From assembly GCA_029906195.1 (NCBI GenBank), contig JARWSJ010000001.1, forward strand, positions 744,001-808,000: a stretch of DNA of 64,000 bases, given 5' to 3'. The stretch comes from Chitinophagaceae bacterium 26-R-25 (GTDB lineage: Bacteria > Bacteroidota > Bacteroidia > Chitinophagales > Chitinophagaceae). This document shows, one piece after another, positions 1 to 64,000 of this stretch. The position numbers were made by a program, and so were the translations under genes. The notes under the pieces were generated by a model that made no database searches, had not been told where the DNA came from, and saw only the letters and a list, made by a program, of their open reading frames with translations. Each line of letters opens with the position of its first letter. The first letter of the stretch is position 1.

Positions 1-185
1 ACGCCATATATAAAAATGGAATCGCCGGCTTTAAGATCGGTGGTTAGAAATTTATGTTTTGCTGCGACATCATTTTGTAAAGTATAAGTGTCGCCGTTGA
101 AAGAAATGCTTTCACCTTTTTTCAAGTCGGTCAGTGCTACCAATACATTGTCGCTATCGTGAACTTTTAAAACTCTTTGCTTCAT
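1..185 (-). CDS. uxaA: Altronate dehydratase, N-terminal part (cut by window edge)
   Basis: The first 61 codons of a gene that continues beyond position 1. The visible protein (MKQRVLKVHDSDNVLV...GDSIFIYGV) is the short SAF-type N-terminal domain expected of UxaA, which dehydrates D-altronate to 2-keto-3-deoxygluconate. The start ATG is at 183-185. Its upstream neighbour uxaB ends only 11 bp away on the same strand, and UxaB makes the substrate of UxaA, so the two form an operon for galacturonate/glucuronate breakdown. The call rests on the N-terminal domain plus this neighbour; the catalytic part is outside the window. Confidence 0.8.
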   Translation of the reverse strand, partial: MKQRVLKVHDSDNVLVALTDLKKGESISFNGDTYTLQNDVAAKHKFLTTDLKAGDSIFIYG

Positions 186-196
186 TGCTACTCCTT

Positions 197-1705
197 CTAT
201 TTTACTGCTTGCAGAGAAGAAAGTGAGGCCATTGCTCCCTGCTGTTGAATGTCATAAAATTTTTCAGTTACTGTCTCTTCAAAACCTGCGAGTGAAGAAA
301 GGTCTGCATCCCAAAGTTCGGTATTACGCAAAACATTTGTAATTACCTGCTCCGGCGCATTGTTTTGCCATTGCTCATAAAAATATCCGGCTTTATCGTC
401 ATTGATGTGGTACTCAACTCCGTTGTGCGAACCATAATATTTCTCGCCTTCCTTTTTTACCGGTTTGGTAAACAAAAGATACGCTGCAAAACCAAGTGCG
501 TAATGTTGCGGCACGTTGTTGAACAGCTTGTAATACTGCTGTAATACTGGAATGGTGCGCATTTTCAGCTTCGATGTGTACTGCATGGTAATGCTTAGCC
601 ATTGGTGCTGTATGAATGGATTTCTGAAACGGTCAAGCACTTGCTTGCCGAAATCCTGCGCAGCGCTTGCAGGTAATTGGTAAGGAATAGCAGGCGCAAT
701 TTCGTTCAGCATCAGCTCGCTGATGAATGTTGACAACGCCTTATTTTCCATGCCTTCACGCACTGTTGCTACGCCGCTCAGGTAGGCAAGGCCACAGCTA
801 AGTGTGTGCGTACCGTTCAGCAAACGGAGCTTCAATTCTTTGAACGTTTCAATATTGTCAGCAATGATCACGCCTTTATCTGCTTGTGCAAAAGACAAGA
901 CTTCTTTTACTTTTTCATCACCTTCAATTGCCCACAAGCGATAAACTTCGCTCATGATGAGTAGTTCGTCTTTATAACCCAGCTCTGTTTCAAAACCTGC
1001 GAGAATATCTGCAGCTGGTTTGCCTGGCACGATTCTGTCCACAAGGGAATTGCAGAACCTGTTGTGTTGTTGCAACCAGTTGATAAAAGCAGGTTCCAAT
1101 TGATTGTATGCAGACAGTTCCAGTAAAATGGCCTTCAGTTTTTTGCCGTTATCAGTGATCAGCTCGGTTGGAACGATCACCATACCGCTTGCTGCGCTGC
1201 CATTGAAAGTTTGATAACGCTTGTATAGAACCGCCAGTAATTTTGCAGGGAAAGAAGAAGGTGCGCCTTCTGTAACGCTCTCTTTCACCAGCTGTATACC
1301 AACTTCTGTTGTATTGGAAATAATGATTTGCAGTTGAGGATTGGTCGCACAATCCAGTATTTCCTGCCATTGTTGTTTGGCAGAAAGTACACGGCTGATA
1401 GCAGAAGCGATGATGTTTTCTTCTACTTTCTGGCCGTCTTCAATACCTCTCACGCAAAGTGTATATAGATTATCCTGTTTGTCGAAAGCATCTGCACCGC
1501 CGGTGTCTGTAGATTTTACCACCACAATACGTCCGTTGAAAATACCGTTGCGGTTGGCTTTGTCGATAAAATAATCAGGAAGTCCGCGAAGTAAAACGCC
1601 GGTTCCAAATTGAAGCACTTTTTCCGGAAGGGATAAAATTTTGTCCGATGGCTGCTGTATGCCAGCAGGCAAGCTGTTCGTTAATGTGTTTTTTGAGAGC
1701 TGCAT
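197..1705 (-). CDS. uxaB: Tagaturonate reductase (altronate oxidoreductase)
   Basis: 502 aa, the usual length for UxaB, a member of the mannitol dehydrogenase (polyol-specific long-chain) family. It reduces D-tagaturonate to D-altronate with NADH in the cytoplasm. The N-terminal nucleotide-binding segment KVLQFGTGVLLRGLPDYFI lies at about residues 29-47, and the segment KLRLLNGTHT around residues 289-299 matches the Lys-Asn-His catalytic region of the family. It is followed at 11 bp by uxaA. A TAnnTTTG box about 67 bp upstream suggests it is the first gene of the operon. Mannonate or mannitol dehydrogenase are alternatives within the family, but the uxaA neighbour favours UxaB. Confidence 0.9.
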   Translation of the reverse strand: MQLSKNTLTNSLPAGIQQPSDKILSLPEKVLQFGTGVLLRGLPDYFIDKANRNGIFNGRIVVVKSTDTGGADAFDKQDNLYTLCVRGIEDGQKVEENIIASAISRVLSAKQQWQEILDCATNPQLQIIISNTTEVGIQLVKESVTEGAPSSFPAKLLAVLYKRYQTFNGSAASGMVIVPTELITDNGKKLKAILLELSAYNQLEPAFINWLQQHNRFCNSLVDRIVPGKPAADILAGFETELGYKDELLIMSEVYRLWAIEGDEKVKEVLSFAQADKGVIIADNIETFKELKLRLLNGTHTLSCGLAYLSGVATVREGMENKALSTFISELMLNEIAPAIPYQLPASAAQDFGKQVLDRFRNPFIQHQWLSITMQYTSKLKMRTIPVLQQYYKLFNNVPQHYALGFAAYLLFTKPVKKEGEKYYGSHNGVEYHINDDKAGYFYEQWQNNAPEQVITNVLRNTELWDADLSSLAGFEETVTEKFYDIQQQGAMASLSSLQAVK

Positions 1706-1772
1706 TGTTGCTACCTTTTTTTAATCCGTGAAAGCCTGATAGTCAGCGTCCTCCACAGAAGGATTTGAATAT

Positions 1773-1780
1773 CAAACCTA
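1773..1780 (-). promoter_or_regulatory. Putative -7 promoter box for uxaBA
   Basis: On the minus strand this reads TAGGTTTG, an exact match to the Bacteroidota -7 consensus TAnnTTTG, about 67 bases before the uxaB ATG. No clear TTG/TTTG -33 element is seen at the usual distance, so this is tentative. Confidence 0.4.
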
Positions 1781-1840
1781 CGAAAAGTAGCGAAAAATGG
1801 GATGAATATTTACTCCAACGATTGCGTAAAAGTCAAGGGA

Positions 1841-1945
1841 ACACGGATTTTCAAGATTGTGATGATTTGGGATGATTTTTTTGTGCTCAAGGCTCAACGC
1901 AGAATGCCAAACGCCGGTGCCCTATGCGTTAGGCGTTAAGCGTTA
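1841..1945. repeat. Intergenic repeats: 9-mer arm plus GCGTTAG-family inverted repeat
   Basis: Positions 1841-1880 carry an arm of the 9-mer family (GATTTTCAAGATTGTGATGA). Positions 1886-1914 and 1924-1945 form an inverted pair of the 7-mer family GCGTTAG, separated by about 10 bp. The right arm runs into the last codons of the neighbouring minus-strand gene and supplies its TAA stop. Confidence 0.75.
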
Positions 1946-2962
1946 TCTCACCTTCAACTTTATTATCCCAAAATTACTAAACGTATAACCGATGGCTTCG
2001 GAAGGAAAACTCACATCAGTGATCATCGTGCTTTGTTTTATGTCACTTGTGCCATTCCAAGTGTTGCCTCCGTCGTTTGTACAATAAATGGAACCATAGT
2101 TGTAACCGAAATCTCCACCGGAATAATTACCCCGCCCAAATGCATAGCCGGTTTTGTCATTTATGAAATGAAGGCTCAAAATCTCGGCAGGGGAGTTTGG
2201 CAATGCCACCCAGCTTGTTCCGCCATCAGTTGATTTCATGATTTTGTCAGATCCGGATATATACACAGTGCTGCCCAAAGCAGCCACAGAAAACAACGCC
2301 TGGTTGATGTTTTGATTAACCTGTTGCCATGTAGTTCCACCATCGCTGGTTGTAAGAAGTTTGCCGAAAGTGCAGGCGATATAACCTTTTTGAGTGTCGC
2401 TAAATCTGACGTTCACCATTTGGCCGCCCAAGTTTGGTACTTCGTATTCACTCCAGGACTGACCGCCGTTTTCTGTTTTGAAAACGGTACTGCCGCCCAC
2501 ACAAAAGCCAAGTGTTTTGTTTGCAAAATAAACCGATGATATTTCGAGCCATTTTGTACTTGAATATACCTTGTTCCAGGTTTGTCCGCCGTCAGATGTT
2601 TTTAAAATAATGCCTCCCGGAGGAATACAGCCAGAGCCGCTGCAGGAAGACTTGCCGCCAACGGCATAGCCCGTTTGGGAATCGGTAAAACACAAACTGT
2701 AAAGCGGAAGGTCTGTGTTGGATGACATTTTTGTCCAGGTTCTCGCAGAATCTGCTGTTTTATAAATGTCGCCTTTAAAGGTGGATACAAACCCATCTTT
2801 TTCCGTAATAAAGAAAATGCCGGAAATACCTGAAAAATTGGGACGTATAAAGGTTGTATCAAGGCAGAGTGTGGACGGCTGTGTGCCGTGTTGGGGCGAA
2901 TCATTCTTTTTACAGGAAAGTAAGCAGGAAAAGAGCACAAAAAAGGGTAGTATTTTTCTCAT
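1943..2962 (-). CDS. Lipoprotein with BNR/YCF48-like beta-propeller repeats
   Basis: 339 aa. It starts with a lipoprotein signal peptide (LFSCLLSCKK, lipid-attachment Cys at about residue 17). The rest is a propeller built of repeats with the signature DGGxTW: DGGQTWNKV, NGGQSWSEY, DGGTTWQQV, DGGTSWVAL and DGGNTWNGT. Such YCF48/BNR-type proteins in Bacteroidota are usually exported surface proteins of unknown ligand; the family name derives from the photosystem II assembly factor, and no photosynthetic role is implied. It has no close same-strand partner. Specific function is not recognised. Confidence 0.75.
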   Translation of the reverse strand: MRKILPFFVLFSCLLSCKKNDSPQHGTQPSTLCLDTTFIRPNFSGISGIFFITEKDGFVSTFKGDIYKTADSARTWTKMSSNTDLPLYSLCFTDSQTGYAVGGKSSCSGSGCIPPGGIILKTSDGGQTWNKVYSSTKWLEISSVYFANKTLGFCVGGSTVFKTENGGQSWSEYEVPNLGGQMVNVRFSDTQKGYIACTFGKLLTTSDGGTTWQQVNQNINQALFSVAALGSTVYISGSDKIMKSTDGGTSWVALPNSPAEILSLHFINDKTGYAFGRGNYSGGDFGYNYGSIYCTNDGGNTWNGTSDIKQSTMITDVSFPSEAIGYTFSNFGIIKLKVR

Positions 2963-3279
2963 TGAGGGGCTTTGCTCCTTGACCTGTAAATGTTAAAAAA
3001 CGTTGCATGGTACTTATTCAGGCGACATATTTAGGATATAAAAATGTTTAAAAAGCTTTCAATGTTTGCAACTGCAAAATGTTATTTCCCGTCACTAAGA
3101 AATTAATCTATGAAGTTTGATTCTTTTGTTAATGGGCCTTTTTAGAAAATGGATTGTCCTTTTAGTAATGCTGCGGAATCTCAACTAAATTAACTTGCAT
3201 TAGTAACCAGCGCACTGTTTAGCGAGAGTAAATACACCTAAGTAAACATTGTTTGAATTATCGTAAAACTCTTTACAAA
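2963..3279. other. Intergenic region without recognised feature
   Basis: About 317 bp of AT-rich sequence between divergent genes. It must hold promoters for the lipoprotein (minus) and the small membrane protein (plus), but no convincing TAnnTTTG box, hairpin or repeat was seen. Confidence 0.4.
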
Positions 3280-3561
3280 ATGAATTTTTTAGATTTAAGG
3301 ATTAGTATAATCTGGTTTCTACTATCCTTTATTGTTTTGCCTTTTACTGGATTTCTTCTTCGAAGTGCCCAACTGCAAAAAAAGCAGCGATGCATAAAAG
3401 ACCTGGAAGAGGAGATGGTTTCCAGCCACGCCGAAATATTGCGGTTACAAGAGCAGCTGGCAATTCCCAAAGACAGCCCAATAAGAACGGTTGCCATCGA
3501 AGAAAATTGCCAATTTTCAGATAACGCAAGCAAAGGAAAATTAAAAGTTAGTACGATGTAA
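3280..3561 (+). CDS. Small single-pass membrane protein with a coiled-coil tail, unknown
   Basis: 93 aa from the ATG at 3280; a TTG start at 3253 would add nine residues. One strong transmembrane segment (about residues 10-27, IIWFLLSFIVLPFTGFLL) is followed by a basic and acidic heptad-like region (QLQKKQRCIKDLEEEMV...EILRLQEQL) that looks like a short coiled coil. No family is recognised. It is a single gene followed by a good terminator. Confidence 0.5.
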   Translation: MNFLDLRISIIWFLLSFIVLPFTGFLLRSAQLQKKQRCIKDLEEEMVSSHAEILRLQEQLAIPKDSPIRTVAIEENCQFSDNASKGKLKVSTM

Positions 3562-3587
3562 GTCTCTTAAACCATGTTAGATAAACA

Positions 3588-3618
3588 AAAGGCCTTCGCT
3601 ATTCGCGGAGGTCTTTTT
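3588..3618 (+). terminator. Rho-independent terminator
   Basis: Stem AAAGGCCTTCGC (3588-3599) pairs with GCGGAGGTCTTT (3605-3616) over 12 bp with two G-U pairs, loop of 5, then T-rich sequence. Confidence 0.75.
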
Positions 3619-3752
3619 ATTTATCTCAATCACGGTTGTTGACAATGTCTATGTTGGTTGGAGAGCGTCTTTTTAATATTTTTACTTACCCGGACCTGCC
3701 TTGCCGTTGAAAAGCAAATTTGCTTTTTTTAACATTCACCACCAGAGCCTTA

Positions 3753-4841
3753 ATGACACAATCCTCATTTTCAAAAACGGGTCTTTATTGTCTTTGTTTA
3801 ATCGCCGCGATGACTTGCAATGGGCAGGATACAACGGTAGTTAGTAAACTTGCTGATTCGTCTAATTTGCCCAAAAACGTTTGGATTGAAAAGATGGACA
3901 AATATGTTACGCTGAAGTTTACGCAAACTACAAATGAAGATGGACTTTCTGTGTTTACGGACCAGAATGATATTTTACTGACAACAAACCTAAAGAGCAC
4001 AAGTAAAATAAGCGCCAACTATTCTTTCATTACCCTTAGTTTAAAATTTGCTCCGAAGTTTCTGCAGAGTGACAATGATAATAGTATCAAAGGCTTTTCT
4101 AAATCCGGAGGGTTGGACCTGAATTTTAACTTCAGGCACTGGCAGCAATTCCTTGCCTACACAAGGACGCAGGGATATTATTTGCAAAACACGTCGGACT
4201 ATGTGCCGGGTTGGAAAGAAGGTGATCCATATATTCAGTTTCCGGATCTGCTATATAAAAGTTTTGAAGGTGCAACCGCATATAGTTTCAATTCGAAATT
4301 CTCTTTCAATGCGTTGACCTCGCAGTCGGAGCGGCAGTTGAAAAGTGCAGGGAGCTTTATTCCCGGGCTTATGTACAAATACTATATTGTGGATGACCGT
4401 AGCCAATTGCGGCCTGGCGGTTCCAGGCAGAAATCGCACAATTTTCAGATGATATTGGGCGCCGGCTATTACCATACTTTCGTGGTTAAGCATAGTTTTT
4501 ATTTTTCGCTGGGAGCAACGCCGGGTATAGGTTTCGTGCATTCCAATATTTTCACCACAACGGAAAGTGAGGTAACAAAATCAAAACAACTTAATTCTGT
4601 GGTAAGGCTCGATGCCAGAACGGGCATTGGTTACAATGGCAATCGCTTTTTCAGCGGATTATACATGACTGTATTTTCCTCTGCGGAGGAGGAACAACAT
4701 TCGACGGTGATAAGCGGGGAGTCTGGTGTTTTGTTCCAGTTTTTTGTTGGATATCGATTGAAGGCTCCAAAATTCCTCCGCGAAAAAGAGCGCCAGATGA
4801 ACGAAAAGATGGATGATGCGCTAAAAAAAATAAAGCGCTGA
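3753..4841 (+). CDS. DUF4421 family exported protein
   Basis: 362 aa from the ATG at 3753. This start gives a signal peptide (MTQSSFSKTGLYCLCLIAAM, then CNGQD); a TTG at 3720 is in frame but lies in an AT hairpin and is unlikely. The body has the alternating pattern of an outer-membrane beta-barrel (repeated SANYSFITLSLKFAP, GAGYYHTFVVKHSFYFSLG, FFVGYRL) and resembles the Bacteroidota DUF4421 family, whose role is not known. The C-terminal 25 residues are highly charged (REKERQMNEKMDDALKKIKR). Neighbours are unrelated. Identification of the family is from memory of its pattern. Confidence 0.65.
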   Translation: MTQSSFSKTGLYCLCLIAAMTCNGQDTTVVSKLADSSNLPKNVWIEKMDKYVTLKFTQTTNEDGLSVFTDQNDILLTTNLKSTSKISANYSFITLSLKFAPKFLQSDNDNSIKGFSKSGGLDLNFNFRHWQQFLAYTRTQGYYLQNTSDYVPGWKEGDPYIQFPDLLYKSFEGATAYSFNSKFSFNALTSQSERQLKSAGSFIPGLMYKYYIVDDRSQLRPGGSRQKSHNFQMILGAGYYHTFVVKHSFYFSLGATPGIGFVHSNIFTTTESEVTKSKQLNSVVRLDARTGIGYNGNRFFSGLYMTVFSSAEEEQHSTVISGESGVLFQFFVGYRLKAPKFLREKERQMNEKMDDALKKIKR

Positions 4842-4879
4842 TAAGATTATCAACGCCTGATTTTTCATGTGCTACGGAT

Positions 4880-5896
4880 CTATTTATTATATACCAAAAC
4901 TTGAAAACTTCCTGGTACCATCGGTGGACGTTTGCCCTCGTGCGGACCTGCTACAAAGTCTGCCGTCGGTAAGTAAATTGCGTGTGTAGCCTCGTCGATG
5001 GCGATTGTTCTTGCGCCTTTTTTTGTGGCAACTGTATTGAGTACTTCGAATGAGTTTGTTGACTTTTCTTTAATTACCGTCATCGTCCCATCTTCTCCAT
5101 TGGAGGTAAAGATTGTTTTGCTTTCGTTGTCGAAAGCCACGCCGTCACAGCCTTCGCCGATAGGAACTTTCGCGATCGTTTTGCCGTTTGTTGCATCTAT
5201 CACCATCAGCAGTTTGTTATCGCAACCAGCAAAAAGTCTTTTTGATTTATTGTCAAACGCAAGCCCGGTAGGCTCTTCGCCTGGTGCTATGCTCCATTTT
5301 GTTTCTACCGACATTGTCTTGACATTGACAACGGCTATTTCACTTTTGTCTTCAATGTTTACAAATACCTTTCCTTCACCGTCGCTTACTGCCGTTTCTG
5401 GTTTACCACCAAGTGCAATGGTTGCAACTACTTTATTGGATTGGGGGTCAACAACAGACAGGTCTTTGCTGCGGCCATTACAAGTGATAACTTTTTGAGT
5501 GAACGACTCAAACATGATGGCATCGGGGTTTTCGCCCACCTGGATTTTGGCGGTCACGTTGTTGGTGGCGAGGTCAAATACTGTTATGCTATTCAGTTTG
5601 CCATTGCTGGTAAATCCTTTATTGAGTGCATTCGCAAATGCGATGCCGTGAACACCTGTTGTGTTTGGAATGACACCAATCGAATCGCCAGTTGTTTTGT
5701 CAAGTACATTGACCTGTGTTCCGTGGGATACATATAGTTTGTTAGTGTTAACAGCCAGGTAGTCCCAGCCGCCGGCGCTTGCAATGTGAAATGTTTTCGC
5801 AAGGTGATACGGCTTGTCTTGTGCGTAGATATTATTCAGCAACGCAGAGCTCAGCAGAAGCCCGGTTGATAGTGATAAAATTAATTGTCTGGTCAT
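4880..5896 (-). CDS. YncE-like exported beta-propeller (YVTN repeats)
   Basis: 338 aa with a Sec signal peptide ending near LLNNIYAQDK. The mature part consists of about seven 40-residue YVTN-type blades, for example KLYVSHGTQVNVLDKTTGDS, KVFVNIEDKSEIAVVN and KRLFAGCDNKLLMVIDATNG. Family members are periplasmic or surface propellers; ligands differ and cannot be read here. It sits alone between convergent and divergent neighbours, with a good -7 box 26 bp upstream. Confidence 0.75.
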   Translation of the reverse strand: MTRQLILSLSTGLLLSSALLNNIYAQDKPYHLAKTFHIASAGGWDYLAVNTNKLYVSHGTQVNVLDKTTGDSIGVIPNTTGVHGIAFANALNKGFTSNGKLNSITVFDLATNNVTAKIQVGENPDAIMFESFTQKVITCNGRSKDLSVVDPQSNKVVATIALGGKPETAVSDGEGKVFVNIEDKSEIAVVNVKTMSVETKWSIAPGEEPTGLAFDNKSKRLFAGCDNKLLMVIDATNGKTIAKVPIGEGCDGVAFDNESKTIFTSNGEDGTMTVIKEKSTNSFEVLNTVATKKGARTIAIDEATHAIYLPTADFVAGPHEGKRPPMVPGSFQVLVYNK

Positions 5897-5921
5897 AACG
5901 GTTATGGTGTTGAATAGGCCG

Positions 5922-5929
5922 CAAACGTA
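5922..5929 (-). promoter_or_regulatory. Putative -7 promoter box for the YncE-like gene
   Basis: Minus strand reads TACGTTTG, an exact TAnnTTTG match 25 bases before the ATG. No clear -33 element. Confidence 0.4.
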
Positions 5930-6093
5930 TCGGTCAATTCTGTAGAAAATTTGTAAAAGGCCGCATGGTCAGCAACCAGTAACGATTCGGTAAAGGAACC
6001 GCTCAGCGGGTTTTTGAATTTTAATTTTTGACTTTTTACCTATCTCTAGGTCGTTTGGCCAACTCTGTCTATTTTTATTGATAGACTTTTTTC

Positions 6094-6726
6094 ATGTATC
6101 CAACATTTACTACCGGCAATTTTGAGAAGATATGTAAGAAACTGGCGCTGATGGACGACGATCTGAAAATGGTGTTGGATACTTACGGTTATCCGCCCCT
6201 GTGGTCACGGCCAAATACTTTTGAAAGCCTTGTGCACATTATTCTTGAGCAGCAGGTTTCGCTTGCATCAGCACTGGCAGCACTCAATAAACTTAAGGAA
6301 AAAATAAAGGACATCACGCCTGAAGGTGTTTTGTTGTTGACTGACGAAGAGCTGAAGGAAAGTTACTTCAGCAGGCAAAAAACTGTTTACGTAAGACATT
6401 TGGCTGAGGCCATCCAAAACCGTAAACTCGATTTGCTTGCATTGGAAAAACTTTCGAGTGACGAAGTGCGTGAACAACTCACAAAGCTAAAAGGTGTGGG
6501 CGACTGGACGGTTGATATCTATCTCATCTTCATTCTGCATCGCGCAGATGTATTTCCCATGGGCGATCTGGCGGCTGTCAATGCCTTGAAGCAAATCAAA
6601 AAATTGCCGAAGGCCACTACCCGCGAGGAACTTGCAACAATAGTCGCCAACTGGCAGCCCTATAGAACGGTGGCTACGATGGTGTTGTGGCATTGGTATT
6701 TGTCGGTGAGGAGGAAGAGAAATTAG
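6094..6726 (+). CDS. DNA-3-methyladenine glycosylase II-like (AlkA/HhH-GPD)
   Basis: 210 aa, corresponding to the HhH-GPD catalytic core without the N-terminal TBP-like domain of E. coli AlkA. It should excise alkylated bases from DNA. The helix-hairpin-helix is LTKLKGVGDWTVDIYLIF at about residues 128-145, and the conserved aspartate follows in FPMGDLA (Asp158). LVHIILEQQVSLASA near residues 47-61 is the typical first helix of the family. No Cys cluster, so it is not an iron-sulfur EndoIII/MutY type. The final Asn codon and TAG stop fall inside the first unit of an AATTAGG repeat. Confidence 0.85.
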   Translation: MYPTFTTGNFEKICKKLALMDDDLKMVLDTYGYPPLWSRPNTFESLVHIILEQQVSLASALAALNKLKEKIKDITPEGVLLLTDEELKESYFSRQKTVYVRHLAEAIQNRKLDLLALEKLSSDEVREQLTKLKGVGDWTVDIYLIFILHRADVFPMGDLAAVNALKQIKKLPKATTREELATIVANWQPYRTVATMVLWHWYLSVRRKRN

Positions 6727-6920
6727 GAATTAGGAATTAAGAATTCCCTAAGTGTAAGATGCGTTTTTGAAAATGAATTTAGGAAATGGTAAAAGTAAAT
6801 TAACGGAGGCGTTTAGGCGACATTTGCAACTTTGCTTTTTTTTTCAGACCTTAAGCTCTTTACATTCTTCGCGGCATGCCGCGCTCTCAATTCTTAATTC
6901 TTAATTCCTAATTCTTAATT
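6721..6920. repeat. Inverted pair of GGAATTA tandem repeats
   Basis: Left arm 6721-6745 (AATTAGGAATTAGGAATTAA...) and right arm 6889-6920 (reverse complement family) enclose a unique spacer of about 143 bp. The left arm provides the stop codon of the glycosylase; the right arm ends 6 bp before the next ATG. The spacer itself contains GCGGCATGCCGC, a 12-bp palindrome, just before the right arm. Confidence 0.85.
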
Positions 6921-6926
6921 GATTTT

Positions 6927-7673
6927 ATGAACAGATTACAAAATAAAACCGCCGTGATTACAGGTGGTGGAAGCGGAATAGGCTTCGCTACTGCAAAAGA
7001 ATTTGTTGCGGAAGGTGCTAAAGTTGTTATTACGGGAAGAAATAAGGCAGAACTAGATAAAGCAGTAGAGGAGTTGGGTACTGGTGCATATGCGGTTGTG
7101 GCCGATACGTCTAAAGTGGATGCGATCAAGACGTTGCGACAGGAGGTAGAGAAAATATTTCCATCGCTGGATGTGCTTTTCATCAATGCTGGCATTGTAA
7201 AGTTCGGTAACATAGACGCTGTTACCGAGGAGGTTTTCGACGAGCAATTCAATACAAATATTAAGGGCGCCTATTTTACCCTACAGCAGTTGCTACCATT
7301 GTTTAAAAATGGTGGCTCCATTATTCTAAATACGTCCATCAATGCACATATCGGAAGGCCCGGCATTTCTGTTTATGGCGCCACGAAAGGAGCGTTGCTG
7401 ACACTCGCTAAAAACCTTTCCGCTGAACTGATGCCGCGAAAAATAAGGGTGAATGCGATTAGTTCCGGGCCGGTCAATACACCGCTTCACAGTGGGAAGG
7501 GGCTTACAGAGGAGCAGGCTTTACAATACCGCAAAGATCTTATTGCGCAAGTGCCAATAGGACGTTTGGGTGAACCCTCTGAAATTGCAAAAGCAATTGT
7601 GCTTTTTGCGTCAGACGAAGCTGCATATATTGTAGGTGCGGAGATTTTAGCTGATGGCGGAATGTCTTTGTAA
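6927..7673 (+). CDS. Short-chain dehydrogenase/reductase (SDR family)
   Basis: 248 aa classical SDR. The NAD(P)-binding TGGGSGIG is at residues 12-19, NAG near residue 88 (INAGIVKFG), and the catalytic triad is Ser137 (LNTSINA), Tyr150 and Lys154 (YGATK). The C-terminal EILADGGMSL is typical. Substrate cannot be inferred; no pathway neighbours. Arg following Gly in VITGRNKAELD suggests NADP preference, by general knowledge of the family. Confidence 0.9.
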   Translation: MNRLQNKTAVITGGGSGIGFATAKEFVAEGAKVVITGRNKAELDKAVEELGTGAYAVVADTSKVDAIKTLRQEVEKIFPSLDVLFINAGIVKFGNIDAVTEEVFDEQFNTNIKGAYFTLQQLLPLFKNGGSIILNTSINAHIGRPGISVYGATKGALLTLAKNLSAELMPRKIRVNAISSGPVNTPLHSGKGLTEEQALQYRKDLIAQVPIGRLGEPSEIAKAIVLFASDEAAYIVGAEILADGGMSL

Positions 7674-7674
7674 C

Positions 7675-7903
7675 AATGACTGAATAACTGAATAACTGAA
7701 AGAGATGCTTCGCATCTCAAAAGTCACCACTAAGCCACTAAGGACACGGAGCAACACTAAGGGATTTTCTTAGTGCAGCTCAGTGTTCTTAGTGGCTTAA
7801 TGGTAAAGAAATACTTGAATTATTAGCGAGGTCATGAATCAATAACTGAAGACTGCGCGCCAAACACTTTGTCAATAATTCAATGATTCAATGAGTCAAT
7901 GAA
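7675..7903. repeat. Nested inverted repeats: TAACTGAA family enclosing CACTAAGG family
   Basis: Outer arms 7676-7700 (TGACTGAATAACTGAATAAC) and 7872-7903 (TCAATAATTCAATGATTCAA). Inner element 7725-7804 has CACTAAGG-family arms at 7725-7747 and 7783-7804 and a core hairpin CACTAAG/CTTAGTG (7754-7775). Between them GAGATGCTTCGCATCTC (7702-7718) is a small perfect hairpin. This looks like one repeat element inserted within another. Confidence 0.8.
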
Positions 7904-7914
7904 TTTTTTTCTGC

Positions 7915-7922
7915 TACATTTG
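7915..7922 (+). promoter_or_regulatory. Putative -7 promoter box for the pentapeptide gene
   Basis: TACATTTG, exact TAnnTTTG match, 28 bases before the ATG and 12 bases after the right arm of the repeat. Confidence 0.45.
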
Positions 7923-7950
7923 AATCCGTTTTTCAGAAAAACAAACAGCA

Positions 7951-8526
7951 ATGCCCGACGTATATGTAGAAGACAAGAAGTTTGACAAGGTAGATTTTAC
8001 ACAGAAAAATCTTGAGCGCGGTGAGTATGAATACTGCGAATTCAACAACTGCGATTTTTCCAATACCAATCTTTCCTTCATGAAATTTGTTGAATGTACA
8101 TTCAACGGAAGCAACCTGAGTCTTGTAAAACTTGGTAAGACAGCCTTTCGCGATGTAGTGTTTAAAGAATGTAAAATGTTGGGTCTTCACTTTTACGATT
8201 GCGATGATTTTGTATTGTCGTTCAGTTTTGATAATTGCACGCTGAACCATTCTTCTTTTTTTGGAACAAAAATCAGGAACACAAAATTTAAGGGCTCACA
8301 ATTGCAGGAAGTGGATTTCACAGACTGCGACCTTACCTCAGCCACCTTCAGCGATTGCAATCTGGTTGACGCGAAGTTCGAAAACACAACCATTGAAAAA
8401 GCAGATTTCAGAACATCTATCAACTATTCCATCGACCTTGACAAGAACAAAATAAAGAAAGCAAAATTCGCTTATCCCGGAGTGATTGGGCTGTTGGATA
8501 AGTATGATATTGTGGTGGAGAAATAA
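7951..8526 (+). CDS. Pentapeptide-repeat protein
   Basis: 191 aa made almost entirely of A(D/N)LXX-type pentapeptides with many Cys and Phe at the central positions: CEFNNCDFSNTNLSFMKF, CTFNGSNLSLVKL, VDFTDCDLTSATFSDCNLVDAKFEN. This predicts a right-handed quadrilateral beta-helix. No signal peptide, so cytoplasmic. Some family members (Qnr, MfpA) protect gyrase and this one has the length of a Qnr, but nothing beyond the fold supports that role. The final Lys-stop comes from the first unit of a TAACTGAA repeat. Confidence 0.85.
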   Translation: MPDVYVEDKKFDKVDFTQKNLERGEYEYCEFNNCDFSNTNLSFMKFVECTFNGSNLSLVKLGKTAFRDVVFKECKMLGLHFYDCDDFVLSFSFDNCTLNHSSFFGTKIRNTKFKGSQLQEVDFTDCDLTSATFSDCNLVDAKFENTTIEKADFRTSINYSIDLDKNKIKKAKFAYPGVIGLLDKYDIVVEK

Positions 8527-8624
8527 CTGAATAACTGAATGACTGAATAATTGAGTGGTTGGAAGTCAAATACTCTGATGAACATAAACATTCAGTTATT
8601 CAGTTAATCAGTTATTCAGTTATT
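8523..8624. repeat. TAACTGAA inverted repeat between convergent genes
   Basis: Left arm 8523-8554, right arm 8590-8624, spacer 35 bp. The arms are 8-mer tandem repeats (TAACTGAA TAACTGAA TGACTGAA). The element fills the whole gap between two convergent genes and could act as a bidirectional terminator. The left arm supplies the stop codon of the upstream gene. Confidence 0.85.
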
Positions 8625-8625
8625 G

Positions 8626-9465
8626 CTAAAATCTCAGCGCTGCACTTACTCCGCCGGCACTGCCATTGTAGTACGGCATGATCGATAAATTCTCGGGTTT
8701 CTTCTTCCATAGCGGCCATTTATTCTGGTGTGTGAGGTAGGCAATGTTTACAGAGAGAATACCAAATCCTGCACCGGCAACTACATCTGACACCCAGTGC
8801 CTGTTGTTCAGTATGCGCATAGCGCCCACAGCAGTTGCAACGACATAACCGCCAATGGCAACGCCGGGATGATCTTTACCAAATTCTCTTCTTAACAATT
8901 CCGCGGATAAGAACGCCTGCGCGGTATGTCCGGAAGGGAAAGAGTTGTAAGCGCTACCATCCGGCCTTTGCTCGTGTGTAATATTTTTTAAAGAGAACAC
9001 CATTACATTCATCAATATTTCTGATTTCACAAGGAGGGCAGTCTGGTTCCAGGCATCATGTGTGCCTTTGTAACCCATCGCATCCATTGTGTACATTGCA
9101 GCTATTGGGACGTACAGTAAATAATTATCAACGCTTGTATGAAACGTTCCGAAATGTTCCATGCGTTCGTTTTTCACTGCATATTTGTTAAAAAGATCGC
9201 CCTTGTCCCCATCGCCATCATAGTTGGCCCAAAAGCCAATGCCGATAAGCGCTGCCGGAACGATAAAGCTTTTTAACACTTTAGCACGTTTATAGTGAGC
9301 GCTGTCTTTGGAGGTGAGCGGAGAAAACTTATTGTCGCTTTTGTGAACAATACTGCTGTCGTAATCAAACGACGAAATGTGTCCCGGTTGGGGTATAGGT
9401 TGTTGGGCAAATGTTCTTAATCCATTCAAAATCAAGGCTGCCGCTACAAAGTAATGCCGCATCAA
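8626..9465 (-). CDS. PAP2-family membrane phosphatase
   Basis: 279 aa with a signal peptide (AAALILNGLRTFAQQ). The three PAP2 motifs are present: ITHEQRP (about residue 165), FPSGHTAQ (about 175-185) and the R-x5-H-x3-D region ILNNRHWVSDVVAG (about 220). Such enzymes dephosphorylate lipid phosphates such as undecaprenyl pyrophosphate or phosphatidic acid at the membrane or periplasm. The exact substrate cannot be told. The body has several hydrophobic helices between the motifs, as expected. Confidence 0.85.
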   Translation of the reverse strand: MMRHYFVAAALILNGLRTFAQQPIPQPGHISSFDYDSSIVHKSDNKFSPLTSKDSAHYKRAKVLKSFIVPAALIGIGFWANYDGDGDKGDLFNKYAVKNERMEHFGTFHTSVDNYLLYVPIAAMYTMDAMGYKGTHDAWNQTALLVKSEILMNVMVFSLKNITHEQRPDGSAYNSFPSGHTAQAFLSAELLRREFGKDHPGVAIGGYVVATAVGAMRILNNRHWVSDVVAGAGFGILSVNIAYLTHQNKWPLWKKKPENLSIMPYYNGSAGGVSAALRF

Positions 9466-9531
9466 AGTTTTATTTAACCCTCAACTTACCTTGTAATTCT
9501 GAACGGAAACTGAAGTTGAAACAGCAGATTT

Positions 9532-9709
9532 AACAATTAACAATTAGGAATTAACAATTAGGAATTAGGAATTAAGAATTAAGAATTCCCTAGGTTGGCA
9601 TTTCGCTATTGACTGGAATATCCTTGCTATATAAGGAGCAAATATCTTGGTTACTATGCTACCCAGAATAAATTCTTAATTCCTAATTCTTAATTCTTAA
9701 TTCTTAATT
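9532..9709. repeat. Inverted pair of GGAATTA tandem repeats
   Basis: Left arm 9532-9587 is unusually long (about eight units); right arm 9671-9709. Spacer about 83 bp starts with CCCTAGG, very like CCCTAAG in the same place of the 6721 element. The right arm supplies the TAA stop of the AhpD-like gene read on the minus strand. Confidence 0.85.
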
Positions 9710-10181
9710 AGTTAGCGGCTGCCTCGAACTGCCCAACCTTATACCCCCCGGCCACTGTTCGGAATGAAATGTTCAATCGGTTGTAACTGTTGATGGTAAT
9801 AACGGCCAGTGTCAAATCAATTAATTCTTCTTCAGAGAATTCGGCACTTGCCAGTTCGTATACTTCGTCTGGCACATCGCCACCGTTGATTTTTGTAACT
9901 GCTTCAGCCCATGTGAGAGCGGCGCGTTCCCTGTCAGTGTATAGTGGGGCCTCTCTCCATGCCGCCAAAAGATAAAGACGTTGTTCTGTTTCGCCCATTG
10001 CACGCAGGTCCTTTGAGTGCATATCCAGACAATACGCACAACCATTTATTTGTGAAACTCTAAAGTAAATCAGGTCTTGAAGTGCTTTTTCAATAGAGCA
10101 TTTTGAAAGGTAATTTCCCAGTCCAAACATGGCTTTCAGTGCTTTGTGTCCTTTTTCGAGAAGATTTAATCTTTGTTCCAT
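9708..10181 (-). CDS. AhpD/carboxymuconolactone decarboxylase-like protein
   Basis: 157 aa, a single CMD domain. The redox motif CAYCLDMH (Cys48, Cys51, His55) is the AhpD signature CxxC-x3-H, pointing to a thiol peroxidase/disulfide reductase activity rather than decarboxylation. The length and sequence (FRVSQINGCAYCLDMHSKDL, YNRLNISFRTVAGGY) match the widespread cytoplasmic CMD family proteins whose substrate is not known. Single gene with no redox partner beside it. Confidence 0.85.
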   Translation of the reverse strand: MEQRLNLLEKGHKALKAMFGLGNYLSKCSIEKALQDLIYFRVSQINGCAYCLDMHSKDLRAMGETEQRLYLLAAWREAPLYTDRERAALTWAEAVTKINGGDVPDEVYELASAEFSEEELIDLTLAVITINSYNRLNISFRTVAGGYKVGQFEAAAN

Positions 10182-10274
10182 TTTTAAAAATTTAGATGTT
10201 GAATGTTCGTGTTACATCTACATAATGAATGGGGAAGGAGAAAATGGACAAAAGGAGGGAAGAAATTTTTAAGA

Positions 10275-10354
10275 AATTGAAAATTGAAAGTTGAAAATGG
10301 AAAATGTCAAATCAAAATCTTAACAAATCATGATAATCATGAAAATCTGCGTTC
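10275..10354. repeat. Unpaired arms of two repeat families
   Basis: A TTGAAAA-family arm (10275-10300) is followed by a right-type arm of the 9-mer family (10325-10354, ending AAAATCTGCGTTC). No partners are near, so this looks like the remnant of a nested element (compare 59795-59945) that has lost half. Confidence 0.6.
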
Positions 10355-10366
10355 AGTTTCTCAAAT

Positions 10367-10402
10367 AAAAAAAGGATGACATTAACTGAACATCATCCTT
10401 TA
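10367..10402 (-). terminator. Rho-independent terminator of the histone-like gene
   Basis: On the minus strand AAAGGATGA (10393-10401) pairs with TCATCCTTT (10371-10379), loop 13, followed by a run of T. It lies 10 bp past the stop codon of the small basic protein. Confidence 0.75.
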
Positions 10403-10411
10403 ATAGTTTAC

Positions 10412-10648
10412 TTAAGGTGTTGGTGGTGGAGGTGGTGGTTTTGTAGTAGTATCACCTCTCATTGCCGGTTTGGTAGAGCCAGCTTTAGTTCTGGCTGCTG
10501 TTTTTTTAGCCACTTTTTTCACCGCTGCTTTTTTTGGAGCTGCCTTTTTTGGAGCTGCTTTTTTAGGAGCGGCCTTCCTGGCAACTTTCTTAGCGGCCTT
10601 TTTGGGGGCGGCTTTTTTGGCTGCTTTTTTTGGTGCTGTGTTAGCCAT
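10412..10648 (-). CDS. Histone H1-like Lys/Ala-rich DNA-binding protein
   Basis: 78 aa of very low complexity: repeats of APKKAAPKKAA and AKKVARKAA, then a tail ending in TKPPPPPPTP. This is the composition of eukaryote-like histone H1 C-terminal tails and of bacterial Hc1/HctB-type proteins, which bind and condense DNA. It has its own terminator and an upstream AT-rich region. A similar Ala/Lys linker is found inside the LigD-like protein at 46784-48526. Low complexity makes family assignment uncertain, but the reading frame is clearly real by its codon pattern and terminator. Confidence 0.75.
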   Translation of the reverse strand: MANTAPKKAAKKAAPKKAAKKVARKAAPKKAAPKKAAPKKAAVKKVAKKTAARTKAGSTKPAMRGDTTTKPPPPPPTP

Positions 10649-10773
10649 ATATGGTTAAATTAGTTTGGGAAAAATTACTGCTTTTGTTTTTTAAATGCAA
10701 GCGGTGCTTCGTAAACAGGTTGCTAAAATTAAGCACAAGTTATTCCCAATGTTACTTCTAAAAACATTTGTCA

Positions 10774-11523
10774 CTACCTCGTGTTCCATTTGAATTTCTT
10801 TATGCCCATGAAAGCAAAGATCAAGGTGTAACCTAGCGTAACCAGCAATGCCATTGTAGTTTCGTTATGCCACAAATCTGGCTGCAGGCTGCCCGCCAGC
10901 ATCGTTTGTACGGTGCCGTAAGGCGACCATTTCGCTATTTCTTTTGCCTGGTCGCCGAGTACACCCAAGCCTCCCAGCATTCCTGTTATGATAAATGCAA
11001 AGTATACCAACCTGCTGGTGGAGTTGACTGTTTCAGGATTTTTGATAAGACCAACGATCATTTGCCCAAGACTCAGATAAACCGCGCCACCAACTAACGC
11101 ACTTATGACGGTTAACAAATAACCAACGGCAGAGAGATGAATGCCATCAACATAATAGCCAGTGATAAAAACGCAAAGGGTGACGAGCAGGATCATCGTA
11201 AGTTGAACAGTTAACCTGCTTATCATGATTGCCCAGCCTGGAATGGGTGCTACACGAAGTCGCTGAAAAATGCCTTTGTCTCTGTCGCGTGCAACTGAAT
11301 TGCTGTAACCCATTAGGCCGATTGCGACCAGGCCAAGTGCGATGGCGCTTGACAATACAAAAGCGCCGCCAAACAGTTTGATAACGCCTTTCCAGGAAAT
11401 GAGGATAATAATGGGAACAAGCAATGCCAGCACAGCAGAACGTCTGTTGCGCCATTGCGTGGTAAAGTCTGCACGAAGCAGCGATGAAAATACGGTAGAG
11501 GATTTTGGTATGTTGATTTCCAT
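10774..11523 (-). CDS. ABC-2 type transporter permease
   Basis: 249 aa with six predicted membrane helices (for example VLALLVPIIILISWKGVI, LVTLCVFITGYYV, LLVTLGYTLIFAFMG). An amphipathic region DRDKGIFQRLRVAPIPGW is the usual coupling segment of ABC-2 exporters. It follows the ATPase gene with a 10-bp gap, so the two form one exporter. Substrate is unknown; such pairs export drugs, lipids or polysaccharides. Confidence 0.85.
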   Translation of the reverse strand: MEINIPKSSTVFSSLLRADFTTQWRNRRSAVLALLVPIIILISWKGVIKLFGGAFVLSSAIALGLVAIGLMGYSNSVARDRDKGIFQRLRVAPIPGWAIMISRLTVQLTMILLVTLCVFITGYYVDGIHLSAVGYLLTVISALVGGAVYLSLGQMIVGLIKNPETVNSTSRLVYFAFIITGMLGGLGVLGDQAKEIAKWSPYGTVQTMLAGSLQPDLWHNETTMALLVTLGYTLIFAFMGIKKFKWNTR

Positions 11524-11533
11524 GTTGAATATT

Positions 11534-12310
11534 TTAAGAACGGATTTCCGTTCCTGTTAATGCAATAAATACGTCTTCCAGTGTGATCCTTCCTTTTCTT
11601 GAAACCCTGATCACTTCCGGTTCGTTCCGGTGTTTTTCGATCAAGGCTTCTGGTGTGTTCACTTCTATCACCTTGCCATGGTCAATGATGCCGATGCGAT
11701 CGCAAACGGATTGTGCTTCTTCCATGGAGTGGGTGGTGAGCAATACGCCGTGGCCTTTTTCGCGGATGCCCTCAATGCGCTCCCACAGTTGCCTGCGTGA
11801 TTGCGGATCAAGCCCCGTGGTGGGCTCGTCGAGCAACACAAGTTGTGGAGTGTGAATGGTGGCAATAACAAGGGAAACGCGTTGTTGCTGACCGCCGGAC
11901 AATTGGCCGAATTTTTTATTGGCCGCATCTGCGAGTTTGATGTCGTGCAGTTTGTTCATCAATTCTGCTTTTCCCAGGGATAAGCCATAAATGCCTGCAT
12001 ACAATTGCAGAATTTCAAGAATGGTAAGTTCCGGTTGGAAACTGGTTGATTGCAACTGAACGCCCAGTGCTGCTTTGGCATGCAAGGGTTTTTCTCTGTT
12101 GTTGTGTCCCGCAACGCTGATCGATCCCGAATGATAGTTCAGCAAACCTTCAATGGCGCTTAATGTGCTCGTTTTACCGGCACCGTTAGGTCCCAACAAC
12201 CCGAAAATTTCTCCGCGTTTAACATCGAAGGAAACATTCTGTACGGCGTGCGTAGTGCCATAATAAACGTTCAGGCCCTCGACTTTTAGAATCTGTTCAT
12301 GGTGGTTCAT
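11534..12310 (-). CDS. ABC transporter ATP-binding protein
   Basis: 258 aa cytoplasmic ATPase with all motifs: Walker A GPNGAGKTS near residue 40, signature LSGGQQQRV near 140, Walker B LVLLDEPTTGLDP near 160, H-loop TTHS near 195. Drives the ABC-2 permease encoded just downstream. Type resembles DrrA/CcmA family exporters. Its C-terminal 40 residues (EVIRVSRKGRITLEDVFIALTG) are the usual DrrA-like extension. Confidence 0.9.
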   Translation of the reverse strand: MNHHEQILKVEGLNVYYGTTHAVQNVSFDVKRGEIFGLLGPNGAGKTSTLSAIEGLLNYHSGSISVAGHNNREKPLHAKAALGVQLQSTSFQPELTILEILQLYAGIYGLSLGKAELMNKLHDIKLADAANKKFGQLSGGQQQRVSLVIATIHTPQLVLLDEPTTGLDPQSRRQLWERIEGIREKGHGVLLTTHSMEEAQSVCDRIGIIDHGKVIEVNTPEALIEKHRNEPEVIRVSRKGRITLEDVFIALTGTEIRS

Positions 12311-12933
12311 GTTGAAAATTAATAATTAATAATTAAGAATTAATAGTGCGGTTACGCTGCGTGAAATTAATATTCGCGAAGTGATGCGGGTATAGCGCTT
12401 AGGCGAACAAGGGATTTTTGGCCGGTGAAATGAGGATGAGGAGCGGTGAACGGATCAGGAATTAGAAAATCAGTGACCCAGTAGAGACGCCGGCACTGCC
12501 GCGTCTCCTGTGGCACCCCCTGTTGGCCGAAAATTTATAAACGTGTTCACCTCTAGTTGCCAAAGGCAACAGAATGGTCCTGCGAGGCTACAAGCCTCGC
12601 AGAGCTTGCACCGCGACGTCTCTTGCAGCACACAAACCAAGAACACCTTGCTGTTTAAGTAAACACTCAGATCCCTCCTTCGTCGGGATGACAAGCGACA
12701 TGCTTTCAACTATTCAGGCAGGTTAAACAATCGCTCAATATTTATTCTACAGTCGAAGTGTGCGACGCAACGATGGTGATGAATATTCTAATGCTTACCC
12801 AATAAAAATAAAAGCCCGATCTATTTTGAAGATTGAGCTTTTATTGTTGTGTTTAAAATGTATCAGGTCGCTTTTTATAAAGCCTGTCCCGCACTCAACT
12901 AATTCCTAATTCCTAATTTCTAATTCCTAATTG
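12311..12933. repeat. Repeat-rich intergenic region, no gene
   Basis: Bounded by AATTA-family arms at 12311-12345 and 12900-12933. Inside are a GAGACGC/GCGTCTC hairpin (12484-12507), GTTGCC/GGCAAC (12557-12571), a perfect CTGCGAGGCT/AGCCTCGCAG hairpin (12580-12602), a lone copy of the ATCCCTCCTTCGTCGGGATG repeat (12671-12690, also at 17886-17974) and a terminator. A 79-codon minus frame here is made of these repeats and is not a gene. Confidence 0.7.
12810..12842. terminator. Bidirectional-looking terminator
   Basis: AAAAGCCCGATCT (12810-12822) pairs with AGATTGAGCTTTT (12830-12842), one mismatch, loop 7, A-rich before and T-rich after. It would end the minus-strand transcript of the large secreted protein. 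Confidence 0.65.
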
Positions 12934-15264
12934 CTATCTGCGTCTCATTCCACCACCCCCGCCTCTAAATCCGCCGCCACCGCCGCTGCGTTGATAGTTG
13001 TTGTAGCGCTGGGTTTGCATTTGCCCGCGGTAACGTGATTGGGCGGAGTTGTTTAGTCCTTCCATCGTGTGGTTGTTCACGCTTGCGCGGTTCTGTGAGC
13101 CGAGGTTTTGACTGCGGTTTGCAGTACTTGGTGTTTGACCCGCAGTGGGTGTTTGATTGCGCGTTGCTCCGCCTAAATTTCCCTGGCTTGGCTTGTCAAC
13201 CGAGTTCCAGCCGCCGTTTTTATTATACTGGCTCCATGAGCCATCAGAATTTTTTCTATAGACATTTCCGTCTTTTCCGGCATAGGTACCATTATTGGTG
13301 CGGGCCACGGTTCCGTTGTCGCCGCTGTGTATAATGCCCTGGTTACCGTTGGATGTTCTATAGCCTGCAGTGGTACCATTTGCATTGGTCACGTGGGCGG
13401 TTCGCGCCCAGTCATTACCACGAACGGCGGCTGATTGTCCCCAATTTCCGTAAGCGTTGCTACCCTGTGAAGTTCTGCCGTAGGCTCCAGTATAAGGATT
13501 GTAGGATGATGCCACTGTTCTGCTACCATACGGAGTTGCTACAGTTGCGGACCGACCATATCTGCCTGTTGAAGGATTGTACCATGCTGAACCTCCTGCA
13601 GCGCCGTAAGGTCCGTAAACCGACCGGTGTGCGACATACCCACCCGACCATGGATTGTAGGCGACACCGCACCCATACGAGTACGGGTAGGGACGATATA
13701 TCGGATAACCATATGGAGGATAGTACATGTATGGTGGATAGTACCATCCGGTGCCGTACGCCATGCAGGCACCCATCGTCATACCAATTACAAACATGCC
13801 GAAATAGCCTGCAGTGGTGCTGCTTTCAACAGTTTCTTCGGTTGCATTGGTTTGCGTAACATAGGTTACGTTATACACCGGTGAGCTTGGTGGAATCGTA
13901 TAAATTTCTGCGGCAACAGAATCAGCCACCTTCCATGGACCTGTAGCTGCAGATGAAATGAACCACACACCCTGGAAACATAAATAATAAAGGTCGCCCA
14001 CCTTGATCACTTTATCCTGGGTGTTGGACGCGTATTCCATCGTGGTGCTGTCAATCGGTTTGAATTGTGGCGTACTACCGTCATAGGTCACTTTTACTTT
14101 TGCTTCTACTTCTTTTTTGTTGACAACAGCGGTGGTGGGAATTTGCGCCAGCATTACGGCGTCTGCCGCTTCCTGTGTGCCGGGAACGGATGAGAGTACA
14201 ATACCTTTGGGTGAGCTGGCTGGAATCTTTTTGAAGTCTTCCGGTAGTGTATTGCCTGCATAGACCCAAGGCCCCGGCAGGCTTGACGAACTGAACCATC
14301 GGCCCGAAATTAGCACATAATATTTTTCTGAAGTATTGTCGAGGAAAAGATCATTGTCCGTATTCGTCACATACATCAGGTTGGTATTTTCTATCTTGGA
14401 GTAGATCGGTTGGCCATCAGACAAAATAAGTTCCGCCGGTTGATTGCTGTAAAATACTGTTGGGTCAAGCGTTGATTGAGGTGGAGGGACCTGCTGCTTC
14501 ACGTCGTCGAAATTCTGGCCGCTGGGCAGTTTGCTCATATCCCTTGGCAACTTGGTCGTGATCTTCCATCCGGACTCAAGTTTGTCAGACTTCATCCATG
14601 TTGTGTTGTCCAGTAGATAATATTGATGGGTTGAGGTGTCGATGAAGATGTCCCAGTTGGTATTGATCACAAACTTTATAGAAGTCTTTTCAATTGGTGC
14701 ATAAACGGGGTCTCCGTAGACCATTAATAAAATAGCAGGAGAGGCGCTGTAGAAGATCTTAGGCGGATCGTTTCTTAATTCAACACCACTTACGACAACA
14801 GAATCTTTCTCCATATCTGCCAGCACCCGGTCGAGGGAAATGGGTTGTGCGCTTTTTGTAGGAACCAGTTTCTTTAGAAGCTTTTCCATGATTTTTGCCG
14901 AATCATCGCTCAGGGCGGGGAAACGAACATCGTCGATCGAAATGGAGTGGAGATATACGGTGCGGTTATCTTTATTAACGTCCGTTTTAGCTGACAAATT
15001 TGCCACGCCCAGTGTCTGTTTGCCGCCTTTGGGAGTAAGTGCAAAAGCCATGCGTGTGTCTATGCGTTTGTAGTCTTTCCAGCTATCTATCTGTGGTTGA
15101 TAGTATACCAATTTAGAACCATCCTTTGTAATCTGGCGGGGCCAGCCCAGATCCTTTGCAGAAACGGAATCTTTGCTTTGTGCTGAGGCAATTTTACCCG
15201 CGCCGAAAAAAAATGGAAGCGCTAAAATGACAGGTAAGGCTGTTTTCCTGAAAAGTCTGTTCAT
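12934..15264 (-). CDS. Large secreted protein with Gly/Tyr/Asn-rich C-terminal half
   Basis: 776 aa from the ATG at 15264, chosen because it gives a clean signal peptide (MNRLFRKTALPVILALPFFF, cut after KIASAQ); an ATG at 15324 adds 20 residues of non-signal sequence. Residues 25-470 contain three similar modules around the phrases VYAPIEKTSIKFVINTNWD, IYSKIENTNLMYVTNTDND and FKPIDSTTMEYASNTQDK, each followed by YYLLDNTTW-, YYVLISGRW- or YYLCFQGVW-type lines. A hydrophobic segment FGMFVIGMTMGACMAYGTGW follows, then a Pro/Tyr-rich and Gly/Asn/Ser-rich tail ending in GGGGGFRGGGGGMRRR. Similar proteins are often labelled carbohydrate-binding family V/XII, without proof. Function unknown. Confidence 0.7.
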   Translation of the reverse strand: MNRLFRKTALPVILALPFFFGAGKIASAQSKDSVSAKDLGWPRQITKDGSKLVYYQPQIDSWKDYKRIDTRMAFALTPKGGKQTLGVANLSAKTDVNKDNRTVYLHSISIDDVRFPALSDDSAKIMEKLLKKLVPTKSAQPISLDRVLADMEKDSVVVSGVELRNDPPKIFYSASPAILLMVYGDPVYAPIEKTSIKFVINTNWDIFIDTSTHQYYLLDNTTWMKSDKLESGWKITTKLPRDMSKLPSGQNFDDVKQQVPPPQSTLDPTVFYSNQPAELILSDGQPIYSKIENTNLMYVTNTDNDLFLDNTSEKYYVLISGRWFSSSSLPGPWVYAGNTLPEDFKKIPASSPKGIVLSSVPGTQEAADAVMLAQIPTTAVVNKKEVEAKVKVTYDGSTPQFKPIDSTTMEYASNTQDKVIKVGDLYYLCFQGVWFISSAATGPWKVADSVAAEIYTIPPSSPVYNVTYVTQTNATEETVESSTTAGYFGMFVIGMTMGACMAYGTGWYYPPYMYYPPYGYPIYRPYPYSYGCGVAYNPWSGGYVAHRSVYGPYGAAGGSAWYNPSTGRYGRSATVATPYGSRTVASSYNPYTGAYGRTSQGSNAYGNWGQSAAVRGNDWARTAHVTNANGTTAGYRTSNGNQGIIHSGDNGTVARTNNGTYAGKDGNVYRKNSDGSWSQYNKNGGWNSVDKPSQGNLGGATRNQTPTAGQTPSTANRSQNLGSQNRASVNNHTMEGLNNSAQSRYRGQMQTQRYNNYQRSGGGGGFRGGGGGMRRR

Positions 15265-15354
15265 AAGGAAAAAATGTTTGTGTTTTAAGGCCATGATACC
15301 GGGATTTACCCAGCCAAAAAACATAACAGTTTAGCCCGCAGAAAGGTTCGAGGT

Positions 15355-15491
15355 GAATTGAAAATTGAAAGTTGAAAATTGAAAATGCTTTCGATGCGAT
15401 ATTCTTACCATCGACCAATCAACTTGCCGGTAACAAATAAAGCAACTTACACGTAACCTACATTTTCAATTTTCAACTTTCAATTTTCAAC
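15355..15491. repeat. Inverted pair of TTGAAAA tandem repeats
   Basis: Left arm 15355-15387 (7-mers TTGAAAA/TTGAAAG), right arm 15461-15491, spacer about 73 bp beginning ATGCTTTCGATGC. The right arm meets the TAG stop of the next minus-strand gene. Confidence 0.85.
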
Positions 15492-15820
15492 TATTCAAAC
15501 TGGTGCCTGTAGGCAATGTTTTGTTCGCTTAGAACGAGTTTCCTGATAACTTCCGACGTAGCCGCGTCATCATAAATTCCGTAGCCGTTTACCAGAATTC
15601 CTTTGAGATCATGTTTTACAGAAGAGACAGCGATCACGATGGTTTCGTCTGCCGGATCTGTTTCGCCTTCAAACCTGTAAACATCGTCAATGGTGAAATT
15701 CTCGGGAGATGAGTCGATGGTGCTGAAGTTGTTATTTTCTTCCTGTTTGTTGAAAGATGCGGTATATCCTTTTTTGCTGAGATCGTTTACTGCTTCGGTT
15801 ACTGTTTCGTATGCGTTCAT
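15491..15820 (-). CDS. Small conserved Bacteroidota protein, unknown function
   Basis: 109 aa, soluble, acidic, no signal peptide. It begins MNAYETVTEAVNDLSKKGYT and contains FTIDDVYRFEGETDPADETIVIAV, a pattern I associate with a small Bacteroidota family that is often labelled phosphoribosylpyrophosphate synthetase. It has none of the PRPP synthetase motifs and is three times too short, so that name should not be used. Single gene flanked by two repeat elements. Confidence 0.6.
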   Translation of the reverse strand: MNAYETVTEAVNDLSKKGYTASFNKQEENNNFSTIDSSPENFTIDDVYRFEGETDPADETIVIAVSSVKHDLKGILVNGYGIYDDAATSEVIRKLVLSEQNIAYRHQFE

Positions 15821-15847
15821 GACGGTGAATGATTAGAAACCAAAAGT

Positions 15848-15964
15848 AATTTGAAAATTTGAAAATATGGAAATTTGAAAATGGATGGTGCTTCACCAAA
15901 GAAGTTTCGCGATCATCGAAAATGTCGCGCAGAACGAATTTTCAAATTTTCAAATTTTCAAATT
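15848..15964. repeat. Inverted pair of ATTTGAAA tandem repeats
   Basis: 8-mer family. Left arm 15848-15882, right arm 15936-15964, spacer about 53 bp. Lies just upstream of the start of the 109-aa gene and before the gapN promoter region. Confidence 0.85.
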
Positions 15965-16040
15965 GCCGCATTGATCAACGGCAACGATTGCGTAAATAGA
16001 ATAATCTACAAAAATAGGAGAGTAAAACGCGTTAGTCAAT

Positions 16041-16077
16041 CATAACCAGAATTTATGTGTCATAACTCGTGGTTATG
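16041..16077. promoter_or_regulatory. Operator-like inverted repeat upstream of gapN
   Basis: CATAACCA (16041-16048) and TGGTTATG (16070-16077) form an 8-bp perfect inverted repeat with 21-bp spacing, about 50 bp before the gapN start and just upstream of the putative promoter. Looks like a dimeric regulator site; the regulator is not in view. Confidence 0.4.
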
Positions 16078-16114
16078 GAGAAGAAAAAAAAGTTTTTTGA
16101 AATGGTTCGTTCCT

Positions 16115-16122
16115 TACCTTTA
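16115..16122 (+). promoter_or_regulatory. Putative -7 box, 5 bases before gapN ATG
   Basis: TACCTTTA (one mismatch to TAnnTTTG) with TTTTTTG 15 bases upstream at 16093-16099. If used, the mRNA would be leaderless. Confidence 0.4.
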
Positions 16123-16127
16123 GCGGT

Positions 16128-17771
16128 ATGAAAAACACAACGCTAATTGAATTTAAGGAAGTGATTCTCGAGAAATTTGTCTCGGAAGATGCGATTCCGG
16201 CGGAGTTTGCTTTGTCTGAACAACTGCATCAAAAAAAATATTTGTGCAATGGTGAGATGAAAGAATGGAACGGAAAGACGGAGCCCGTTTATTCACCGGT
16301 ATGCATTAAGAGAGGTGATATTCTGGAAAGAAAACTCATCGGTTCTTATCCTGTGTGTACAGAAGCAGAAGCGATAGAAGCATTGAATGCAGCTGTTGCA
16401 GCTTATAACCACGGACGGGGCGAATGGCCAACCATGAGTGTGGCAAAAAGAATTGAGTGCGTAGAAAAGTTTACCAAGAAAATGCTTGAGCAAAAAGACA
16501 TCGTGGTAAAACTGATCATGTGGGAAATTGGAAAATCGTATGCAGACTCTATAAAAGAATTTGACAGAACTGTTGAATATATCTATGCCACTATCGATGC
16601 ACTTAAAGATCTTGACAGACAGTCTTCCCGCTTTGAAATAGAGCAGGGCATCGTAGCGCAGGTGCGCCGTTCACCGCTTGGTGTGGTGCTTTGTATGGGG
16701 CCGTTCAACTACCCGTTGAATGAAACTTTCACAACGTTAGTGCCAGCTATGATCATGGGGAATACGCTTCTTTTCAAACCTCCAAAACACGGTACGTTAT
16801 TGCATTATCCGCTACTACAGGCTTTCAAAGAATGTTTCCCTAAAGGCGTTGTGAACACAATTTATGGACGCGGACATTCTATCGTTCCTGCCTTAATGCA
16901 ATCCGGCAAAATAGATGTGCTTACGTTGATCGGTTCGAGCCGCGTAGCGGATCAGTTGAAGAAGCTGCACCCTAAAGTAAACAGACTGCGTGCGATCCTT
17001 GGTCTTGATGCGAAGAACGCTGCTATCATTACTCCAAAAGCAGATCTTGCGTTGGCGGTACAGGAAACTATTTTGGGTTCGTTGTCTTTCAACGGACAAA
17101 GATGTACTGCGTTGAAAATTATTTTCATTCACCATAGTTTGGCAGACAGATTCATCGAGCAATTAAATGCAGCCATCGCGAAGCTAAAATTCGGGATGCC
17201 ATGGGAAAGTGGTGTGAGCATTACCCCACTACCTGAGCCCGGCAAACCTGCTTACCTTGCGGGATTGATAGAGGATGCGAAGGCACACGGCGCAAGAGTG
17301 ATGAATGAAAACGGCGGCCAAACAGTTGAGTCTTTTGTATATCCGGCAGTGTTGTATCCGGTAAATGAAAAAATGAAAGTGTACCGCGAAGAACAATTCG
17401 GTCCTGTGGTTCCCATTGTTCCTTACTACAGTCTTGAAGAGCCTGTGCAATACCTGATCGAATCTACACACGGTCAGCAAGTGAGTGTGTTCAGTAACGA
17501 TCCTGAGGAAGTGGCTTCGCTGATCGACCCGTTGGTGAACCAGGTGAGTCGTGTAAACATCAACTGCCAGTGCCAGCGTGGTCCGGATGTGTTTCCATTC
17601 ACTGGAAGAAAAGACAGTGCTGAAGGTACTTTATCAGTACATGATGCATTGCGTTCCTTCTCTATCCGTTCACTCGTCGCTACAAAACTGACTGACTCTA
17701 ATAAACAATTGCTGAACGACATTGTGAATAGTGATCATTCGAACTTTTTGAGTACGAAGTTTCTTTTCTAG
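16128..17771 (+). CDS. gapN: NADP-dependent glyceraldehyde-3-phosphate dehydrogenase-type ALDH
   Basis: 547 aa aldehyde dehydrogenase of the GapN-like group, which oxidises glyceraldehyde-3-phosphate to 3-phosphoglycerate without forming 1,3-bisphosphoglycerate. Seen: coenzyme-binding GPFNYPLNET, KPPKHGTL, the catalytic Cys326 in FNGQRCTALK, and EEQFGPVVPIVPY. It is longer than most ALDH (about 480 aa) owing to an N-terminal extension of about 60 residues. The usual general-base motif ELGGK is replaced by GLDAK, so the Glu is not in its normal place (see findings). No operon partners; strong terminator downstream. Specificity is inference from overall similarity. Confidence 0.75.
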   Translation: MKNTTLIEFKEVILEKFVSEDAIPAEFALSEQLHQKKYLCNGEMKEWNGKTEPVYSPVCIKRGDILERKLIGSYPVCTEAEAIEALNAAVAAYNHGRGEWPTMSVAKRIECVEKFTKKMLEQKDIVVKLIMWEIGKSYADSIKEFDRTVEYIYATIDALKDLDRQSSRFEIEQGIVAQVRRSPLGVVLCMGPFNYPLNETFTTLVPAMIMGNTLLFKPPKHGTLLHYPLLQAFKECFPKGVVNTIYGRGHSIVPALMQSGKIDVLTLIGSSRVADQLKKLHPKVNRLRAILGLDAKNAAIITPKADLALAVQETILGSLSFNGQRCTALKIIFIHHSLADRFIEQLNAAIAKLKFGMPWESGVSITPLPEPGKPAYLAGLIEDAKAHGARVMNENGGQTVESFVYPAVLYPVNEKMKVYREEQFGPVVPIVPYYSLEEPVQYLIESTHGQQVSVFSNDPEEVASLIDPLVNQVSRVNINCQCQRGPDVFPFTGRKDSAEGTLSVHDALRSFSIRSLVATKLTDSNKQLLNDIVNSDHSNFLSTKFLF

Positions 17772-17798
17772 GAATTAGGAATTAGAAATTAGGAATTA

Positions 17799-17837
17799 AT
17801 AGCGTAGCATTCTTAAAGGAGTGCTGCGCTATTTTAT
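17799..17837 (+). terminator. Rho-independent terminator after gapN
   Basis: AATAGCGTAGCA pairs with TGCTGCGCTATT over 12 bp with one G-U pair, loop 12, then TTTAT. It follows a GGAATTA repeat arm (17769-17800) that overlaps the TAG stop codon. Confidence 0.7.
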
Positions 17838-17885
17838 ATCATGGATATCCATAGCTAAGATGGTTGAAAAAATAGAAGGTGTTGC

Positions 17886-17974
17886 TTGTCATCCCGACGA
17901 AGGAGGGATCTGAGTTTAACACTGGCATGGATGTTTAATTAAACACCCAGATCCCTCCTTCGTCGGGATGACAA
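17886..17974. repeat. 27-bp perfect inverted repeat (TCATCCCGACGAAGGAGGGA family)
   Basis: Arms 17886-17912 and 17948-17974 are exact reverse complements of each other (TTGTCATCCCGACGAAGG... and CCTTCGTCGGGATGACAA), spacer 35 bp. A single copy of the right arm occurs at 12668-12694. Right after it, 18082-18110 carries ATTATTAATTA units that abut the next gene's promoter. Confidence 0.9.
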
Positions 17975-18120
17975 ACTGCCTTTCTTTACTGGTCGCGGTT
18001 TCTATGGTTTCTGAAAAAAATTTTGAACTAAACAATATTGAGTTCTTAATTCATAGTTCAAAATTGTCTGCAAGCTGCCCTCTTAATTATTCATTATTAA
18101 TTATTAATTACCTTCGCGCC

Positions 18121-18495
18121 ATGTCAAAAGTTATCTCAACTGTCGGCCTTCTTTTACTATCCAATTCGTTTATGACACTCGCGTGGTATGGCCACTTGAA
18201 ATTTTTTGCGAAAGATTCCAATCATTCGTCAACGCCTTTGTGGACCATCATTTTAATAAGCTGGGGATTGGCTTTTTTTGAATATTGTTTCCAGGTACCT
18301 GCGAACAGAATTGGTTCTTCTGATTTCGGTGGTCCTTTTACATTGGTGCAGTTAAAAGTGATCCAGGAAGTCATCACGCTGATAGTGTTCATGATTTTCT
18401 CCGCATTATTTTTCAAGAACGTACAGTTTACAATGAACCACTTAATAGGGTTTTGTTTTCTAGTGGTTGCAGTGTATTTTATTTTCAAGAAGTAG
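18121..18495 (+). CDS. DUF486/DMT-like small membrane protein
   Basis: 124 aa from the ATG at 18121, with four predicted membrane helices: VISTVGLLLLSNSFMTLAWY, TPLWTIILISWGLAFFEYCF, VIQEVITLIVFMIFSALFF and LIGFCFLVVAVYFIF. The pattern matches the DUF486 family of small inner-membrane proteins related to drug/metabolite transporters. A longer in-frame extension to 17968 is translated repeat and is rejected. TACCTTCG four bases before ATG may be its -7 box. Function unknown. Confidence 0.8.
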   Translation: MSKVISTVGLLLLSNSFMTLAWYGHLKFFAKDSNHSSTPLWTIILISWGLAFFEYCFQVPANRIGSSDFGGPFTLVQLKVIQEVITLIVFMIFSALFFKNVQFTMNHLIGFCFLVVAVYFIFKK

Positions 18496-18511
18496 TTACT
18501 GCGAAATACTT

Positions 18512-18578
18512 ACCACTAAGGCACTAAGGACACTTAGCCTCACTAAGAGAAACTTAGTGTCCTTAGTGCCTTAGTGGT
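18512..18578. repeat. CACTAAGG hairpin between convergent genes
   Basis: Perfect 23-bp inverted repeat: 18512-18534 (ACCACTAAGGCACTAAGGAC...) and 18556-18578, loop 21 bp that itself holds CACTAAG/CTTAG. It fills the gap between two convergent genes and could end transcription both ways. Confidence 0.9.
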
Positions 18579-18603
18579 GAAAAAGGAGTGCCCAAGGCGC
18601 AAC

Positions 18604-19956
18604 CTAGTTTTTCTCCCCGGCCTTATACACTGCAAAAATCTTTCTTGTATTCTTTATATTTCCCACAGGATTTGCATCAAGCACAATAAAATCGGCGGTC
18701 TTACCTTTTTCAATGGTGCCAAATTTATCATCGATCTTTAGAAGGACAGCGGCGTTTTTTGTGGCAACAGTAATTGCTTGCAATGGCGTCAGTCCTGCCT
18801 GTACGAGCAGTTCCATTTCAAGGTGTTCAGAAAAGCCTTGCGCACGAATGGGCGTAGCGCCGGAGTCTGTGCCCAGGCAAATAAGAATGCCTGCATCATG
18901 CAATTTCTTCACGTTGCGTAAAACAGTTTGAAAGGCCACTTCGTTCTTTGCGAGGTCGGGCGACTTCCTTAAGTCGTCCTGGTATTTCTGCGACGTGATC
19001 ATTTCATACACACCGGGCTCTAAAGATTTCTTAAAGAACGTATCGTTGATCCAATCCGCTTTGCGTGCATAGATGTAAGCAAATTCATCGAGCGAAAGGG
19101 TAGGAATGTACATCACGTTTTTTGCCTTCATTTGCTGAATTAGCGTGTCGTCGATGACTTTGTCGCGAATGCTGTGTACGAGAATATCTACACCATCTGC
19201 AACAAGTTTTTTTGCGTCATCCAAATAATATACATGAGACGCTACACGAAGATCGTGTTTATGAGCCTCGTCAATAATCGCTTTGTAAATAGATGGATTC
19301 ATTTTGGGAAACTTGCCACCAAAATCATCCAACCACATTTTAATCACATCGGGTTTGACATTAGCGACGCTGTCCATGTCTTTAGCCACGTCTGCAATTG
19401 TTGACGGTCGGAAAACCATGTCCATGGACGTGCCCAAAGGGGGAGCACCATTGGGAACACCAAAGCCATATCCGGCGCTGTGGTAACGGGCACCGGGCAG
19501 CAAGCCTGTTAATGATGAATCTCTCAATCCACTTTGAAAAAGCATCGGTCTGTCCGTGCCCATTACCAAAATATTGGTCACGCCATAATCTTCATATTGC
19601 CTGAGCTGTCGCAAAATATTGTCTCTTGTGTAGAAAGAGCCATTTGCAGTCGTTCCTTTCAGGTTGCCGACGTGCACGTGCGTGCTGATGATTGCGGGCA
19701 TAACTGTTTTACCTTTCAAATCAATTTCCGTTGCGTCGGTAACATGTTGATCCGGCCCTATAGCAGCAATGGAATCTCCCTGTACAAGAATATCGGTGTT
19801 GTCGATAGGGGCGCCACCATTGCCATCAATTAGTGTGACATGTTTGAAAAGAGTAGCATTGTCGCTTTTAGCATCTTTATCACTGCTCTTTGGCTGACTG
19901 TTGCACGCAGTCAAAACGACGGATAGCACGAATAAGGCGGAGATGTATGTTTTCAT
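18604..19956 (-). CDS. Amidohydrolase-family lipoprotein
   Basis: 450 aa from the ATG at 19956, giving a lipoprotein signal (ALFVLSVVLTACNSQ). Amidohydrolase fold: the first metal motif HVHVGN follows GKTVMPAIISTHVHV (about residues 85-100), later HVYYLDDAKKL and the aspartate in CLGTDSGATPIRAQG, then FGTIEKGKTADFIVLDANP, typical of imidazolonepropionase/prolidase-like members. It would act in the periplasm on an amide or cyclic substrate, which cannot be named. An upstream ATG at 20007 adds 17 residues lacking signal character. Confidence 0.8.
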   Translation of the reverse strand: MKTYISALFVLSVVLTACNSQPKSSDKDAKSDNATLFKHVTLIDGNGGAPIDNTDILVQGDSIAAIGPDQHVTDATEIDLKGKTVMPAIISTHVHVGNLKGTTANGSFYTRDNILRQLRQYEDYGVTNILVMGTDRPMLFQSGLRDSSLTGLLPGARYHSAGYGFGVPNGAPPLGTSMDMVFRPSTIADVAKDMDSVANVKPDVIKMWLDDFGGKFPKMNPSIYKAIIDEAHKHDLRVASHVYYLDDAKKLVADGVDILVHSIRDKVIDDTLIQQMKAKNVMYIPTLSLDEFAYIYARKADWINDTFFKKSLEPGVYEMITSQKYQDDLRKSPDLAKNEVAFQTVLRNVKKLHDAGILICLGTDSGATPIRAQGFSEHLEMELLVQAGLTPLQAITVATKNAAVLLKIDDKFGTIEKGKTADFIVLDANPVGNIKNTRKIFAVYKAGEKN

Positions 19957-20036
19957 AAAACAAATTGTTTGTGGTTTGTGACGTTGACATGTTGCTGCGA
20001 TGCACAAAATTCGTGGAAGTGTAGCCTCGAATGTTT

Positions 20037-20132
20037 ACCACTAAGGCACTAAGTACACTAAGTTTCACTAGGGATTGTTTATCGTTTAGGCATTTCTTAG
20101 TGAAGCTTGGTGTACTGATTGTCTTAGTGGTT
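20037..20132. repeat. CACTAAGG inverted repeat
   Basis: Arms around 20037-20070 (ACCACTAAGGCACTAAGTAC) and 20095-20132 (CTTAGTG...GTCTTAGTGGT), degenerate compared with the copy at 18512. It lies in the 340-bp divergent gap; the rest of that gap (20133-20284) holds only AT-rich sequence. Confidence 0.75.
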
Positions 20133-20284
20133 TTGTGGTGTGACCACTGTACTTCTTACAAAGCACCGACGATTAACGTTTTATGAAATATACAATTTTT
20201 ACCGCAGCATGTTAAGTGGATGTTATTTTATAATTGATTGCCCTTTTATATTCGGCTGTTTAGTGAAATTTTAATTGAATCAAC

Positions 20285-20292
20285 TAATTTTG
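20285..20292 (+). promoter_or_regulatory. Putative -7 box, 4 bases before a GTG start
   Basis: TAATTTTG, exact TAnnTTTG match, ending 4 bases before the GTG at 20297. Suggests a leaderless transcript for the efflux operon. Confidence 0.45.
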
Positions 20293-20296
20293 GCCC

Positions 20297-20662
20297 GTGC
20301 CAAATAGAATATTTACCCATAGAACTCCATTCAAAGTTATGCTGCTACTCGTTTTCAGCATATTCTATTTTGTGCAGGCTCAGGCAAGTTTTATTGCTTG
20401 CGCTTATAATGATTACCCAACAATCTCATCAGCAAAACAATCACACGGTTTCAATATTTCCCAGAAAGGGAAAGAGAAAAAGGCACTTGCAAAGCTAAAC
20501 AAGCGTTACCAGGCTGCTAATTTTGTTGCAATTCTTCCTTTAACAGTCGAAGTGGAAAAGCCATTTTGCCTTGTAGAAAAAGAATGGCAGCAGTTTTTCT
20601 TCGATATTCCCATCAATTATCCTTATTGCTTATCGTTACGGGGTCCGCCCGCTTTTGATTAA
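20297..20662 (+). CDS. Small secreted protein leading the efflux operon (C-terminal LRGPP motif)
   Basis: 121 aa from GTG 20297; an ATG at 20339 gives the minimal signal peptide MLLLVFSIFYFVQAQASFIA. The mature part is short, has few Cys, and ends YCLSLRGPPAFD. The C-terminal GPP motif recurs in the unrelated-looking small protein at 53862-54179 (FCSLKGPPMV), which precedes a TonB receptor, and more loosely in the HYC_CC_PP protein at 37814. Only 39 bp separate it from tolC, so it is probably co-transcribed. No known domain; a role in metal or stress sensing at the envelope is speculation. Confidence 0.6.
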   Translation: MPNRIFTHRTPFKVMLLLVFSIFYFVQAQASFIACAYNDYPTISSAKQSHGFNISQKGKEKKALAKLNKRYQAANFVAILPLTVEVEKPFCLVEKEWQQFFFDIPINYPYCLSLRGPPAFD

Positions 20663-20701
20663 TTCCGGTTCTCTATTTTATTAATCAAAAGAAAATGTTT
20701 T

Positions 20702-22096
20702 ATGCTTGTTTTACGAAGTAAAGCAGCAAAGTTGACTGCATGCATTATTGTGTGTATAAGTCCTTTGTTGTCTTTGGCGCAGGCACAGTCAGTGTCCCTG
20801 CAAAGCTTAATTGATTCTGCAACACATCACCTGCCGGTACTTGACCAGAAAAGGGCGCTCGTTAAAAGTGCGAATGCGCAGGTTGACTATGTTCGTCATA
20901 ATTTTTTGCCATCAGCAGTTGTGGCCGATGAGCTGACCTTAGGCACCGATAATGGAGTGCCCGGTTCGTACTGGTCCTTTGGCATCATTCCTTCTACGTC
21001 TTCCGGAATAAGAAGCAGCAACGATTACCAGTCTGCCTTTGGCAATATTGCCATTTTATACAGTCAATACAATCTGATCAATTTCGGTTTAAAAAATGCA
21101 AAAGTTGAGCAGGCAAAAATGTATGCCGATGTTAACAATGCAGATCTTGAAAAAGAAATCTATCTCCTGAAGTGGCAGATTGCCAAACTGTATTTTGACC
21201 TGAAAAAAAATACCTATCAGCTTGAAGTGGATGCGCAAAATGTAAAGCGCAATGAGGAGATTTATAAAGTGATACAAGCCGTTACGCTAAGCGGCATCAA
21301 GGCCGGAGCCGATTCTTCGATGGCAATGGCGGAGCTTTCCAAAACGCGTATCAATTACAATCAGACACTGGGGCAGGTTTTCCAGTTGCAGCAGCAGTTA
21401 TCTTTTCTCACCGGTATTCCCCAGTATAACCTGAGTATGGATACTACTGCAAAGGATGGTTACAAACATTCAGTGCAGGCGATATTGTTGCAATCTGACA
21501 GTGCGCAAAATCCATTGACTGACTATTACGAGAAGCAAAAGAAAGTCTACGAAGCAACAGAGGCACTGGTGAAGAAGAGTTACATGCCGAAAGTGTTGCT
21601 GTCTGCAAGCACGTGGGCTAGAGGCTCGGGTATTGATTACAATGGAACTTTTAAAACAGATCCCTCTGGCCTCGGGTACCAGCGCGTCAACTATATGGCG
21701 GGTCTTACTTTATCGTACGATCTTTTTAATGGCGTGCACAAAAGAGATGAACTTGCTGTAAGCAAATACAATGCACAGGCAAGCGACTATGCCTTGCAGC
21801 AGCAACGACTGGCCCTGCAAAACGCAAATGCACAGGCAAACGAAGCCATCAATACAGCGTATAAAAATTTGAAGGAAATTCCTATCCAGATCAAATCATC
21901 CACCGATACGTATAATCAAAAAAGAGCGCAGTACAAAGCAGGTATCATCAACCTGATCGATCTCACCAATGCGTCGTATGTGTTGTACAGATCTCAAACG
22001 GATTATGTGCGCACGCTGAGCGACTGGTTGCTGGCAAACCTTGATAAAGCTGCAGCCACAGGCAATCTTGATCAATTTATTCAATCCGTAAAATAA
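20702..22096 (+). CDS. TolC-family outer-membrane efflux protein
   Basis: 464 aa with a signal peptide ending near LSLAQAQS. Two TolC repeats with long helices (ALVKSANAQVDYVRHNFLP, AKVEQAKMYADVNNADLEKE, QNANAQANEAINTAYKNLKE). YKAGIINLIDLTNASYVLYRSQTDYV near the C-terminus is the typical second-repeat ending. It forms the outer-membrane channel for the RND pump encoded 6 bp downstream. Gene order tolC-permease-adaptor is common in Bacteroidota. Confidence 0.85.
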   Translation: MLVLRSKAAKLTACIIVCISPLLSLAQAQSVSLQSLIDSATHHLPVLDQKRALVKSANAQVDYVRHNFLPSAVVADELTLGTDNGVPGSYWSFGIIPSTSSGIRSSNDYQSAFGNIAILYSQYNLINFGLKNAKVEQAKMYADVNNADLEKEIYLLKWQIAKLYFDLKKNTYQLEVDAQNVKRNEEIYKVIQAVTLSGIKAGADSSMAMAELSKTRINYNQTLGQVFQLQQQLSFLTGIPQYNLSMDTTAKDGYKHSVQAILLQSDSAQNPLTDYYEKQKKVYEATEALVKKSYMPKVLLSASTWARGSGIDYNGTFKTDPSGLGYQRVNYMAGLTLSYDLFNGVHKRDELAVSKYNAQASDYALQQQRLALQNANAQANEAINTAYKNLKEIPIQIKSSTDTYNQKRAQYKAGIINLIDLTNASYVLYRSQTDYVRTLSDWLLANLDKAAATGNLDQFIQSVK

Positions 22097-22102
22097 TTAA
22101 CC

Positions 22103-25100
22103 ATGGTAAAAATGGCTTTGAAAAAACCAATTACCATATTGGTTTTGTTTATTGGGCTTTTATTGTTTTCTGTATTAGCCGTCCGCACAATTCCCATTGA
22201 TATTTTCCCCAAACTCAATTCGCCCACCATTTATGTAATTGAGCAATATGGCGGCATGTCGGCAAAACAAATGGAAGGATTTTTTGCTACACGTATGCAG
22301 GATCAGTTCCTGTACATCAATGGAGTAAAAAATATTGAAAGCAAAAGCATACAGGGACTTTCACTTGTCAAGCTGAGTTTTTATGAAGGTACAGATATGG
22401 CCGAAGCCTCTGCACAAGTGGCTTTGCAGGTGAGCAGGACCCAGGCATTTTTTCCGCCGGGCGCATTACCTCCGCAGGTAATCCGCTTCGATGCTTCTTC
22501 ATTGCCGGTAGGAGAGTTGGTGTTCAGCAGCAAGACAAGGTCGCTGAAAGAAATATTTGACCTTGCACTGACGCGTGTAAGGCCAATGTTTGCAACGGTT
22601 CCGGGTATGTCATCCGCACCGCCTTTTGGGTCCAATGCAAGAACGGTGGTGATCAATGTTGATCCGCAAAAATTACGCACGGTGAATATGTCGCCGGATG
22701 AAGTGGTGGAGGCTATTGCAAAAAATAATGCCATAAGTCCTTCGGGAAATATCCGCATCGATAGCACCATGTTTGTAACCTCGGTGAATTCATTAGAGAA
22801 CAAGGTGCAGGCGTTTGAAGACATTCCTCTCCGGAGCAATGGCGCTTCCACGCTGTTTGTAAGAGATGTGGCATCCGTTGCAGACGCCGCCGATGTTACA
22901 GTTTCGTATGCTTTGGTAAATGGCAAACGGTCCGTGTATATTCCTGTGGTGAAAACAGCTGATGCATCCACCTGGGATGTCGTACAAATATTGAAGAAGA
23001 AAATTCCGGAAATGCAAAGCCTTTTGCCGGATGATGTGAGGATAACTTATGCATTTGATCAATCAGTGTTTGTAATGAACTCAGCTAAAAGCCTGATGAC
23101 AGAAGGCATACTGGGTGCTATTCTCACGGGTTTGATGGTGTTGTTGTTCCTGCGTGATTGGCGAAGCAGCCTCGTAGTGATCGTTACAATTCCTGTCGCA
23201 ATATTAAGTGCCGTTTTCTTTCTGAAATTATCGGGGCAAACAATCAATATCATGACGCTGAGCGGCCTTTCACTCGCGATTGGTATTCTCGTGGACCAAG
23301 CAACGGTAACCATTGAAAACATTCACCAGCACTTGGAAATGGGTAAATCAAAACGGCAGGCAATCTATGATGCATGTACTGAAATTACACTTCCATTGAT
23401 GCTTATTTTATTGTGTATTCTTGCGGTGTTTGCTCCGGCCTTTGTAATGTCAGGTGTGCCCAAAGCCATGTTCCTGCCGCTGTCATTGTCCATAGCGTTC
23501 GCGATGATTGTTTCCTTTGTAGCCGCCCAAACATTGGTTCCTGTCATCAGTAACTGGTTGTTAAATGCGGAGATGTTTCAATATCATCATTCGAAAGATC
23601 ATGCGCATGCGGGGCTTGCTTTGAATGCTGCAGAAGTTGATGAAGTGAATGAACACAATTTACAGGATGCAAAACATGTTCATGAAAACGGATTTTTTCA
23701 GCGCATGAAAATGTCGTTGCAAACAAAACTCGATGGCTGGATGAAGCGAAGGCAGTTGATTGTTTCGCTGTATGTATTACTGGTATTGGCCGCAGCGGGC
23801 GTTTGTTATTTTGTTATTGGCAAAGATCTCTTACCTAAAACAAACTCTGGTCAGTTGCAGCTGCGCATCAAACAGCCGGATGGTACAAGGCTTGAAGTGA
23901 CGGAACGCACGACGAAAGATGTTTTGAATATTATCGATAAAACAGTAGAGGGTCATGTGGATATTTCATCTGCATTTGTCGGGTTGGTGCCGAGTAGTTT
24001 TGGCACGAGCAACCTGTATGTGTTCAATGCTGGTACACATGAAGCAGTAATACAAGTTAACCTTGATGAGGATTACAAGGTAAAAATGGATCAGTTGAAA
24101 GAAGAATTGCGCAAGGAAATTGCCCTCAAATATCCGCAGCTACGCATTTCGTTTGAGCCGATCGAGCTGACGGAAAAGATCATGGCGCAAGGGGCCTCAA
24201 CGCCAATCGAAGTGAGAGTTGCCGGGAAAAATATGAAAGACATCAGGGCATATGCCGATATGATTGTAAGCAATATGAAATCGATCAACTATCTGCGCGA
24301 TGTACAAATTCAGCAACCGCTCGACTTCCCTTCAGTCAACATAACGGTGGACCGTTTAAAGCTGGCGCAGATGGGACTAACGATTGATAATGTTACAAGA
24401 AGCATCACTGATGCAACTTCCTCCAGCAGATTTACCAACAAGAATCTGTGGCTTGATGAAAACAGTTCGTACACCTATCAAACACAAGTGCAAGTGCCGG
24501 AATACATGATGAATTCGATAGAACAAATGCAGGCCATTCCTTTGGTCAAGGGGCAGCCGAGACCTGTGCTGGCTGATGTGGCGATGGTTAACAACACGAA
24601 AGTGCCCGGCGAATACGACAGGAGCGGGCCACGAAGATTTGTTACCATCAGCGCCAATATTTTTGATAAAGATCTTGGTGCTGCAACTGCTGCAGTGCAA
24701 AAAGCAATTGATGAGGCAGGAAACCCGCCTGTTGGTTTGGTGACAGAAGTTAAGGGTATGTCATCATTGCTCGTTGAAACGCTTGGTTCGTTGCAAAGCG
24801 GTTTGATTGCCGCAATCATTGTGATTCTGCTGCTGCTTGCGGCCAATTATCAATCGTTTGGATTATCGGTTGCAGTACTGTCGACCGTACCCGCGGTGTT
24901 GCTGGGTTCCATGCTGTTGTTATTGGCAACAGGAGCCACACTCAACCTGCAATCTTACATGGGCATCATCATGTCAACAGGTGTGTCGGTTGCAAATGCG
25001 ATCCTGATTGTTACCAACGCAGAAGCCTTGCGACTTGAGTACAAGGATGCATTCAAAGCGGCGTCCGTGGCTGCCAGTATACGTTTGCGTCCGATCCTGA

Positions 25101-25309
25101 TGACGAGTCTTGCCATGATCGCGGGTATGATTCCAATGGCCAGCGGCCTCGGTGAAGCTGGTGATCAGTCGGCACCACTCGGGCGTGCAGTAATTGGCGG
25201 GTTGATTGCTTCAACATTTGCCGCCTTGCTGATTGTACCTCTTGTTTATGGCTGGATACAGCAGAAAAAAACATTCGAATCCCCTTCATTATTACCGGAA
25301 AACGCATAA
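22103..25309 (+). CDS. RND efflux pump permease with His-rich cytoplasmic loop
   Basis: 1068 aa inner-membrane RND transporter: TM1 ITILVLFIGLLLFSVLAVRT, two periplasmic porter halves (residues about 35-330 and 570-870), TM4 LSLAIGILVDQATVTIENI, and the C-terminal TM cluster ending LLIVPLVYGW. In TM4 the usual paired Asp is Asp-Gln (VDQA). Between TM6 and TM7, at about residues 490-530, a loop contains YHHSKDHAHAGL and NEHNLQDAKHVHENG, rich in His, Asp and Glu, suggesting metal binding. The AcrB/HAE-like or metal (CusA/CzcA-like) class cannot be decided; the His loop favours metals. Confidence 0.85.
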   Translation: MVKMALKKPITILVLFIGLLLFSVLAVRTIPIDIFPKLNSPTIYVIEQYGGMSAKQMEGFFATRMQDQFLYINGVKNIESKSIQGLSLVKLSFYEGTDMAEASAQVALQVSRTQAFFPPGALPPQVIRFDASSLPVGELVFSSKTRSLKEIFDLALTRVRPMFATVPGMSSAPPFGSNARTVVINVDPQKLRTVNMSPDEVVEAIAKNNAISPSGNIRIDSTMFVTSVNSLENKVQAFEDIPLRSNGASTLFVRDVASVADAADVTVSYALVNGKRSVYIPVVKTADASTWDVVQILKKKIPEMQSLLPDDVRITYAFDQSVFVMNSAKSLMTEGILGAILTGLMVLLFLRDWRSSLVVIVTIPVAILSAVFFLKLSGQTINIMTLSGLSLAIGILVDQATVTIENIHQHLEMGKSKRQAIYDACTEITLPLMLILLCILAVFAPAFVMSGVPKAMFLPLSLSIAFAMIVSFVAAQTLVPVISNWLLNAEMFQYHHSKDHAHAGLALNAAEVDEVNEHNLQDAKHVHENGFFQRMKMSLQTKLDGWMKRRQLIVSLYVLLVLAAAGVCYFVIGKDLLPKTNSGQLQLRIKQPDGTRLEVTERTTKDVLNIIDKTVEGHVDISSAFVGLVPSSFGTSNLYVFNAGTHEAVIQVNLDEDYKVKMDQLKEELRKEIALKYPQLRISFEPIELTEKIMAQGASTPIEVRVAGKNMKDIRAYADMIVSNMKSINYLRDVQIQQPLDFPSVNITVDRLKLAQMGLTIDNVTRSITDATSSSRFTNKNLWLDENSSYTYQTQVQVPEYMMNSIEQMQAIPLVKGQPRPVLADVAMVNNTKVPGEYDRSGPRRFVTISANIFDKDLGAATAAVQKAIDEAGNPPVGLVTEVKGMSSLLVETLGSLQSGLIAAIIVILLLLAANYQSFGLSVAVLSTVPAVLLGSMLLLLATGATLNLQSYMGIIMSTGVSVANAILIVTNAEALRLEYKDAFKAASVAASIRLRPILMTSLAMIAGMIPMASGLGEAGDQSAPLGRAVIGGLIASTFAALLIVPLVYGWIQQKKTFESPSLLPENA

Positions 25310-25356
25310 TGCACAATGCCTAACGCTAAACGCATCTTTGTGCATTAAGTGTTCAG
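25302..25356. repeat. GCGTTAG-family inverted repeat, degenerate
   Basis: AACGCATAATGCACAATGCC and TAACGCTAAACGC units with a right arm ATTAAGTGTTC, lying between permease and adaptor genes and overlapping the permease stop codon. Does not obviously break the operon. Confidence 0.55.
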
Positions 25357-25383
25357 TATAAAATAAAAGACAAAAGATAAAAG

Positions 25384-26463
25384 ATGAAAAAAGTAATTAT
25401 TTATATACTTCCTGTCATAGTTTTTGCAGCATGCTCCACCGCGCAAAACCAGGAAAAGAAAGACGAAAAAAAAGAAAGTGCACCTGCCTACGCAACTGCA
25501 ACCGTGGAGCAGGGTGGCATTTCATCTACGGTAAAATTGCCTGCTCAACTGGCGGCATACCAGGAGGTGAGCATTTTTCCTAAAGTTAACGGATACGTGA
25601 AAAACGTGCTGGTGGATATCGGCAGCAAAGTGAAGCAAGGCCAATTGTTGATGACACTCGAGGCGCCCGAATTGATCGACGCATCTTTGCAGGCAAAAGA
25701 AAACTACGCAAAAAGCAAATCTGGTTTCGCAATCGATAAAGAAAATTACATGCGCTTACTGGAAGCATCACGCACTGCCGGCGCCATTTCGCCGCTCGAT
25801 CTCTCTACCGCAAGAGCGAAGATGGAAGCTGATAGTTCACTTTGTAATGCCGAAAAAGCGAACTGGCAAAGACAGGAACAAATGCTGGCATACCTGAACG
25901 TTACTGCGCCTTTTACAGGCATAATCACAGAGCGTAATGTGCATCCCGGTGCATTGGTAAGTGCTGCTGAAAAAAATACCGCTATGCTGGAATTGAAGCA
26001 GGTTGAGCATTTAAGGCTGCAGGTAAGCGTGCCGGAACTATTTTCTACCCAAATGAAGATCGGCGACACGATTTCATTTTATGTAAATGCTCTTAATGGT
26101 AAAAAGCTGACGGGAAAAATTGTGAGAAGAGCAAGTGATGTGAATACGCAATATCGCACAGAAAAAGTGGAGATTGATGTGGTGAACAAAGAGGCCGTTT
26201 TGGCGCCCGGTATGTATGCAGATGTATTGCTTCGTGCCAATGGTAGCTTGCAGGCTTTCAAAGTGCCAAGAAGCGCCGTGGTTACTTCTACCGAGCGCAA
26301 ATACGTGCTGGTGCTGAAAAATAATGCCATTTCCAAAGTGGACGTTACCACCGGGAATCAGTCTGCCGACAGCGAAGAAGTGTTTGGGAACTTGCAAAAT
26401 GGGGATGTTGTTATCATCAATGCAAGCGATGAAATACCGGAGGGAGCAGTAGCCGGGAAATAG
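25384..26463 (+). CDS. RND periplasmic adaptor (membrane fusion) lipoprotein
   Basis: 359 aa with lipobox VFAACSTAQ. Standard HlyD/MFP layout: barrel-sandwich half GYVKNVLVDIGSKVKQGQLL (about residues 70-90), helical hairpin (about 95-155), second lipoyl half VTAPFTGIITERNVHPGALV (about 175-195), beta-barrel and membrane-proximal domain ending in VTTGNQSADSEEVFGNLQNGDVVIINA. It joins the permease to TolC. No additional metal-binding N-terminal domain is present. Confidence 0.9.
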   Translation: MKKVIIYILPVIVFAACSTAQNQEKKDEKKESAPAYATATVEQGGISSTVKLPAQLAAYQEVSIFPKVNGYVKNVLVDIGSKVKQGQLLMTLEAPELIDASLQAKENYAKSKSGFAIDKENYMRLLEASRTAGAISPLDLSTARAKMEADSSLCNAEKANWQRQEQMLAYLNVTAPFTGIITERNVHPGALVSAAEKNTAMLELKQVEHLRLQVSVPELFSTQMKIGDTISFYVNALNGKKLTGKIVRRASDVNTQYRTEKVEIDVVNKEAVLAPGMYADVLLRANGSLQAFKVPRSAVVTSTERKYVLVLKNNAISKVDVTTGNQSADSEEVFGNLQNGDVVIINASDEIPEGAVAGK

Positions 26464-26469
26464 CATATA

Positions 26470-26550
26470 GGCTCAACGCGGAATGCCTAACGCGTAACGC
26501 CTTTGTGTGCTGCACCTAAGCGTTAGGCGTTAGGCGTTGCGCGTTCAGCT
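26470..26550. repeat. GCGTTAG-family inverted repeat
   Basis: Left arm 26470-26500 (GCTCAACGCGGAATGCCTAA, CGCGTAACGCC), right arm 26517-26550 (TAAGCGTTAGGCGTTAGGCG), short spacer. Follows the efflux operon and may act as its terminator. Confidence 0.8.
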
Positions 26551-26629
26551 TTTTGCATTTATGGTCATTTATTTCCTCAAATAAAAAAGCACTTGACGTT
26601 CTAATTTACTCGTTTTACCGTTACTTCGG

Positions 26630-26658
26630 TTTGCGCTTTATTACTGGCACCATATTTG
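26630..26658 (+). promoter_or_regulatory. Putative promoter for the response regulator
   Basis: TTTG (26630-26633) and CATATTTG (26651-26658), spacing 17, resemble the TTTG/TAnnTTTG Bacteroidota promoter with one mismatch. The leader would be about 95 nt. Confidence 0.4.
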
Positions 26659-26757
26659 GCGCAAATATTATGATTGTTATAAAAGATAACAGTTATTTTA
26701 GTTTTTGAAACCTTATTTTAATAGACGATTTATAGTCAAGTAAAACGAGATAAGCCC

Positions 26758-27207
26758 ATGATAAATGTAAACCCCTCAACGAATGTTTTAATAGCGGAAG
26801 ACGATGATGATGATTACCTGATTTTTTCCTTAGCAATAGAAGAATTGTCTTTTCGGGTTATTTTAAGCAGGGCTGAAAATGGTGATGTTTTAATGAAAAT
26901 GCTGAATGAAAACAATCCCGATCTTTTATTTCTCGATATATTAATGCCATGCAGAGACGGTCGTCAATGCATAAAGGAAATAAGGGCTGATTCGAAATTC
27001 GACTCCCTCCCAATTATAGTGTATTCATCACTGAAAGACATGGAAACGATCGAATTTTGCTACCGCGCAGGTTCTAATTTGTATGCAGTAAAACCATCTT
27101 CATTAAAAGATGTAAAACAGGCACTCGAAAGGATATTTTCAGTTGACTGGAAAAAAATGCTTTACTATCCGCCTCTTTCGCAGTTTGTAATACGCGGGGA
27201 AGAATAG
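26758..27207 (+). CDS. Stand-alone CheY-like response regulator
   Basis: 149 aa, receiver domain only. The acidic pocket is AEDDDDDY (about residues 13-20), the phospho-acceptor is Asp60 in LLFLDILMP, Ser in VYSSL and Lys in AVKPSS complete the site. No output domain, and no histidine kinase near. Such single receivers in Bacteroidota often relay phosphate to another protein (Spo0F/CheY type). The C-terminal tail (LYYPPLSQFVIRGEE) is outside the receiver fold. Confidence 0.85.
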   Translation: MINVNPSTNVLIAEDDDDDYLIFSLAIEELSFRVILSRAENGDVLMKMLNENNPDLLFLDILMPCRDGRQCIKEIRADSKFDSLPIIVYSSLKDMETIEFCYRAGSNLYAVKPSSLKDVKQALERIFSVDWKKMLYYPPLSQFVIRGEE

Positions 27208-27230
27208 TTGCCCATTCCGGAAAATATTTG

Positions 27231-27255
27231 AAGCACCAGAGATGGTGCTTTTTTA
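27231..27255 (+). terminator. Rho-independent terminator of the response regulator
   Basis: AAGCACCA (27231-27238), loop GAGA, TGGTGCTT (27243-27250), then TTTT. A textbook terminator. Confidence 0.9.
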
Positions 27256-27258
27256 ATA

Positions 27259-27373
27259 GCTGAATGCCTGAATAACTGAATAACAGAGTGGTTTATATTT
27301 TGATTTGATCTGCACATTTGAGCATTCAGTTATTCAATTATTCAGTTATTGAGTTATTCAGTCATTCGGTTAT
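27259..27373. repeat. TAACTGAA inverted repeat
   Basis: Left arm 27259-27287, right arm 27322-27373 (longer, about six units), spacer about 34 bp. Placed after a true terminator, so this copy is not needed to end transcription. Confidence 0.85.
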
Positions 27374-27442
27374 TATTTTGAAATACCGAAAAAGTTGCTT
27401 TTTTTACAGATTAATTGGCGTCACCCCCCTAACTTACATTTC

Positions 27443-27970
27443 ATGAGAAAACTTGTTGCCTGCATAGTCCTTTTTAGTTCTTTTGTTTTGGTAGGATATA
27501 GCCAGGTTAAGGACGAAGACACGCTGCTGAACATTATGCAACAGCAGGCCCTGAAAATGGCCCAGGCGTTGCTGAAAGAAGACTACAGGGCATTTACAAA
27601 ATATACCTATCCAAAACTTGTTCAGATTTCCGGGGGTTACAACGAAATGGCAACATTGATCGAAAAGGAAATCTCGGAGATGAAAAAACAAGGATTTAAT
27701 ATTGACGATATAAAAGTAGATTCACCTTCGCATATTTTCCGGAACGGAAAAGAATTGCAATGCACAGTGCTCCAACACTTATACATGACCGTTCAATCCA
27801 AAAAGGTTATGTCCACCTCATCTCTCATTGCGTTTTCATCTGACAACGGTTTTAACTGGACATTTCTGGATGCCAATAACAAAACAATCGAAACCATCAA
27901 AAAAATAGCTCCCAACTTAAGTTCGCAAATTGTTATACCGAAGCAGCGACCACCGGCGGAACTTAATTAA
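27443..27970 (+). CDS. Small exported protein, unknown
   Basis: 175 aa from ATG 27443, giving a signal peptide (MRKLVACIVLFSSFVLVGYS, then QVKDED). An extension to 27395 (MLFLQINWRHPP...) has no signal character. Mature part is mixed alpha/beta with ALKMAQALLKEDYRAFTKYTYP, LIEKEISEMKKQGFNIDDIK and a final FLDANNKTIETIKKIAP, resembling a small NTF2-like or DUF-type envelope protein. Single gene before the B12 riboswitch; no evident link with it. Confidence 0.65.
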   Translation: MRKLVACIVLFSSFVLVGYSQVKDEDTLLNIMQQQALKMAQALLKEDYRAFTKYTYPKLVQISGGYNEMATLIEKEISEMKKQGFNIDDIKVDSPSHIFRNGKELQCTVLQHLYMTVQSKKVMSTSSLIAFSSDNGFNWTFLDANNKTIETIKKIAPNLSSQIVIPKQRPPAELN

Positions 27971-28104
27971 TTGAAAATTGAAAGTTGAAAATTGAAAATG
28001 GTGAGGCACAATTTTGAATTAACTTTCGGCCCGGCGTTATGTCGCAAAAATGAAGATGTCATTTCCCTCAATCATTTTCAATTTTCAACTTTCAATTTTC
28101 AATT
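27966..28104. repeat. Inverted pair of TTGAAAA tandem repeats
   Basis: Left arm 27966-28000, right arm 28073-28104, spacer about 72 bp. The left arm overlaps the TAA stop of the preceding gene; the right arm ends 13 bp before the -7 box of the riboswitch promoter. Confidence 0.85.
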
Positions 28105-28117
28105 CCAAATATCCCAC

Positions 28118-28125
28118 TATATTTG
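28118..28125 (+). promoter_or_regulatory. Promoter -7 box for the B12 operon
   Basis: TATATTTG, exact TAnnTTTG match, just upstream of the cobalamin riboswitch. Confidence 0.55.
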
Positions 28126-28132
28126 CACCGCT

Positions 28133-28310
28133 ATTTGGTTCTTTTATTCACAACATGAATGAAGGATTAAAAGGGAATCCGGTGTAAATCCGGAGCTGTC
28201 CCGCAGCTGTAAGTTCTGTTACTGATGTCACTTCAAAGTCACTGTTACCAAGCCTTGTAACGGGAAGACCGACAAAGGGGAACGAGCCAGAAGACCTGCC
28301 TTTAGCATCA
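28133..28310 (+). ncRNA. Cobalamin riboswitch aptamer
   Basis: The conserved core is clear: GGGAATCCGGTG, AATCCGGAGC, TGTCCCGCAGCTGTAA (28171-28212) and the B12 box AGCCAGAAGACCTGCC at 28285-28300. Binding of adenosyl- or other cobalamin should switch off the downstream B12-uptake genes. About 215 nt separate it from the first start codon, leaving room for an expression platform. Confidence 0.9.
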
Positions 28311-28343
28311 TACTGATTCATTGCTTTCGGGGATAGAAGCGTG

Positions 28344-28376
28344 AATGATTAGCAAACAAAAATGCTTATTCATTAA
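28344..28376 (+). promoter_or_regulatory. Candidate riboswitch expression-platform hairpin
   Basis: AATGATTAGCA (28344-28354) can pair with TGCTTATTCATT (28363-28374), followed by a weak T-rich stretch. An overlapping alternative uses ATTCATTGCTT (28316-28326) with AAGCGTGAAT (28337-28346). The two cannot form at the same time, as expected for a switch, but the T-run is short. Confidence 0.35.
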
Positions 28377-28525
28377 GTTTTCCTTGCAGCTACATCTGTA
28401 ATTAACCATTGGGTTAGTTAAGTGTATTGCTATGTGTTTTGCGAAAAATGTTTTGCAGGATATGTAACAGTATAGATGTAAATCAGTGTGCCATCTTGTG
28501 TCAATTAAAATTTGAAACAAATAAA

Positions 28526-29863
28526 ATGCACACTATGTACTCTCTAAGATCATTAGGCAAACGTATCGTATTGCCCTTGTCGCTGATGATGTTTTCCATC
28601 GTTGCCTGTAACAAAAACAACGATTACAAACAGCCTTTGCCACAAATCGTTGACAACAGCATCAAAGATGGTAAAGACACCATCACCATCGGCGGTAGTC
28701 TTTTGTTGTATCCAAAACTAAATAACAGAACAACAACAAGCTATTCGTGGACAGTAAATGGAACGCAGGCTGGCACTGACTCTACACTATCTTTCAAGCC
28801 TGATGCCGCAGGTAAGTATCTTATCAATTTTACAGCCAGCAATACTACTGGGCAAGCATCCGCAAACTATCAGATCTATGTGCTGGGCAAATATGAGAAC
28901 GGTATTTTGATTGTAAATGAAGGTTGGTTCGGTCATGAAAACGGTGGCGTAAATTTTTATCGCTATGGCAGTGACACTATCGAGCAAAATGTTTACGCAA
29001 AAGAAAATCCGGGAAAGCAACTCGGCACTACCACTGAATTTGGAGCCGTTTTCAATGGTCGTTTATATCTTGTTTCAAAACAAGGTCCATTCGTTGTTAC
29101 AGACTCAAAATCTTTGGTAGAAGTCGGTCGCATTGAATCATTGCCGGCAAATGGTCGTGCCTTTCTTGGTGTCGACAGCACAACCGGATTGATTACTACA
29201 CAAAGCGGCATCTATCCTTTAAATCTGCAAACATTGGCTATTGGTACAAAGCTTTCCAGTGTGAGCGGACAGGTAGGCAACATTATCGCGCAAGGCAACT
29301 ACATTTTTGCGCTTACACAAACAGATGGTGTTGTAGTGCTCAACAAAAGCGACTACAGCGTTGCAAAGAAGATCGCTGGTTTGACTGAAGGCTTCACAAC
29401 CAGCAGCGACGGAAGCGTGTGGGTTGCAGGAGGAACATCGCTGGTAAAAATCAATCCTTCGACACTTGATACCACGAAAGTTACATTGCCTTTTTCTGCT
29501 GCCAACACATGGGGGGCATGGACATCGGGCTCGCTTACTTTCTCGGCAACCGAGAATGCGATTTTCATAGCCAAAGAAAAATCATGGGGCTCAAACGGTA
29601 CTAGCATTTACAAATACGTCATTGGAAATGTGGCATCTCTGCAAAATCCATTTGCTACTTTGCCAACGGGCAAAGAATTGTATGGTTGTGCAACACGTTA
29701 CAATCCGCTTTCCAACCATGTTGTGGTTACTGCAGTACAATCCGGTTACGGTCAAAATTACAAATACAACAGTCTTTACTTCTACAATGCATCAACAGGG
29801 AATTTAGATAAGACCGTGTCTTATGAGAATTTCTATTTCCCCAGTTTAATGCTATTCAACTAA
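28526..29863 (+). CDS. BtuG-like surface lipoprotein (PKD-like domain plus beta-propeller)
   Basis: 445 aa from ATG 28526 (28535 also possible). Lipobox SIVACNKN. Residues about 50-125 form an Ig/PKD-like domain (TITIGGSLLLYP...SFKPDAAGKYLINF), and the rest is a propeller of the YncE/DUF5074 type (ILIVNEGWFGHENGGVNFY, GRLYLVSKQGPFVVTDSKS). In Bacteroides, BtuG proteins of this type bind cobalamin very tightly at the surface and hand it to BtuB. Here the riboswitch upstream and the TonB receptor overlapping by one base (TAATG) support the same job. Start further upstream (28427) would be translated leader. Confidence 0.75.
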   Translation: MHTMYSLRSLGKRIVLPLSLMMFSIVACNKNNDYKQPLPQIVDNSIKDGKDTITIGGSLLLYPKLNNRTTTSYSWTVNGTQAGTDSTLSFKPDAAGKYLINFTASNTTGQASANYQIYVLGKYENGILIVNEGWFGHENGGVNFYRYGSDTIEQNVYAKENPGKQLGTTTEFGAVFNGRLYLVSKQGPFVVTDSKSLVEVGRIESLPANGRAFLGVDSTTGLITTQSGIYPLNLQTLAIGTKLSSVSGQVGNIIAQGNYIFALTQTDGVVVLNKSDYSVAKKIAGLTEGFTTSSDGSVWVAGGTSLVKINPSTLDTTKVTLPFSAANTWGAWTSGSLTFSATENAIFIAKEKSWGSNGTSIYKYVIGNVASLQNPFATLPTGKELYGCATRYNPLSNHVVVTAVQSGYGQNYKYNSLYFYNASTGNLDKTVSYENFYFPSLMLFN

Positions 29864-31917
29864 TGGTAATGTTCTTAATGAAAAACCATCAGGCTTTTGT
29901 GGCAAATGTGTTGTCAATGATGTTGTTGCTAGCAGCAAGTCAGCGCAGCGCATTTGCGCAGAAGCAAAATGACTCCACACGACATTCACAGGATTCGATA
30001 AAGATCCGTGTACTGGAAGAAGTAACTGTCAGATCCAAAATGCTGTTGCAAAATAAATCCGTTACGCCTGTACAATCCTTGAAAGGAGAGGCTTTGCAGA
30101 ACATGAACAGTCTTTCCGTTGCAGATGCGATCCGTTATTTTTCCGGCGTGCAGTTGAAAGACTATGGCGGTATTGGAGGATTAAAAACTGTTGATACACG
30201 CAGCCTGGGAAGCAACCATACCGGTGTTTTTTATGATGGAGTACAACTGGGCAATGCGCAGAACGGACAGGTTGATCTTGGCAAATTTTCATTGGATAAC
30301 ATGGAAGAAATTTCTTTGTACAACGCGCAAAGGAGCGAAATATTCCAACCGGCCAAAGCCTTTGCATCAGCGGCTTCCATTTACTTGCAATCACGCACAC
30401 CAGAATTTGGCAAAGAAAAATACCGCGTAAAAACAGCGATCAAAACAGGATCATTCGGGCTTTTCGATCCAGCGGTATTGTGGGAGCAAAAGATCAGTAG
30501 GAATATTTCTTCTTCTTTTAGCGGAGAATGGATTAACGCAAACGGTAAGTATAAATTTCGCTACACCAACGGAACCTATGACACCACTGCTGTCCGCGAA
30601 AACGCCGACATCAATGCGTGGCGCGCTGAAGCCGGATTATATGGAATGCTTAAAGACAGCAGCAAGTGGCGCGTCAAAGGATATTTCTACGATGCCTCAC
30701 GTGGCTTACCTGGCGCGGTGGTTGCCAACAAGTTTTCACGGGGGCAAAGACAATGGGATCGGAATTTTTTTCTGCAGGCCTTTTATTGTAACAATGTTAA
30801 CAAGCGATTCAACTACTTATTTAATGTGAAATATGCCAATGATTACATGCGTTATCTCGATCCCGATTTTGTGACAACAGCTGGCTATCTTGATAATCGT
30901 TACAAACAACAGGAAATTTATTTTTCCTTTGCCAATCAGTACAAGATTGCTAAGTGGTGGAACGTGGCGATGTCTGGTGATTTTCAGTGGAACAAATTAG
31001 ATGCGAACCTATATCGCTTTGCGTATCCAACCAGGTACCAGGGTTTGGTTTCCGTGGCAACTGACCTGCATTTTAATAATGTTGTTGTGCAAGGAGGCGC
31101 TTTGCAGACGATGGTTTGGGATAAAGTGGAAGAATATGAGTCGGCGGGCAATAAACAAAAGCTGACACCATTTTTGTCAGCATCGTGGAAGCCTTTTGCA
31201 AAAAGCAATTTGCGTGTTCGTGGATTTTACAAAAGCATATTCAGGCTTCCCACATTCAATGATCTGTACTACACTTTTATCGGCAACACATCATTGCGGC
31301 CCGAGTACACAAAGCAGTACGATCTTGGTTTCACATGGTCAAAGGCTGCAAACACAAATCCTGTTTTCATACAGCTGCAGGTAGACGGCTATTACAACAC
31401 GGTTACGGATAAAATTGTAGCGGTGCCCACTACCAATCTCTATCGCTGGATGATGTTGAATCTCGGCAAAGTAGAAGTGCATGGCATCGATGCAAGCCTG
31501 GAAACATCGTGGAAATGTTTTCAGCAATTGGTTGTTAACGCTACAATTAAATACACTTACCAGCATGCTGTTGACATAACACCAGATGCGGACAATTACA
31601 ATCAGCAAATCCCGTATGTGCCATTAAACAGTGGCTCTGCAATTGTAAACATGCTATGGAAAACATGGTGCTTTAACTACAGCTTCATTTATTCCGGTGA
31701 GCGTTATAGCCAGAAAATGAACATCCCTGTAAATTATGTGCAGCCCTGGTACACGCATGATCTCTCACTCTCGAAAAAGTTTTCCTGCAAACATTTCAAT
31801 GGCAAATTATTGCTTGAAGTTAACAACGTGTTCAATCAATACTATGATGTTGTATTGAATTTTCCTATGCCTGGAAGGTATTGGAGGGTGGGGGCGGAAA
31901 TAGGAATTAGGAATTAG
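29863..31917 (+). CDS. btuB: TonB-dependent cobalamin receptor (BtuB-like)
   Basis: 684 aa outer-membrane receptor. Signal peptide ends near RSAFAQKQ, TonB box EEVTV near residue 51, plug domain about 60-165 (SVADAIRYFSGVQLKDYGGIGGL), beta-barrel to the end. Its ATG overlaps the stop of the BtuG-like gene. Control by the cobalamin riboswitch and the flanking BtuG-like lipoproteins make cobalamin or a related corrinoid the likely substrate. The last codons (GIRN, then stop) are read from a GGAATTAGGAATTAG repeat, so the usual aromatic C-terminal residue is missing (see findings). Confidence 0.85.
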   Translation: MVMFLMKNHQAFVANVLSMMLLLAASQRSAFAQKQNDSTRHSQDSIKIRVLEEVTVRSKMLLQNKSVTPVQSLKGEALQNMNSLSVADAIRYFSGVQLKDYGGIGGLKTVDTRSLGSNHTGVFYDGVQLGNAQNGQVDLGKFSLDNMEEISLYNAQRSEIFQPAKAFASAASIYLQSRTPEFGKEKYRVKTAIKTGSFGLFDPAVLWEQKISRNISSSFSGEWINANGKYKFRYTNGTYDTTAVRENADINAWRAEAGLYGMLKDSSKWRVKGYFYDASRGLPGAVVANKFSRGQRQWDRNFFLQAFYCNNVNKRFNYLFNVKYANDYMRYLDPDFVTTAGYLDNRYKQQEIYFSFANQYKIAKWWNVAMSGDFQWNKLDANLYRFAYPTRYQGLVSVATDLHFNNVVVQGGALQTMVWDKVEEYESAGNKQKLTPFLSASWKPFAKSNLRVRGFYKSIFRLPTFNDLYYTFIGNTSLRPEYTKQYDLGFTWSKAANTNPVFIQLQVDGYYNTVTDKIVAVPTTNLYRWMMLNLGKVEVHGIDASLETSWKCFQQLVVNATIKYTYQHAVDITPDADNYNQQIPYVPLNSGSAIVNMLWKTWCFNYSFIYSGERYSQKMNIPVNYVQPWYTHDLSLSKKFSCKHFNGKLLLEVNNVFNQYYDVVLNFPMPGRYWRVGAEIGIRN

Positions 31918-32120
31918 GAGTTAGGAATTAGGATGAATTGAAAGTTGAAAATTGAAAGTTGAAAATGGTAGGGGCGAATCGCATTCGCCCTGATCGCTCA
32001 ATTGAGTGGCGCATTGAGATTCGAGAACGACCAAAAGCCCCAGAGGGGCGACACGCTAGTAGCACAAGAAGAAAGCATTGCAATTAAATACCAGCCCCGT
32101 AGGGGCGACATGTTCGTAGA
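31898..32120. repeat. Cluster of three repeat families within the B12 operon
   Basis: GGAATTA units (31898-31933) begin inside btuB and supply its stop; then a TTGAAAA arm (31935-31967), a GTAGGGGCGAAT/ATTCGCCC palindrome (31968-31991), and GAGGGGCGACACG (32042-32054) with CCCCGTAGGGGCGACATG (32095-32112). None has its usual inverted partner here, so this looks like stacked remnants. The next ATG follows at 32136. Confidence 0.75.
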
Positions 32121-32135
32121 AAAAAATGAAAAAAA

Positions 32136-33254
32136 ATGAAGAAGATATTGATCGTTTTATTGGTGGTAATTGGTTTTTCAAATTGCCGCAAAGATCCATC
32201 TATTGTAGGCCATGAGGAGGTAGAAGTGCAGCCGGATTCAATGTTGGGCAGCGGGTTTTATTTGCTGAATGAAGGCAATATGGGCATGAATAAGGCTTCG
32301 CTGGATTTCTATGATTTTAGGACAGGTGTTTACAAAAGAAACATCTACAACGAGATCAATCCTGCTGCAACGAAAGAATTGGGCGACGTGGGAAACGATA
32401 TACAGATCTATGGTGCCAAGCTTTACGCAGTGATCAATATGTCGGATAAAGTTGAAGTGTTACAGGCATATACAGCGAAAAGAATTGGGCAGATCAATAT
32501 TCCCAATTGTCGTTATGTAGCATTTGCGAACGGCAAAGCCTACGTTAGTTCTTATGCAGGAATTGTAGGAGATCCCAATGCTCCTGAAGGTTTTGTAGCG
32601 GAAATAGATACAGCATCGTTTCAAATTTTACGCAAGGTAACGGTGGGCAGGCAACCGGAAGAAATGGCCATCGTAAAAAACAAACTGTATGTTGCGAACT
32701 CCGGCGGATATAGTCCGCCCAACTACGAACGAACCGTTTCTGTGGTGGACCTCGCAACGTTCAAAGAAATAAAACGGATAGACGTGGCGATCAATTTGCA
32801 CCACATTAAAAAAGATAACTATGGCAATTTGTTCGTGACATCACGTGGTGATTATTATGACATTCATTCCAATCTGTTTGTCATCGATACACAAACAGAT
32901 AAAGTGACCGACTCGTTGAATATAGCCGCTGAAAACATTTACATACAGGGCGATTCAGCGTATGTGTATAGTGTTGAGTGGAGCTATATCTCAAACAAGA
33001 ATGTCACGAGTTATGCGTTGATCAATGTTCCTGAAAAACAAATCATTTCGAAAAATTTCATTGCAGACAGCATCCAAAAACAAATCAAAATTCCTTACGG
33101 TCTGGCAGTTAATGGAACCAATGGCGACATCTATGTGACGGATGCAAAAGATTATGTAACGCCCGGAACTGTTCATTGTTTCGACAGGGCGGGACGAAGA
33201 AGATGGAGTGTAACAGCGGGCGATATCCCCGCGCACTTTGCGTTTTTACCATAA
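32136..33254 (+). CDS. Second BtuG-like beta-propeller lipoprotein
   Basis: 372 aa with lipobox IGFSNCRKD. Propeller with phrases GFYLLNEGNMGMNKASLDFY, KLYAVINMSDKVEVLQAY, AYVSSYAGIVGDPNAPEGFV and GQPEEMAIVKNKLYVANSGG-like lines, of the YncE/DUF5074 type. Unlike the first copy it lacks the Ig-like domain. Its place between btuB and the PKD lipoprotein in a riboswitch-led operon suggests a role in corrinoid capture at the cell surface. Spacing to btuB (218 bp) is due to inserted repeats. Confidence 0.75.
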   Translation: MKKILIVLLVVIGFSNCRKDPSIVGHEEVEVQPDSMLGSGFYLLNEGNMGMNKASLDFYDFRTGVYKRNIYNEINPAATKELGDVGNDIQIYGAKLYAVINMSDKVEVLQAYTAKRIGQINIPNCRYVAFANGKAYVSSYAGIVGDPNAPEGFVAEIDTASFQILRKVTVGRQPEEMAIVKNKLYVANSGGYSPPNYERTVSVVDLATFKEIKRIDVAINLHHIKKDNYGNLFVTSRGDYYDIHSNLFVIDTQTDKVTDSLNIAAENIYIQGDSAYVYSVEWSYISNKNVTSYALINVPEKQIISKNFIADSIQKQIKIPYGLAVNGTNGDIYVTDAKDYVTPGTVHCFDRAGRRRWSVTAGDIPAHFAFLP

Positions 33255-33283
33255 CATTTTTAAACCTTAAAACACACATTCTG

Positions 33284-34426
33284 ATGAATCAGAAACTCAA
33301 TTGGCTATTGGCCTTAACCTTTATTATTTTCTCTGTATATTCCTGTAAAAAAGATGACGCATCACCTGTGCCGGTGATCACATTGTCAGTTGCAACGGAC
33401 ACGATTTCTGTAGCATTTGGCGACAGCGTGGTTATCAAAGCAACTGTCAACAATAATGTACAGGTGGAGCATTCGTGGAAATTAAATGATTCATTGTTTT
33501 CAAAAACTGCTGATTTTAGGTACAAGCCAACCATGGCTGGCGATTACAAGCTTGTGTATGCCGGAGGTAATGCTGAAGGCCATTTCTCGAAAAACATCGT
33601 GTTGCGTGTATCTGCTCCGATACGACCGATAACAGCCACCAGCAACAAGTACATCAGTGTAGTGTTCGATTATTTACCTGCACCGGGGCAATTTGTTAAC
33701 GAAGAAGGACTGGGCGATAAGAATGCGCCAAAGGGAATTATTGGTGGCACGGACGCATTGTTGCACTTAGGTGCTTATGGGGGTTATGTTGTTTTTGGAT
33801 TTGATCACTCCGTTCTCAACAAGCCGGGGTATGATCTTGCCATTTACGGAAATCCTTTGCCACCGCCGATGGAATGGTCCGAGCCCGGTATTGTACTGGT
33901 GAGCCAGGATAAAAACGGCAACGGCTTACCCGATGATGAATGGTACGAGCTAGCGGGAAGTGAATATAACGCAGCAACAACCAAAAAGAAATACACCATC
34001 ACTTACTACAATCCCAAAACAACTGCAGATGTTCAGTGGAAAGATAATTTGGGAAACACGGGTGCAGTTGAGATCAATCCTTTTCACGATCACAGCTATT
34101 ACCCTGCATTCGCGCCAAACCAGGATTCAATCTCTTTTACCGGAACGCTATTGAAAAATACGTTCGGTTTAATGGACAATGGGTTTATTTATATCAATTC
34201 CGGATTTCCATTTGGCTATGCGGACAATTATTCTTCCGGCGATGAGTATGCAAAAAATCATTTCAATTCTTTCAACATCGATTGGGCAGTCGACAACAAC
34301 GGCCAACCAATTCAACTAGCCTCCATTGATTTCGTAAAAGTTTACACGGGACAAAACGATAAAGGCAATACTTTGTTGGGAGAGATATCGACGGAGATAA
34401 GTGGCGCGAGGGATCTGGGATTTTAG
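33284..34426 (+). CDS. Cell-surface PKD-domain lipoprotein of the B12 operon
   Basis: 380 aa from ATG 33284 (lipobox SVYSCKKD). Residues about 25-110 form an Ig/PKD-like domain whose end (FRYKPTMAGDYKLVYAGGN) resembles that of the first BtuG-like protein (LSFKPDAAGKYLINFTAS). The C-terminal 250 residues (YLPAPGQFVNEEGLGDKNAP, GGYVVFGFDHSVLN, DEWYELAGSEY, NGFIYINSGFPFGYADNY) form one domain found in Bacteroidota cell-surface proteins near B12 genes. It lies 29 bp after the previous gene. Direct corrinoid binding is possible but not shown. A start at 33176 overlapping the previous gene is unlikely. Confidence 0.7.
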   Translation: MNQKLNWLLALTFIIFSVYSCKKDDASPVPVITLSVATDTISVAFGDSVVIKATVNNNVQVEHSWKLNDSLFSKTADFRYKPTMAGDYKLVYAGGNAEGHFSKNIVLRVSAPIRPITATSNKYISVVFDYLPAPGQFVNEEGLGDKNAPKGIIGGTDALLHLGAYGGYVVFGFDHSVLNKPGYDLAIYGNPLPPPMEWSEPGIVLVSQDKNGNGLPDDEWYELAGSEYNAATTKKKYTITYYNPKTTADVQWKDNLGNTGAVEINPFHDHSYYPAFAPNQDSISFTGTLLKNTFGLMDNGFIYINSGFPFGYADNYSSGDEYAKNHFNSFNIDWAVDNNGQPIQLASIDFVKVYTGQNDKGNTLLGEISTEISGARDLGF

Positions 34427-34667
34427 GAACTAGGAGTTAGGAATTAAGAATTAAGAATTAAGAATTAAGAATGCTTTCGACGCATCATTGTTTTTTTGAT
34501 TTAAACAGCAATACTGTTGAATACAACGGCTGTCAGGTGGCAAGTTGGTAGCTAGCACCCGAAGAACTCTTAATTCTTAATTCCTAATTCTTAATTCTGT
34601 TTATGGACAGGCCTTAAAGAATTCCTAATTCCTAACTCCTAATTCCTAATTTCTAATTCTTAATTAT
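34424..34667. repeat. GGAATTA repeats with double right arm
   Basis: Left arm 34424-34472; right arms 34568-34598 and 34620-34667. The left arm meets the TAG stop of the PKD lipoprotein. Spacer starts ATGCTTTCGACGC, like the spacer at 15384 of a different family. Confidence 0.85.
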
Positions 34668-34678
34668 CCCTGCTTTCT

Positions 34679-34686
34679 TATATTTG
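34679..34686 (+). promoter_or_regulatory. Putative -7 box for the punA-porin operon
   Basis: TATATTTG, exact match, 12 bases after a repeat arm and 74 bases before the punA ATG. Confidence 0.45.
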
Positions 34687-34760
34687 CTCCCGCTTATAGC
34701 AGGAGTTGATTAAAACAATTGCATAGCAACAGGTTACACGGAATTTTAAAAGCAAAATTT

Positions 34761-35582
34761 ATGTCAGCACTACTCGACAATTTGAAAGAAACAGTTGCCT
34801 ACATTCAAAGTCAATATTCAGCTAAACCATTGGCTGGTATTGTGTTAGGTAGCGGCCTTGGTAACCTGGTAAAAGAAATTGTGGTTGAAAAAGAAATCCC
34901 TTACGATAAAATCCCTCACTTCCCGGTATCAACGGTAGAGGGGCACCAGGGAAAACTAATTTTCGGTCAGCTTGCTGGGAAACCAATTGTGGCCATGGCC
35001 GGCCGTTTCCATTTTTATGAAGGATATTCCGCGCTGGACGTAACTTTTCCTATCCGTGTAATGAAATTGCTGGGCATCAAAACCCTTTTCCTGAGCAACG
35101 CGGCGGGTGGAATGAACCTCGATTTTAAAGTGGGCGATCTGATGATCATCACAGATCATATCAGTATGTTCCAGGTAAATCCGCTGATCGGTAAAAACGA
35201 AGAGTCTTTGGGGACCCGTTTTCCGGATATGAGCGAACCATACAGCAAACAACTGATCGCTTCAGCGAAATCGATAGCTGCGGGTGCAGGCATCGACATC
35301 AAAAGCGGTGTATACGTTGGCGTTACCGGCCCCACTTTTGAAACAAGGGCGGAGTATAAAATGCTGCACATCATAGGCGCTGATGCAGTGGGCATGAGCA
35401 CTGTGCAGGAGGTGATCGTGGCACAACACATGAAACTGCCTGTATTTGCCATTAGCGTAATTACTGATCTTGGTATACGTGAGGAGGAAAACGTGATTAC
35501 ACATGAAGAAGTGCTTGAAGCAGCACATGCGGCTGAGCCGAAATTGACAACTATTTTTAAAGGATTGATCGCCGGCCTGTAA
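34761..35582 (+). CDS. punA: Purine nucleoside phosphorylase
   Basis: 273 aa cytoplasmic enzyme of the trimeric (PNP/MTAP) family, splitting inosine or guanosine with phosphate. Seen: GIVLGSGLGNL near residue 25, phosphate-binding GRFHFYEGY near 82, SNAAGGMN near 112, substrate-binding GPTFETRAEYKML near 190 and DAVGMSTVQEVIVA near 210. The ATG at 34761 is chosen; an ATG at 34719 adds 14 residues not found in the family. It is followed 16 bp later by a porin, perhaps the outer-membrane route for nucleosides. Confidence 0.9.
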   Translation: MSALLDNLKETVAYIQSQYSAKPLAGIVLGSGLGNLVKEIVVEKEIPYDKIPHFPVSTVEGHQGKLIFGQLAGKPIVAMAGRFHFYEGYSALDVTFPIRVMKLLGIKTLFLSNAAGGMNLDFKVGDLMIITDHISMFQVNPLIGKNEESLGTRFPDMSEPYSKQLIASAKSIAAGAGIDIKSGVYVGVTGPTFETRAEYKMLHIIGADAVGMSTVQEVIVAQHMKLPVFAISVITDLGIREEENVITHEEVLEAAHAAEPKLTTIFKGLIAGL

Positions 35583-35598
35583 CATCTTTACATATTAA

Positions 35599-37638
35599 AT
35601 GACATTTCCCGTTTTGGTGCAACAAAAGCTCTTGAAGCATTTCAGATATAGTGTGACCTTCATTGCAATGATAATGATTGCAGTGCAAGTTTCAGCGCAG
35701 AACCCTGTCCAAAACATGGGAAACCGTTTCAAAGGAATGGGCGGTAGCGGAAGCAGTGGTGGCAATGACAGTCTTCGCCACAGAACCGGTTTGGAAGATT
35801 CTCTTACGATTACCTATCGATTTTTGGATACAACACGTCAAAGCAAAATGGATTCATCCATTAATGACTTTACAAAGCGTTTTCCTATTCCGGCGCATTA
35901 TATGACGCTGGGCAATAATGGATCGGCTGCTAAGTCACTGCTTTTTGCGCCAAATATGAAGGATGGCTGGGACCCTGGTTTTCATGCTTATGATGTATAC
36001 AGATATACAATAGAGGACACCCGTTTCTATACCACAACAAAGCCATTTTCTGAACTGGGTTATTTGCTTGGAAGTAAAAAAGAGCAGATGATCGGATTCA
36101 CCCATACGCAAAACATGACGCCCAACTGGAACGCGGGGTTTCAATTCAGATTGATCAACTCTCCTGGCTGGTTTAAAAATCAGAATACCAACCATACTAA
36201 TATTCGCTTCAACACGGCCTACCAGTCAAAAAATAAGAGATACCACCTGCAGTTTATTGCATTGTCAAACAAACTACAGGGGTCCGAAAATGGCGGCATA
36301 CAAAATGAGGCGGATCTGCAGAACACAACTACCTACAAAGACAGGGTGACGATACCGGTGCAGCTGGGAAACTACATTGCACCTGGTTTTGCGGTGTTCA
36401 ATAGTAAAATTTCAACCGGTACAAAAGATAAGAATTCCGCTATATTGTTGAGACAGCAATATGACTTCGGACAAAAGGATTCCACTGTAACGGATTCTAC
36501 AGTAACACATTTATTTTATCCTCGTCTGCGTGTTGAATACACGATTCAATATAACAAATTTGACTACGCGTTTGTCGATCAGTCGCCAGACTCTTTTTAC
36601 GTACATAAATATGATTTCTTTGCGCCTCCGCCAACGAATTTCATAGTAGAAGAAAAATGGACGCAGCTGGTTAACGACTTTTCGTTTTATACATTCCCCG
36701 ATTCTCATAACTCACAGCAGTATCTGAAGTTGGGTGCTTCCATTGAAAACCTCAAAGGGACGTTTACCTCCAACGGAAAGCAGCTGTACAACACAATCCT
36801 GCACGGAGAGTATCGCAATAAAACACGTAACAGAAAATGGGATTTTGAAGCAGCGGGTAATTTGTATCCAACCGGATACAACGCTGGAGATTTCAGTGTT
36901 TACGGCCATCTTCAGCGCTATTTGGGAAGAAAATTTGGGACACTTTTGGTGGGAACTCAAATTACCAATAGAACTCCTTCATTTATTTACACAGGAGAAG
37001 GGAGCTTTGGATTTACCAAGAACTCATTTAATAAAGAAAATATCTTAAAGTTCTTTGGCAACGTTGATGTGCCATTCCTAAAAATGAGACTGTCTGGAGC
37101 ATATTTCCTTGCAACCAACTTTACTTATTTCAATGGTTACTATCATCCCGAACAAGCATCGTCGCCATTTAACCTGTTGCAGGTAAATGCAGACAAGGAT
37201 TTCAAGCTGACAAGGCACCTGATCTGGCATGCACAGGTTGCGTTGCAACAAAGAATCGGCGACGGTCCCGTAAATGTGCCGTTGTTTTATACGAGAAACA
37301 GGATTGGCTACGAAGGAAATCTTGGGTTTAAAAACCTCGTGTTGAATACGGGGTTGGAAATAAAATACAATTCTCCATATAAGGCCGATGGCTATTCTCC
37401 AATGTTCGGACAGTTTTACTTTCAGGACGATCGCGTAGTTAATTTAAAGGCTCCTGAAGTTGATGCGTATTTACACTTCCGCATTCGTTCCTTTGTGTCG
37501 TATGTGCGTCTTGAAAATCTAAACTCCATCAGTTTCAAAAACGGGTTCTCTTTTACCAACAATAATCTTGCAACGGCAAATTACCCGTATCCCGGAGTAC
37601 AGCTCAGGGTGGGGATTTACTGGACTTTCGTGAACTAA
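35599..37638 (+). CDS. Putative outer-membrane porin (Porin_10 type)
   Basis: 679 aa with a signal peptide (IMIAVQVSAQNP). After a low-complexity GMGGSGSSGGND region the protein is a large beta-barrel with alternating aromatic strands, such as WNAGFQFRLINSPGWF, YHLQFIALSNKLQG and LHFRIRSFVSYVRLENL, ending GIYWTFVN. It resembles the Bacteroidota putative porin family. Co-transcribed with punA by distance. Substrate unknown. Confidence 0.75.
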   Translation: MTFPVLVQQKLLKHFRYSVTFIAMIMIAVQVSAQNPVQNMGNRFKGMGGSGSSGGNDSLRHRTGLEDSLTITYRFLDTTRQSKMDSSINDFTKRFPIPAHYMTLGNNGSAAKSLLFAPNMKDGWDPGFHAYDVYRYTIEDTRFYTTTKPFSELGYLLGSKKEQMIGFTHTQNMTPNWNAGFQFRLINSPGWFKNQNTNHTNIRFNTAYQSKNKRYHLQFIALSNKLQGSENGGIQNEADLQNTTTYKDRVTIPVQLGNYIAPGFAVFNSKISTGTKDKNSAILLRQQYDFGQKDSTVTDSTVTHLFYPRLRVEYTIQYNKFDYAFVDQSPDSFYVHKYDFFAPPPTNFIVEEKWTQLVNDFSFYTFPDSHNSQQYLKLGASIENLKGTFTSNGKQLYNTILHGEYRNKTRNRKWDFEAAGNLYPTGYNAGDFSVYGHLQRYLGRKFGTLLVGTQITNRTPSFIYTGEGSFGFTKNSFNKENILKFFGNVDVPFLKMRLSGAYFLATNFTYFNGYYHPEQASSPFNLLQVNADKDFKLTRHLIWHAQVALQQRIGDGPVNVPLFYTRNRIGYEGNLGFKNLVLNTGLEIKYNSPYKADGYSPMFGQFYFQDDRVVNLKAPEVDAYLHFRIRSFVSYVRLENLNSISFKNGFSFTNNNLATANYPYPGVQLRVGIYWTFVN

Positions 37639-37639
37639 G

Positions 37640-37731
37640 CAGGCTCAAGGCTAAATGCCTGACGCTGAATGCTGGTGTGAAATAGTTTGCGACTTGCCTT
37701 CGCCTTAAGCGTTCAGCTTTAAGCGTTTAGC
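37640..37731. repeat. GCGTTAG-family inverted repeat
   Basis: Left arm 37640-37672 (GCTCAAGGCTAAATGCCTGA), right arm 37700-37731 (CCTTAAGCGTTCAGCTTTAA, GCGTTTAG). More degenerate than other copies. Confidence 0.7.
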
Positions 37732-37796
37732 CCCGTTGGTTTTGTTAATTTTTTGCCTATCCGTCAGAAATCATCCTGAAGTAGCCTCTTGTCGCT

Positions 37797-37804
37797 TATT
37801 TTTG
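37797..37804 (+). promoter_or_regulatory. Putative -7 box, 9 bases before ATG
   Basis: TATTTTTG, exact TAnnTTTG match ending 9 bases before the HYC_CC_PP start. Implies a leader of only a few bases. Confidence 0.45.
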
Positions 37805-37813
37805 TAAGACTTC

Positions 37814-38212
37814 ATGAAGAAATTATTCACCATAGCGTTGGCATTTCTTTACCTGGCGATCACAAGTGGCCTGGTGCTTGAAATGCATTATTGCATGGGG
37901 AAATTGGCTTGTTCTGAGTTTGCGCTCGCAAAACATGAGCCATCCAAAACCTGCAGCAAATGCGGGATGGAGAATGGCAAAAACAAATGCTGTAAGGATG
38001 AAGTAAAGGTGATAAAGCTGCAGGATGTTCACAAACAGGTTTCCCTTGATTATGAAATAAACGTGCCGGTTGCAATTTTGCCGTATCATACATGGCAATT
38101 CGATCGTTATGCACCGGTAACGAGCGACAGAAATTATACTTACAACTCACATGCACCACCTTTAACAGGTGGCATCTCTAAATGTGTGCTCAACAGCGTT
38201 TTCAGAATTTAA
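37814..38212 (+). CDS. HYC_CC_PP family small exported protein
   Basis: 132 aa with a signal peptide (LFTIALAFLYLAITSGLVLE). It has the three motifs that name the family: HYC (MHYCMGKL), CC (NKCCKDE) and PP (SHAPPLTGG), plus CSKCGME. Such Cys/His proteins are found in Bacteroidota beside copper or heavy-metal genes; their role is not established. Here the next gene codes for a heavy-metal-associated domain protein, which fits. Confidence 0.8.
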   Translation: MKKLFTIALAFLYLAITSGLVLEMHYCMGKLACSEFALAKHEPSKTCSKCGMENGKNKCCKDEVKVIKLQDVHKQVSLDYEINVPVAILPYHTWQFDRYAPVTSDRNYTYNSHAPPLTGGISKCVLNSVFRI

Positions 38213-38374
38213 TACCTCCTCAACGTTACGTTTCGTAACATGATGGCGCTTATGCCATCGTTTCAATTTAATCATTACTTTAGTGTGAATAAAAGATGCT
38301 ACGGCCAGTATTTATGCCGAAACATCACTATCAAAAAATCAACAATGCCGCACGGCAGTACAAAAAATATTATT

Positions 38375-38854
38375 ATGAAAACGCTTCAATTATTTTCATT
38401 TATTGCTTTTTTATTTATTTCTGTTACCTCATTTGCACAAACACAAAAGCAAACCGTAAAAGTGTGGGGCGAGTGTGGTATGTGTAAAAAAACAATCGAA
38501 AAGGCAGCCAAACAAGCTGGTGCTGCTTCAGCAGATTGGAATGTAGAATCAAAGATTTTGACGGTTTCTTACGACGCGAAACAAACTGATCTGAAAGGCA
38601 TTGAAAAATCAATCGCTGCTGCTGGTTACGATACCAAGAATTTCACAGCCAGCGATGAAGCCTACAAAAAATTACATACGTGCTGCCAGTATGAAAGAAA
38701 GGCAAGCATGACTACAACCAGCGAAAATGCGGCTAAATGCTGCAGTGACGCAAATTGTTGCAAAGACATGAAAGATTGTACTGATAAAGATTGCTGCAAA
38801 GGAAAAGACGGCGCTAAAGGCTGTACAGACAGTACGACTTGCTGCAAACACTAA
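38375..38854 (+). CDS. Exported heavy-metal-associated (HMA) protein with Cys-rich tail
   Basis: 159 aa from ATG 38375, giving a signal peptide (LFSFIAFLFISVTSFAQ). The HMA domain follows with its metal site GECGMCKKTIE (about residues 29-39). After HTCCQYER the C-terminal 50 residues hold many Cys in pairs: KCCSDANCCKDMKDC, DKDCCKGKDG, TTCCKH. The tail resembles a metallothionein-like metal store. Likely a periplasmic copper-binding protein, together with the preceding HYC_CC_PP protein. A 45-residue extension to 38240 has no signal character. Confidence 0.8.
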   Translation: MKTLQLFSFIAFLFISVTSFAQTQKQTVKVWGECGMCKKTIEKAAKQAGAASADWNVESKILTVSYDAKQTDLKGIEKSIAAAGYDTKNFTASDEAYKKLHTCCQYERKASMTTTSENAAKCCSDANCCKDMKDCTDKDCCKGKDGAKGCTDSTTCCKH

Positions 38855-38858
38855 TATT

Positions 38859-38947
38859 TAGTCAAAATTTTAAAGTTAAAAGTCAAAAATCTGTAACGCG
38901 TGCTGCGCCAGAAGTTTTTGACTTTTAACTTTTTAATTTTGATTTTG
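38859..38947. repeat. Inverted repeat of AGTTAAAAGTCAAAA type
   Basis: Left arm 38859-38890 (TTAAAGTTAAAAGTCAAAAA), right arm 38914-38947 (TTTTTGACTTTTAACTTTTT), spacer about 23 bp. A further family with the same architecture as the others. Confidence 0.8.
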
Positions 38948-39007
38948 TACTAGTTTCCCGCTTTTTACGTTACCATTCTTTTGCGCCGTGGCGCTCAAAT
39001 CGATACC

Positions 39008-39487
39008 ATGAAAAATAAGCTTCTGTTCATTCTTATATTGACGCTTGCCGGAATTGTTTCCTATGCACAACCCAGGCAGGGGCAACCGGCACCGGAAATC
39101 TCCTTGCCGGATGTCAACGGCAACAACGTTTCCTTGTCTTCATTAAAAGGAAAAATAGTACTGATAGACTTTTGGGCATCCTGGTGCGGGCCATGTCGCC
39201 AGTCGAACAAACATTTGGTAAAGCTGTACGAAAAATACAAAGACAAAGGGTTCGAGATTTACGGCATTAGTGTGGATGATAGTAAAGATGCCTGGAAAAA
39301 GGCCATTAAATACGACAAAATAAACTGGGTACAGGTAAACGAAAGTAACAGTAACGACGGTAAAGTTGCCAACGCATGGTATGTTCAAAGAATACCGACT
39401 TCTTTTTTAATGAACAAAGAAGGCGTGTTAATTGAAATGAATCCGGATGATAAACAGCTGGAGAAGTATTTGAAGGAAAACCTTTAG
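39008..39487 (+). CDS. TlpA-like exported thiol-disulfide oxidoreductase
   Basis: 159 aa from ATG 39008 with a signal peptide (LLFILILTLAGIVSYAQ). Thioredoxin fold of the AhpC/TSA-Redoxin-TlpA group: PAPEISLPDVNGNNVSLSSL, active site FWASWCGPCRQ near residue 59, ISVDDSKDAWKKA, cis-Pro in QRIPTSFLMNKEGV. It probably reduces disulfides in the periplasm, for example in cytochrome c maturation or stress. Its location after two Cys-rich metal proteins may be meaningful. Confidence 0.85.
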   Translation: MKNKLLFILILTLAGIVSYAQPRQGQPAPEISLPDVNGNNVSLSSLKGKIVLIDFWASWCGPCRQSNKHLVKLYEKYKDKGFEIYGISVDDSKDAWKKAIKYDKINWVQVNESNSNDGKVANAWYVQRIPTSFLMNKEGVLIEMNPDDKQLEKYLKENL

Positions 39488-39489
39488 GG

Positions 39490-39575
39490 AATTGAAAATT
39501 GAAAGTTGAAAATTGAAAATTAGAAGGTCCAGAACCGCCTCACATTTTCAACTTTCAACTTTCAATTTTCAATTA
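39490..39575. repeat. TTGAAAA inverted repeat between convergent genes
   Basis: Left arm 39490-39521, right arm 39543-39575, spacer 21 bp. The right arm overlaps the TGA stop of ispH (ending ANN, stop). Fills the whole gap between two convergent genes. Confidence 0.9.
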
Positions 39576-40789
39576 TTCGCCAGTTCATCCACCTTGCTCT
39601 CTACTCCATAAAATCCCGCTAGTCTTCTGATCACTTTTTCCACTAGAGCATCCGGACAAGACGCGCCACTGGTAATTAAAACCTTCAATGGTTCTTTTGC
39701 AGGCAAATAGTCGTGTGAAAGAATTTCTTGTTTTGTATGAAAATTATAATGCAATATTTCCTTTGGTGAAAGAATTTTCTCATCGTTATTGACAAAGTAG
39801 GTGGGTAGTTTTTCCTCGCATAACTCAACCAGGTGCGTTGTGTTGGAAGAGTTGTAGCCGCCTACCACCACTGCGATATCCGCCGGCGTTGAAAGCATAC
39901 CTGTAACAGCCGTTTGATTGTCGTTGGTTGCGTAGCAAAGCGTATCTCTTGTATCGGCAAAGCGCTCACCGATGTTTGTTTCGTTTAGCTGATAATGTTC
40001 CTGCATTACCTTTTTTAGATACTCGGCAATGGCTTGTGTATCCGTTGCCAGTTGGGTGGTCTGGTTAACCACGCCAATTCGCTGCAGGTCCTTTGTAATG
40101 TCAAATCCTTCGCTGAATCTGCCTTTAAAGGCCTCGTAAAATTCATCGGCCGGTTTTTCTCCCGTAATGTATTTAGCAAGATCAATTGTTTCCTGCATGT
40201 CGTTCACGATCACCGTTGGTGTTTGTGAAGCCGCATGGGAAAATGTGGCTCTTGTTTCTTCGTGTTTTGGTTTACCATGCACAACGATCGAGTAGCTTTT
40301 TTTGGCGATTTGCTCGCTGCGGTTCCAAACCTTCTCCACGAACGGACAAGTCGTGTTATATTTTTCAGTGTGGATACCGATCTTATTCAATTTTTCTTCG
40401 ATATCCAGTGTTGTTCCAAATGCGGGGATCAAAACGATGTCATCTGCTGTAAGCTCTTCAAAAGGAATGATCTGTTTGCCATAGGTGTCCTGCAGAAACT
40501 GAATTCCACGTTCCTGCAAATCCGCATTTACCTGCGGATTGTGGATCATTTCACTCAACAGAAAAATTCTTTTTCCGGGATTTTCGTCAACCGTTGTGAA
40601 AGCAATTTCAATAGCATTTTCCACACCATAGCAAAATCCGAAATGTCGTGCAAGATAAATGTGTAAAGGGCCGAGATCCAGCAGCGTAGGCGTGAAATCT
40701 TTCTTCAATTTGTCATCCTGCTTACGCCTGTTCTTGATAGCGGTAATGAGCGGGCTACGGTATATGTTTGGAACGTTGAACTGCTTCAT
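39569..40789 (-). CDS. ispH: 4-hydroxy-3-methylbut-2-enyl diphosphate reductase
   Basis: 406 aa, last enzyme of the MEP pathway, an iron-sulfur protein making IPP and DMAPP. The three cluster cysteines are in GFCYGVENAIE, NTTCPFVEKVW and SGASCPDALVE. The length matches the long plant/cyanobacterial type rather than the 316-aa E. coli form. Start at 40789 is chosen: the next upstream ATG (40900) adds a translated repeat (FSTFNFQFSIS). A TATTTTTG box lies 4 bases upstream. Divergent from the GH13 gene. Confidence 0.9.
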   Translation of the reverse strand: MKQFNVPNIYRSPLITAIKNRRKQDDKLKKDFTPTLLDLGPLHIYLARHFGFCYGVENAIEIAFTTVDENPGKRIFLLSEMIHNPQVNADLQERGIQFLQDTYGKQIIPFEELTADDIVLIPAFGTTLDIEEKLNKIGIHTEKYNTTCPFVEKVWNRSEQIAKKSYSIVVHGKPKHEETRATFSHAASQTPTVIVNDMQETIDLAKYITGEKPADEFYEAFKGRFSEGFDITKDLQRIGVVNQTTQLATDTQAIAEYLKKVMQEHYQLNETNIGERFADTRDTLCYATNDNQTAVTGMLSTPADIAVVVGGYNSSNTTHLVELCEEKLPTYFVNNDEKILSPKEILHYNFHTKQEILSHDYLPAKEPLKVLITSGASCPDALVEKVIRRLAGFYGVESKVDELANN

Positions 40790-40793
40790 GGCG

Positions 40794-40801
40794 CAAAAAT
40801 A
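40794..40801 (-). promoter_or_regulatory. Putative -7 box, 4 bases before ispH ATG
   Basis: Minus strand reads TATTTTTG, exact match, between the ispH ATG and the repeat arm. Implies a leaderless ispH mRNA. Confidence 0.45.
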
Positions 40802-40805
40802 CGTG

Positions 40806-40964
40806 GAAATTGAAAATTGAAAATTGAAAGTTGAAAATGGGGCTGGACTGGAACCCAGATAGTCATGATTGTGATGATTCTCATGATTTTTATTAATCAT
40901 TTCAAATCTTGATAATCATGAAAATCCGCGTCCTCATTTTCAACTTTCAATTTTCAATTTTCCA
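40806..40964. repeat. Nested inverted repeats: TTGAAAA family enclosing ATCATGAAA family
   Basis: Outer arms 40806-40839 and 40935-40964; inner 9-mer arms 40861-40890 (CATGATTGTGATGATTCTCA) and 40905-40933 (TTGATAATCATGAAAATC). Lies in a divergent promoter region, so it is not a terminator for either gene. Confidence 0.85.
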
Positions 40965-40989
40965 CTGTCAAAATCCCTATTTTTATTCC

Positions 40990-42264
40990 ATGGATACAAT
41001 CTTTCAGCCCGTTTCATGGATACATTCGACAAATATATATGAGGTAAATTTCAGGCAATATACTCCCGAAGGCACTTTCAATGCTTTCAGGGCGCATTTG
41101 CCACGATTAAAGAGCATGGGCGTGGAACTGTTGTACTTTATGCCGGTTACGCCCATCAGTTTTGCCAAAAGAAAAGGATCACTGGGCAGTTACTATGCCT
41201 GCAGCGATTACACTTCCATTAATCCGGAATTTGGCACAATGGAAGACTTTAAAGCGCTTGTTAAAGAAGTGCAGAGCCTGGGTATGAAAGTGATGATCGA
41301 TATCGTGGCCAACCACACTGGCTGGGATCACCGCTGGACCCGCGAGCATCCTGAATATTATCGCAAAAATCTGGATGGTGAATTTTTCGACGCACATGGA
41401 TGGGATGACGTGATTGACCTCAACTACGACAATCCGGATCTGCGCAAAGCAATGATCGACATGATGCTTTTCTGGATCAAAGAATGCGATATAGATGCTT
41501 TTCGCTGTGACATGGCCATGCTGGTACCGGTTGACTTCTGGAAGGAAGCGAGAACTGCCTGTGATGGCCAGAAAAAGCTATTTTGGTTTGCCGAATGCGA
41601 GGATATCGCCTACCATGAAGTTTTTGATGCCACTTACACCTGGAAATTTCTTCACTCCATGGAGGCTTTCTGGAGAAAATCCATTGACATAAACGGGCTG
41701 CAGGGCGTTCTTAAAACCTACAACGAAACGTTTCCTCCGCACGCTTTCAGGGCGTATTTTACCAGCAATCACGATGAAAATTCTCACAGCGGAAGCGAGT
41801 ATGATCGTATGGGAGAAGCTGCCAAAGCCTTTGCTGTTCTTTGCTTCACCTGGAACGGTATTCCATTTATCTATTCCGGGCAGGAATTGCCGAGCCGCAA
41901 AACGATAGCATTCTTTGAACGCGATCCGATTGAGTGGACGGGTACATTCGAATTGAACGATTTCTACAAAACCCTGCTTGACCTGAAGAAGCGAAGCGCG
42001 GCTTTGCGTGCAGTCGATTCTTCTTCATTCATGATCCAGACAAATGCCGCTGACTATGTGTTCTCGTACCTCCGGAAAAATGGTGATGCAGAAGTGCTGG
42101 TATTTTTGAATCTTTCAGATCACCCGGTAACTGTCTCCACCTCACATCCTTACATCCGCGGCAGTTTTAAAGATATTTTCAACGATACTACATACGATTT
42201 CTACCAAACAAAATCCATTACAATAGAGCAGTGGGGGTATGCGGTGCTGGAGAAGTTAATTTGA
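40990..42264 (+). CDS. Intracellular GH13 alpha-amylase-family enzyme
   Basis: 424 aa from ATG 40990; no signal peptide. GH13 regions are all visible: DIVANHTGW (region I), DAFRCDMAML with the nucleophile Asp (region II), FAECED with the acid Glu (region III) and FTSNHDENS with the third Asp (region IV). It should cleave or rearrange alpha-glucans or maltodextrins in the cytoplasm. It is shorter than most amylases and lacks accessory domains. The exact specificity is open. Extension to 40909 is translated repeat. Confidence 0.85.
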   Translation: MDTIFQPVSWIHSTNIYEVNFRQYTPEGTFNAFRAHLPRLKSMGVELLYFMPVTPISFAKRKGSLGSYYACSDYTSINPEFGTMEDFKALVKEVQSLGMKVMIDIVANHTGWDHRWTREHPEYYRKNLDGEFFDAHGWDDVIDLNYDNPDLRKAMIDMMLFWIKECDIDAFRCDMAMLVPVDFWKEARTACDGQKKLFWFAECEDIAYHEVFDATYTWKFLHSMEAFWRKSIDINGLQGVLKTYNETFPPHAFRAYFTSNHDENSHSGSEYDRMGEAAKAFAVLCFTWNGIPFIYSGQELPSRKTIAFFERDPIEWTGTFELNDFYKTLLDLKKRSAALRAVDSSSFMIQTNAADYVFSYLRKNGDAEVLVFLNLSDHPVTVSTSHPYIRGSFKDIFNDTTYDFYQTKSITIEQWGYAVLEKLI

Positions 42265-42443
42265 TAATTTGAAAAGAAAGAACGCAGATTTTCAGGATTG
42301 TCATGATTATAATGATTTGATATTTAAAATTTGATGACCGTAAATCTCAGATATCAAATTAAAAAATCTTCAAAAATCATGAAAATCATGAAAATCTGCG
42401 TTCCAGAATTTTCAAATTTCCACATTTTCAAATTTTCAAATTG
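42257..42443. repeat. Three-layer nested inverted repeat
   Basis: Outer ATTTGAAA arms 42257-42276 and 42406-42443; middle 9-mer arms 42280-42318 (AACGCAGATTTTCAGGATTG) and 42374-42403 (ATCATGAAAATCTGCGTTC); inner pair TTTGATATTTAAAATTTGAT (42317-42336) with AGATATCAAATT (42349-42360). The left outer arm supplies the TGA stop of the GH13 gene. Confidence 0.8.
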
Positions 42444-42449
42444 TCTCCC

Positions 42450-42457
42450 TATCTTCG
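42450..42457 (+). promoter_or_regulatory. Putative -7 box, 6 bases before FkbM ATG
   Basis: TATCTTCG, one mismatch to TAnnTTTG, 6 bases after the repeat arm and 6 bases before ATG. Confidence 0.35.
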
Positions 42458-42463
42458 GGCACT

Positions 42464-43246
42464 ATGGCGAAAATCAGGTTAAGAAAAATCGTTCCGGATG
42501 CATTAGTATTGGCAGCAAAAAAAGGCGCATACAGGCTTTACAATTTTACCGATAAGTTTTTTACCGGTCCTTTTGATGTGTACGATTTTCAAACAACCAA
42601 AGTCATTAACAAGGTATTGAACCGAAACTCTAATTTTATCGATATTGGTGCCCATAAGGGGCATATACTTCGCGAATTGATCAAAGCGGCGCCTGATGGG
42701 AATGGCTTTGCCTTTGAACCCATTCCGCCATTGTTTGAAAAAATCAAAAAACAATACGGTAAAAAGGTATCGATGTATAACCTTGCTTTGTCTGACGAAA
42801 AAGGCGAAGCAGAGTTTTCCTACGTTGTGGACAGGCCGGCCATCAGTGGCTTGAAGGGACGCACCTTCCAGGGCGAAGATTATCTCACAAAGCAGATCAA
42901 GGTAACTATTGACACGCTGGATAATATTGTTCCGGCTGATGCTCAAATCGATTTGATAAAAATTGACGTAGAAGGAGCCGAGTTTGGCGTTTTAAAAGGT
43001 GGAATCAAAACGATCAAACGCTGTAAGCCGTACATTCTTTTTGAGTTTGGATTGGGGTCTGCTAATCTTTACAACACTACCGCTGAGATGGTGTATGATC
43101 TGCTCGATAGTTGTGGACTATCGGTTTCCACACTTGAGTATTTTCTTAAGGGCAGACCGCCCTTTGACAGAAATGAATTTATTGGTCAGTACAATAAAGC
43201 ATATAATTACTTCTTTATCGCGTATGATGCAAAGCGTCAATCGTGA
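42464..43246 (+). CDS. FkbM-family methyltransferase
   Basis: 260 aa soluble SAM-dependent methyltransferase. SAM-binding FIDIGAHKGHILREL near residue 60, then FAFEPIPPLFEKIKK, NLALSDEKGEAEF, and DLIKIDVEGAEFGVLKGG near 168, the FkbM hallmark. Such enzymes O-methylate sugars or other small molecules, often in polysaccharide synthesis; no glycan genes are adjacent. The last codons (RQS, stop) come from a 14-bp direct repeat. Confidence 0.85.
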   Translation: MAKIRLRKIVPDALVLAAKKGAYRLYNFTDKFFTGPFDVYDFQTTKVINKVLNRNSNFIDIGAHKGHILRELIKAAPDGNGFAFEPIPPLFEKIKKQYGKKVSMYNLALSDEKGEAEFSYVVDRPAISGLKGRTFQGEDYLTKQIKVTIDTLDNIVPADAQIDLIKIDVEGAEFGVLKGGIKTIKRCKPYILFEFGLGSANLYNTTAEMVYDLLDSCGLSVSTLEYFLKGRPPFDRNEFIGQYNKAYNYFFIAYDAKRQS

Positions 43247-43260
43247 ATCGTCAATCGTGA
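43235..43260. repeat. CGTCAATCGTGAAT direct repeat at gene end
   Basis: CGTCAATCGTGA occurs at 43235-43246 and again at 43249-43260, 14 bp apart. The first copy encodes the last three residues and the stop of the FkbM gene. Confidence 0.8.
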
Positions 43261-43326
43261 GTGGCCGGTTGTCTGAGGCTTTCATTCACGTATCACTATT
43301 CTCGTTTCGCGCTAAATTTTTTTCTT

Positions 43327-44361
43327 ATGAAAGTTCGATCAGCACAGCTTAATAGCAAATTCGTTCATCCCTTTACGATTTCCAAAGGAACAAAAACGCA
43401 TCAGCCATCGCTTATTGTTGAGCTGAATTTCAATGGAATTAAGGGCTACGGCGAAGCACCCGCAATTGCTTATTACAATATTCCCGTTGAAAAAATGGCC
43501 GCAGATCTCGAACAAAAGAAAATGTTCGTGGAGAAATTTTCATTCACTGAACCTGGCAGATACTGGCATTACCTGCATCATTTGTTGCCGCAAAATAATT
43601 TTCTCGTATGTGCATTGGATATAGCAGCATGGGATATTTATGGAAAATGGAGGGGTACTCCGCTGCACAAAATGTGGAACGGGGATGTTGCCAAGGCGCC
43701 TGTAACAGACTACACCATTGGCATTGATGATATTGACAAAATGGTGCAGAAGATGGGAGACAAGCCATGGCCGGTGTACAAGATAAAATTAGGAACAGAT
43801 AACGATATCGCGATTGTTGAGGCGTTGAGAAAACATACAGATGCCGTTTTTCGCATAGATGCAAACGCCGCGTGGACGAAGGAAGATGCATTGGAAAAAA
43901 TAAATGCTTTCAAAGATTTGAACGTAGAGTTTATTGAGCAGCCGTTGGCAAAAGATGATTGGGAGGGAATGAAATGGTTGTATGAAAAATCAACGTTGCC
44001 ATTGATCGCTGATGAAAGTTGTGTTACAGAACATGATGTGCAAAAATGTGTCGGACATTTTCACGGCATCAACATAAAACTTACAAAATGCTCTGGCATT
44101 ACTCCTGCACTGCGTATGATTGAAAATGCCCGCAAGCTCGATATGAAAGTAATGATCGGCAGCATGAATGAAACGAGCGTTGGAAGCGCTGCCATTGCGC
44201 ATCTTGCGCCATTGGTGGATTACATTGACATGGATGGACCGTTGTTGTTGGAAGAAGATACTGCTACAGGCGTTAGTTTCAACAACGGAAGAATTCTGTA
44301 CAACGAAAATCCGGGTTTAGGAATTTCGGTGAAACAGGAGGTTTTGGAGCAGTTGAGGTGA
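43327..44361 (+). CDS. Dipeptide epimerase (L-Ala-D/L-Glu type, enolase superfamily)
   Basis: 344 aa from ATG 43327. Enolase-superfamily enzyme: catalytic Lys in YKIKLGTDND, metal ligands in FRIDANAAW (Asp), FIEQPL (Glu) and IADESC (Asp), second Lys in INIKLTKCSG. In E. coli and Bacteroides relatives it epimerises L-Ala-D-Glu released from murein for reuse. No signal peptide, cytoplasmic. Substrate among dipeptides cannot be fixed from sequence alone. Extension to 43261 overlaps the repeat and is rejected. Confidence 0.85.
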   Translation: MKVRSAQLNSKFVHPFTISKGTKTHQPSLIVELNFNGIKGYGEAPAIAYYNIPVEKMAADLEQKKMFVEKFSFTEPGRYWHYLHHLLPQNNFLVCALDIAAWDIYGKWRGTPLHKMWNGDVAKAPVTDYTIGIDDIDKMVQKMGDKPWPVYKIKLGTDNDIAIVEALRKHTDAVFRIDANAAWTKEDALEKINAFKDLNVEFIEQPLAKDDWEGMKWLYEKSTLPLIADESCVTEHDVQKCVGHFHGINIKLTKCSGITPALRMIENARKLDMKVMIGSMNETSVGSAAIAHLAPLVDYIDMDGPLLLEEDTATGVSFNNGRILYNENPGLGISVKQEVLEQLR

Positions 44362-44375
44362 CGCTAAGATCACCT

Positions 44376-44530
44376 AATTTGAAAATTTGAAGATTTGAAA
44401 ATTTGAGAATGCTTTGAGCGCAGGGCTCATTACGACATCTTAGCAGATCGCACGGAAAGATGAATGTATTTGAATGGACAGATGCACATAGAGCATTTTT
44501 AAATTAGCACACTTTCAAATTTTCAAATTT
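44376..44530. repeat. Inverted pair of ATTTGAAA tandem repeats between convergent genes
   Basis: Left arm 44376-44409, right arm 44513-44530, spacer about 100 bp starting ATGCTTTGAGCGC. Confidence 0.8.
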
Positions 44531-44533
44531 GAT

Positions 44534-45112
44534 CTACAGTCTCACGATATTCATAATCATCACTGGCGGCTCGAACGAAGTGTTATCTTCTTTACTGTTG
44601 TAAACTTTTCTCACTACGTCCATTCCTTTTATCACTTTGCCAAACGCGGCATAACCCTGACCGTCGGCATTGTTTTCCCCTCCAAAATCAAAGCCCGGTT
44701 GATCGCCGATGCAAATAAAGAACTCCGACGTAGCGGTTCCCGGTTCATTCCTGGCCATTGAAATAGTGCCGTCTTTATGAAGGATATGTGTTAGCTGAGT
44801 GGTTTCATGCGGAACAAAAGCCGGATGAAATTTTGCCGAAGGCGTTTTATAAATTCCTCCCTGGATAAGTTCCGCCTTGGGTGCGTCGGAAGATTGGTTG
44901 TCGGTATTCAATACGCGATAAAAAGAACATCTTTTATAATAGCCGGAATCAATATGCGATAAAAAAGCTGCAACCGTCTTTGGTGCCTGATCTGAATACA
45001 ATTCCAGTTCAATATCTCCCAGTTCCGTCTGAATTTCCACGTGTGGATTCTTGTATTTGTGTGAGCAGGAAAAAACAAAAACGGAGATTAAAAGCAAATA
45101 GAAGTAGCGCAT
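44534..45112 (-). CDS. Cyclophilin-type peptidyl-prolyl isomerase lipoprotein
   Basis: 192 aa with lipobox FVFSCSHKY. Cyclophilin domain: TELGDIELELYSDQAPKTV, FYRVLNTD, LIQGGIYKTPS, GTISMARNEPGTATSEFFIC, and GYAAFGKVIKGMDVVRKVY. The active-site Arg is in SFYRVL; the usual Phe/Gln of GFMIQGGD is present as LIQGG. It assists folding of exported proteins in the periplasm or at the outer membrane. Confidence 0.85.
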   Translation of the reverse strand: MRYFYLLLISVFVFSCSHKYKNPHVEIQTELGDIELELYSDQAPKTVAAFLSHIDSGYYKRCSFYRVLNTDNQSSDAPKAELIQGGIYKTPSAKFHPAFVPHETTQLTHILHKDGTISMARNEPGTATSEFFICIGDQPGFDFGGENNADGQGYAAFGKVIKGMDVVRKVYNSKEDNTSFEPPVMIMNIVRL

Positions 45113-45132
45113 AATTCGAGTGTGTAATTATG

Positions 45133-45140
45133 CAAATATA
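45133..45140 (-). promoter_or_regulatory. Putative -7 box of the cyclophilin gene
   Basis: Minus strand reads TATATTTG, exact TAnnTTTG match, 20 bases before the ATG. Confidence 0.45.
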
Positions 45141-45180
45141 AAAGAAAGGAAAAAAGAGGGATTCCCATTAAAAAGAATAA

Positions 45181-45397
45181 GGTTTAATGGTTAATGGTAT
45201 ATCCCTCAAGGTTTAATGTTAATGTACCCAACCAGGGTTAAGGGGTGAAAGAAAGAGGCTCAAAAGGATAGGTTAATGGTCAACAGGTACAAAAAAAGAT
45301 CAGGTTTAACGATCAATGGTACTCGTGTAATAGGGTAGTTTAGTTGTTAACGACACTTGATTGCTTTTTTAGGAAATAAGTTTAACGATCAATGGTA
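45181..45397. repeat. Dispersed degenerate direct repeats GTTTAACGATCAATGGTA
   Basis: Units at 45181-45200, 45209-45226, 45271-45289, 45303-45322 and 45380-45397 share GTTTAAyGrTyAATGGTA. Unlike other repeats in the window they are in direct orientation, irregularly spaced and without an inverted partner. The rest of the 45141-45494 gap shows nothing else. Confidence 0.65.
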
Positions 45398-45494
45398 TAA
45401 GATAAGCACGGATACTTAGTCGCAGGAAAAACACGGATGGTAACAAGGAGGTGGAACTTTTTTTAAAAAAATTTAGACTCGCTGGACCTGTGGC

Positions 45495-45713
45495 AATTTG
45501 AAAATTTGAAAATATGGGAATTTGAAAATGCTTTAGGTGCGTCCTTTTGAATTTGTTACTGCTCATCGAGTATTGGGGAGTTATTTTGAAAACGGAAAAG
45601 CTGCACCTAAACCATTTTCAAATTCTCATATTTTCAAATTTTCAAATTAATCAGTGTCTCGAACTCGCAGTACACCCCTAATTCCCAATTCCTGATTTCT
45701 AATTCCTGATTCC
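45495..45713. repeat. ATTTGAAA inverted repeat followed by a lone GGAATTA right arm
   Basis: Arms 45495-45530 and 45613-45650; the symmetry continues into the spacer as TTTAGGTGC/GCACCTAAA. A right-type GGAATTA arm at 45679-45713 stands alone before the cvfB promoter. Confidence 0.8.
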
Positions 45714-45719
45714 TTTGTC

Positions 45720-45727
45720 TACTTTTG
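45720..45727 (+). promoter_or_regulatory. Putative -7 box, 4 bases before cvfB ATG
   Basis: TACTTTTG, exact TAnnTTTG match, 4 bases before ATG and 7 bases after the repeat arm. Implies a leaderless mRNA. Confidence 0.45.
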
Positions 45728-45731
45728 CCAC

Positions 45732-46565
45732 ATGGTTAAAATTGGCGAATACAACACATTGAAAGTTATCAGAATGGTAGATTTTGGCGTTTACCTGGAC
45801 GATGGTAACGAGGGCATTTTACTACCGAAAAGATTTGTACCGGAAAACACAAAGATCGACGACGAGTTAAACGTTTTCATTTACCACGATTCTGAAAACC
45901 GTGTGATCGCTACAACCCAGCACCCTAAAGGCGTGGTGGGCGACATTGTACTGTTAAAGGCTGTTACGGTAACCCGCCAGGGCGCTTTTCTCGATTGGGG
46001 ATTGATGAAAGATATTTTTGTTCCTACTTCAAAGCAGTTATCAGGCATGCGCACTGAGGGCGAGTACCTGGTGAAAATATACATTGACGAGCAAACCGGA
46101 CGGGTAGCAGCTACCGAAAAAATTGAATATTTTCTAAGCAATGACGACCTTACTGTAAAAGAGAAAGAGGAAGTCAAGTTGATCGTTTATCGCCGCACTG
46201 ATATCGGTTATGTGGTGATTATCAATAACAAACACACCGGGGTATTGCATTTCAACGAGATATACCGCAACATTCGCGTGGGGGATACTTTTAAAGGTTT
46301 TATTAAAGCCATTCGCGAGGACAACAAAATAGACGTTGCCGCCGGCACTTCCGGTTACAAAAGGGTAGAGGACGAGGGCGATAAAATACTTCGTCTGTTG
46401 CAGGAAAACAACGGCTATCTCCCATACCACGACAAGTCCGATCCTGAAGAGATCTACAGCTTCTTCGGCATGAGCAAAAAGACCTTCAAAATGACCACGG
46501 GCACACTTTATAAGCAGCGGAAGATTGAATTTACGCAGACAGGAATTAAGTTAATTGAAAGTTGA
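45732..46565 (+). CDS. cvfB: CvfB-like S1-domain RNA-binding protein
   Basis: 277 aa soluble protein. S1-like modules: residues 1-60 (EYNTLKVIRMVDFGVYLDDGNEGILLPKR), 65-135 (VVGDIVLLKAVTVTRQGAFLDWG) and 145-215, then a C-terminal winged helix (DPEEIYSFFGMSKKTFKMTTGTLYKQRKIEF). This is the layout of S. aureus CvfB, an RNA-binding regulator of virulence gene expression. The stop codon lies within a TTGAAAG repeat (codons for IES then TGA). Confidence 0.85.
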   Translation: MVKIGEYNTLKVIRMVDFGVYLDDGNEGILLPKRFVPENTKIDDELNVFIYHDSENRVIATTQHPKGVVGDIVLLKAVTVTRQGAFLDWGLMKDIFVPTSKQLSGMRTEGEYLVKIYIDEQTGRVAATEKIEYFLSNDDLTVKEKEEVKLIVYRRTDIGYVVIINNKHTGVLHFNEIYRNIRVGDTFKGFIKAIREDNKIDVAAGTSGYKRVEDEGDKILRLLQENNGYLPYHDKSDPEEIYSFFGMSKKTFKMTTGTLYKQRKIEFTQTGIKLIES

Positions 46566-46780
46566 AAATTGAAAGTTGAAAATGAGGTTTTATGTGAAGA
46601 TCGATCGTTGTTTCACAAGCAAGCCGCTCGTGCGACAAGAACGCAGTCACTCAGAAAGCATTTTCAACTTTCAACTTTCAATTTTCAATTACTAAATGGC
46701 ACAATTTTTTGATTCAAAATTGATTCGTGGAAATGGCACACACAGCCATTTTCAACTTTGAACTTTCAATTTTCAATTAA
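46553..46780. repeat. TTGAAAA repeats with two right arms
   Basis: Left arm 46553-46583, first right arm 46659-46691, second right arm 46747-46780. The first spacer ends with AGAAAGC next to the arm, the reverse complement of the GCTTTC seen after left arms elsewhere. Confidence 0.85.
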
Positions 46781-46783
46781 CGA

Positions 46784-48526
46784 ATGAGTCTGGCCAAATA
46801 CAAACAGAAAAGATCCTTTAATCAAACGCCGGAACCGAAGGGTGGAAAGGCGAAAAATGGTGAATTGCGTTTTGTAATTCAAAAGCATGACGCATCCCAT
46901 TTGCATTATGATTTCAGGTTGGAGATGGACGGTGTTTTGAAAAGTTGGGCCGTACCGAAGGGGCCATCAACCGACCCTGAAGTGAAGCGACTGGCCATGA
47001 TGGTGGAGGATCACCCGTATGATTATCGCAGTTTTGAAGGCATTATACCCAAAGGAAATTACGGCGCAGGAACCGTGATCATTTGGGATGAAGGAACATA
47101 TTTGTCAGATGAGGATGTTGCAGCCGACAAAAGATCCCAGGAGAAAAGCTTACTCAAACAACTGAACTCAGGAACGATTAAATTCACTTTAAAAGGAAAA
47201 AAACTAAAGGGCAGTTTTGCATTGGTAAAAATGCACGGCAAAGGGGAGAATACGTGGTTATTGATAAAACATAAAGACAAATACGCATCTACCGACGATA
47301 TTACTGAAAAAGATAAATCGGTTGTCTCCAATAAAACGATAGAGAAGATAGCCGCTACCAGCGAAAATATCTGGCACTCGAACAGGACGGCTGCAGCTAA
47401 AAAAACGGCGACAAAAAAAACAGTGGCGAAGAAGTCTGCACCAACAAAAACAGCCGCTACAAAATCTGCTAAAAAAAATGCTGAAGAAGATTTAGAAGTG
47501 ATTGGCGATGCTTCGGTAAATGAATTGCTTGAAAAAGGAAAAAAGCAGGCATTTCCACATGATCTTAAACCGATGTTGGCAACCAGGGTAGAAGAGGCTT
47601 TTGATAACAAAGATTGGTTGTATGAAATAAAGTGGGATGGCTATCGGGCACTCGCTTACATAAATAAAGGAAAAGTGGAATTGCGATCACGCAACAATCT
47701 TTCATTTACACAAAAATTTCCCATAATTGCCGAAGCACTGAGGGAAGAATGGAAAGGCGATGCCGTGATAGATGGTGAGATTGTGGCTTTGAATGATGAA
47801 GGCTTGCCCGACTTTCAAAACCTGCAAAGCTTTGTAAAGAATGGCAGAACAGCAATGCTTGTATTCTACGTGTTTGATATTTTGTTGTACGATGGAAAAA
47901 CGCTTGCGTCGTTACCTCTTATCGAACGCAAGACCATTCTGCAAAATCTTGTTCCGAAAAGCGATGTGATTATTTTCAGTGATCACATCATTGGCGAAGG
48001 GAAAGCGTTTTTCAAACTTGCTTTAAAGAAAGGCCTGGAAGGCGTGATGGCAAAGGATATGCAAAGCGAGTATTACGTCGATCACAGAAGTAAAAGTTGG
48101 CTCAAGATCAAGAGCACACAAAAACTCGAAGCGATCATTTGTGGCTTTACAGAGCCGCGCAAGAGCCGAAAGTATTTTGGTGCAATTATCCTGGGAAAAT
48201 ACAATGGTAACAAACTGGAATATATTGGCCACAGTGGTTCCGGGTTTACGGAAAAAACATTGAAGGACCTCCACCAAAAACTGCAGCCACTTGTAATAAA
48301 GAAATCACCGTTTAACACTGTTCCAAAAACAAACATGCCAGTGACATGGGTAAAGCCACAACTCGTGTGTGAAGTGACTTACACCGAATGGACGCAAGAC
48401 CGTGTGTTGCGACATCCAATTTTTCTTGGGCTAAGAGAAGACAAAAAAGCCGCGACAGAAAAGAACGAAAAGATAGTGAAGGCGCCCAAGAAAAGCACGA
48501 GGAAAAAAAATAGTCTGGCGAATTGA
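46784..48526 (+). CDS. ligD: LigD-like ATP-dependent DNA ligase with phosphoesterase domain, no polymerase
   Basis: 580 aa. Residues about 30-150 are the 3'-phosphoesterase domain (FVIQKHDASHLHYDFRLEMD, WAVPKGPS, GIIPKGNYGAGTV). A Lys/Ala linker (about 205-235, TAAAKKTATKKTVAKKSAPT) follows. Residues about 260-560 are the ATP-dependent ligase with adenylated Lys283 in YEIKWDGYRA, DGEIVALND, GVMAKDM and WLKIKS. The primase-polymerase domain of full LigD (over 800 aa) is missing. Likely repairs double-strand breaks by non-homologous end joining with Ku, but no ku gene is in view. Confidence 0.85.
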   Translation: MSLAKYKQKRSFNQTPEPKGGKAKNGELRFVIQKHDASHLHYDFRLEMDGVLKSWAVPKGPSTDPEVKRLAMMVEDHPYDYRSFEGIIPKGNYGAGTVIIWDEGTYLSDEDVAADKRSQEKSLLKQLNSGTIKFTLKGKKLKGSFALVKMHGKGENTWLLIKHKDKYASTDDITEKDKSVVSNKTIEKIAATSENIWHSNRTAAAKKTATKKTVAKKSAPTKTAATKSAKKNAEEDLEVIGDASVNELLEKGKKQAFPHDLKPMLATRVEEAFDNKDWLYEIKWDGYRALAYINKGKVELRSRNNLSFTQKFPIIAEALREEWKGDAVIDGEIVALNDEGLPDFQNLQSFVKNGRTAMLVFYVFDILLYDGKTLASLPLIERKTILQNLVPKSDVIIFSDHIIGEGKAFFKLALKKGLEGVMAKDMQSEYYVDHRSKSWLKIKSTQKLEAIICGFTEPRKSRKYFGAIILGKYNGNKLEYIGHSGSGFTEKTLKDLHQKLQPLVIKKSPFNTVPKTNMPVTWVKPQLVCEVTYTEWTQDRVLRHPIFLGLREDKKAATEKNEKIVKAPKKSTRKKNSLAN

Positions 48527-48773
48527 TACAATGCTGTTTGTGTGCGACGAACAAGTACTGTTTCAATTTTATTGTAAAATAATTTTCTTGTGTAAACAAA
48601 ACGATAGAGCCAGATGTTAATCTTTTCCATTTCCACAGGCTCCCGTATTTTAAAATAACCGTAGACGCTCAATTGGTCAGAAAATGATGCTGGTGGCCTT
48701 TACTCAAGATACATGAGCCATGGTGATGCTGTCATTATATTTTCATGTTTCTTATATTTTTAAGTAGTTCGAG

Positions 48774-50321
48774 ATGGAATATTTATTTGCAAATACGAGT
48801 TGCAAAAAGAACAACTTTGCAATAAAGTGTTCATATGTTTCATTCTGGAAGCAACTAAAATTAATTTGCATTAGGAATGTAACATGGTTGATATTGCCTG
48901 TCTTTCTGAATGCACAATCAGTAGGAGATTATAGATCGGTAAAAAATGGTTTGTGGTTAGATGCGACAAGTTGGGAGCAACTGCAAGCCTTGCCCAATAA
49001 CTGGATACCTGCTACCGTCCCTCCGGGACTCGCTACACCATCCATCACAATTCTTTCAGGTGATACTATAACTGTTGATAATGCAGCCTTTGGAAATAAT
49101 ATAACAATAGAATCGACAGGACGTCTTATTATTAATTTGCCTGTCACAGATGAATTTCAGTTTAGCGGAAATAATGTCAATTTCGGAGATGTTAATTGGA
49201 TAGACGGAGCCATATCTTTTTCATCAAGTGCCGTTTCCATTACGAATCATGGGGTATTTACAATCAACGATGTTGCGGGTAATGCCAATATACTTAGTCC
49301 GGGTACAATAACAAATGCTCCCGATGGTATTTTTAGCTTCAGTACAACTTTCGGAATAATCATCAATCCGGTGTTTAATAACCAGGGGACCTTTATGGGC
49401 ACGGGGTCCATATCATTCAATAACAAGTTTCAAAATAATGGCACTATCTCCCCGGGAGGCCCTAATAATGTTGGCGTATTGCGATTTGAAAGTTCATCCA
49501 CAACGCTTGGGGCAGGTAGTATAATAGTTATCGATATCGTAAATGGTACAGGAGAAGGTACGGGTCATGATCTGTTATTTTTTAATACAGACAGGCCATT
49601 TTCTTTTAGTGGCGCCAATCTAACTGTGAACGATCATGCGACTGCTCCAATTGGTACCTACACGCTGATTCGCACCAATGACTTCAGTAATAATTTTTCG
49701 GGGCCCTTTCTATCATCTTCAATACCATCGGCCTATTCTGCGCCGGTTATTGCCCCTACCAACGTATCCATCAGCAAACTGTCGATAACCGTTCCGCTTA
49801 TATGGGGCGATTTTTTTGTAGCGACAAATAACGGCCTGCCACAGCTTTACTGGACAACATTGCAGGAAACCAAAACAAAGTATTTTGATATTGAACGTTC
49901 CTCTGATGGTGTAACATTTGTATCGATAGGCCGTGTCGCTGCAAACGGCAATACATCGGCTCCAAGTGCTTATCATTTTTTAGACAAGGATAGTTTGGTC
50001 TTTTCTCAATATTATTACCGCCTGAAAGAAATGGATATAGATGGTCATTATACTTATTCCAAAACCTGTTCGTTCAAAGTTCCTCATCTGCTTGAGCCAT
50101 TTAAAATGCTAAACAATGTTGTCGCAGATAATTTAGAACTTGTAACAAAGATCAAAACTAAAATAGTTGTTATTGATATGAATGGAAAAATTCTGATGTC
50201 CATTTTGCTAATGCCTGGCCAGCATCAAATAAATCTGTCAAGCCTTCCCACTGGGGTTTACAATGCAGGGTTTAGCAATAAGGATGGACAACTAATTGTC
50301 AAACGATTTGTGAAAATGTAA
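48774..50321 (+). CDS. T9SS-secreted protein with type A sorting domain
   Basis: 515 aa. A signal peptide ends near LPVFLNAQS after an unusually long N-region, so the true start may be inside (about residue 30). The middle is rich in Asn, Thr, Ser and Gly with beta-helix-like runs (NHGVFTINDVAGNANILSPG, NNQGTFMGTGSISFNNKFQN). Residues about 360-430 form a fibronectin-like piece (LYWTTLQETKTKYFDIERSS). The last 70 residues match the T9SS type A C-terminal signal (IVVIDMNGKILMSI, LSSLPTGVYNAGF, IVKRFVKM). So it is exported through the type IX system to the cell surface. Role unknown. Confidence 0.75.
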   Translation: MEYLFANTSCKKNNFAIKCSYVSFWKQLKLICIRNVTWLILPVFLNAQSVGDYRSVKNGLWLDATSWEQLQALPNNWIPATVPPGLATPSITILSGDTITVDNAAFGNNITIESTGRLIINLPVTDEFQFSGNNVNFGDVNWIDGAISFSSSAVSITNHGVFTINDVAGNANILSPGTITNAPDGIFSFSTTFGIIINPVFNNQGTFMGTGSISFNNKFQNNGTISPGGPNNVGVLRFESSSTTLGAGSIIVIDIVNGTGEGTGHDLLFFNTDRPFSFSGANLTVNDHATAPIGTYTLIRTNDFSNNFSGPFLSSSIPSAYSAPVIAPTNVSISKLSITVPLIWGDFFVATNNGLPQLYWTTLQETKTKYFDIERSSDGVTFVSIGRVAANGNTSAPSAYHFLDKDSLVFSQYYYRLKEMDIDGHYTYSKTCSFKVPHLLEPFKMLNNVVADNLELVTKIKTKIVVIDMNGKILMSILLMPGQHQINLSSLPTGVYNAGFSNKDGQLIVKRFVKM

Positions 50322-50343
50322 ATTTGATTAGCATAGAAGGGAA

Positions 50344-50490
50344 GAACACAGATTTTCATGATTGTCATGATTTTTATGATTTTTTGATTTGAAATTTGCT
50401 ATTTGAAAATGCTGAGTTTCAACCAACATATGGTTTAGAATGTAAAATTTCAAATCCTTCAAATCTTGATAATCATGAAAATCTGCGTTC
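50344..50490. repeat. Nested inverted repeat of the ATCATGAAA 9-mer family
   Basis: Outer arms 50344-50390 (ACACAGATTTTCATGATTGT...) and 50463-50490 (GATAATCATGAAAATCTGCG); inner pair GATTTGAAATTTGCTATTTG (50386-50405) and AAATTTCAAATCCTTCAAAT (50445-50464). Lies between convergent genes. Confidence 0.8.
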
Positions 50491-50500
50491 TTTCCCTCTA

Positions 50501-51112
50501 TCACAAAGTCAATCCAAATTCCTTCAACACTTCCCTGGTTGTTTCATGATCTTGATGCACAATTCCTTTGATATCCAGCCCTTCCGCCACAGAAACGAAC
50601 ATTGGCCTGTCTTCGATATAAAGCACATCCTCAGGTGCCACCTGTGCAATGTTTAGCGCCAGTTTAAAAATGTCAGCATCGGGTTTGCGCATGTGCACAT
50701 AGCAGGAAGAGATAAAAAAGTCAACAAACGAATTCAATTTGAATTTACTTATTCTAAACTCATTAAATTCTTTACCCTCATTATTTACAACCGCGATCTT
50801 TAAATTGTATTTCTTCTTTAGCTGACAGATCATATCGATCATCTCATTATAAGGCAGTGATTGGGATTGTATAAAATTGATAAAAGCCTCCCGGGTAAAA
50901 GATCTTGGTTCATAGAAAACAATTCTTGTAAGATATTCTTCCAGTGAAAGTTTCCCTTCCTCGTATGTGTCAAAAGTCAGGTGATGTCTTTCTTCAAGCT
51001 CAGGCAGATCAAGATTGAATTGTTGAGAAGCCTGTTTGCGTGCATTGCGGTCCCAGCCATTGGTAAGCAACACGCCGCCAATATCGAGGAATAAGGTCGT
51101 AGGTGTATTCAT
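50501..51112 (-). CDS. HAD-superfamily hydrolase (subfamily IA)
   Basis: 203 aa soluble enzyme. Motif I is FLDIGGVLL, where the first Asp is the nucleophile and the second position is Gly instead of the general-acid Asp (DxD to DIG). Motif II is in VVNNEG, motif III Lys in MRKPDADIF, motif IV EDRPMFV. The helical cap (residues 20-85) is present. The change in motif I is also seen in haloacid dehalogenase/epoxide hydrolase-like members, so it may not be a phosphatase. Substrate unknown. Confidence 0.8.
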   Translation of the reverse strand: MNTPTTLFLDIGGVLLTNGWDRNARKQASQQFNLDLPELEERHHLTFDTYEEGKLSLEEYLTRIVFYEPRSFTREAFINFIQSQSLPYNEMIDMICQLKKKYNLKIAVVNNEGKEFNEFRISKFKLNSFVDFFISSCYVHMRKPDADIFKLALNIAQVAPEDVLYIEDRPMFVSVAEGLDIKGIVHQDHETTREVLKEFGLTL

Positions 51113-51145
51113 GGTAGTTGATTATGGCACAATTTAAGAATAATA

Positions 51146-51235
51146 GCTTAACGCTAAACGCCTAATGCCAAACCCAGGGCTACCCGCGTTAAGCGTTAAG
51201 CGTTAGGCGTTAGGCGTTTACCGTTAAGCATTAGT
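51146..51235. repeat. GCGTTAG-family inverted repeat
   Basis: Left arm 51146-51175 (GCTTAACGCTAAACGCCTAA), right arm 51186-51235 (GCGTTAAGCGTTAAGCGTTA...), spacer 10 bp. The right arm has seven or eight 7-bp units, the longest of this family, and reaches the stop of the TonB receptor. Confidence 0.85.
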
Positions 51236-53720
51236 TATTCCACTCCAGCGGCACGGTCACTTTAAACGAAAAATTCCTTCCCATGTTATGAATGCCGTGG
51301 TTTGGATTCATGTCTGTATCGGAGTACAGAAAATATTTCAGCCTGTTCAAGTGATCCCAATAAGCAACATCAAAAATGTTGTTGGCCATCAGATAAACAT
51401 TGAACATTGTTTTGCCTTTTCTATTGGTGAAACCTGCACCAACACCGGCATTTACCAATGCGTACCCTGGTGTGGCGCTTTCTGTATTGTCGGTCAGATA
51501 AACACGATCTTGTTTTGCATAGTAAGCCAATTGAACTTTTGCAAAACCGTCAACAATATGATGAGTCGTCGCGTCAAAGTCATAACGCAATTCAGAAATA
51601 CCGTGTAACGGTGGAATGAACGGCAAATACTTGTTGCTGTCTGTCTTCACAGCACCACTTGCAGTTTTGTTATCGCCATACACAACGGACACGCTGTTCT
51701 CAAAGTGCAGTGATTTTATCGGATGGAAATCAATACTCAATTCACCACCATATAAATTCGCTTTTCCCTGCTGGAATTTATAAACAGTATTGCCGTTGAG
51801 TAGAGAGTCCCCACCCGCAGTAGCGGCAAGCTTTTGATTGAAAATGTAGTTGGAAATAGTGTTGTTAAATACACTGAAATTGATGATCACATATTTTGAA
51901 GTATAGGAGAGACCAAGGTCTTCCTGCAAAGAAAATTCCGGTTTAAATTGATCATTGCCTACTTGATAAATATTCGTTCCGGGGTGTACTCCATTTGCAG
52001 AAATTTCAGAAATGTTTGGTGCACGGTAGCCGCGTGAAATATTCCCTTTCAACGCAAATTTTTCCGAAACATTATAGGTGGCACCTACGCTTCCTGAAAA
52101 TCCTGAGTACGTATGTTTGTAAGCGTGAAACGGATTCCCTGCACCGGCCGTATCTGTGCCGAATACGGGCTTCTCAAAACCAGAAACAGGATCAGTGCCA
52201 GTGTACAATGCACTGTTGTTAAAAGATCTGTTGTCATAACGCACACCACCTGCGATGTCCAGTCTGCCAAATGTTTTCTTTATCAAAGCAAACGGCCCTA
52301 CATCAAATTGATGATAAGAGGGAATCACAAACTCCGTTCCTTTTGTAACATCATTTTCCTGGTACATTCCATTTACTCCCGCGGTAAAGTTCCATCCGTT
52401 AATTTCCGGCAGGTAATATTTTACGTCGTACGAATAAGTGTTCATTTGCAAATACAATCCGGCAACATCCTGGTAAGGCGCTTCCGGGTGGCTGAACTCT
52501 CTTCTTACGCTGCGCTGAAAGCCAAGATTGACGCCCAATCTGCCATTGTTACCCAAAATAAAATTGTTGTTCAGATAGCCTCTGTAGTGTTGTACATGTT
52601 GATGTAGCGGAGTGATTGCATACGACTTTAATTCATTATCGCTAACGATCGGCCTGTACAGATCATCTTCTGTAATTTGTTTCGTGAATTTTCCTGTTGC
52701 TGAATCCCTGCTGCCATCCGGAATTTCCTGCAGGTCATCAAACATGGAAAGGTTCAAATGCGTGTAGCCCCATTTGCCATGCAGGCCCATTGCAACGGTC
52801 GCATCGGTTTCTTTAAATGCTGTATTGAAAACCCTGCCATCGATTTTATTTCTGTAGTTGGTAGCTTCTTTGTGCGAAACACGCCCCATCCATTCGAAAC
52901 CGTTTTTATTACCGGAAAGCATTGCCGTTCCACCAAACATTCCGTTGTTGGTTTGATATTCTACCTGCACTTCGCCTTTTATTTTTCCATCCTGCGGCTG
53001 AGGAGTAGGGATGAGGTTTACAACGCCTGCCAAAGCATCGGAGCCGTAACTCAAACTGGCCGGGCCTTTGATCACTTCAATCCTGTCGACACCGTATTGA
53101 TCCACTTCAATGCCGTGCTCATCGCCCCATTGCTGGCCTTCTTGTCGAACGCCATCGAACAATGTAAGAATTCTATTATAACCCAGCCCGCGAATAAAAG
53201 GCTTGGAAACATTAGGCCCAGTTGTAAGCGCACTTACACCCGGCACTTTTGCAATGGCATCAATAATATTTGAACTTAGGTTTGTTGTAAGGTATGTGTG
53301 GTTTACCGCAACAATAGGAACGGGACTGCGTTTGATTTGCGTTGCTTTCGAAGTGCCCGTGATCACCACGGTTCCTTCTTCCACTACTTCGTCAGTTAAG
53401 GCAAAGTCTTGTTTGTGTACAGCGCCGTTTATAGTTATGTTTCTCGTTTGCGCCTTGTGTCCTATATAATGTACCTCTACGAGATAAGTACCTTGAGGAA
53501 TCGTTTTAAAGGAATAATGCCCACTATCATCCGCGGCAGTTCCCATTTGAAGATCGGGAATGTAAATAGTTGCCTTGGGCAAAGGAGTGCCGGTTTTCTT
53601 CTCAAAAATATTGCCGGATAACGATCCCGGCGATTTGCTGATTTTATTCTGCGCAGAAATTAACTGGTAAGTATGTATCGAAACAAATAGTATAATAAGT
53701 CGTATGAAAAATGATTTCAT
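51231..53720 (-). CDS. TonB-dependent receptor with carboxypeptidase-like N-terminal domain
   Basis: 829 aa from ATG 53720, signal peptide ending IHTYQLISAQN. Residues about 30-105 form a carboxypeptidase regulatory-like domain (GSLSGNIFEKKTGTPLPKAT), followed by the plug (IKRSPVPIVAVNHTYL... IDAIAKVPGVSAL, VDRIEVIKGPASLSYGSDAL) and a 22-strand barrel. No SusD-like partner follows, so it is not a polysaccharide system. The small exported protein encoded upstream has a KCDC motif, hinting at metal or metal-chelate uptake. Substrate not determinable. Confidence 0.85.
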   Translation of the reverse strand: MKSFFIRLIILFVSIHTYQLISAQNKISKSPGSLSGNIFEKKTGTPLPKATIYIPDLQMGTAADDSGHYSFKTIPQGTYLVEVHYIGHKAQTRNITINGAVHKQDFALTDEVVEEGTVVITGTSKATQIKRSPVPIVAVNHTYLTTNLSSNIIDAIAKVPGVSALTTGPNVSKPFIRGLGYNRILTLFDGVRQEGQQWGDEHGIEVDQYGVDRIEVIKGPASLSYGSDALAGVVNLIPTPQPQDGKIKGEVQVEYQTNNGMFGGTAMLSGNKNGFEWMGRVSHKEATNYRNKIDGRVFNTAFKETDATVAMGLHGKWGYTHLNLSMFDDLQEIPDGSRDSATGKFTKQITEDDLYRPIVSDNELKSYAITPLHQHVQHYRGYLNNNFILGNNGRLGVNLGFQRSVRREFSHPEAPYQDVAGLYLQMNTYSYDVKYYLPEINGWNFTAGVNGMYQENDVTKGTEFVIPSYHQFDVGPFALIKKTFGRLDIAGGVRYDNRSFNNSALYTGTDPVSGFEKPVFGTDTAGAGNPFHAYKHTYSGFSGSVGATYNVSEKFALKGNISRGYRAPNISEISANGVHPGTNIYQVGNDQFKPEFSLQEDLGLSYTSKYVIINFSVFNNTISNYIFNQKLAATAGGDSLLNGNTVYKFQQGKANLYGGELSIDFHPIKSLHFENSVSVVYGDNKTASGAVKTDSNKYLPFIPPLHGISELRYDFDATTHHIVDGFAKVQLAYYAKQDRVYLTDNTESATPGYALVNAGVGAGFTNRKGKTMFNVYLMANNIFDVAYWDHLNRLKYFLYSDTDMNPNHGIHNMGRNFSFKVTVPLEWNN

Positions 53721-53784
53721 GCCAAATGGATATTTAGTGAAATGCACCAATGCGTGTAAAACACGAGGGTGTTTTCACAAGGGA

Positions 53785-53868
53785 GTTATGAATGATGAAT
53801 GGTGGATTATGAATGGGACAGATTGTGTCATTTCTAATTCATAATTTCTAAATCCTAATTTCTATACC
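53785..53868. repeat. Inverted TTATGAATGATGAATGG repeat
   Basis: Left arm 53785-53816 (GTTATGAATGATGAATGGTG), right arm 53831-53864 (TTTCTAATTCATAATTTCTA), another degenerate pair between co-directional genes. The right arm supplies the TAG stop of the 105-aa gene. Confidence 0.6.
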
Positions 53869-54179
53869 ATTGGCGGGCCTTTCAGCGAGCAGAATATTCT
53901 TTCTGCAGATGAAAAGGGAGGATTGTAAATGGAGAAGATTGTTGTGAATTCCTGTGTGGGAACATGCAGGGAAAAAACAGGTGTTTCATCAAGCGGCATT
54001 AAAAAGTCGTCAATACAGTCGCACTTGAAAGATTTGTCTTCGCTGGAAGAAAGCGGATCCTTCTTTTCATTTGCCTGCTCTGTGTGATACCAGTTGTGTA
54101 GCCACAAACGCAATCCCATCTTTTGGGTAAACACCAAAAGCATTAAAACCGTAATGAATCTTATGAAGGATTTGCGCAT
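53862..54179 (-). CDS. Small exported protein before the TonB receptor (C-terminal LKGPP motif)
   Basis: 105 aa with a signal-like N-terminus (FIRFITVLMLLVFTQKMGLRL). Features: W-rich LWLHNWYH, acidic/basic stretch, KCDCIDDF, and C-terminal FCSLKGPPMV. The CSLKGPP ending resembles CLSLRGPP of the protein at 20297-20662. It precedes the TonB receptor on the same strand (141 bp) and is likely in the same operon. Function unknown. Confidence 0.6.
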   Translation of the reverse strand: MRKSFIRFITVLMLLVFTQKMGLRLWLHNWYHTEQANEKKDPLSSSEDKSFKCDCIDDFLMPLDETPVFSLHVPTQEFTTIFSIYNPPFSSAERIFCSLKGPPMV

Positions 54180-54186
54180 CTGGGCA

Positions 54187-54194
54187 CAAAGCTA
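54187..54194 (-). promoter_or_regulatory. Putative -7 box, 7 bases before ATG
   Basis: Minus strand reads TAGCTTTG, exact TAnnTTTG match, 7 bases before the start of the 105-aa gene. Confidence 0.45.
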
Positions 54195-54304
54195 GAAAAA
54201 TGCAACAGTATTTCAAAAATTGAATTGCATTAATTTATTATGAAGGCAAAAAGTTGAAATTCAAAAGGCAAAGGCAAAAGTCAAAAATTGCGGCACTCTT
54301 GATT

Positions 54305-54481
54305 ACCCCTAAGGCACTAAGGGCACAAAGGTTCACTAAGAAGACGAAATTATCCGAAAGGCTTGGAAGATTATGAAGAATGATGCACATAGTAGAGACG
54401 CATTGAATGCGTCTCTATTGCACCCGAACGTTTTTCGAACGTTGTTTTGGTGTAACGGAGACGCATTCAATGCGTCTCTAC
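54305..54481. repeat. CACTAAGG arm and nested GTAGAGACGC palindromes
   Basis: 54305-54340 is a lone CACTAAGG-type arm. 54392-54481 is a complete nested palindrome: TAGAGACGCATT/AATGCGTCTCTA occurs once at each end, both are themselves palindromic, and the core has GCACC/GGTGT and AACGTT/AACGTT. The rest of 54195-54623 shows only degenerate AT-rich repeats. Confidence 0.75.
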
Positions 54482-54623
54482 GGAAGTCCCGAAATTATTT
54501 GCACTTAATCCAACGCTGTTAACCTTCGATAACATAAATGACCGATTCCATAACAGTTAGTTTGCAACTGCTTCTACATTTACAGTTCTGAAAACGTAAT
54601 TGAAATGCTTATTTTTATTATTG

Positions 54624-54699
54624 CCCGTGCATGGTGCGGAATGGCGAAAGCCGCCGAACGCCCAATTACGTGCGTCAGACACCTAAACACGGGTTTTTA
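54624..54699 (+). ncRNA. Candidate structured RNA or attenuator
   Basis: CCCGTG (54624-54629) pairs with CACGGG (54688-54693), followed by TTTTTAC. Inside, GGTG (54633-54636) can pair with CACC (54680-54683), and GGCGAAAGCC (54643-54652) forms a GNRA-type hairpin followed by GCCGAACGCCC. The closing stem ends in a U-run, as in a terminator, 21 bp before the next ATG. No known riboswitch class was recognised. Confidence 0.4.
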
Positions 54700-54720
54700 C
54701 TTTATCTGAAAAACGTAATT

Positions 54721-54930
54721 ATGGTAAAATTTTTCGACAACAAACTCGTCATCGAAATCACAACCCCTTCGCCAAATGAAACCTTACATGATCTTCAGCA
54801 CAGTCTTTTGCATTTGCTTATGTTGAAAGACTCAAAACAAGTTACAGACGGTTTCGCCGAATGGAACGCCGTTAACCTACTGAGCGAATTGCTATTGCCG
54901 TTAAAAGCTTATCCGAAAGTGTTGCACTAG
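54721..54930 (+). CDS. Small conserved-looking protein, unknown
   Basis: 69 aa from ATG 54721 (MVKFFDNKLVIEITTPSPNE). Soluble, with one beta-rich N-terminus and helices (TLHDLQHSLLHLLMLKD, NLLSELLLPLKAYPK). A longer frame from 54631 would run through the structured RNA and is rejected. No family recognised. The leader RNA just upstream may control it. Confidence 0.5.
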   Translation: MVKFFDNKLVIEITTPSPNETLHDLQHSLLHLLMLKDSKQVTDGFAEWNAVNLLSELLLPLKAYPKVLH

Positions 54931-54961
54931 AAAAAGGCGCTCTATTTCAACTCTCTCATTT

Positions 54962-55039
54962 ACCACTAAGGCACTAAGGGCACTAAGCCTCACTTAGAGA
55001 ACCCTTAGTGTAACTTAGTGGCCTTAGTGTCTTAGTGGT
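54962..55039. repeat. CACTAAGG inverted repeat
   Basis: ACCACTAAGGCACTAAGGGC (from 54962) and GGCCTTAGTGTCTTAGTGGT (to 55039), about 30 bp arms with a central part that also pairs. It sits before the convergent terminator. Confidence 0.85.
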
Positions 55040-55077
55040 TAGTGTTGGAGACTATAAATTATAAACACCGGCAAAAC

Positions 55078-55112
55078 AAAAAAGCGTCCCGAAAAATCGG
55101 AGACGCTTTTTT
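55078..55112. terminator. Bidirectional terminator between convergent genes
   Basis: AAAAAAGCGTC (55078-55088) and GACGCTTTTTT (55102-55112), extended by CGA/TCG near the loop. Symmetric A- and T-runs serve both strands. Confidence 0.9.
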
Positions 55113-55139
55113 GACTTTTTATTTTTGAATTTTTACTTC

Positions 55140-57509
55140 TTAAAATCCTTTCTTCTTCTCAGCAGCTTGCATCGGGTTGCCGCCGGTAGATTGACCGCGA
55201 GCCTGTTCAGCAGCTTTGAAAACCTGGAAGCGGCTAGGTGTTGTTACATTCGGCCAGCTGTTGTTGGTTTCGTCTATATCTGCAGTTTCACGCATTGGGT
55301 CAAGTTTAATGCTTGCCACCTCTTTGTTCTTTACAAATATTTTAGAAAGTTTGCTTTCGCTTTTGCGCCAAACCTGAGCCGGAATTCTTTCAACTTCTTT
55401 AGTGCCATCTTTGTATGTCCACTCAATGATGATTGGCATTACAAGGCCGCCTTTGTTGGTGAAGAACAGTTGATAGAAGTTTTGATCAGTGATCGCTTTT
55501 TTCTCTTCTTCTGTCAAAGTAGCTGCAGTTGTATTATTCGGAATTGCCACGCTTGTTGTATCGTAAGGCTCAATACCGCGATCATATTTCCAGTAGAAAT
55601 CACGAAGCGTGGTGTCTGCATCCGTTAAGAACTGGATATTTTTATCATCACGGTTGCGTACTTTAGAAATATCTTCGAATGAATTCACCTGAGGACCTGC
55701 CAGTTTTTTATAAACAACTGCAGGGCCATTAGATTTAGTAATGAATTCTGGTTTGAATCCTTTCACGCTATCCAAAGCGATGTCGCAAGGATCTGTACCA
55801 AAGAACCAGCCTCTCCAGAACCAGTCAAGATCTTCGGCACTTGCATCTTCCATAGTGCGGAAGAAATCTGCAGGAGTTGGATGCTTGAATGCCCAGCGTC
55901 TTGCATACTCTTTAAATGCATAGTCGAACAATTCGCGACCCATGATCGTTTCGCGCAAAATGTTTAAACCTGTTGCTGGCTTAGAATAGGCGTTTGGTCC
56001 AAACTGCACGATGTTTTCAGAGTTGGTCATGATTGGCTCCAACTGATCTTTCGGCAATTTCATATAGTCTGTAATGGTGAAAGCAGGTCCGCGACGTGAA
56101 GGGAATTTGTTGTCGTACAACTCTTCCGTCAGGTATTCTACAAACGTATTCAAACCTTCATCCATCCATGTCCATTGACGCTCATCGCTGTTAACGATCA
56201 TAGGGAAGAAGTTGTGACCCACTTCGTGAATTACTACGCCAAGCATGCCATATTTAGTAGCCTCGCTGTATGTGCCATCTTTTTCAGTACGGCCAAAGTT
56301 GAAGCAGATCATTGGGTATTCCATACCATTTGAAGCTTCTACGCTTTGGGCAACTGGATATGGATAGGGAATAGTGAATTTGGAATATGTTTTAATGGTG
56401 TGGGCAACAGCTTTTGTTGAGAACTTACGGTAAAGGTTATACGCTTCTTTGCCATAGTAACTCATGCACATTACTTTTTTTCCTTCAACATAAGCAGGCA
56501 TTGCATCCCACACAAATTTAGGGCTGCTTCCCCATGCAAAGTCACGAACGTTATCTGCTTTGAAGATCCATGTTTTGGTCTTTGCTGTTTTGTCCTGCTC
56601 AGATTTTTTTGCTTCATCAAGCGTAACTACTTCGATTGGTTCTTTGGTAGTTTGCGCTTTTTGCCAGCGTGCGAATTGTGCCGGAGACAATACTTGCTGA
56701 TAGTTTTGACATTCGCCCGTTCCGCCCACCACGTGATCAGCAGGAACTGTCATTTGTACTTTGAAATTTCCAAAAGTCAATGCGAATTCGCCGCGACCGG
56801 TGAACTGGTGGTTTTGCCAGCCCTGGAAATCGCTGTACACGCAGAGACGAGGGTACCACTGGGTGATAGTGAAAAGATAGTTGCCATCTTCAGGGAAAAA
56901 TTCGTAACCACCGCGACCGCCTTCTTTCATACGATTGCTGATAAAATAGTTCCAGTCAACTTTCAAGACGATCTGTTTGCCTGGTTTCAGTGGAGTAGGC
57001 AATTCAACACGCATCATTGTTTTGTTGATCGTGTATTTCATCGCGGCGCCAAGGCCATCTGTTAATTTGGTGATATTTACACCGCCATTGTTGGGTGTGT
57101 TTTGAGCGGCATAGCGGCTTACCTGCTGACTAGTTGTTGTGTCAGGCATTGAGCTTCCATCCTGATAGTTTGCATTATTTTTTGAACTGTGCTCATTTTC
57201 GTCGAGTTGCAACCACAAATAGGTTAGCACATCGGGAGAGTTGTTCCAGTAAGTGATGGTTTCGCTACCGGTAAGTTTTAATTTGCTTTCGTCCAGGTCA
57301 CATTTAATGTCGTAATCGGCACGTTGTTGCCAATACTTAGGACCCGGTGCTCCGCTTGCGGTGCGGTATTCATTTGGTGTAGGTAGAATGCCACCCAATT
57401 GCTCAAACTTGTTTCCGTGGTTGGAACCCGGATTGTTCTGAGTGTTTTGAGCGTTAGATTTCCCTACCACAAAAAGCAGAAAACCAAAAGGAATCAAGAG
57501 CTTTTTCAT
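55140..57509 (-). CDS. M1-family metallopeptidase, exported
   Basis: 789 aa from ATG 57509, signal peptide KLLIPFGFLLFVVGKSNAQ. Gluzincin of the M1 type: GMEYPMICF corresponds to the exopeptidase GxMEN, zinc motif HEVGHNFFP near residue 428 and WTWMDEGLNTFVEYL with the third ligand Glu. The usual N-terminal beta-domain (YDIKCDLDESKLKLTGSETIT) is present. GMEY instead of GAMEN suggests altered exopeptidase activity. Its neighbours HupE-like and DUF6702 genes are divergent or same-strand and often co-occur in Bacteroidota. Confidence 0.85.
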   Translation of the reverse strand: MKKLLIPFGFLLFVVGKSNAQNTQNNPGSNHGNKFEQLGGILPTPNEYRTASGAPGPKYWQQRADYDIKCDLDESKLKLTGSETITYWNNSPDVLTYLWLQLDENEHSSKNNANYQDGSSMPDTTTSQQVSRYAAQNTPNNGGVNITKLTDGLGAAMKYTINKTMMRVELPTPLKPGKQIVLKVDWNYFISNRMKEGGRGGYEFFPEDGNYLFTITQWYPRLCVYSDFQGWQNHQFTGRGEFALTFGNFKVQMTVPADHVVGGTGECQNYQQVLSPAQFARWQKAQTTKEPIEVVTLDEAKKSEQDKTAKTKTWIFKADNVRDFAWGSSPKFVWDAMPAYVEGKKVMCMSYYGKEAYNLYRKFSTKAVAHTIKTYSKFTIPYPYPVAQSVEASNGMEYPMICFNFGRTEKDGTYSEATKYGMLGVVIHEVGHNFFPMIVNSDERQWTWMDEGLNTFVEYLTEELYDNKFPSRRGPAFTITDYMKLPKDQLEPIMTNSENIVQFGPNAYSKPATGLNILRETIMGRELFDYAFKEYARRWAFKHPTPADFFRTMEDASAEDLDWFWRGWFFGTDPCDIALDSVKGFKPEFITKSNGPAVVYKKLAGPQVNSFEDISKVRNRDDKNIQFLTDADTTLRDFYWKYDRGIEPYDTTSVAIPNNTTAATLTEEEKKAITDQNFYQLFFTNKGGLVMPIIIEWTYKDGTKEVERIPAQVWRKSESKLSKIFVKNKEVASIKLDPMRETADIDETNNSWPNVTTPSRFQVFKAAEQARGQSTGGNPMQAAEKKKGF

Positions 57510-57638
57510 CTGTTTATTTTTATTGCTTTTAAAGGTCAGATGCAATTCGCCAAACAATCATTGCTTTGGATATGTGCAGTGAAGATGGCTCATTTCATGC
57601 ATTTTTTAGTTTCAGTTTTTAAAAAAAGGTTAAAAGTT

Positions 57639-58235
57639 TTATGCAGTTTTCAAATATAATTCAGGCAGCCGTTCAAAAGCCATTTTGCAGGAAAAAATCA
57701 ATATTATTATAGAAATTACCTGCAGCCACCTTTGAGCGGGCAGCTTAGCGATGTTCACTACCACATGCGAAAGTGCCAATACAACAGCTACTACCAGCAA
57801 TTGCGCAACTTCTATTCCAAGATTAAAAGCAAACAAGTGCCCTATCAATCCTTCTTTACCTTCCAGTGAAAGCAATGTAGTGGCATAAGCCATGCCGTGT
57901 ATCATACCGAAGAACAGTGAGAAAAAATAAATGAGCGGTAGTTTTTTGTTGGCTGTGCCCGGTTTTTGCAGCAGATTATTGATTGCCGTGCATATGATCG
58001 TCAGAGGAATTAAAAATTCGATCCATTTCGTGTTTATGCTGATAATGCCTAATGTGCTCAACGCCAAAGTGATGGAGTGCCCAATGGTAAAGGCCGTAAC
58101 CAAAACCGCCACTTTGCGCCAGTCTTTCCATGTGTATCGGAGGCATAATGCCGCGACGAACAAAATATGATCCATCGCCTCCCATGTAAGAATGTGATCA
58201 ATGCCTAATTTGAAGTAAAGATTAAAATCCAGCAT
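57639..58235 (-). CDS. HupE/UreJ-like membrane protein
   Basis: 198 aa with about six membrane helices and the family's His residues: GIDHILTWEAMDHILF, AFTIGHSITLAL, FGMIHGMAYAT, FNLGIEVAQLL. HupE/UreJ proteins are implicated in nickel (or cobalt) transport, but the Bacteroidota branch has no proven substrate. It is divergent from the DUF6702 gene 50 bp away, which is often found beside it. Confidence 0.8.
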   Translation of the reverse strand: MLDFNLYFKLGIDHILTWEAMDHILFVAALCLRYTWKDWRKVAVLVTAFTIGHSITLALSTLGIISINTKWIEFLIPLTIICTAINNLLQKPGTANKKLPLIYFFSLFFGMIHGMAYATTLLSLEGKEGLIGHLFAFNLGIEVAQLLVVAVVLALSHVVVNIAKLPAQRWLQVISIIILIFSCKMAFERLPELYLKTA

Positions 58236-58285
58236 AAGATTTGAAAATAATCAAGACTTTTGTTACCCTGTAAATTAGTTTTTAA

Positions 58286-58858
58286 ATGGCGAATAGATTT
58301 TATAAATGGCAGCTCTTATTGTGTTTATTTGTTATTTGTTCTGTTGCGGGCAACGATTTGTTTGCTGCCGGCCACAAGAACAAAGATTTACCCGTAAGCC
58401 CCGGAAAGCCAACGGCCAACCATCCTTTTTATATAAGTGTCACAGAAATTAACCACAACGCAAAGGACAAAACACTTGAAATCAGTTGTAAGATGTTCCT
58501 GGATGATTTCGAAAAAACATTGCGTGATGTGACCAAAACAGAAGTAGATCTTAACAATGTAAAAGACAAGGCGAAGATAGATAAGCTGATCAGCAATTAC
58601 CTGAACAGTCACCTGCAGCTTAAAGTGGATGGCAAACCCGTGTCATTGCAATTTATAGGTTTTGAGAAAGAGAGCGAAGCGGCGTGGTGCTATTTGCAGG
58701 TAAACAATGTGCCTTCTGTAAAGCAACTGGAAGTAAAAAATACGTTGCTGTTTGAAGAATTCGATTCCCAAATCAGCATTATGCACGTAATCGTGAACGG
58801 TACGAGGAAAAGCACAAGGTTGAATAAACCGGAGAGTGTTGCGAAGTTTGATTTTTAA
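58286..58858 (+). CDS. DUF6702 family exported protein
   Basis: 190 aa, signal peptide LLLCLFVICSVAGNDLFA. Mature part starts HPFYISVTEINHNAKDKTLE and continues with KMFLDDFEKTLRD, VDGKPVSLQFIGFEKESEAAW and FDSQISIMHVIVNGTRKS, which fits the DUF6702 pattern. Family members lie next to HupE-like and M1 peptidase genes in many Bacteroidota, suggesting a shared function at the envelope, not yet known. Confidence 0.75.
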   Translation: MANRFYKWQLLLCLFVICSVAGNDLFAAGHKNKDLPVSPGKPTANHPFYISVTEINHNAKDKTLEISCKMFLDDFEKTLRDVTKTEVDLNNVKDKAKIDKLISNYLNSHLQLKVDGKPVSLQFIGFEKESEAAWCYLQVNNVPSVKQLEVKNTLLFEEFDSQISIMHVIVNGTRKSTRLNKPESVAKFDF

Positions 58859-58956
58859 TTATTGAATCATTGAATAATTGAATTATTGAAAGGCACAAAG
58901 TTTGTTTATCTTACTTGCAGAATGCTGTTACTCAATAATTCAATGATTCATAATTA
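58857..58956. repeat. Inverted ATTGAATCATTGAATAA repeat
   Basis: Left arm 58857-58890 (TTGAATCATTGAATAATTGA), right arm 58931-58956 (CTCAATAATTCAATGATTCA), spacer about 40 bp. Closest to the TAACTGAA family. Confidence 0.8.
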
Positions 58957-58973
58957 AACAACAAAGCCTTTTT

Positions 58974-59792
58974 ATGAAATACATACTGATTGCTGCGAGC
59001 CTGATGGCTGCATTGTCTGTAAACGCACAACATTCACTTTCAAAATTATGGCAAACAGATAGCGTGCTCCCTATACCGGAGTCCGTGAAACTTGATCCGA
59101 ATAGCCAGATCCTTTACGTTTCACTAATTGATGGCGACGGTAGTAAAAAGGATGGAAAAGGTGGCGTGGCTAAATTGGGAACAGGCGGTACCATTATCAA
59201 TGCTGACTGGATAACGGGTTTGAATGCACCCAAAGGAATTGGCCAATATGGTGATCTGCTTTATGTTGCCGACCTCACAGAAGTTGTGGTGATCAGGATT
59301 TCAGAGAATAAGGTGATCAATAAAATACCTATCGAAGGCGCAGAGTTTCTCAATGATGTTACTGTCGATAAAAACGGAGTGGTATATGTTTCTGACTCGA
59401 GGAAAAATACGGTACATCAGATAATAAGGGACAAACCAACTTTATTTGCAGACAATCTTCCAAATGCTAATGGCGTGCTAGCTGTGGGCAGTAGCCTATA
59501 TGTGCTTGCCTCAGGTGATTTGTGGAGATTTGACAATAAAAAGCAAAAGACAAAAATTGCCGGTGACATGGAAAAAAGCACCGATGGCCTTGAAATGGTA
59601 GCACCCGATGAGTTCATAGTAAGCTGCTGGTCCGGCGTCATCTACTACGTAAAAGACGGAAAAGCCGAACAAATGCTCGACACAAGGCCAGAAAAAAGCA
59701 ACACTGCCGACATTGGTTACGACAGCAAAAATCGTATCGTTTACGTGCCAACGTTTATGAAGAAGAGCGTGGTGGCGTACCAACTTAAATAG
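58974..59792 (+). CDS. SMP-30/gluconolactonase-like exported propeller
   Basis: 272 aa with signal peptide LIAASLMAALSVNAQH. Six-bladed propeller of the SMP-30/NHL kind: ILYVSLIDGDGSKKDGKGGV, LLYVADLTEVVVIRISENK, EFLNDVTVDKNGVVYVSDSR, NRIVYVPTFMKKSVVAY. The NDVTVD and VYVSDSR phrases are typical metal-site surroundings of SMP-30. Substrate unknown. Confidence 0.75.
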   Translation: MKYILIAASLMAALSVNAQHSLSKLWQTDSVLPIPESVKLDPNSQILYVSLIDGDGSKKDGKGGVAKLGTGGTIINADWITGLNAPKGIGQYGDLLYVADLTEVVVIRISENKVINKIPIEGAEFLNDVTVDKNGVVYVSDSRKNTVHQIIRDKPTLFADNLPNANGVLAVGSSLYVLASGDLWRFDNKKQKTKIAGDMEKSTDGLEMVAPDEFIVSCWSGVIYYVKDGKAEQMLDTRPEKSNTADIGYDSKNRIVYVPTFMKKSVVAYQLK

Positions 59793-59794
59793 TG

Positions 59795-59945
59795 GAAAAT
59801 TGAAAGTTGAAAGTTGAAAAGGAACGCAGATCATCAAGATTTTCATGATTCACAAGATTGAGATACAAAATCATATCAAATCATGACAATCATGAAAATC
59901 TGCGTTCTTCTTCATTTTCAATTTTCAACTTTCAATTTTCAATTA
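59795..59945. repeat. Nested inverted repeat: TTGAAAA family enclosing ATCATGAAA family
   Basis: Outer arms 59795-59820 and 59913-59945; inner 9-mer arms from GAACGCAGATCATCAAGATT (59822) to ATCATGAAAATCTGCGTTC (59889-59907). Fills the gap between convergent genes. Confidence 0.85.
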
Positions 59946-59955
59946 TTTGCACCAT

Positions 59956-60516
59956 TCAATACACCCAAGGTATCAGCCTATACGTCTTCTTCGCATATCT
60001 CCTATATTCCTCTCCGAACTGATTTTGAAGTACAGTTTCCTCTACACGTATGCGCTTCATGAAAGCGGTAAAAACGGCAATGGTGACCACAAAGAGGCTG
60101 ATCCAGTTGTTTAGCGAGATGCCAAATCCAACAAAAGATAAAATAGAACCTGCATAAGATGGATGACGAACAATTTTGTAAAAACCGTCTTTCTTTAGTT
60201 GATGGTCCTGTCGGATGGTGACTTCTACGGTAAAGAATTTGCCTAAAGAATTCACCGCAATAAATCTGATGATAATGCCGATGCCAATAATGAACAATCC
60301 AACATATTCATAATTTTCATTTCGAAAAATAGGCGCCCGGAAAAAAGTGGCGATGAAAACGCTCAAAGGAATAACCATAAAAATGGTGATCCAAATAGTG
60401 GCCAGTGAACTTTTGTCTTCATTCTTTTTGTCCGAAGCAGTCGATTGTCGCAGCCTGTTCAATACAATTTCCGAGATAAACCAGATAAGGTAAGTAAGCG
60501 TGAAAATATTTGACAT
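59956..60516 (-). CDS. Isoprenylcysteine carboxyl methyltransferase-like membrane protein
   Basis: 186 aa from ATG 60516, four to five membrane helices. The C-terminal half has the ICMT/PEMT signature: YKIVRHPSYAGSIL, with RHP and a Glu later in RIRVEETVLQNQFGEEYRRYAKKTYRLIPWVY. Members methylate small lipids or isoprenoids using SAM; the substrate here is unknown. An ATG at 60585 adds 23 residues that lie upstream of the first helix. Confidence 0.8.
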   Translation of the reverse strand: MSNIFTLTYLIWFISEIVLNRLRQSTASDKKNEDKSSLATIWITIFMVIPLSVFIATFFRAPIFRNENYEYVGLFIIGIGIIIRFIAVNSLGKFFTVEVTIRQDHQLKKDGFYKIVRHPSYAGSILSFVGFGISLNNWISLFVVTIAVFTAFMKRIRVEETVLQNQFGEEYRRYAKKTYRLIPWVY

Positions 60517-60606
60517 AGTAAGGTTGTTTGCCTGCCAATGCACATAGCAGTGACCGTCAATAATGTTGTTTAAAACGGCAGGCAATAGTCGTTAAATATA
60601 GTTCTC

Positions 60607-60684
60607 GTAGGGGCGAATCGTATTCGCCCTCGTCGCACATTGGTGACTCGCAAATTATCGATCAGGGCGAATGCGATTCGCCCG
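60607..60684. repeat. GTAGGGGCGAAT inverted repeat
   Basis: GTAGGGGCGAATCG (60607-60620) and CGATTCGCCC (60674-60683), each with its own small palindrome. Spacer ends ATTATCGATCAGGG, nearly the same as in the element at 62982. Confidence 0.85.
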
Positions 60685-60705
60685 TACGTGCCCCAAGATA
60701 AATAT

Positions 60706-61392
60706 TTATTCAGGTAAGAAAAAGGTGTGGAGCAATTTGCTTTTCTCTTTTCGCTGGTACCAGTCATTGCAAACCAGCTCCATTTCGCTGATACGGCATT
60801 TGCCGAAATCCATGTTGCGAAAAGTTTTCAATTTGTTAATAAGTGCATGGTGATCGGCTATCTTTTTTCTGAAGCGAACAACCGTTGAATGAGCAGTAAT
60901 AATGGAATATCTTTTATCGATAGATTCCTGCAAACCCGCATCGTTAAAAAGTTCACGCAAACGGCAGCGAATGATATGAAGTTCATCGCTTTGCGGAAAT
61001 CCCTGTAATAAGATGCAGGATGGAGAAGCGGTGATACCCTGAAAATGAACATCGAATGCTTTTCTGTTGTGCAATCCTGCCTCAACCACGTTAATATAAT
61101 CTTGCGTATTGATGTTCTTTAACGAAAAGCCATTGTAAGCTGAAATGATGGATAGCACAGTAATATGGATCTCGGATGCAGGATAAAAATATTGGTCCGG
61201 CTCGAGTTTGCGCAACTCTTCAAACATATGCTGCACTTTTCTTTTTACTTCTTCCGATGGCCTTGCAATAAGCGAAATGCCAAATCTTTTATCATTGTCC
61301 GAATCAATCAGATGATCATATTCAAAAGCGTCCTGTTTAAATTTGCCAAGTGCTTTGTACCATAGGTTTTCATAATGTTTCTTCAAATCCAT
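60706..61392 (-). CDS. 2H phosphoesterase-like protein (2'-5' RNA ligase fold)
   Basis: 228 aa soluble protein with the two H-x-S/T motifs of the 2H superfamily: HITVLS (about residue 77) and HSTVVRF (about residue 168). Such proteins open cyclic phosphates of RNA or nucleotides. The longer length than bacterial ThpR (about 180 aa) and a Trp/Tyr-rich N-terminus (YENLWYKALGKF) suggest a separate branch. Substrate unknown. Confidence 0.75.
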   Translation of the reverse strand: MDLKKHYENLWYKALGKFKQDAFEYDHLIDSDNDKRFGISLIARPSEEVKRKVQHMFEELRKLEPDQYFYPASEIHITVLSIISAYNGFSLKNINTQDYINVVEAGLHNRKAFDVHFQGITASPSCILLQGFPQSDELHIIRCRLRELFNDAGLQESIDKRYSIITAHSTVVRFRKKIADHHALINKLKTFRNMDFGKCRISEMELVCNDWYQRKEKSKLLHTFFLPE

Positions 61393-61432
61393 ATCACAAA
61401 ACAGAGGGTTGGTTGATCAAAACGTGTCTCTG

Positions 61433-61440
61433 CAAATTTA
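61433..61440 (-). promoter_or_regulatory. Putative -7 box of the 2H gene
   Basis: Minus strand reads TAAATTTG, exact TAnnTTTG match, 40 bases before the ATG. Confidence 0.35.
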
Positions 61441-61486
61441 GTCAAGTTTCAAAGGACTTGTTGCTGCTTGTGGAAGCCTCATAAAA

Positions 61487-61513
61487 AAAGGCCCCGCTTT
61501 TAGCGGGTCCTTT
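61487..61513 (-). terminator. Rho-independent terminator
   Basis: On the minus strand AAAGGACCCGCT pairs with AGCGGGGCCTTT (one mismatch, loop 3), followed by TTTT. It lies right after the stop of the Asn/Gly/Arg-rich secreted protein. Confidence 0.85.
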
Positions 61514-61516
61514 GTC

Positions 61517-62125
61517 TTAGAACCTTCTGTCATCACGTTTATCGTTACCTCTTCGACCATTGTCGTGCCCCCAGTTGCCGTTGCCTCTCTGGTCGTTATC
61601 ACGATCCCATTTTCCATTGCCCCTGCGGCCATTGTCATGCCAGTTGTCGTTGTCTCTGCCGCCTCTGTTGTAATCTGCGTTTCCATAAACCTCTCTGCGA
61701 ACAGGGTATGGATTATTGTATTTGCCATAATCCGCTCTTCCTGGGTAATCGCGCCACATTGGCTGAGGTTGATTCCAGTTTCTGTAGCCCGCATACCTGC
61801 TGCGATAATATGCATTGTTCATGTAAGGTCTTGGTTCATTCACCACCACCTTGTAAGAGTGGTAAAGGTCAAAGTCTCTGCAAGCATAAGGAAGACTGCT
61901 ATTGAACACCCATTGATTGTTTTGGAAATAAACAAATTGTTGGGTTGGTACGTAGTAGTACATATCCACATCTGGCAGGTAGTAATAATCTACGTGGTCA
62001 TAACCGGAAGGTCCCCACATAGGTTGGTTGCCGACGTTTATGTTAGCGCTTATAGTTACCTGTGCGTTTGCTTTAAATATGATGGCGGTACTGATTAAAA
62101 TGGCTGTAAGTAGAATCTTTTTCAT
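61517..62125 (-). CDS. Secreted Asn/Gly/Arg-rich protein, unknown
   Basis: 202 aa with signal peptide ILLTAILISTAIIFKANAQ. Residues 25-95 are Tyr/Trp-rich (GPSGYDHVDYYYLPDVDMYYYV), and the C-terminal 70 residues consist of imperfect repeats of RRGNGKWDRDNDQRGNGNWG type. The N-terminal module (MYYYVPTQQFVYFQNNQWVF) occurs in Bacteroidota envelope proteins of unknown role. Basic, likely binds an anionic polymer, but this is a guess. Confidence 0.7.
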   Translation of the reverse strand: MKKILLTAILISTAIIFKANAQVTISANINVGNQPMWGPSGYDHVDYYYLPDVDMYYYVPTQQFVYFQNNQWVFNSSLPYACRDFDLYHSYKVVVNEPRPYMNNAYYRSRYAGYRNWNQPQPMWRDYPGRADYGKYNNPYPVRREVYGNADYNRGGRDNDNWHDNGRRGNGKWDRDNDQRGNGNWGHDNGRRGNDKRDDRRF

Positions 62126-62215
62126 AATGGTAAATTTTCTATTAATAAGATTCCATATTGCTTTGCAGGTTTAAAAAACAGGGTAGTGGTAATTGTTAAA
62201 CTATAGCCAAAGAGA

Positions 62216-62460
62216 AATAACTGAATGACTGAGTAACTGAGTAACTGAATAACTGACGGTGCATAATTGACATTCATCATATACTCAATAATTCAATGAT
62301 TCAATAATTCAAATATTCAGTTATTCAGATTACTTTGCAGCCTTGGCAGGAATTTGCGAGTGATGGATGAAAATGCGAAAAGACTTTATGTAAGGAATTT
62401 TCGAATTTTCCCCGCCTGAATGACCAGTCGGGCAGGATATTTTCAAATTTTCAAATTGAA
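62216..62460. repeat. TAACTGAA inverted repeat and ATTTGAAA right arm before kdsC
   Basis: Arms 62216-62256 and 62282-62327 of the 8-mer TAACTGAA family, spacer 25 bp. A further right-type arm of the ATTTGAAA family ends at 62460, directly before the kdsC ATG; 62417-62439 (CCGCCTGAATGACCAGTCGGGC) lies between. No promoter box was recognised in this 338-bp gap. Confidence 0.8.
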
Positions 62461-62463
62461 CAA

Positions 62464-62985
62464 ATGAGCTTACTAAACAGGTTTTCGAAGATCACAACAT
62501 TTGTGCTGGATGTAGATGGTGTTTTAACGGATGGAAGTATTCTGCTGCTTGAAGACGGGCAAATGGCAAGAAGCATGAACACAAAGGATGGTTATGCCAT
62601 GCAACTTGCTATAAAAAAAGGATACAAAATTGTGATCATTTCCGGTGGCGCCTCAGAAGCGGTGACCATCCGCCTGACCAAGCTCGGTATAAAGGATGTT
62701 TTTCTTAAAGTGGAAAACAAGATTGAAATTTTGCATGATTACATGAATCGCAACGGTATCAAAAAAGAAGAGATTTTATACATGGGAGATGATATTCCAG
62801 ACTATGAGGTAATGAAAGAGTCCGGAATAGCATGTGCTCCTTCAGATGCTGTGGGGGAGATAAAACATATTGCCGCATATATATCGCCGTTAGCGGGCGG
62901 TCGCGGTTGTGTTCGTGATGTAATTGAAAAGGTGATGAAATTGCGTGGTGATTGGCATATTGACGTATCATTACAAAGCCGGTAG
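62464..62985 (+). CDS. kdsC: KDO-8-phosphate phosphatase
   Basis: 173 aa HAD-type C0 phosphatase without cap domain, forming tetramers. Nucleophile Asp16 and Asp18 in LDVDGVLTDG, IISGGASEAV motif II, Lys in FLKVENK, MGDDIPDYEVM motif IV. It releases KDO from KDO-8-P for lipid A/LPS core synthesis. Followed by a UbiA-type prenyltransferase on the same strand. The TAG stop is the start of a GTAGGGGCGAAT repeat. Confidence 0.9.
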   Translation: MSLLNRFSKITTFVLDVDGVLTDGSILLLEDGQMARSMNTKDGYAMQLAIKKGYKIVIISGGASEAVTIRLTKLGIKDVFLKVENKIEILHDYMNRNGIKKEEILYMGDDIPDYEVMKESGIACAPSDAVGEIKHIAAYISPLAGGRGCVRDVIEKVMKLRGDWHIDVSLQSR

Positions 62986-63062
62986 GGGCGAATCGCGTTC
63001 GCGCCTGCTTCACAAACGGCGAGCCGCCAATTATCGACCAGGGGAATGCAATTCGCCCCTAC
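62982..63062. repeat. GTAGGGGCGAAT inverted repeat between kdsC and ubiA-like gene
   Basis: GGTAGGGGCGAATCGCGTTC (62981-63000) and GCAATTCGCCCCTAC (63048-63062). Spacer contains ATTATCGACCAGGG, shared with the 60607 element. Overlaps the stop codon of kdsC. Confidence 0.85.
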
Positions 63063-63122
63063 GAATCACGAATGCGCGAAATCCAAAAAAGAAATTAAAT
63101 TTACCCTAAACAAATACTATCC

Positions 63123-64000
63123 TTGAAGCTAATTGGAGCCTTTTTTCGACTCATTCGCTGGCCAAACCTGGTTTTTATCGTTATCACTCAAGTGTTGTTT
63201 TATTATTGCATTGTCTTGCCCATATTTAAAAGTCCTGCCGATGTTGATCTTAATAAAATTTCAACATTCCTATTCTGGCTGATTGTTGCATCATCCGTTA
63301 CCATTGCAGCGGCAGGATATATCATTAACGATTATTTCGATCTTAACATAGACCAGGTTAACAAGCCGGACGCCATCGTTATTCAAAAACTTATAAAAAG
63401 ACGATGGGCCATCGTGTGGCATTTACTGTTATCTGCCATCGGTGTCATTATTGCCTTTTATGTCGGGTTTAAAATCGGCAATATTTTATTGGGCTTCGCA
63501 AATCTTGCCTGTGTGTTGTTGTTGCTAACTTATTCTACGACCTTCAAAAAAAAGCTGCTCATAGGCAATGTCATCATATCTGTGCTAACGGCATGGGTAG
63601 TGCTTGTTTTATATTTCGGAGAAGTGAGAGTGATGTACTGGAACTGGTCGCCCGAATTTAAAATATTGTACCAGACAAAAATTACCCGTTTATTTAAGTT
63701 TGCTACCATTTATGCAGGCTTTGCGTTTATCATTTCATTGATAAGAGAAGTGGTGAAGGACATGGAAGACATGGAAGGTGATGAAAAATACGGTTGCAAA
63801 ACCATGCCCATAGTTTGGGGCATTCCTGCATCAAAAGTTTTTGTGGCGGTCTGGCTCATAGTTTTAACTTTTTCTACCGGTATCGTGCAGGTATATGGCT
63901 TGATGAAAGGGTGGTGGCTCGGCGCGGTATATTGTTTTATATTTATAGTATTGCCTTTGCTATACCTGTTCAAGCATTTGTACAGGGCAGTGAATGCAAA
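63123..64000 (+). CDS. UbiA-type prenyltransferase, probably geranylgeranylglycerol-phosphate type (cut by window edge)
   Basis: 292 visible codons from a TTG at 63123; no ATG exists between the upstream in-frame stop (63096) and the first helix, so TTG is the likely start. Multi-helix membrane enzyme with the prenyl-diphosphate motif NDYFDLNIDQVNKPD near residue 70 and the second Asp motif REVVKDMEDMEGD near 210. In Bacteroidota the gene beside kdsC is commonly annotated as geranylgeranylglycerol-phosphate geranylgeranyltransferase; protoheme or menaquinone prenyltransferases are alternatives. C-terminus outside the window. Confidence 0.75.
   Translation, partial: MKLIGAFFRLIRWPNLVFIVITQVLFYYCIVLPIFKSPADVDLNKISTFLFWLIVASSVTIAAAGYIINDYFDLNIDQVNKPDAIVIQKLIKRRWAIVWHLLLSAIGVIIAFYVGFKIGNILLGFANLACVLLLLTYSTTFKKKLLIGNVIISVLTAWVVLVLYFGEVRVMYWNWSPEFKILYQTKITRLFKFATIYAGFAFIISLIREVVKDMEDMEGDEKYGCKTMPIVWGIPASKVFVAVWLIVLTFSTGIVQVYGLMKGWWLGAVYCFIFIVLPLLYLFKHLYRAVNA

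Follow-up and report, generated by a model that had tools for sequence, protein, structure and literature searches.

Inverted tandem-repeat elements at gene ends of Pinibacter (Chitinophagaceae): architecture, placement and turnover between sister species

Intergenic gaps of Pinibacter carry elements in which two inverted arms, each consisting of about 30 bp of tandem 7-9-mers, enclose a spacer; these elements form a population common to all three Pinibacter genomes examined. New are the close approach of the arms to the neighbouring stop codon (median distance 2 bp), the inversion of spacers and the exchange of unit families between sister species, and the defined unit orders of the arms. On balance, we regard them as REP/REPIN-like intergenic hairpins of the foldback type, which would spread as whole units with their loops diverging, be kept at gene 3′ ends, undergo exchange between their two arms and turn over at shared sites.

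Abundance, polarity and spacers of the elements

The analysis started from a window of 64,000 nt, i.e., the whole stretch of DNA analyzed, of a Pinibacter (Chitinophagaceae) chromosome and was extended to a sample of 2.0 Mb (31% of the 6.5-Mb genome) and to two further Pinibacter genomes, G001 and G002, which represent sister species of the source of the window. The only Rfam matches within the window were a cobalamin riboswitch and a c4-2 RNA. The 2.0-Mb sample contained 720 arrays, 647 of which fall into 11 unit families, as well as 166 strict inverted pairs; 33 of the 647 family arrays are located within open reading frames. In the window, 51 arrays were detected (period 7, 8, and 9 bp in 32, 15, and 4 cases, respectively). 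Randomised versions of the window yielded none in three mononucleotide shuffles and 1, 0, 0, 0, and 0 in five third-order Markov sequences. Three tandem copies of GGAATTA, with up to three mismatches allowed, gave 1,266 matches in the 6.5-Mb genome compared to 24 for the reversed pattern, and three copies of TAACTGAA, with up to two mismatches, gave 719 compared to 0. The near-absence from randomised sequence and this excess over reversed patterns show that the tandem-array system is real. These counts, the shuffles and the arm polarity described below also speak against the possibility that the elements are rare or that their symmetry is a product of AT-rich drift. Family arrays occurred at 321, 300, and 160 per Mb in the samples from the three Pinibacter genomes; one G002 stretch, first assumed to be syntenic, turned out to be largely non-syntenic with our own stretches and was used for family counts only.

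A first-pass annotation of this DNA had described inverted tandem repeats filling most intergenic gaps, and in the interval it named at least one family array was indeed present in 26 of the 40 gaps of at least 30 bp. Its arrays and their inverted order were borne out, but not its element count, its rule that both arms always belong to the same family, or the uniqueness of its spacers. Instead of more than 30 elements in the window, the strict detector found 15 pairs, besides which about 10 degenerate, nested or CACTAAGG-type elements were recognized by eye (Table 1).

Table 1. Inverted tandem-repeat elements and related hairpins of the window (window coordinates).
Element	Position	Remarks
GGAATTA	6718-6920	arms 6718-6745 and 6885-6920; spacer 139
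TAACTGAA	7675-7902	arms 7675-7700 and 7872-7902; CACTAAGG-type hairpin within (7736-7794)
TAACTGAA	8522-8624	spacer inverted relative to G001
GGAATTA	9530-9709	spacer flipped compared with G001 and G002
TTGAAAA	15356-15490	TAACTGAA element in the same gap of G002
ATTTGAAA	15848-15964	single GGAATTA-type array in the gap of the relatives
CACTAAGG-type hairpin	18510-18575	
CACTAAGG-type hairpin	20035-20140	dispersed in G001
CTAACGC	26472-26545	left arm degenerate
TAACTGAA	27260-27374	spacer orientation differs between species (inverted)
TTGAAAA	27969-28104	TTGAGAG-type units in G001
GGAATTA	34424-34665	two right arms
mixed TTGAAAA/AAAAGTC	38865-38946	replaces some 55 bp that are conserved in both relatives
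TTGAAAA	39490-39574	flanking genes convergent
TTGAAAA	40804-40962	encloses TTTCATGAT element
ATTTGAAA	42287-42445	TTTCATGAT element (42287-42396) in spacer position
ATTTGAAA	44376-44530	unrelated palindrome at the site in G002
ATTTGAAA	45495-45648	spacer paralogue at locus L124 (74%)
TTGAAAA	46555-46690	extra right arm 46750-46778; TTGAGAG units in G001
TTTCATGAT	50351-50483	ATTTGAAA-like sequence within
CTAACGC	51140-51218	TAACTGAA in G002
CACTAAGG-type hairpin	54960-55045	
TAACTGAA-type	58854-58935	right arm degenerate
TTGAAAA	59795-59944	spacer is a TTTCATGAT element; TTGAGAG in G001
TAACTGAA	62216-62328	strand label of right array ambiguous in detector

Each unit family has a single polarity. 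Adjacent same-family arrays in 1.824 Mb comprised 132 inward pairs, no outward pair and 14 pairs in direct order, where the inward label of each family had been set after a pair survey of 1.02 Mb, such that the test addresses consistency within a family; none of the families was seen in both orders among the 96 inverted pairs of that survey. These 96 belong to 106 same-family pairs among 164 adjacent array pairs, the others being mixed, nested, unassigned or direct. The symmetry ascribed to the arms of one element was found in three of the seven families tested, where the two arms of an element resembled each other more closely than they did those of different elements of the family (GGAATTA, 0 of 2,000 permutations; TAACTGAA, p = 0.02; ATTTGAAA, p = 0.03; all uncorrected), and not in the other four, TTGAAAA (p = 0.81) among them. 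Non-orthologous arms of the same family were 86-93% alike (five families with 30 draws each, AAAAGTC from only two elements), values that are inflated by the detector's requirement for matching units. Arms have defined unit orders: for TTGAAAA, the orders AAGA (28) and AAGG (16) make up 44 of 120 arms, and for GGAATTA, AG-GG-AG is the most frequent non-empty order (15 of 159 arms); TAACTGAA could not be read by this test. A core shared across families was considered and rejected, as the motif CTT[TC]..G[TC]G is only a trace, occurring just inside 7 of 60 ATTTGAAA and 10 of 159 GGAATTA arms (0.2 and 0.4 expected) and in at most two arms per family in the other nine. When 60 of the 161 unique elements were folded in silico, the mean z-score was -8.9 and 91% of left-arm bases were paired with the right arm, i.e., the arms are predicted to pair as one long hairpin.

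The spacers proved to be unique in part. Among 155, 22 match another one over at least 60% of the shorter spacer (15 pairs; none in three shuffles), and 133 have no paralogue within the sampled 31% of the genome. Some of these matches are due to a nested palindrome only, others are true paralogues, among them TAACTGAA, TTGTTAG, and ATTTGAAA spacers whose partners lie at distant loci (74-91% identity). Two of the closest pairs (L097, L207) are at most 1 kb apart and may be local duplications. Randomly drawn spacers of the same family showed 48% aligned identity, compared to 44% with one side shuffled. Early spacer clusters were discarded, as the six largest, with 25 of the 39 spacers in clusters, consisted for the most part of split arrays or nested palindromes; the opposite assumption that spacers are never copied was ruled out by the shuffle-controlled comparison of unique elements given above.

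Placement at gene ends and comparison of orthologous gaps

Arms facing a gene 3′ end (n = 307) begin at a median distance of 2 bp from it, 71% of them within 10 bp (15% under a uniform null), whereas for the 266 arms facing a 5′ end the median is 45 bp and 23% are within 10 bp (null 12%). An arm was found in 83 of 211 convergent, 231 of 791 tandem, and 44 of 187 divergent gaps.

The comparison of orthologous gaps proposed by the first-pass annotation revealed that family sharing is mostly kept, with exchange at some gaps. In the comparison with G001, one or both genomes have an array in 42 gaps, of which 30 share the family, 7 differ and 5 are one-sided; for G002 the corresponding numbers are 19, 4, and 4 of 27 gaps, and 2 of the 11 rows with different families (gaps 19 and 33) are labelling artefacts. 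Orthologous gaps usually retain an element, and at seven gaps a sister species carries another unit family between conserved flanks. The mixed element at 38865-38946 is an apparent gain, for which no target duplication was seen; a clean empty site was not apparent in the other one-sided gaps inspected. Common polarity, stop-codon placement, similar arm length and the fact that one family can take the place of another in a given gap all argue for a single architecture across families, as had been suggested.

Spacer orientation was compared with a sister species in 20 cases, of which 7 were inverted (2 weakly), 7 had the same orientation and 6 were unalignable. Masked BLAST searches found an inversion at 5 loci, in 6 of the 70 gap pairs that bear arrays, compared to 2 of 78 other gap pairs, and both of the latter contain other inverted repeats. 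At about five loci, the spacer is inverted in one sister species compared with another.

Relationship to known systems and possible origin

The elements resemble REPINs in several respects. According to the available parts of the respective reports, REPs and REPINs are intergenic inverted doublets with hairpin potential and a less conserved loop, several families of which may occur per genome (PMC3733652; PMC3116915), and which lie mostly flush with 3′ ends in convergent or tandem gaps and in many cases provide the stop codon themselves (PMC3733652). Inverted conserved ends, a less conserved loop, hairpin potential, this placement, the supply of stop codons and several families per genome are all found in Pinibacter. 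In contrast to REPs, the Pinibacter arms are tandem 7-9-mers of many unit families, have no linked RAYT and differ between sister species in loop orientation and, at some gaps, in unit family; a GTAG or CGTC tag is present in none of 19 unit consensus sequences (in tandem, either strand). The previous statement that neither REP/BIME nor MITE definitions fit is thus correct for the REP sequence definition (tag and cognate RAYT), but not for placement, stop supply, inverted doublets and loop.

Eukaryotic foldback transposons have inverted arms of tandem repeats that enclose a variable centre, as do the Pinibacter elements, but are much larger. Likewise, degenerate heptanucleotide repeats of two classes and differing copy number pair into a hairpin at a known intron locus, which is a single site within an intron and not a set of dispersed intergenic elements. 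The BrickBuilt MITE of Porphyromonas gingivalis, also a member of the Bacteroidota, is intergenic and combines tandem repeats with inverted repeats, yet in the available description a single 23-nt tandem array lies between small inverted ends (19 copies) and the arms are not tandem (PMC4596501). Hairpins are also likely to facilitate small inversions in chloroplast DNA, as may be the case for the Pinibacter loops; the chloroplast inversions typically span 4-50 bp, and the available text describes no dispersed element family (PMC12371153). The literature searched, largely its openly readable part, contained no report of Bacteroidota elements with inverted arms of tandem 7-9-mers. Older work exists on the STRR repeats of cyanobacteria.

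Mobilization by a resident RAYT was considered, as the genome encodes one intact RAYT (NF047646, 106.8 bits, cut-off 80), which answers the search for such a transposase suggested earlier, and as anatomy and placement are REPIN-like. About 80 bp past the 3′ end of this gene there is a TTTCATGAT element, and G001 and G002 also have a TTTCATGAT match near the RAYT. The gene itself, however, has TTGCC..GGCAA and AAGGCT..AGCCTT palindromes at its borders and no family arms, and at 30 Chitinophagaceae RAYT loci a family array reached the standard threshold in only one, a Pinibacter, with other 7-9-mer arrays at three more. Membership among RAYT-mobilized REPINs was rejected based on these other bordering palindromes and on arms without REP tags, and it is very unlikely that the elements are true REPINs with unusual REP ends. 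Selection for 3′-end RNA structures (transcript ends, mRNA stabilizers or translational stops), kept for function with interchangeable families, would be in line with the position of the 3′-facing arms, with stable sites of changing content and with a stop codon in 11 of 12 units read inward as opposed to 6 of 12 read outward (50% in random units). Against this, terminator-like sites numbered 20 in the 20 kb scanned, with 19.3 expected, no element matched Rfam at gathering thresholds, and 71-76% of tandem and divergent gaps are without an arm; REPs, as far as described in the available text of PMC3733652, are placed alike, possibly by mere tolerance. This explanation is accordingly rather unlikely. 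It is extremely improbable that the elements are bound by a post-transcriptional regulator, the role suggested for the TAACTGA repeats of Beggiatoaceae, which also occur in Cyanobacteria and some Bacteroidetes (PMC4679880). The same heptamer and intergenic tandem sets are found in both cases, and the strains of that study differ in 7-nt indel steps, but its available parts describe one unit in direct repeats (one indirect) a few nt upstream of start codons, whereas in Pinibacter at least 11 units form inverted pairs at stop codons.

Alternatively, the elements might be born in place, with a short hairpin growing by 7-9-mer replication slippage and hairpin-templated correction copying changes to the other arm. 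Indels in arm alignments (126 gap positions among 564 aligned), mirrored private variants in some elements (e.g., gap 9463 in G001 and G002) and a TTGAAAA to TTGAGAG shift in both arms at three gaps are consistent with such a process. Concerted evolution of arms in general, which was expected, gained little from the comparison of own-arm with orthologous-arm similarity (higher in 12, lower in 7, and tied in 2 of 21 cases). The concentration of arrays in 11 families, the recurrence of unit orders at unrelated loci and the copying of some loops together with their arms make birth in place unlikely. Flanking genes might also fix the position of a slot in which a process acting on the hairpin periodically rewrites mirrored arms and loop from a set of unit families and in between flips the loop, without insertion of units at new sites. 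This was judged unlikely from the outset and became distinctly so because some loops are copied with arms.

In the reading favored here, REP/REPIN-like hairpins of the foldback type, arms and loop would spread together, with the loops diverging afterward. Exchange between inverted arms, whether through template switching or through recombination within the hairpin, may flip the loop, and new elements could displace old ones because the space between stop codon and next promoter would be a tolerant slot. Elements behind stop codons may act as 3′-end RNA structures or merely be tolerated. Neither a dispersal enzyme nor an intermediate was found. The 2.0-Mb sample has seven inward pairs of same-family arms at distances of 300-3,500 bp; four of these were inspected by eye for their listed open reading frames and no transposase was recognized (two spans with full-length frames resembling ordinary cellular proteins, one with short frames only, one with none).

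Many bacteria carry short dispersed hairpins at the ends of their genes. TAACTGA, earlier mainly seen as a direct repeat in the available parts of PMC4679880, occurs here in inverted pairs at stop codons. As the Pinibacter species are close enough for loop inversion and replacement to be visible at single gaps, the exchange of hairpin arms and the turnover of families become measurable.

Anatomy, polarity and placement of the elements

The genome comprises 6.51 Mb in six contigs, the window being positions 744001-808000 of contig 1, and the gene at 46784-48526 of the window shares 91% identity with Pinibacter aurantiacus and 87% with P. soli, the nearest named species (Chitinophagaceae, Bacteroidota). 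The repeat system in the window is real, as these 64 kb contain 51 arrays with a period of 7-9, whereas randomised sequence yielded practically none. Genome-wide, the GGAATTA arm pattern gave 1,266 matches compared to 24 for the reversed pattern, and the TAACTGAA arm pattern 719 compared to 0. At least one family array was found in 26 of the 40 gaps of the interval where the first-pass annotation had seen most gaps filled, a description that holds in this sense. Its figure of over thirty elements was too high, since the strict count is 15 pairs in the window and adding degenerate and nested ones by eye still falls short. A genome sample of 1.824 Mb contained 635 arrays, 567 of them belonging to 11 unit families, and 145 same-family inverted pairs; neighbouring arrays of one family faced inward in 132 cases, were direct in 14 and never faced outward. 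Sampling 2.016 Mb yielded 720 arrays (647 with a family) and 166 pairs, or 161 without double counts.

With gene calls made by a simple ORF rule, the median distance between the stop codon and the start of an arm facing a 3′-end (n = 307) was 2 bp, with 71% of these arms within 10 bp (uniform null 15%); for arms facing a 5′-end (n = 266) the median was 45 bp, with 23% within 10 bp (null 12%). By the same calls, arms occurred in 83 of 211 convergent, 231 of 791 tandem and 44 of 187 divergent gaps. Several arms overlap the stop codon (e.g., 6726, 31917), and the elements may play some role at 3′-ends. In PMC3733652, REPs are described as located within 20 bp of 3′-ends, with termini that supply stop codons. 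Two known RNAs were also found: a cobalamin riboswitch (28118-28317; 106.1 bits), which closely follows a TTGAAAA element and precedes the ORF at 28448 and a TonB-dependent receptor ORF at 29863, and an Rfam c4-2 RNA (54620-54699; 52.2 bits), which overlaps a short predicted ORF (54631-54930) and has CACTAAGG-type sequence on either side.

RNA folding of 60 of the 161 unique elements predicted a mean z of -8.9 against mononucleotide shuffles, with 91% of left-arm bases paired to the right arm; for spacers folded alone (53 of the 60) the predicted z was -1.4. For four stretches of the window, folding as single-stranded DNA returned z values of -5.8, -8.8, -2.2, and -2.2, the third stretch cutting its element.

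Arms and loops

Among TTGAAAA arms, two orders of unit variants recur at unrelated loci (AAGA in 28 of 120, AAGG in 16 of 120), and several orders recur among GGAATTA arms; TAACTGAA arms could not be read by this test. Same-family arms from different loci are 86-93% identical. Between species, ten element pairs picked by hand (9 of 14 alignable spacer comparisons plus one short-spacer pair) showed 530/564 identical positions in arms (94.0%, with many gaps), 516/639 in spacers (80.8%) and 588/725 in flanks (81.1%). The likeness of arms stems in part from an array detector that prefers matching units. The proposed symmetry of the two arms was borne out in three of seven families (96 elements), where an element's own arms were closer to each other than to those of other same-family elements, but not in the other four. 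Own-arm similarity exceeded orthologous-arm similarity in 12 of 21 orthologous comparisons, was lower in 7 and tied in 2. At gap 9463 (G001, G002), striking private variants are mirrored in both arms. General concerted evolution of the arms is not shown by these sequence comparisons.

Some loops have been copied between loci. A comparison of 155 spacers of unique elements gave 32 pairs with a match, and in 15 pairs (22 of the 155 spacers) this covered 60% or more of the shorter spacer, compared to 0 in three shuffles; as 31% of the genome was sampled, partners will have gone unnoticed. Nested TTTCATGAT or TGTCATCCCG palindromes account for several of these 15 pairs, and in two the members lie less than 1 kb apart; the remaining paralogous loops are 74-91% alike at distant loci, in TAACTGAA, TTGTTAG, ATTTGAAA, and TTGAAAA elements. 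Random same-family spacers aligned at 48.3%, compared to 44.3% with one side shuffled. Because some loops are copied, the bolder reading, in which slots would be rewritten in place, has become less probable; the paralogous loops support the view that hairpins were dispersed whole, their loops diverging afterwards.

Further palindromes were noted at 17850-17967 (TTGTCATCCCGACGAAGGAGGGATCT, behind a GGAATTA arm and resembling palindromes within the GGAATTA spacers of loci L116 and L117) and 31965-32130 (GGGCGAAT, after a TTGAAAA arm). Two TTGAAAA spacers (loci L094, L095) have in common a AAAAAGCAGCAC..GTGCTGCTTTTT hairpin with T-runs, resembling an intrinsic terminator. The nesting seen at 31965-32130 looks family-specific, since ATTCGCCC was located at most 45 bp inside 15 of 120 TTGAAAA arms versus 1 of 159 GGAATTA arms.

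Loops have also inverted at a handful of loci. Judged against 30 shuffles each, 7 of 20 spacer comparisons between orthologous same-family elements aligned better as reverse complement (2 weakly), 7 in the same orientation, and 6 gave no match. In a separate test with arrays masked, 6 of the 70 gap pairs in which both species have arrays (five loci) gave an inverted match, as did 2 of the 78 other pairs; these two gaps (43247, 54180) hold GTGAATC and CACTAAGG inverted repeats. Small hairpin-facilitated inversions are described for chloroplast DNA in PMC12371153.

Stability and replacement at orthologous gaps

Extending the window to contig position 1,040,000 allowed comparison of 72 gaps with G001 and 42 with G002, two other Pinibacter genomes. 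Element sites are stable: where at least one of the two genomes compared has an array in the gap, a family was in common in 30 of 42 gaps (G001) and 19 of 27 (G002). Some replacement has occurred, as 11 comparisons were scored as different-family, of which 9, at seven gaps, look real on reading the alignments. The other two, at gaps 19 and 33, are labelling artefacts.

Gaps at which the array family appears to differ between Pinibacter genomes
Gap (window position)	Change
15325-15490	
15821-16127	
27971-28447	G001: TTGAAAA to TTGAGAG-type shift
46566-46783	G001: TTGAAAA to TTGAGAG-type shift
51113-51230	
59793-59955	G001: TTGAAAA to TTGAGAG-type shift
One gap just past the window	

The TTGAAAA/TTGAGAG shifts could be drift within one unit lineage; TTGAGAG arrays number 36 per Mb in the G001 sample versus 9 per Mb in our own, with none listed for G002. 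By eye, a sister species has a palindrome of another kind at 44362-44533 (G002) and at 94240 of the block (G001). At 38855-39007 the window carries an element where both relatives have about 55 bp of other sequence in common; no target duplication was seen in this alignment. Between arms of another family, the position of the spacer is occupied by a TTTCATGAT element at two gaps, 42265-42463 and 59793-59955. In G001 (locus L102, contig 5), the gap corresponding to 34427-34760 has about 1.4 kb extra between two GGAATTA right arms.

Transposase, distribution and overall reading

A Y1_Tnp search of the genome gave three matches: two overlap and are interrupted by stops, and the third, an open frame, is a RAYT (REP-associated transposase; NF047646). 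A RAYT-like transposase, which the first-pass annotation had proposed to look for, is present; it is bordered by other palindromes, TTGCC..GGCAA and AAGGCT..AGCCTT, with a TTTCATGAT element about 80 bp past its 3′-end. Among 30 RAYT loci, one (Pinibacter) has a family array and three have other 7-9-mer arrays. RAYT homologues occur in 67 of 117 Chitinophagaceae genomes, with a second copy in both G001 and G002. A Y1 transposase gene with stop-codon breaks is located on contig 1 at ~1,715,400 (loci L221, L223), a possible counterpart being the second, open RAYT homologue of G001 and G002.

Three successive TAACTGAA units were found in this genome and one other (7 matches) among 296 Bacteroidota genomes sampled apart from G001 and G002. 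Family arrays occurred at 16 of 80 named loci (5-22 kb each), from Dyadobacter (6), Pinibacter (2), Niastella (2), Deminuibacter, Sediminibacterium, Longitalea, Hufsiella, a Mucilaginibacter, and a Chitinophagaceae MAG. The architecture may extend beyond the unit families studied, since period-8 arrays of other kinds occur at a Dyadobacter MAG locus (L029), and locus L077 of a Mucilaginibacter has an inverted period-8 pair, AAGTCCGA / CTTTCGGA.

The best-supported reading is that the elements are intergenic hairpins of a REP/REPIN-like class whose arms are of foldback type. Such hairpins would be dispersed as units, with loops diverging later, their arms would exchange with each other, and their sites would be used again by other elements.
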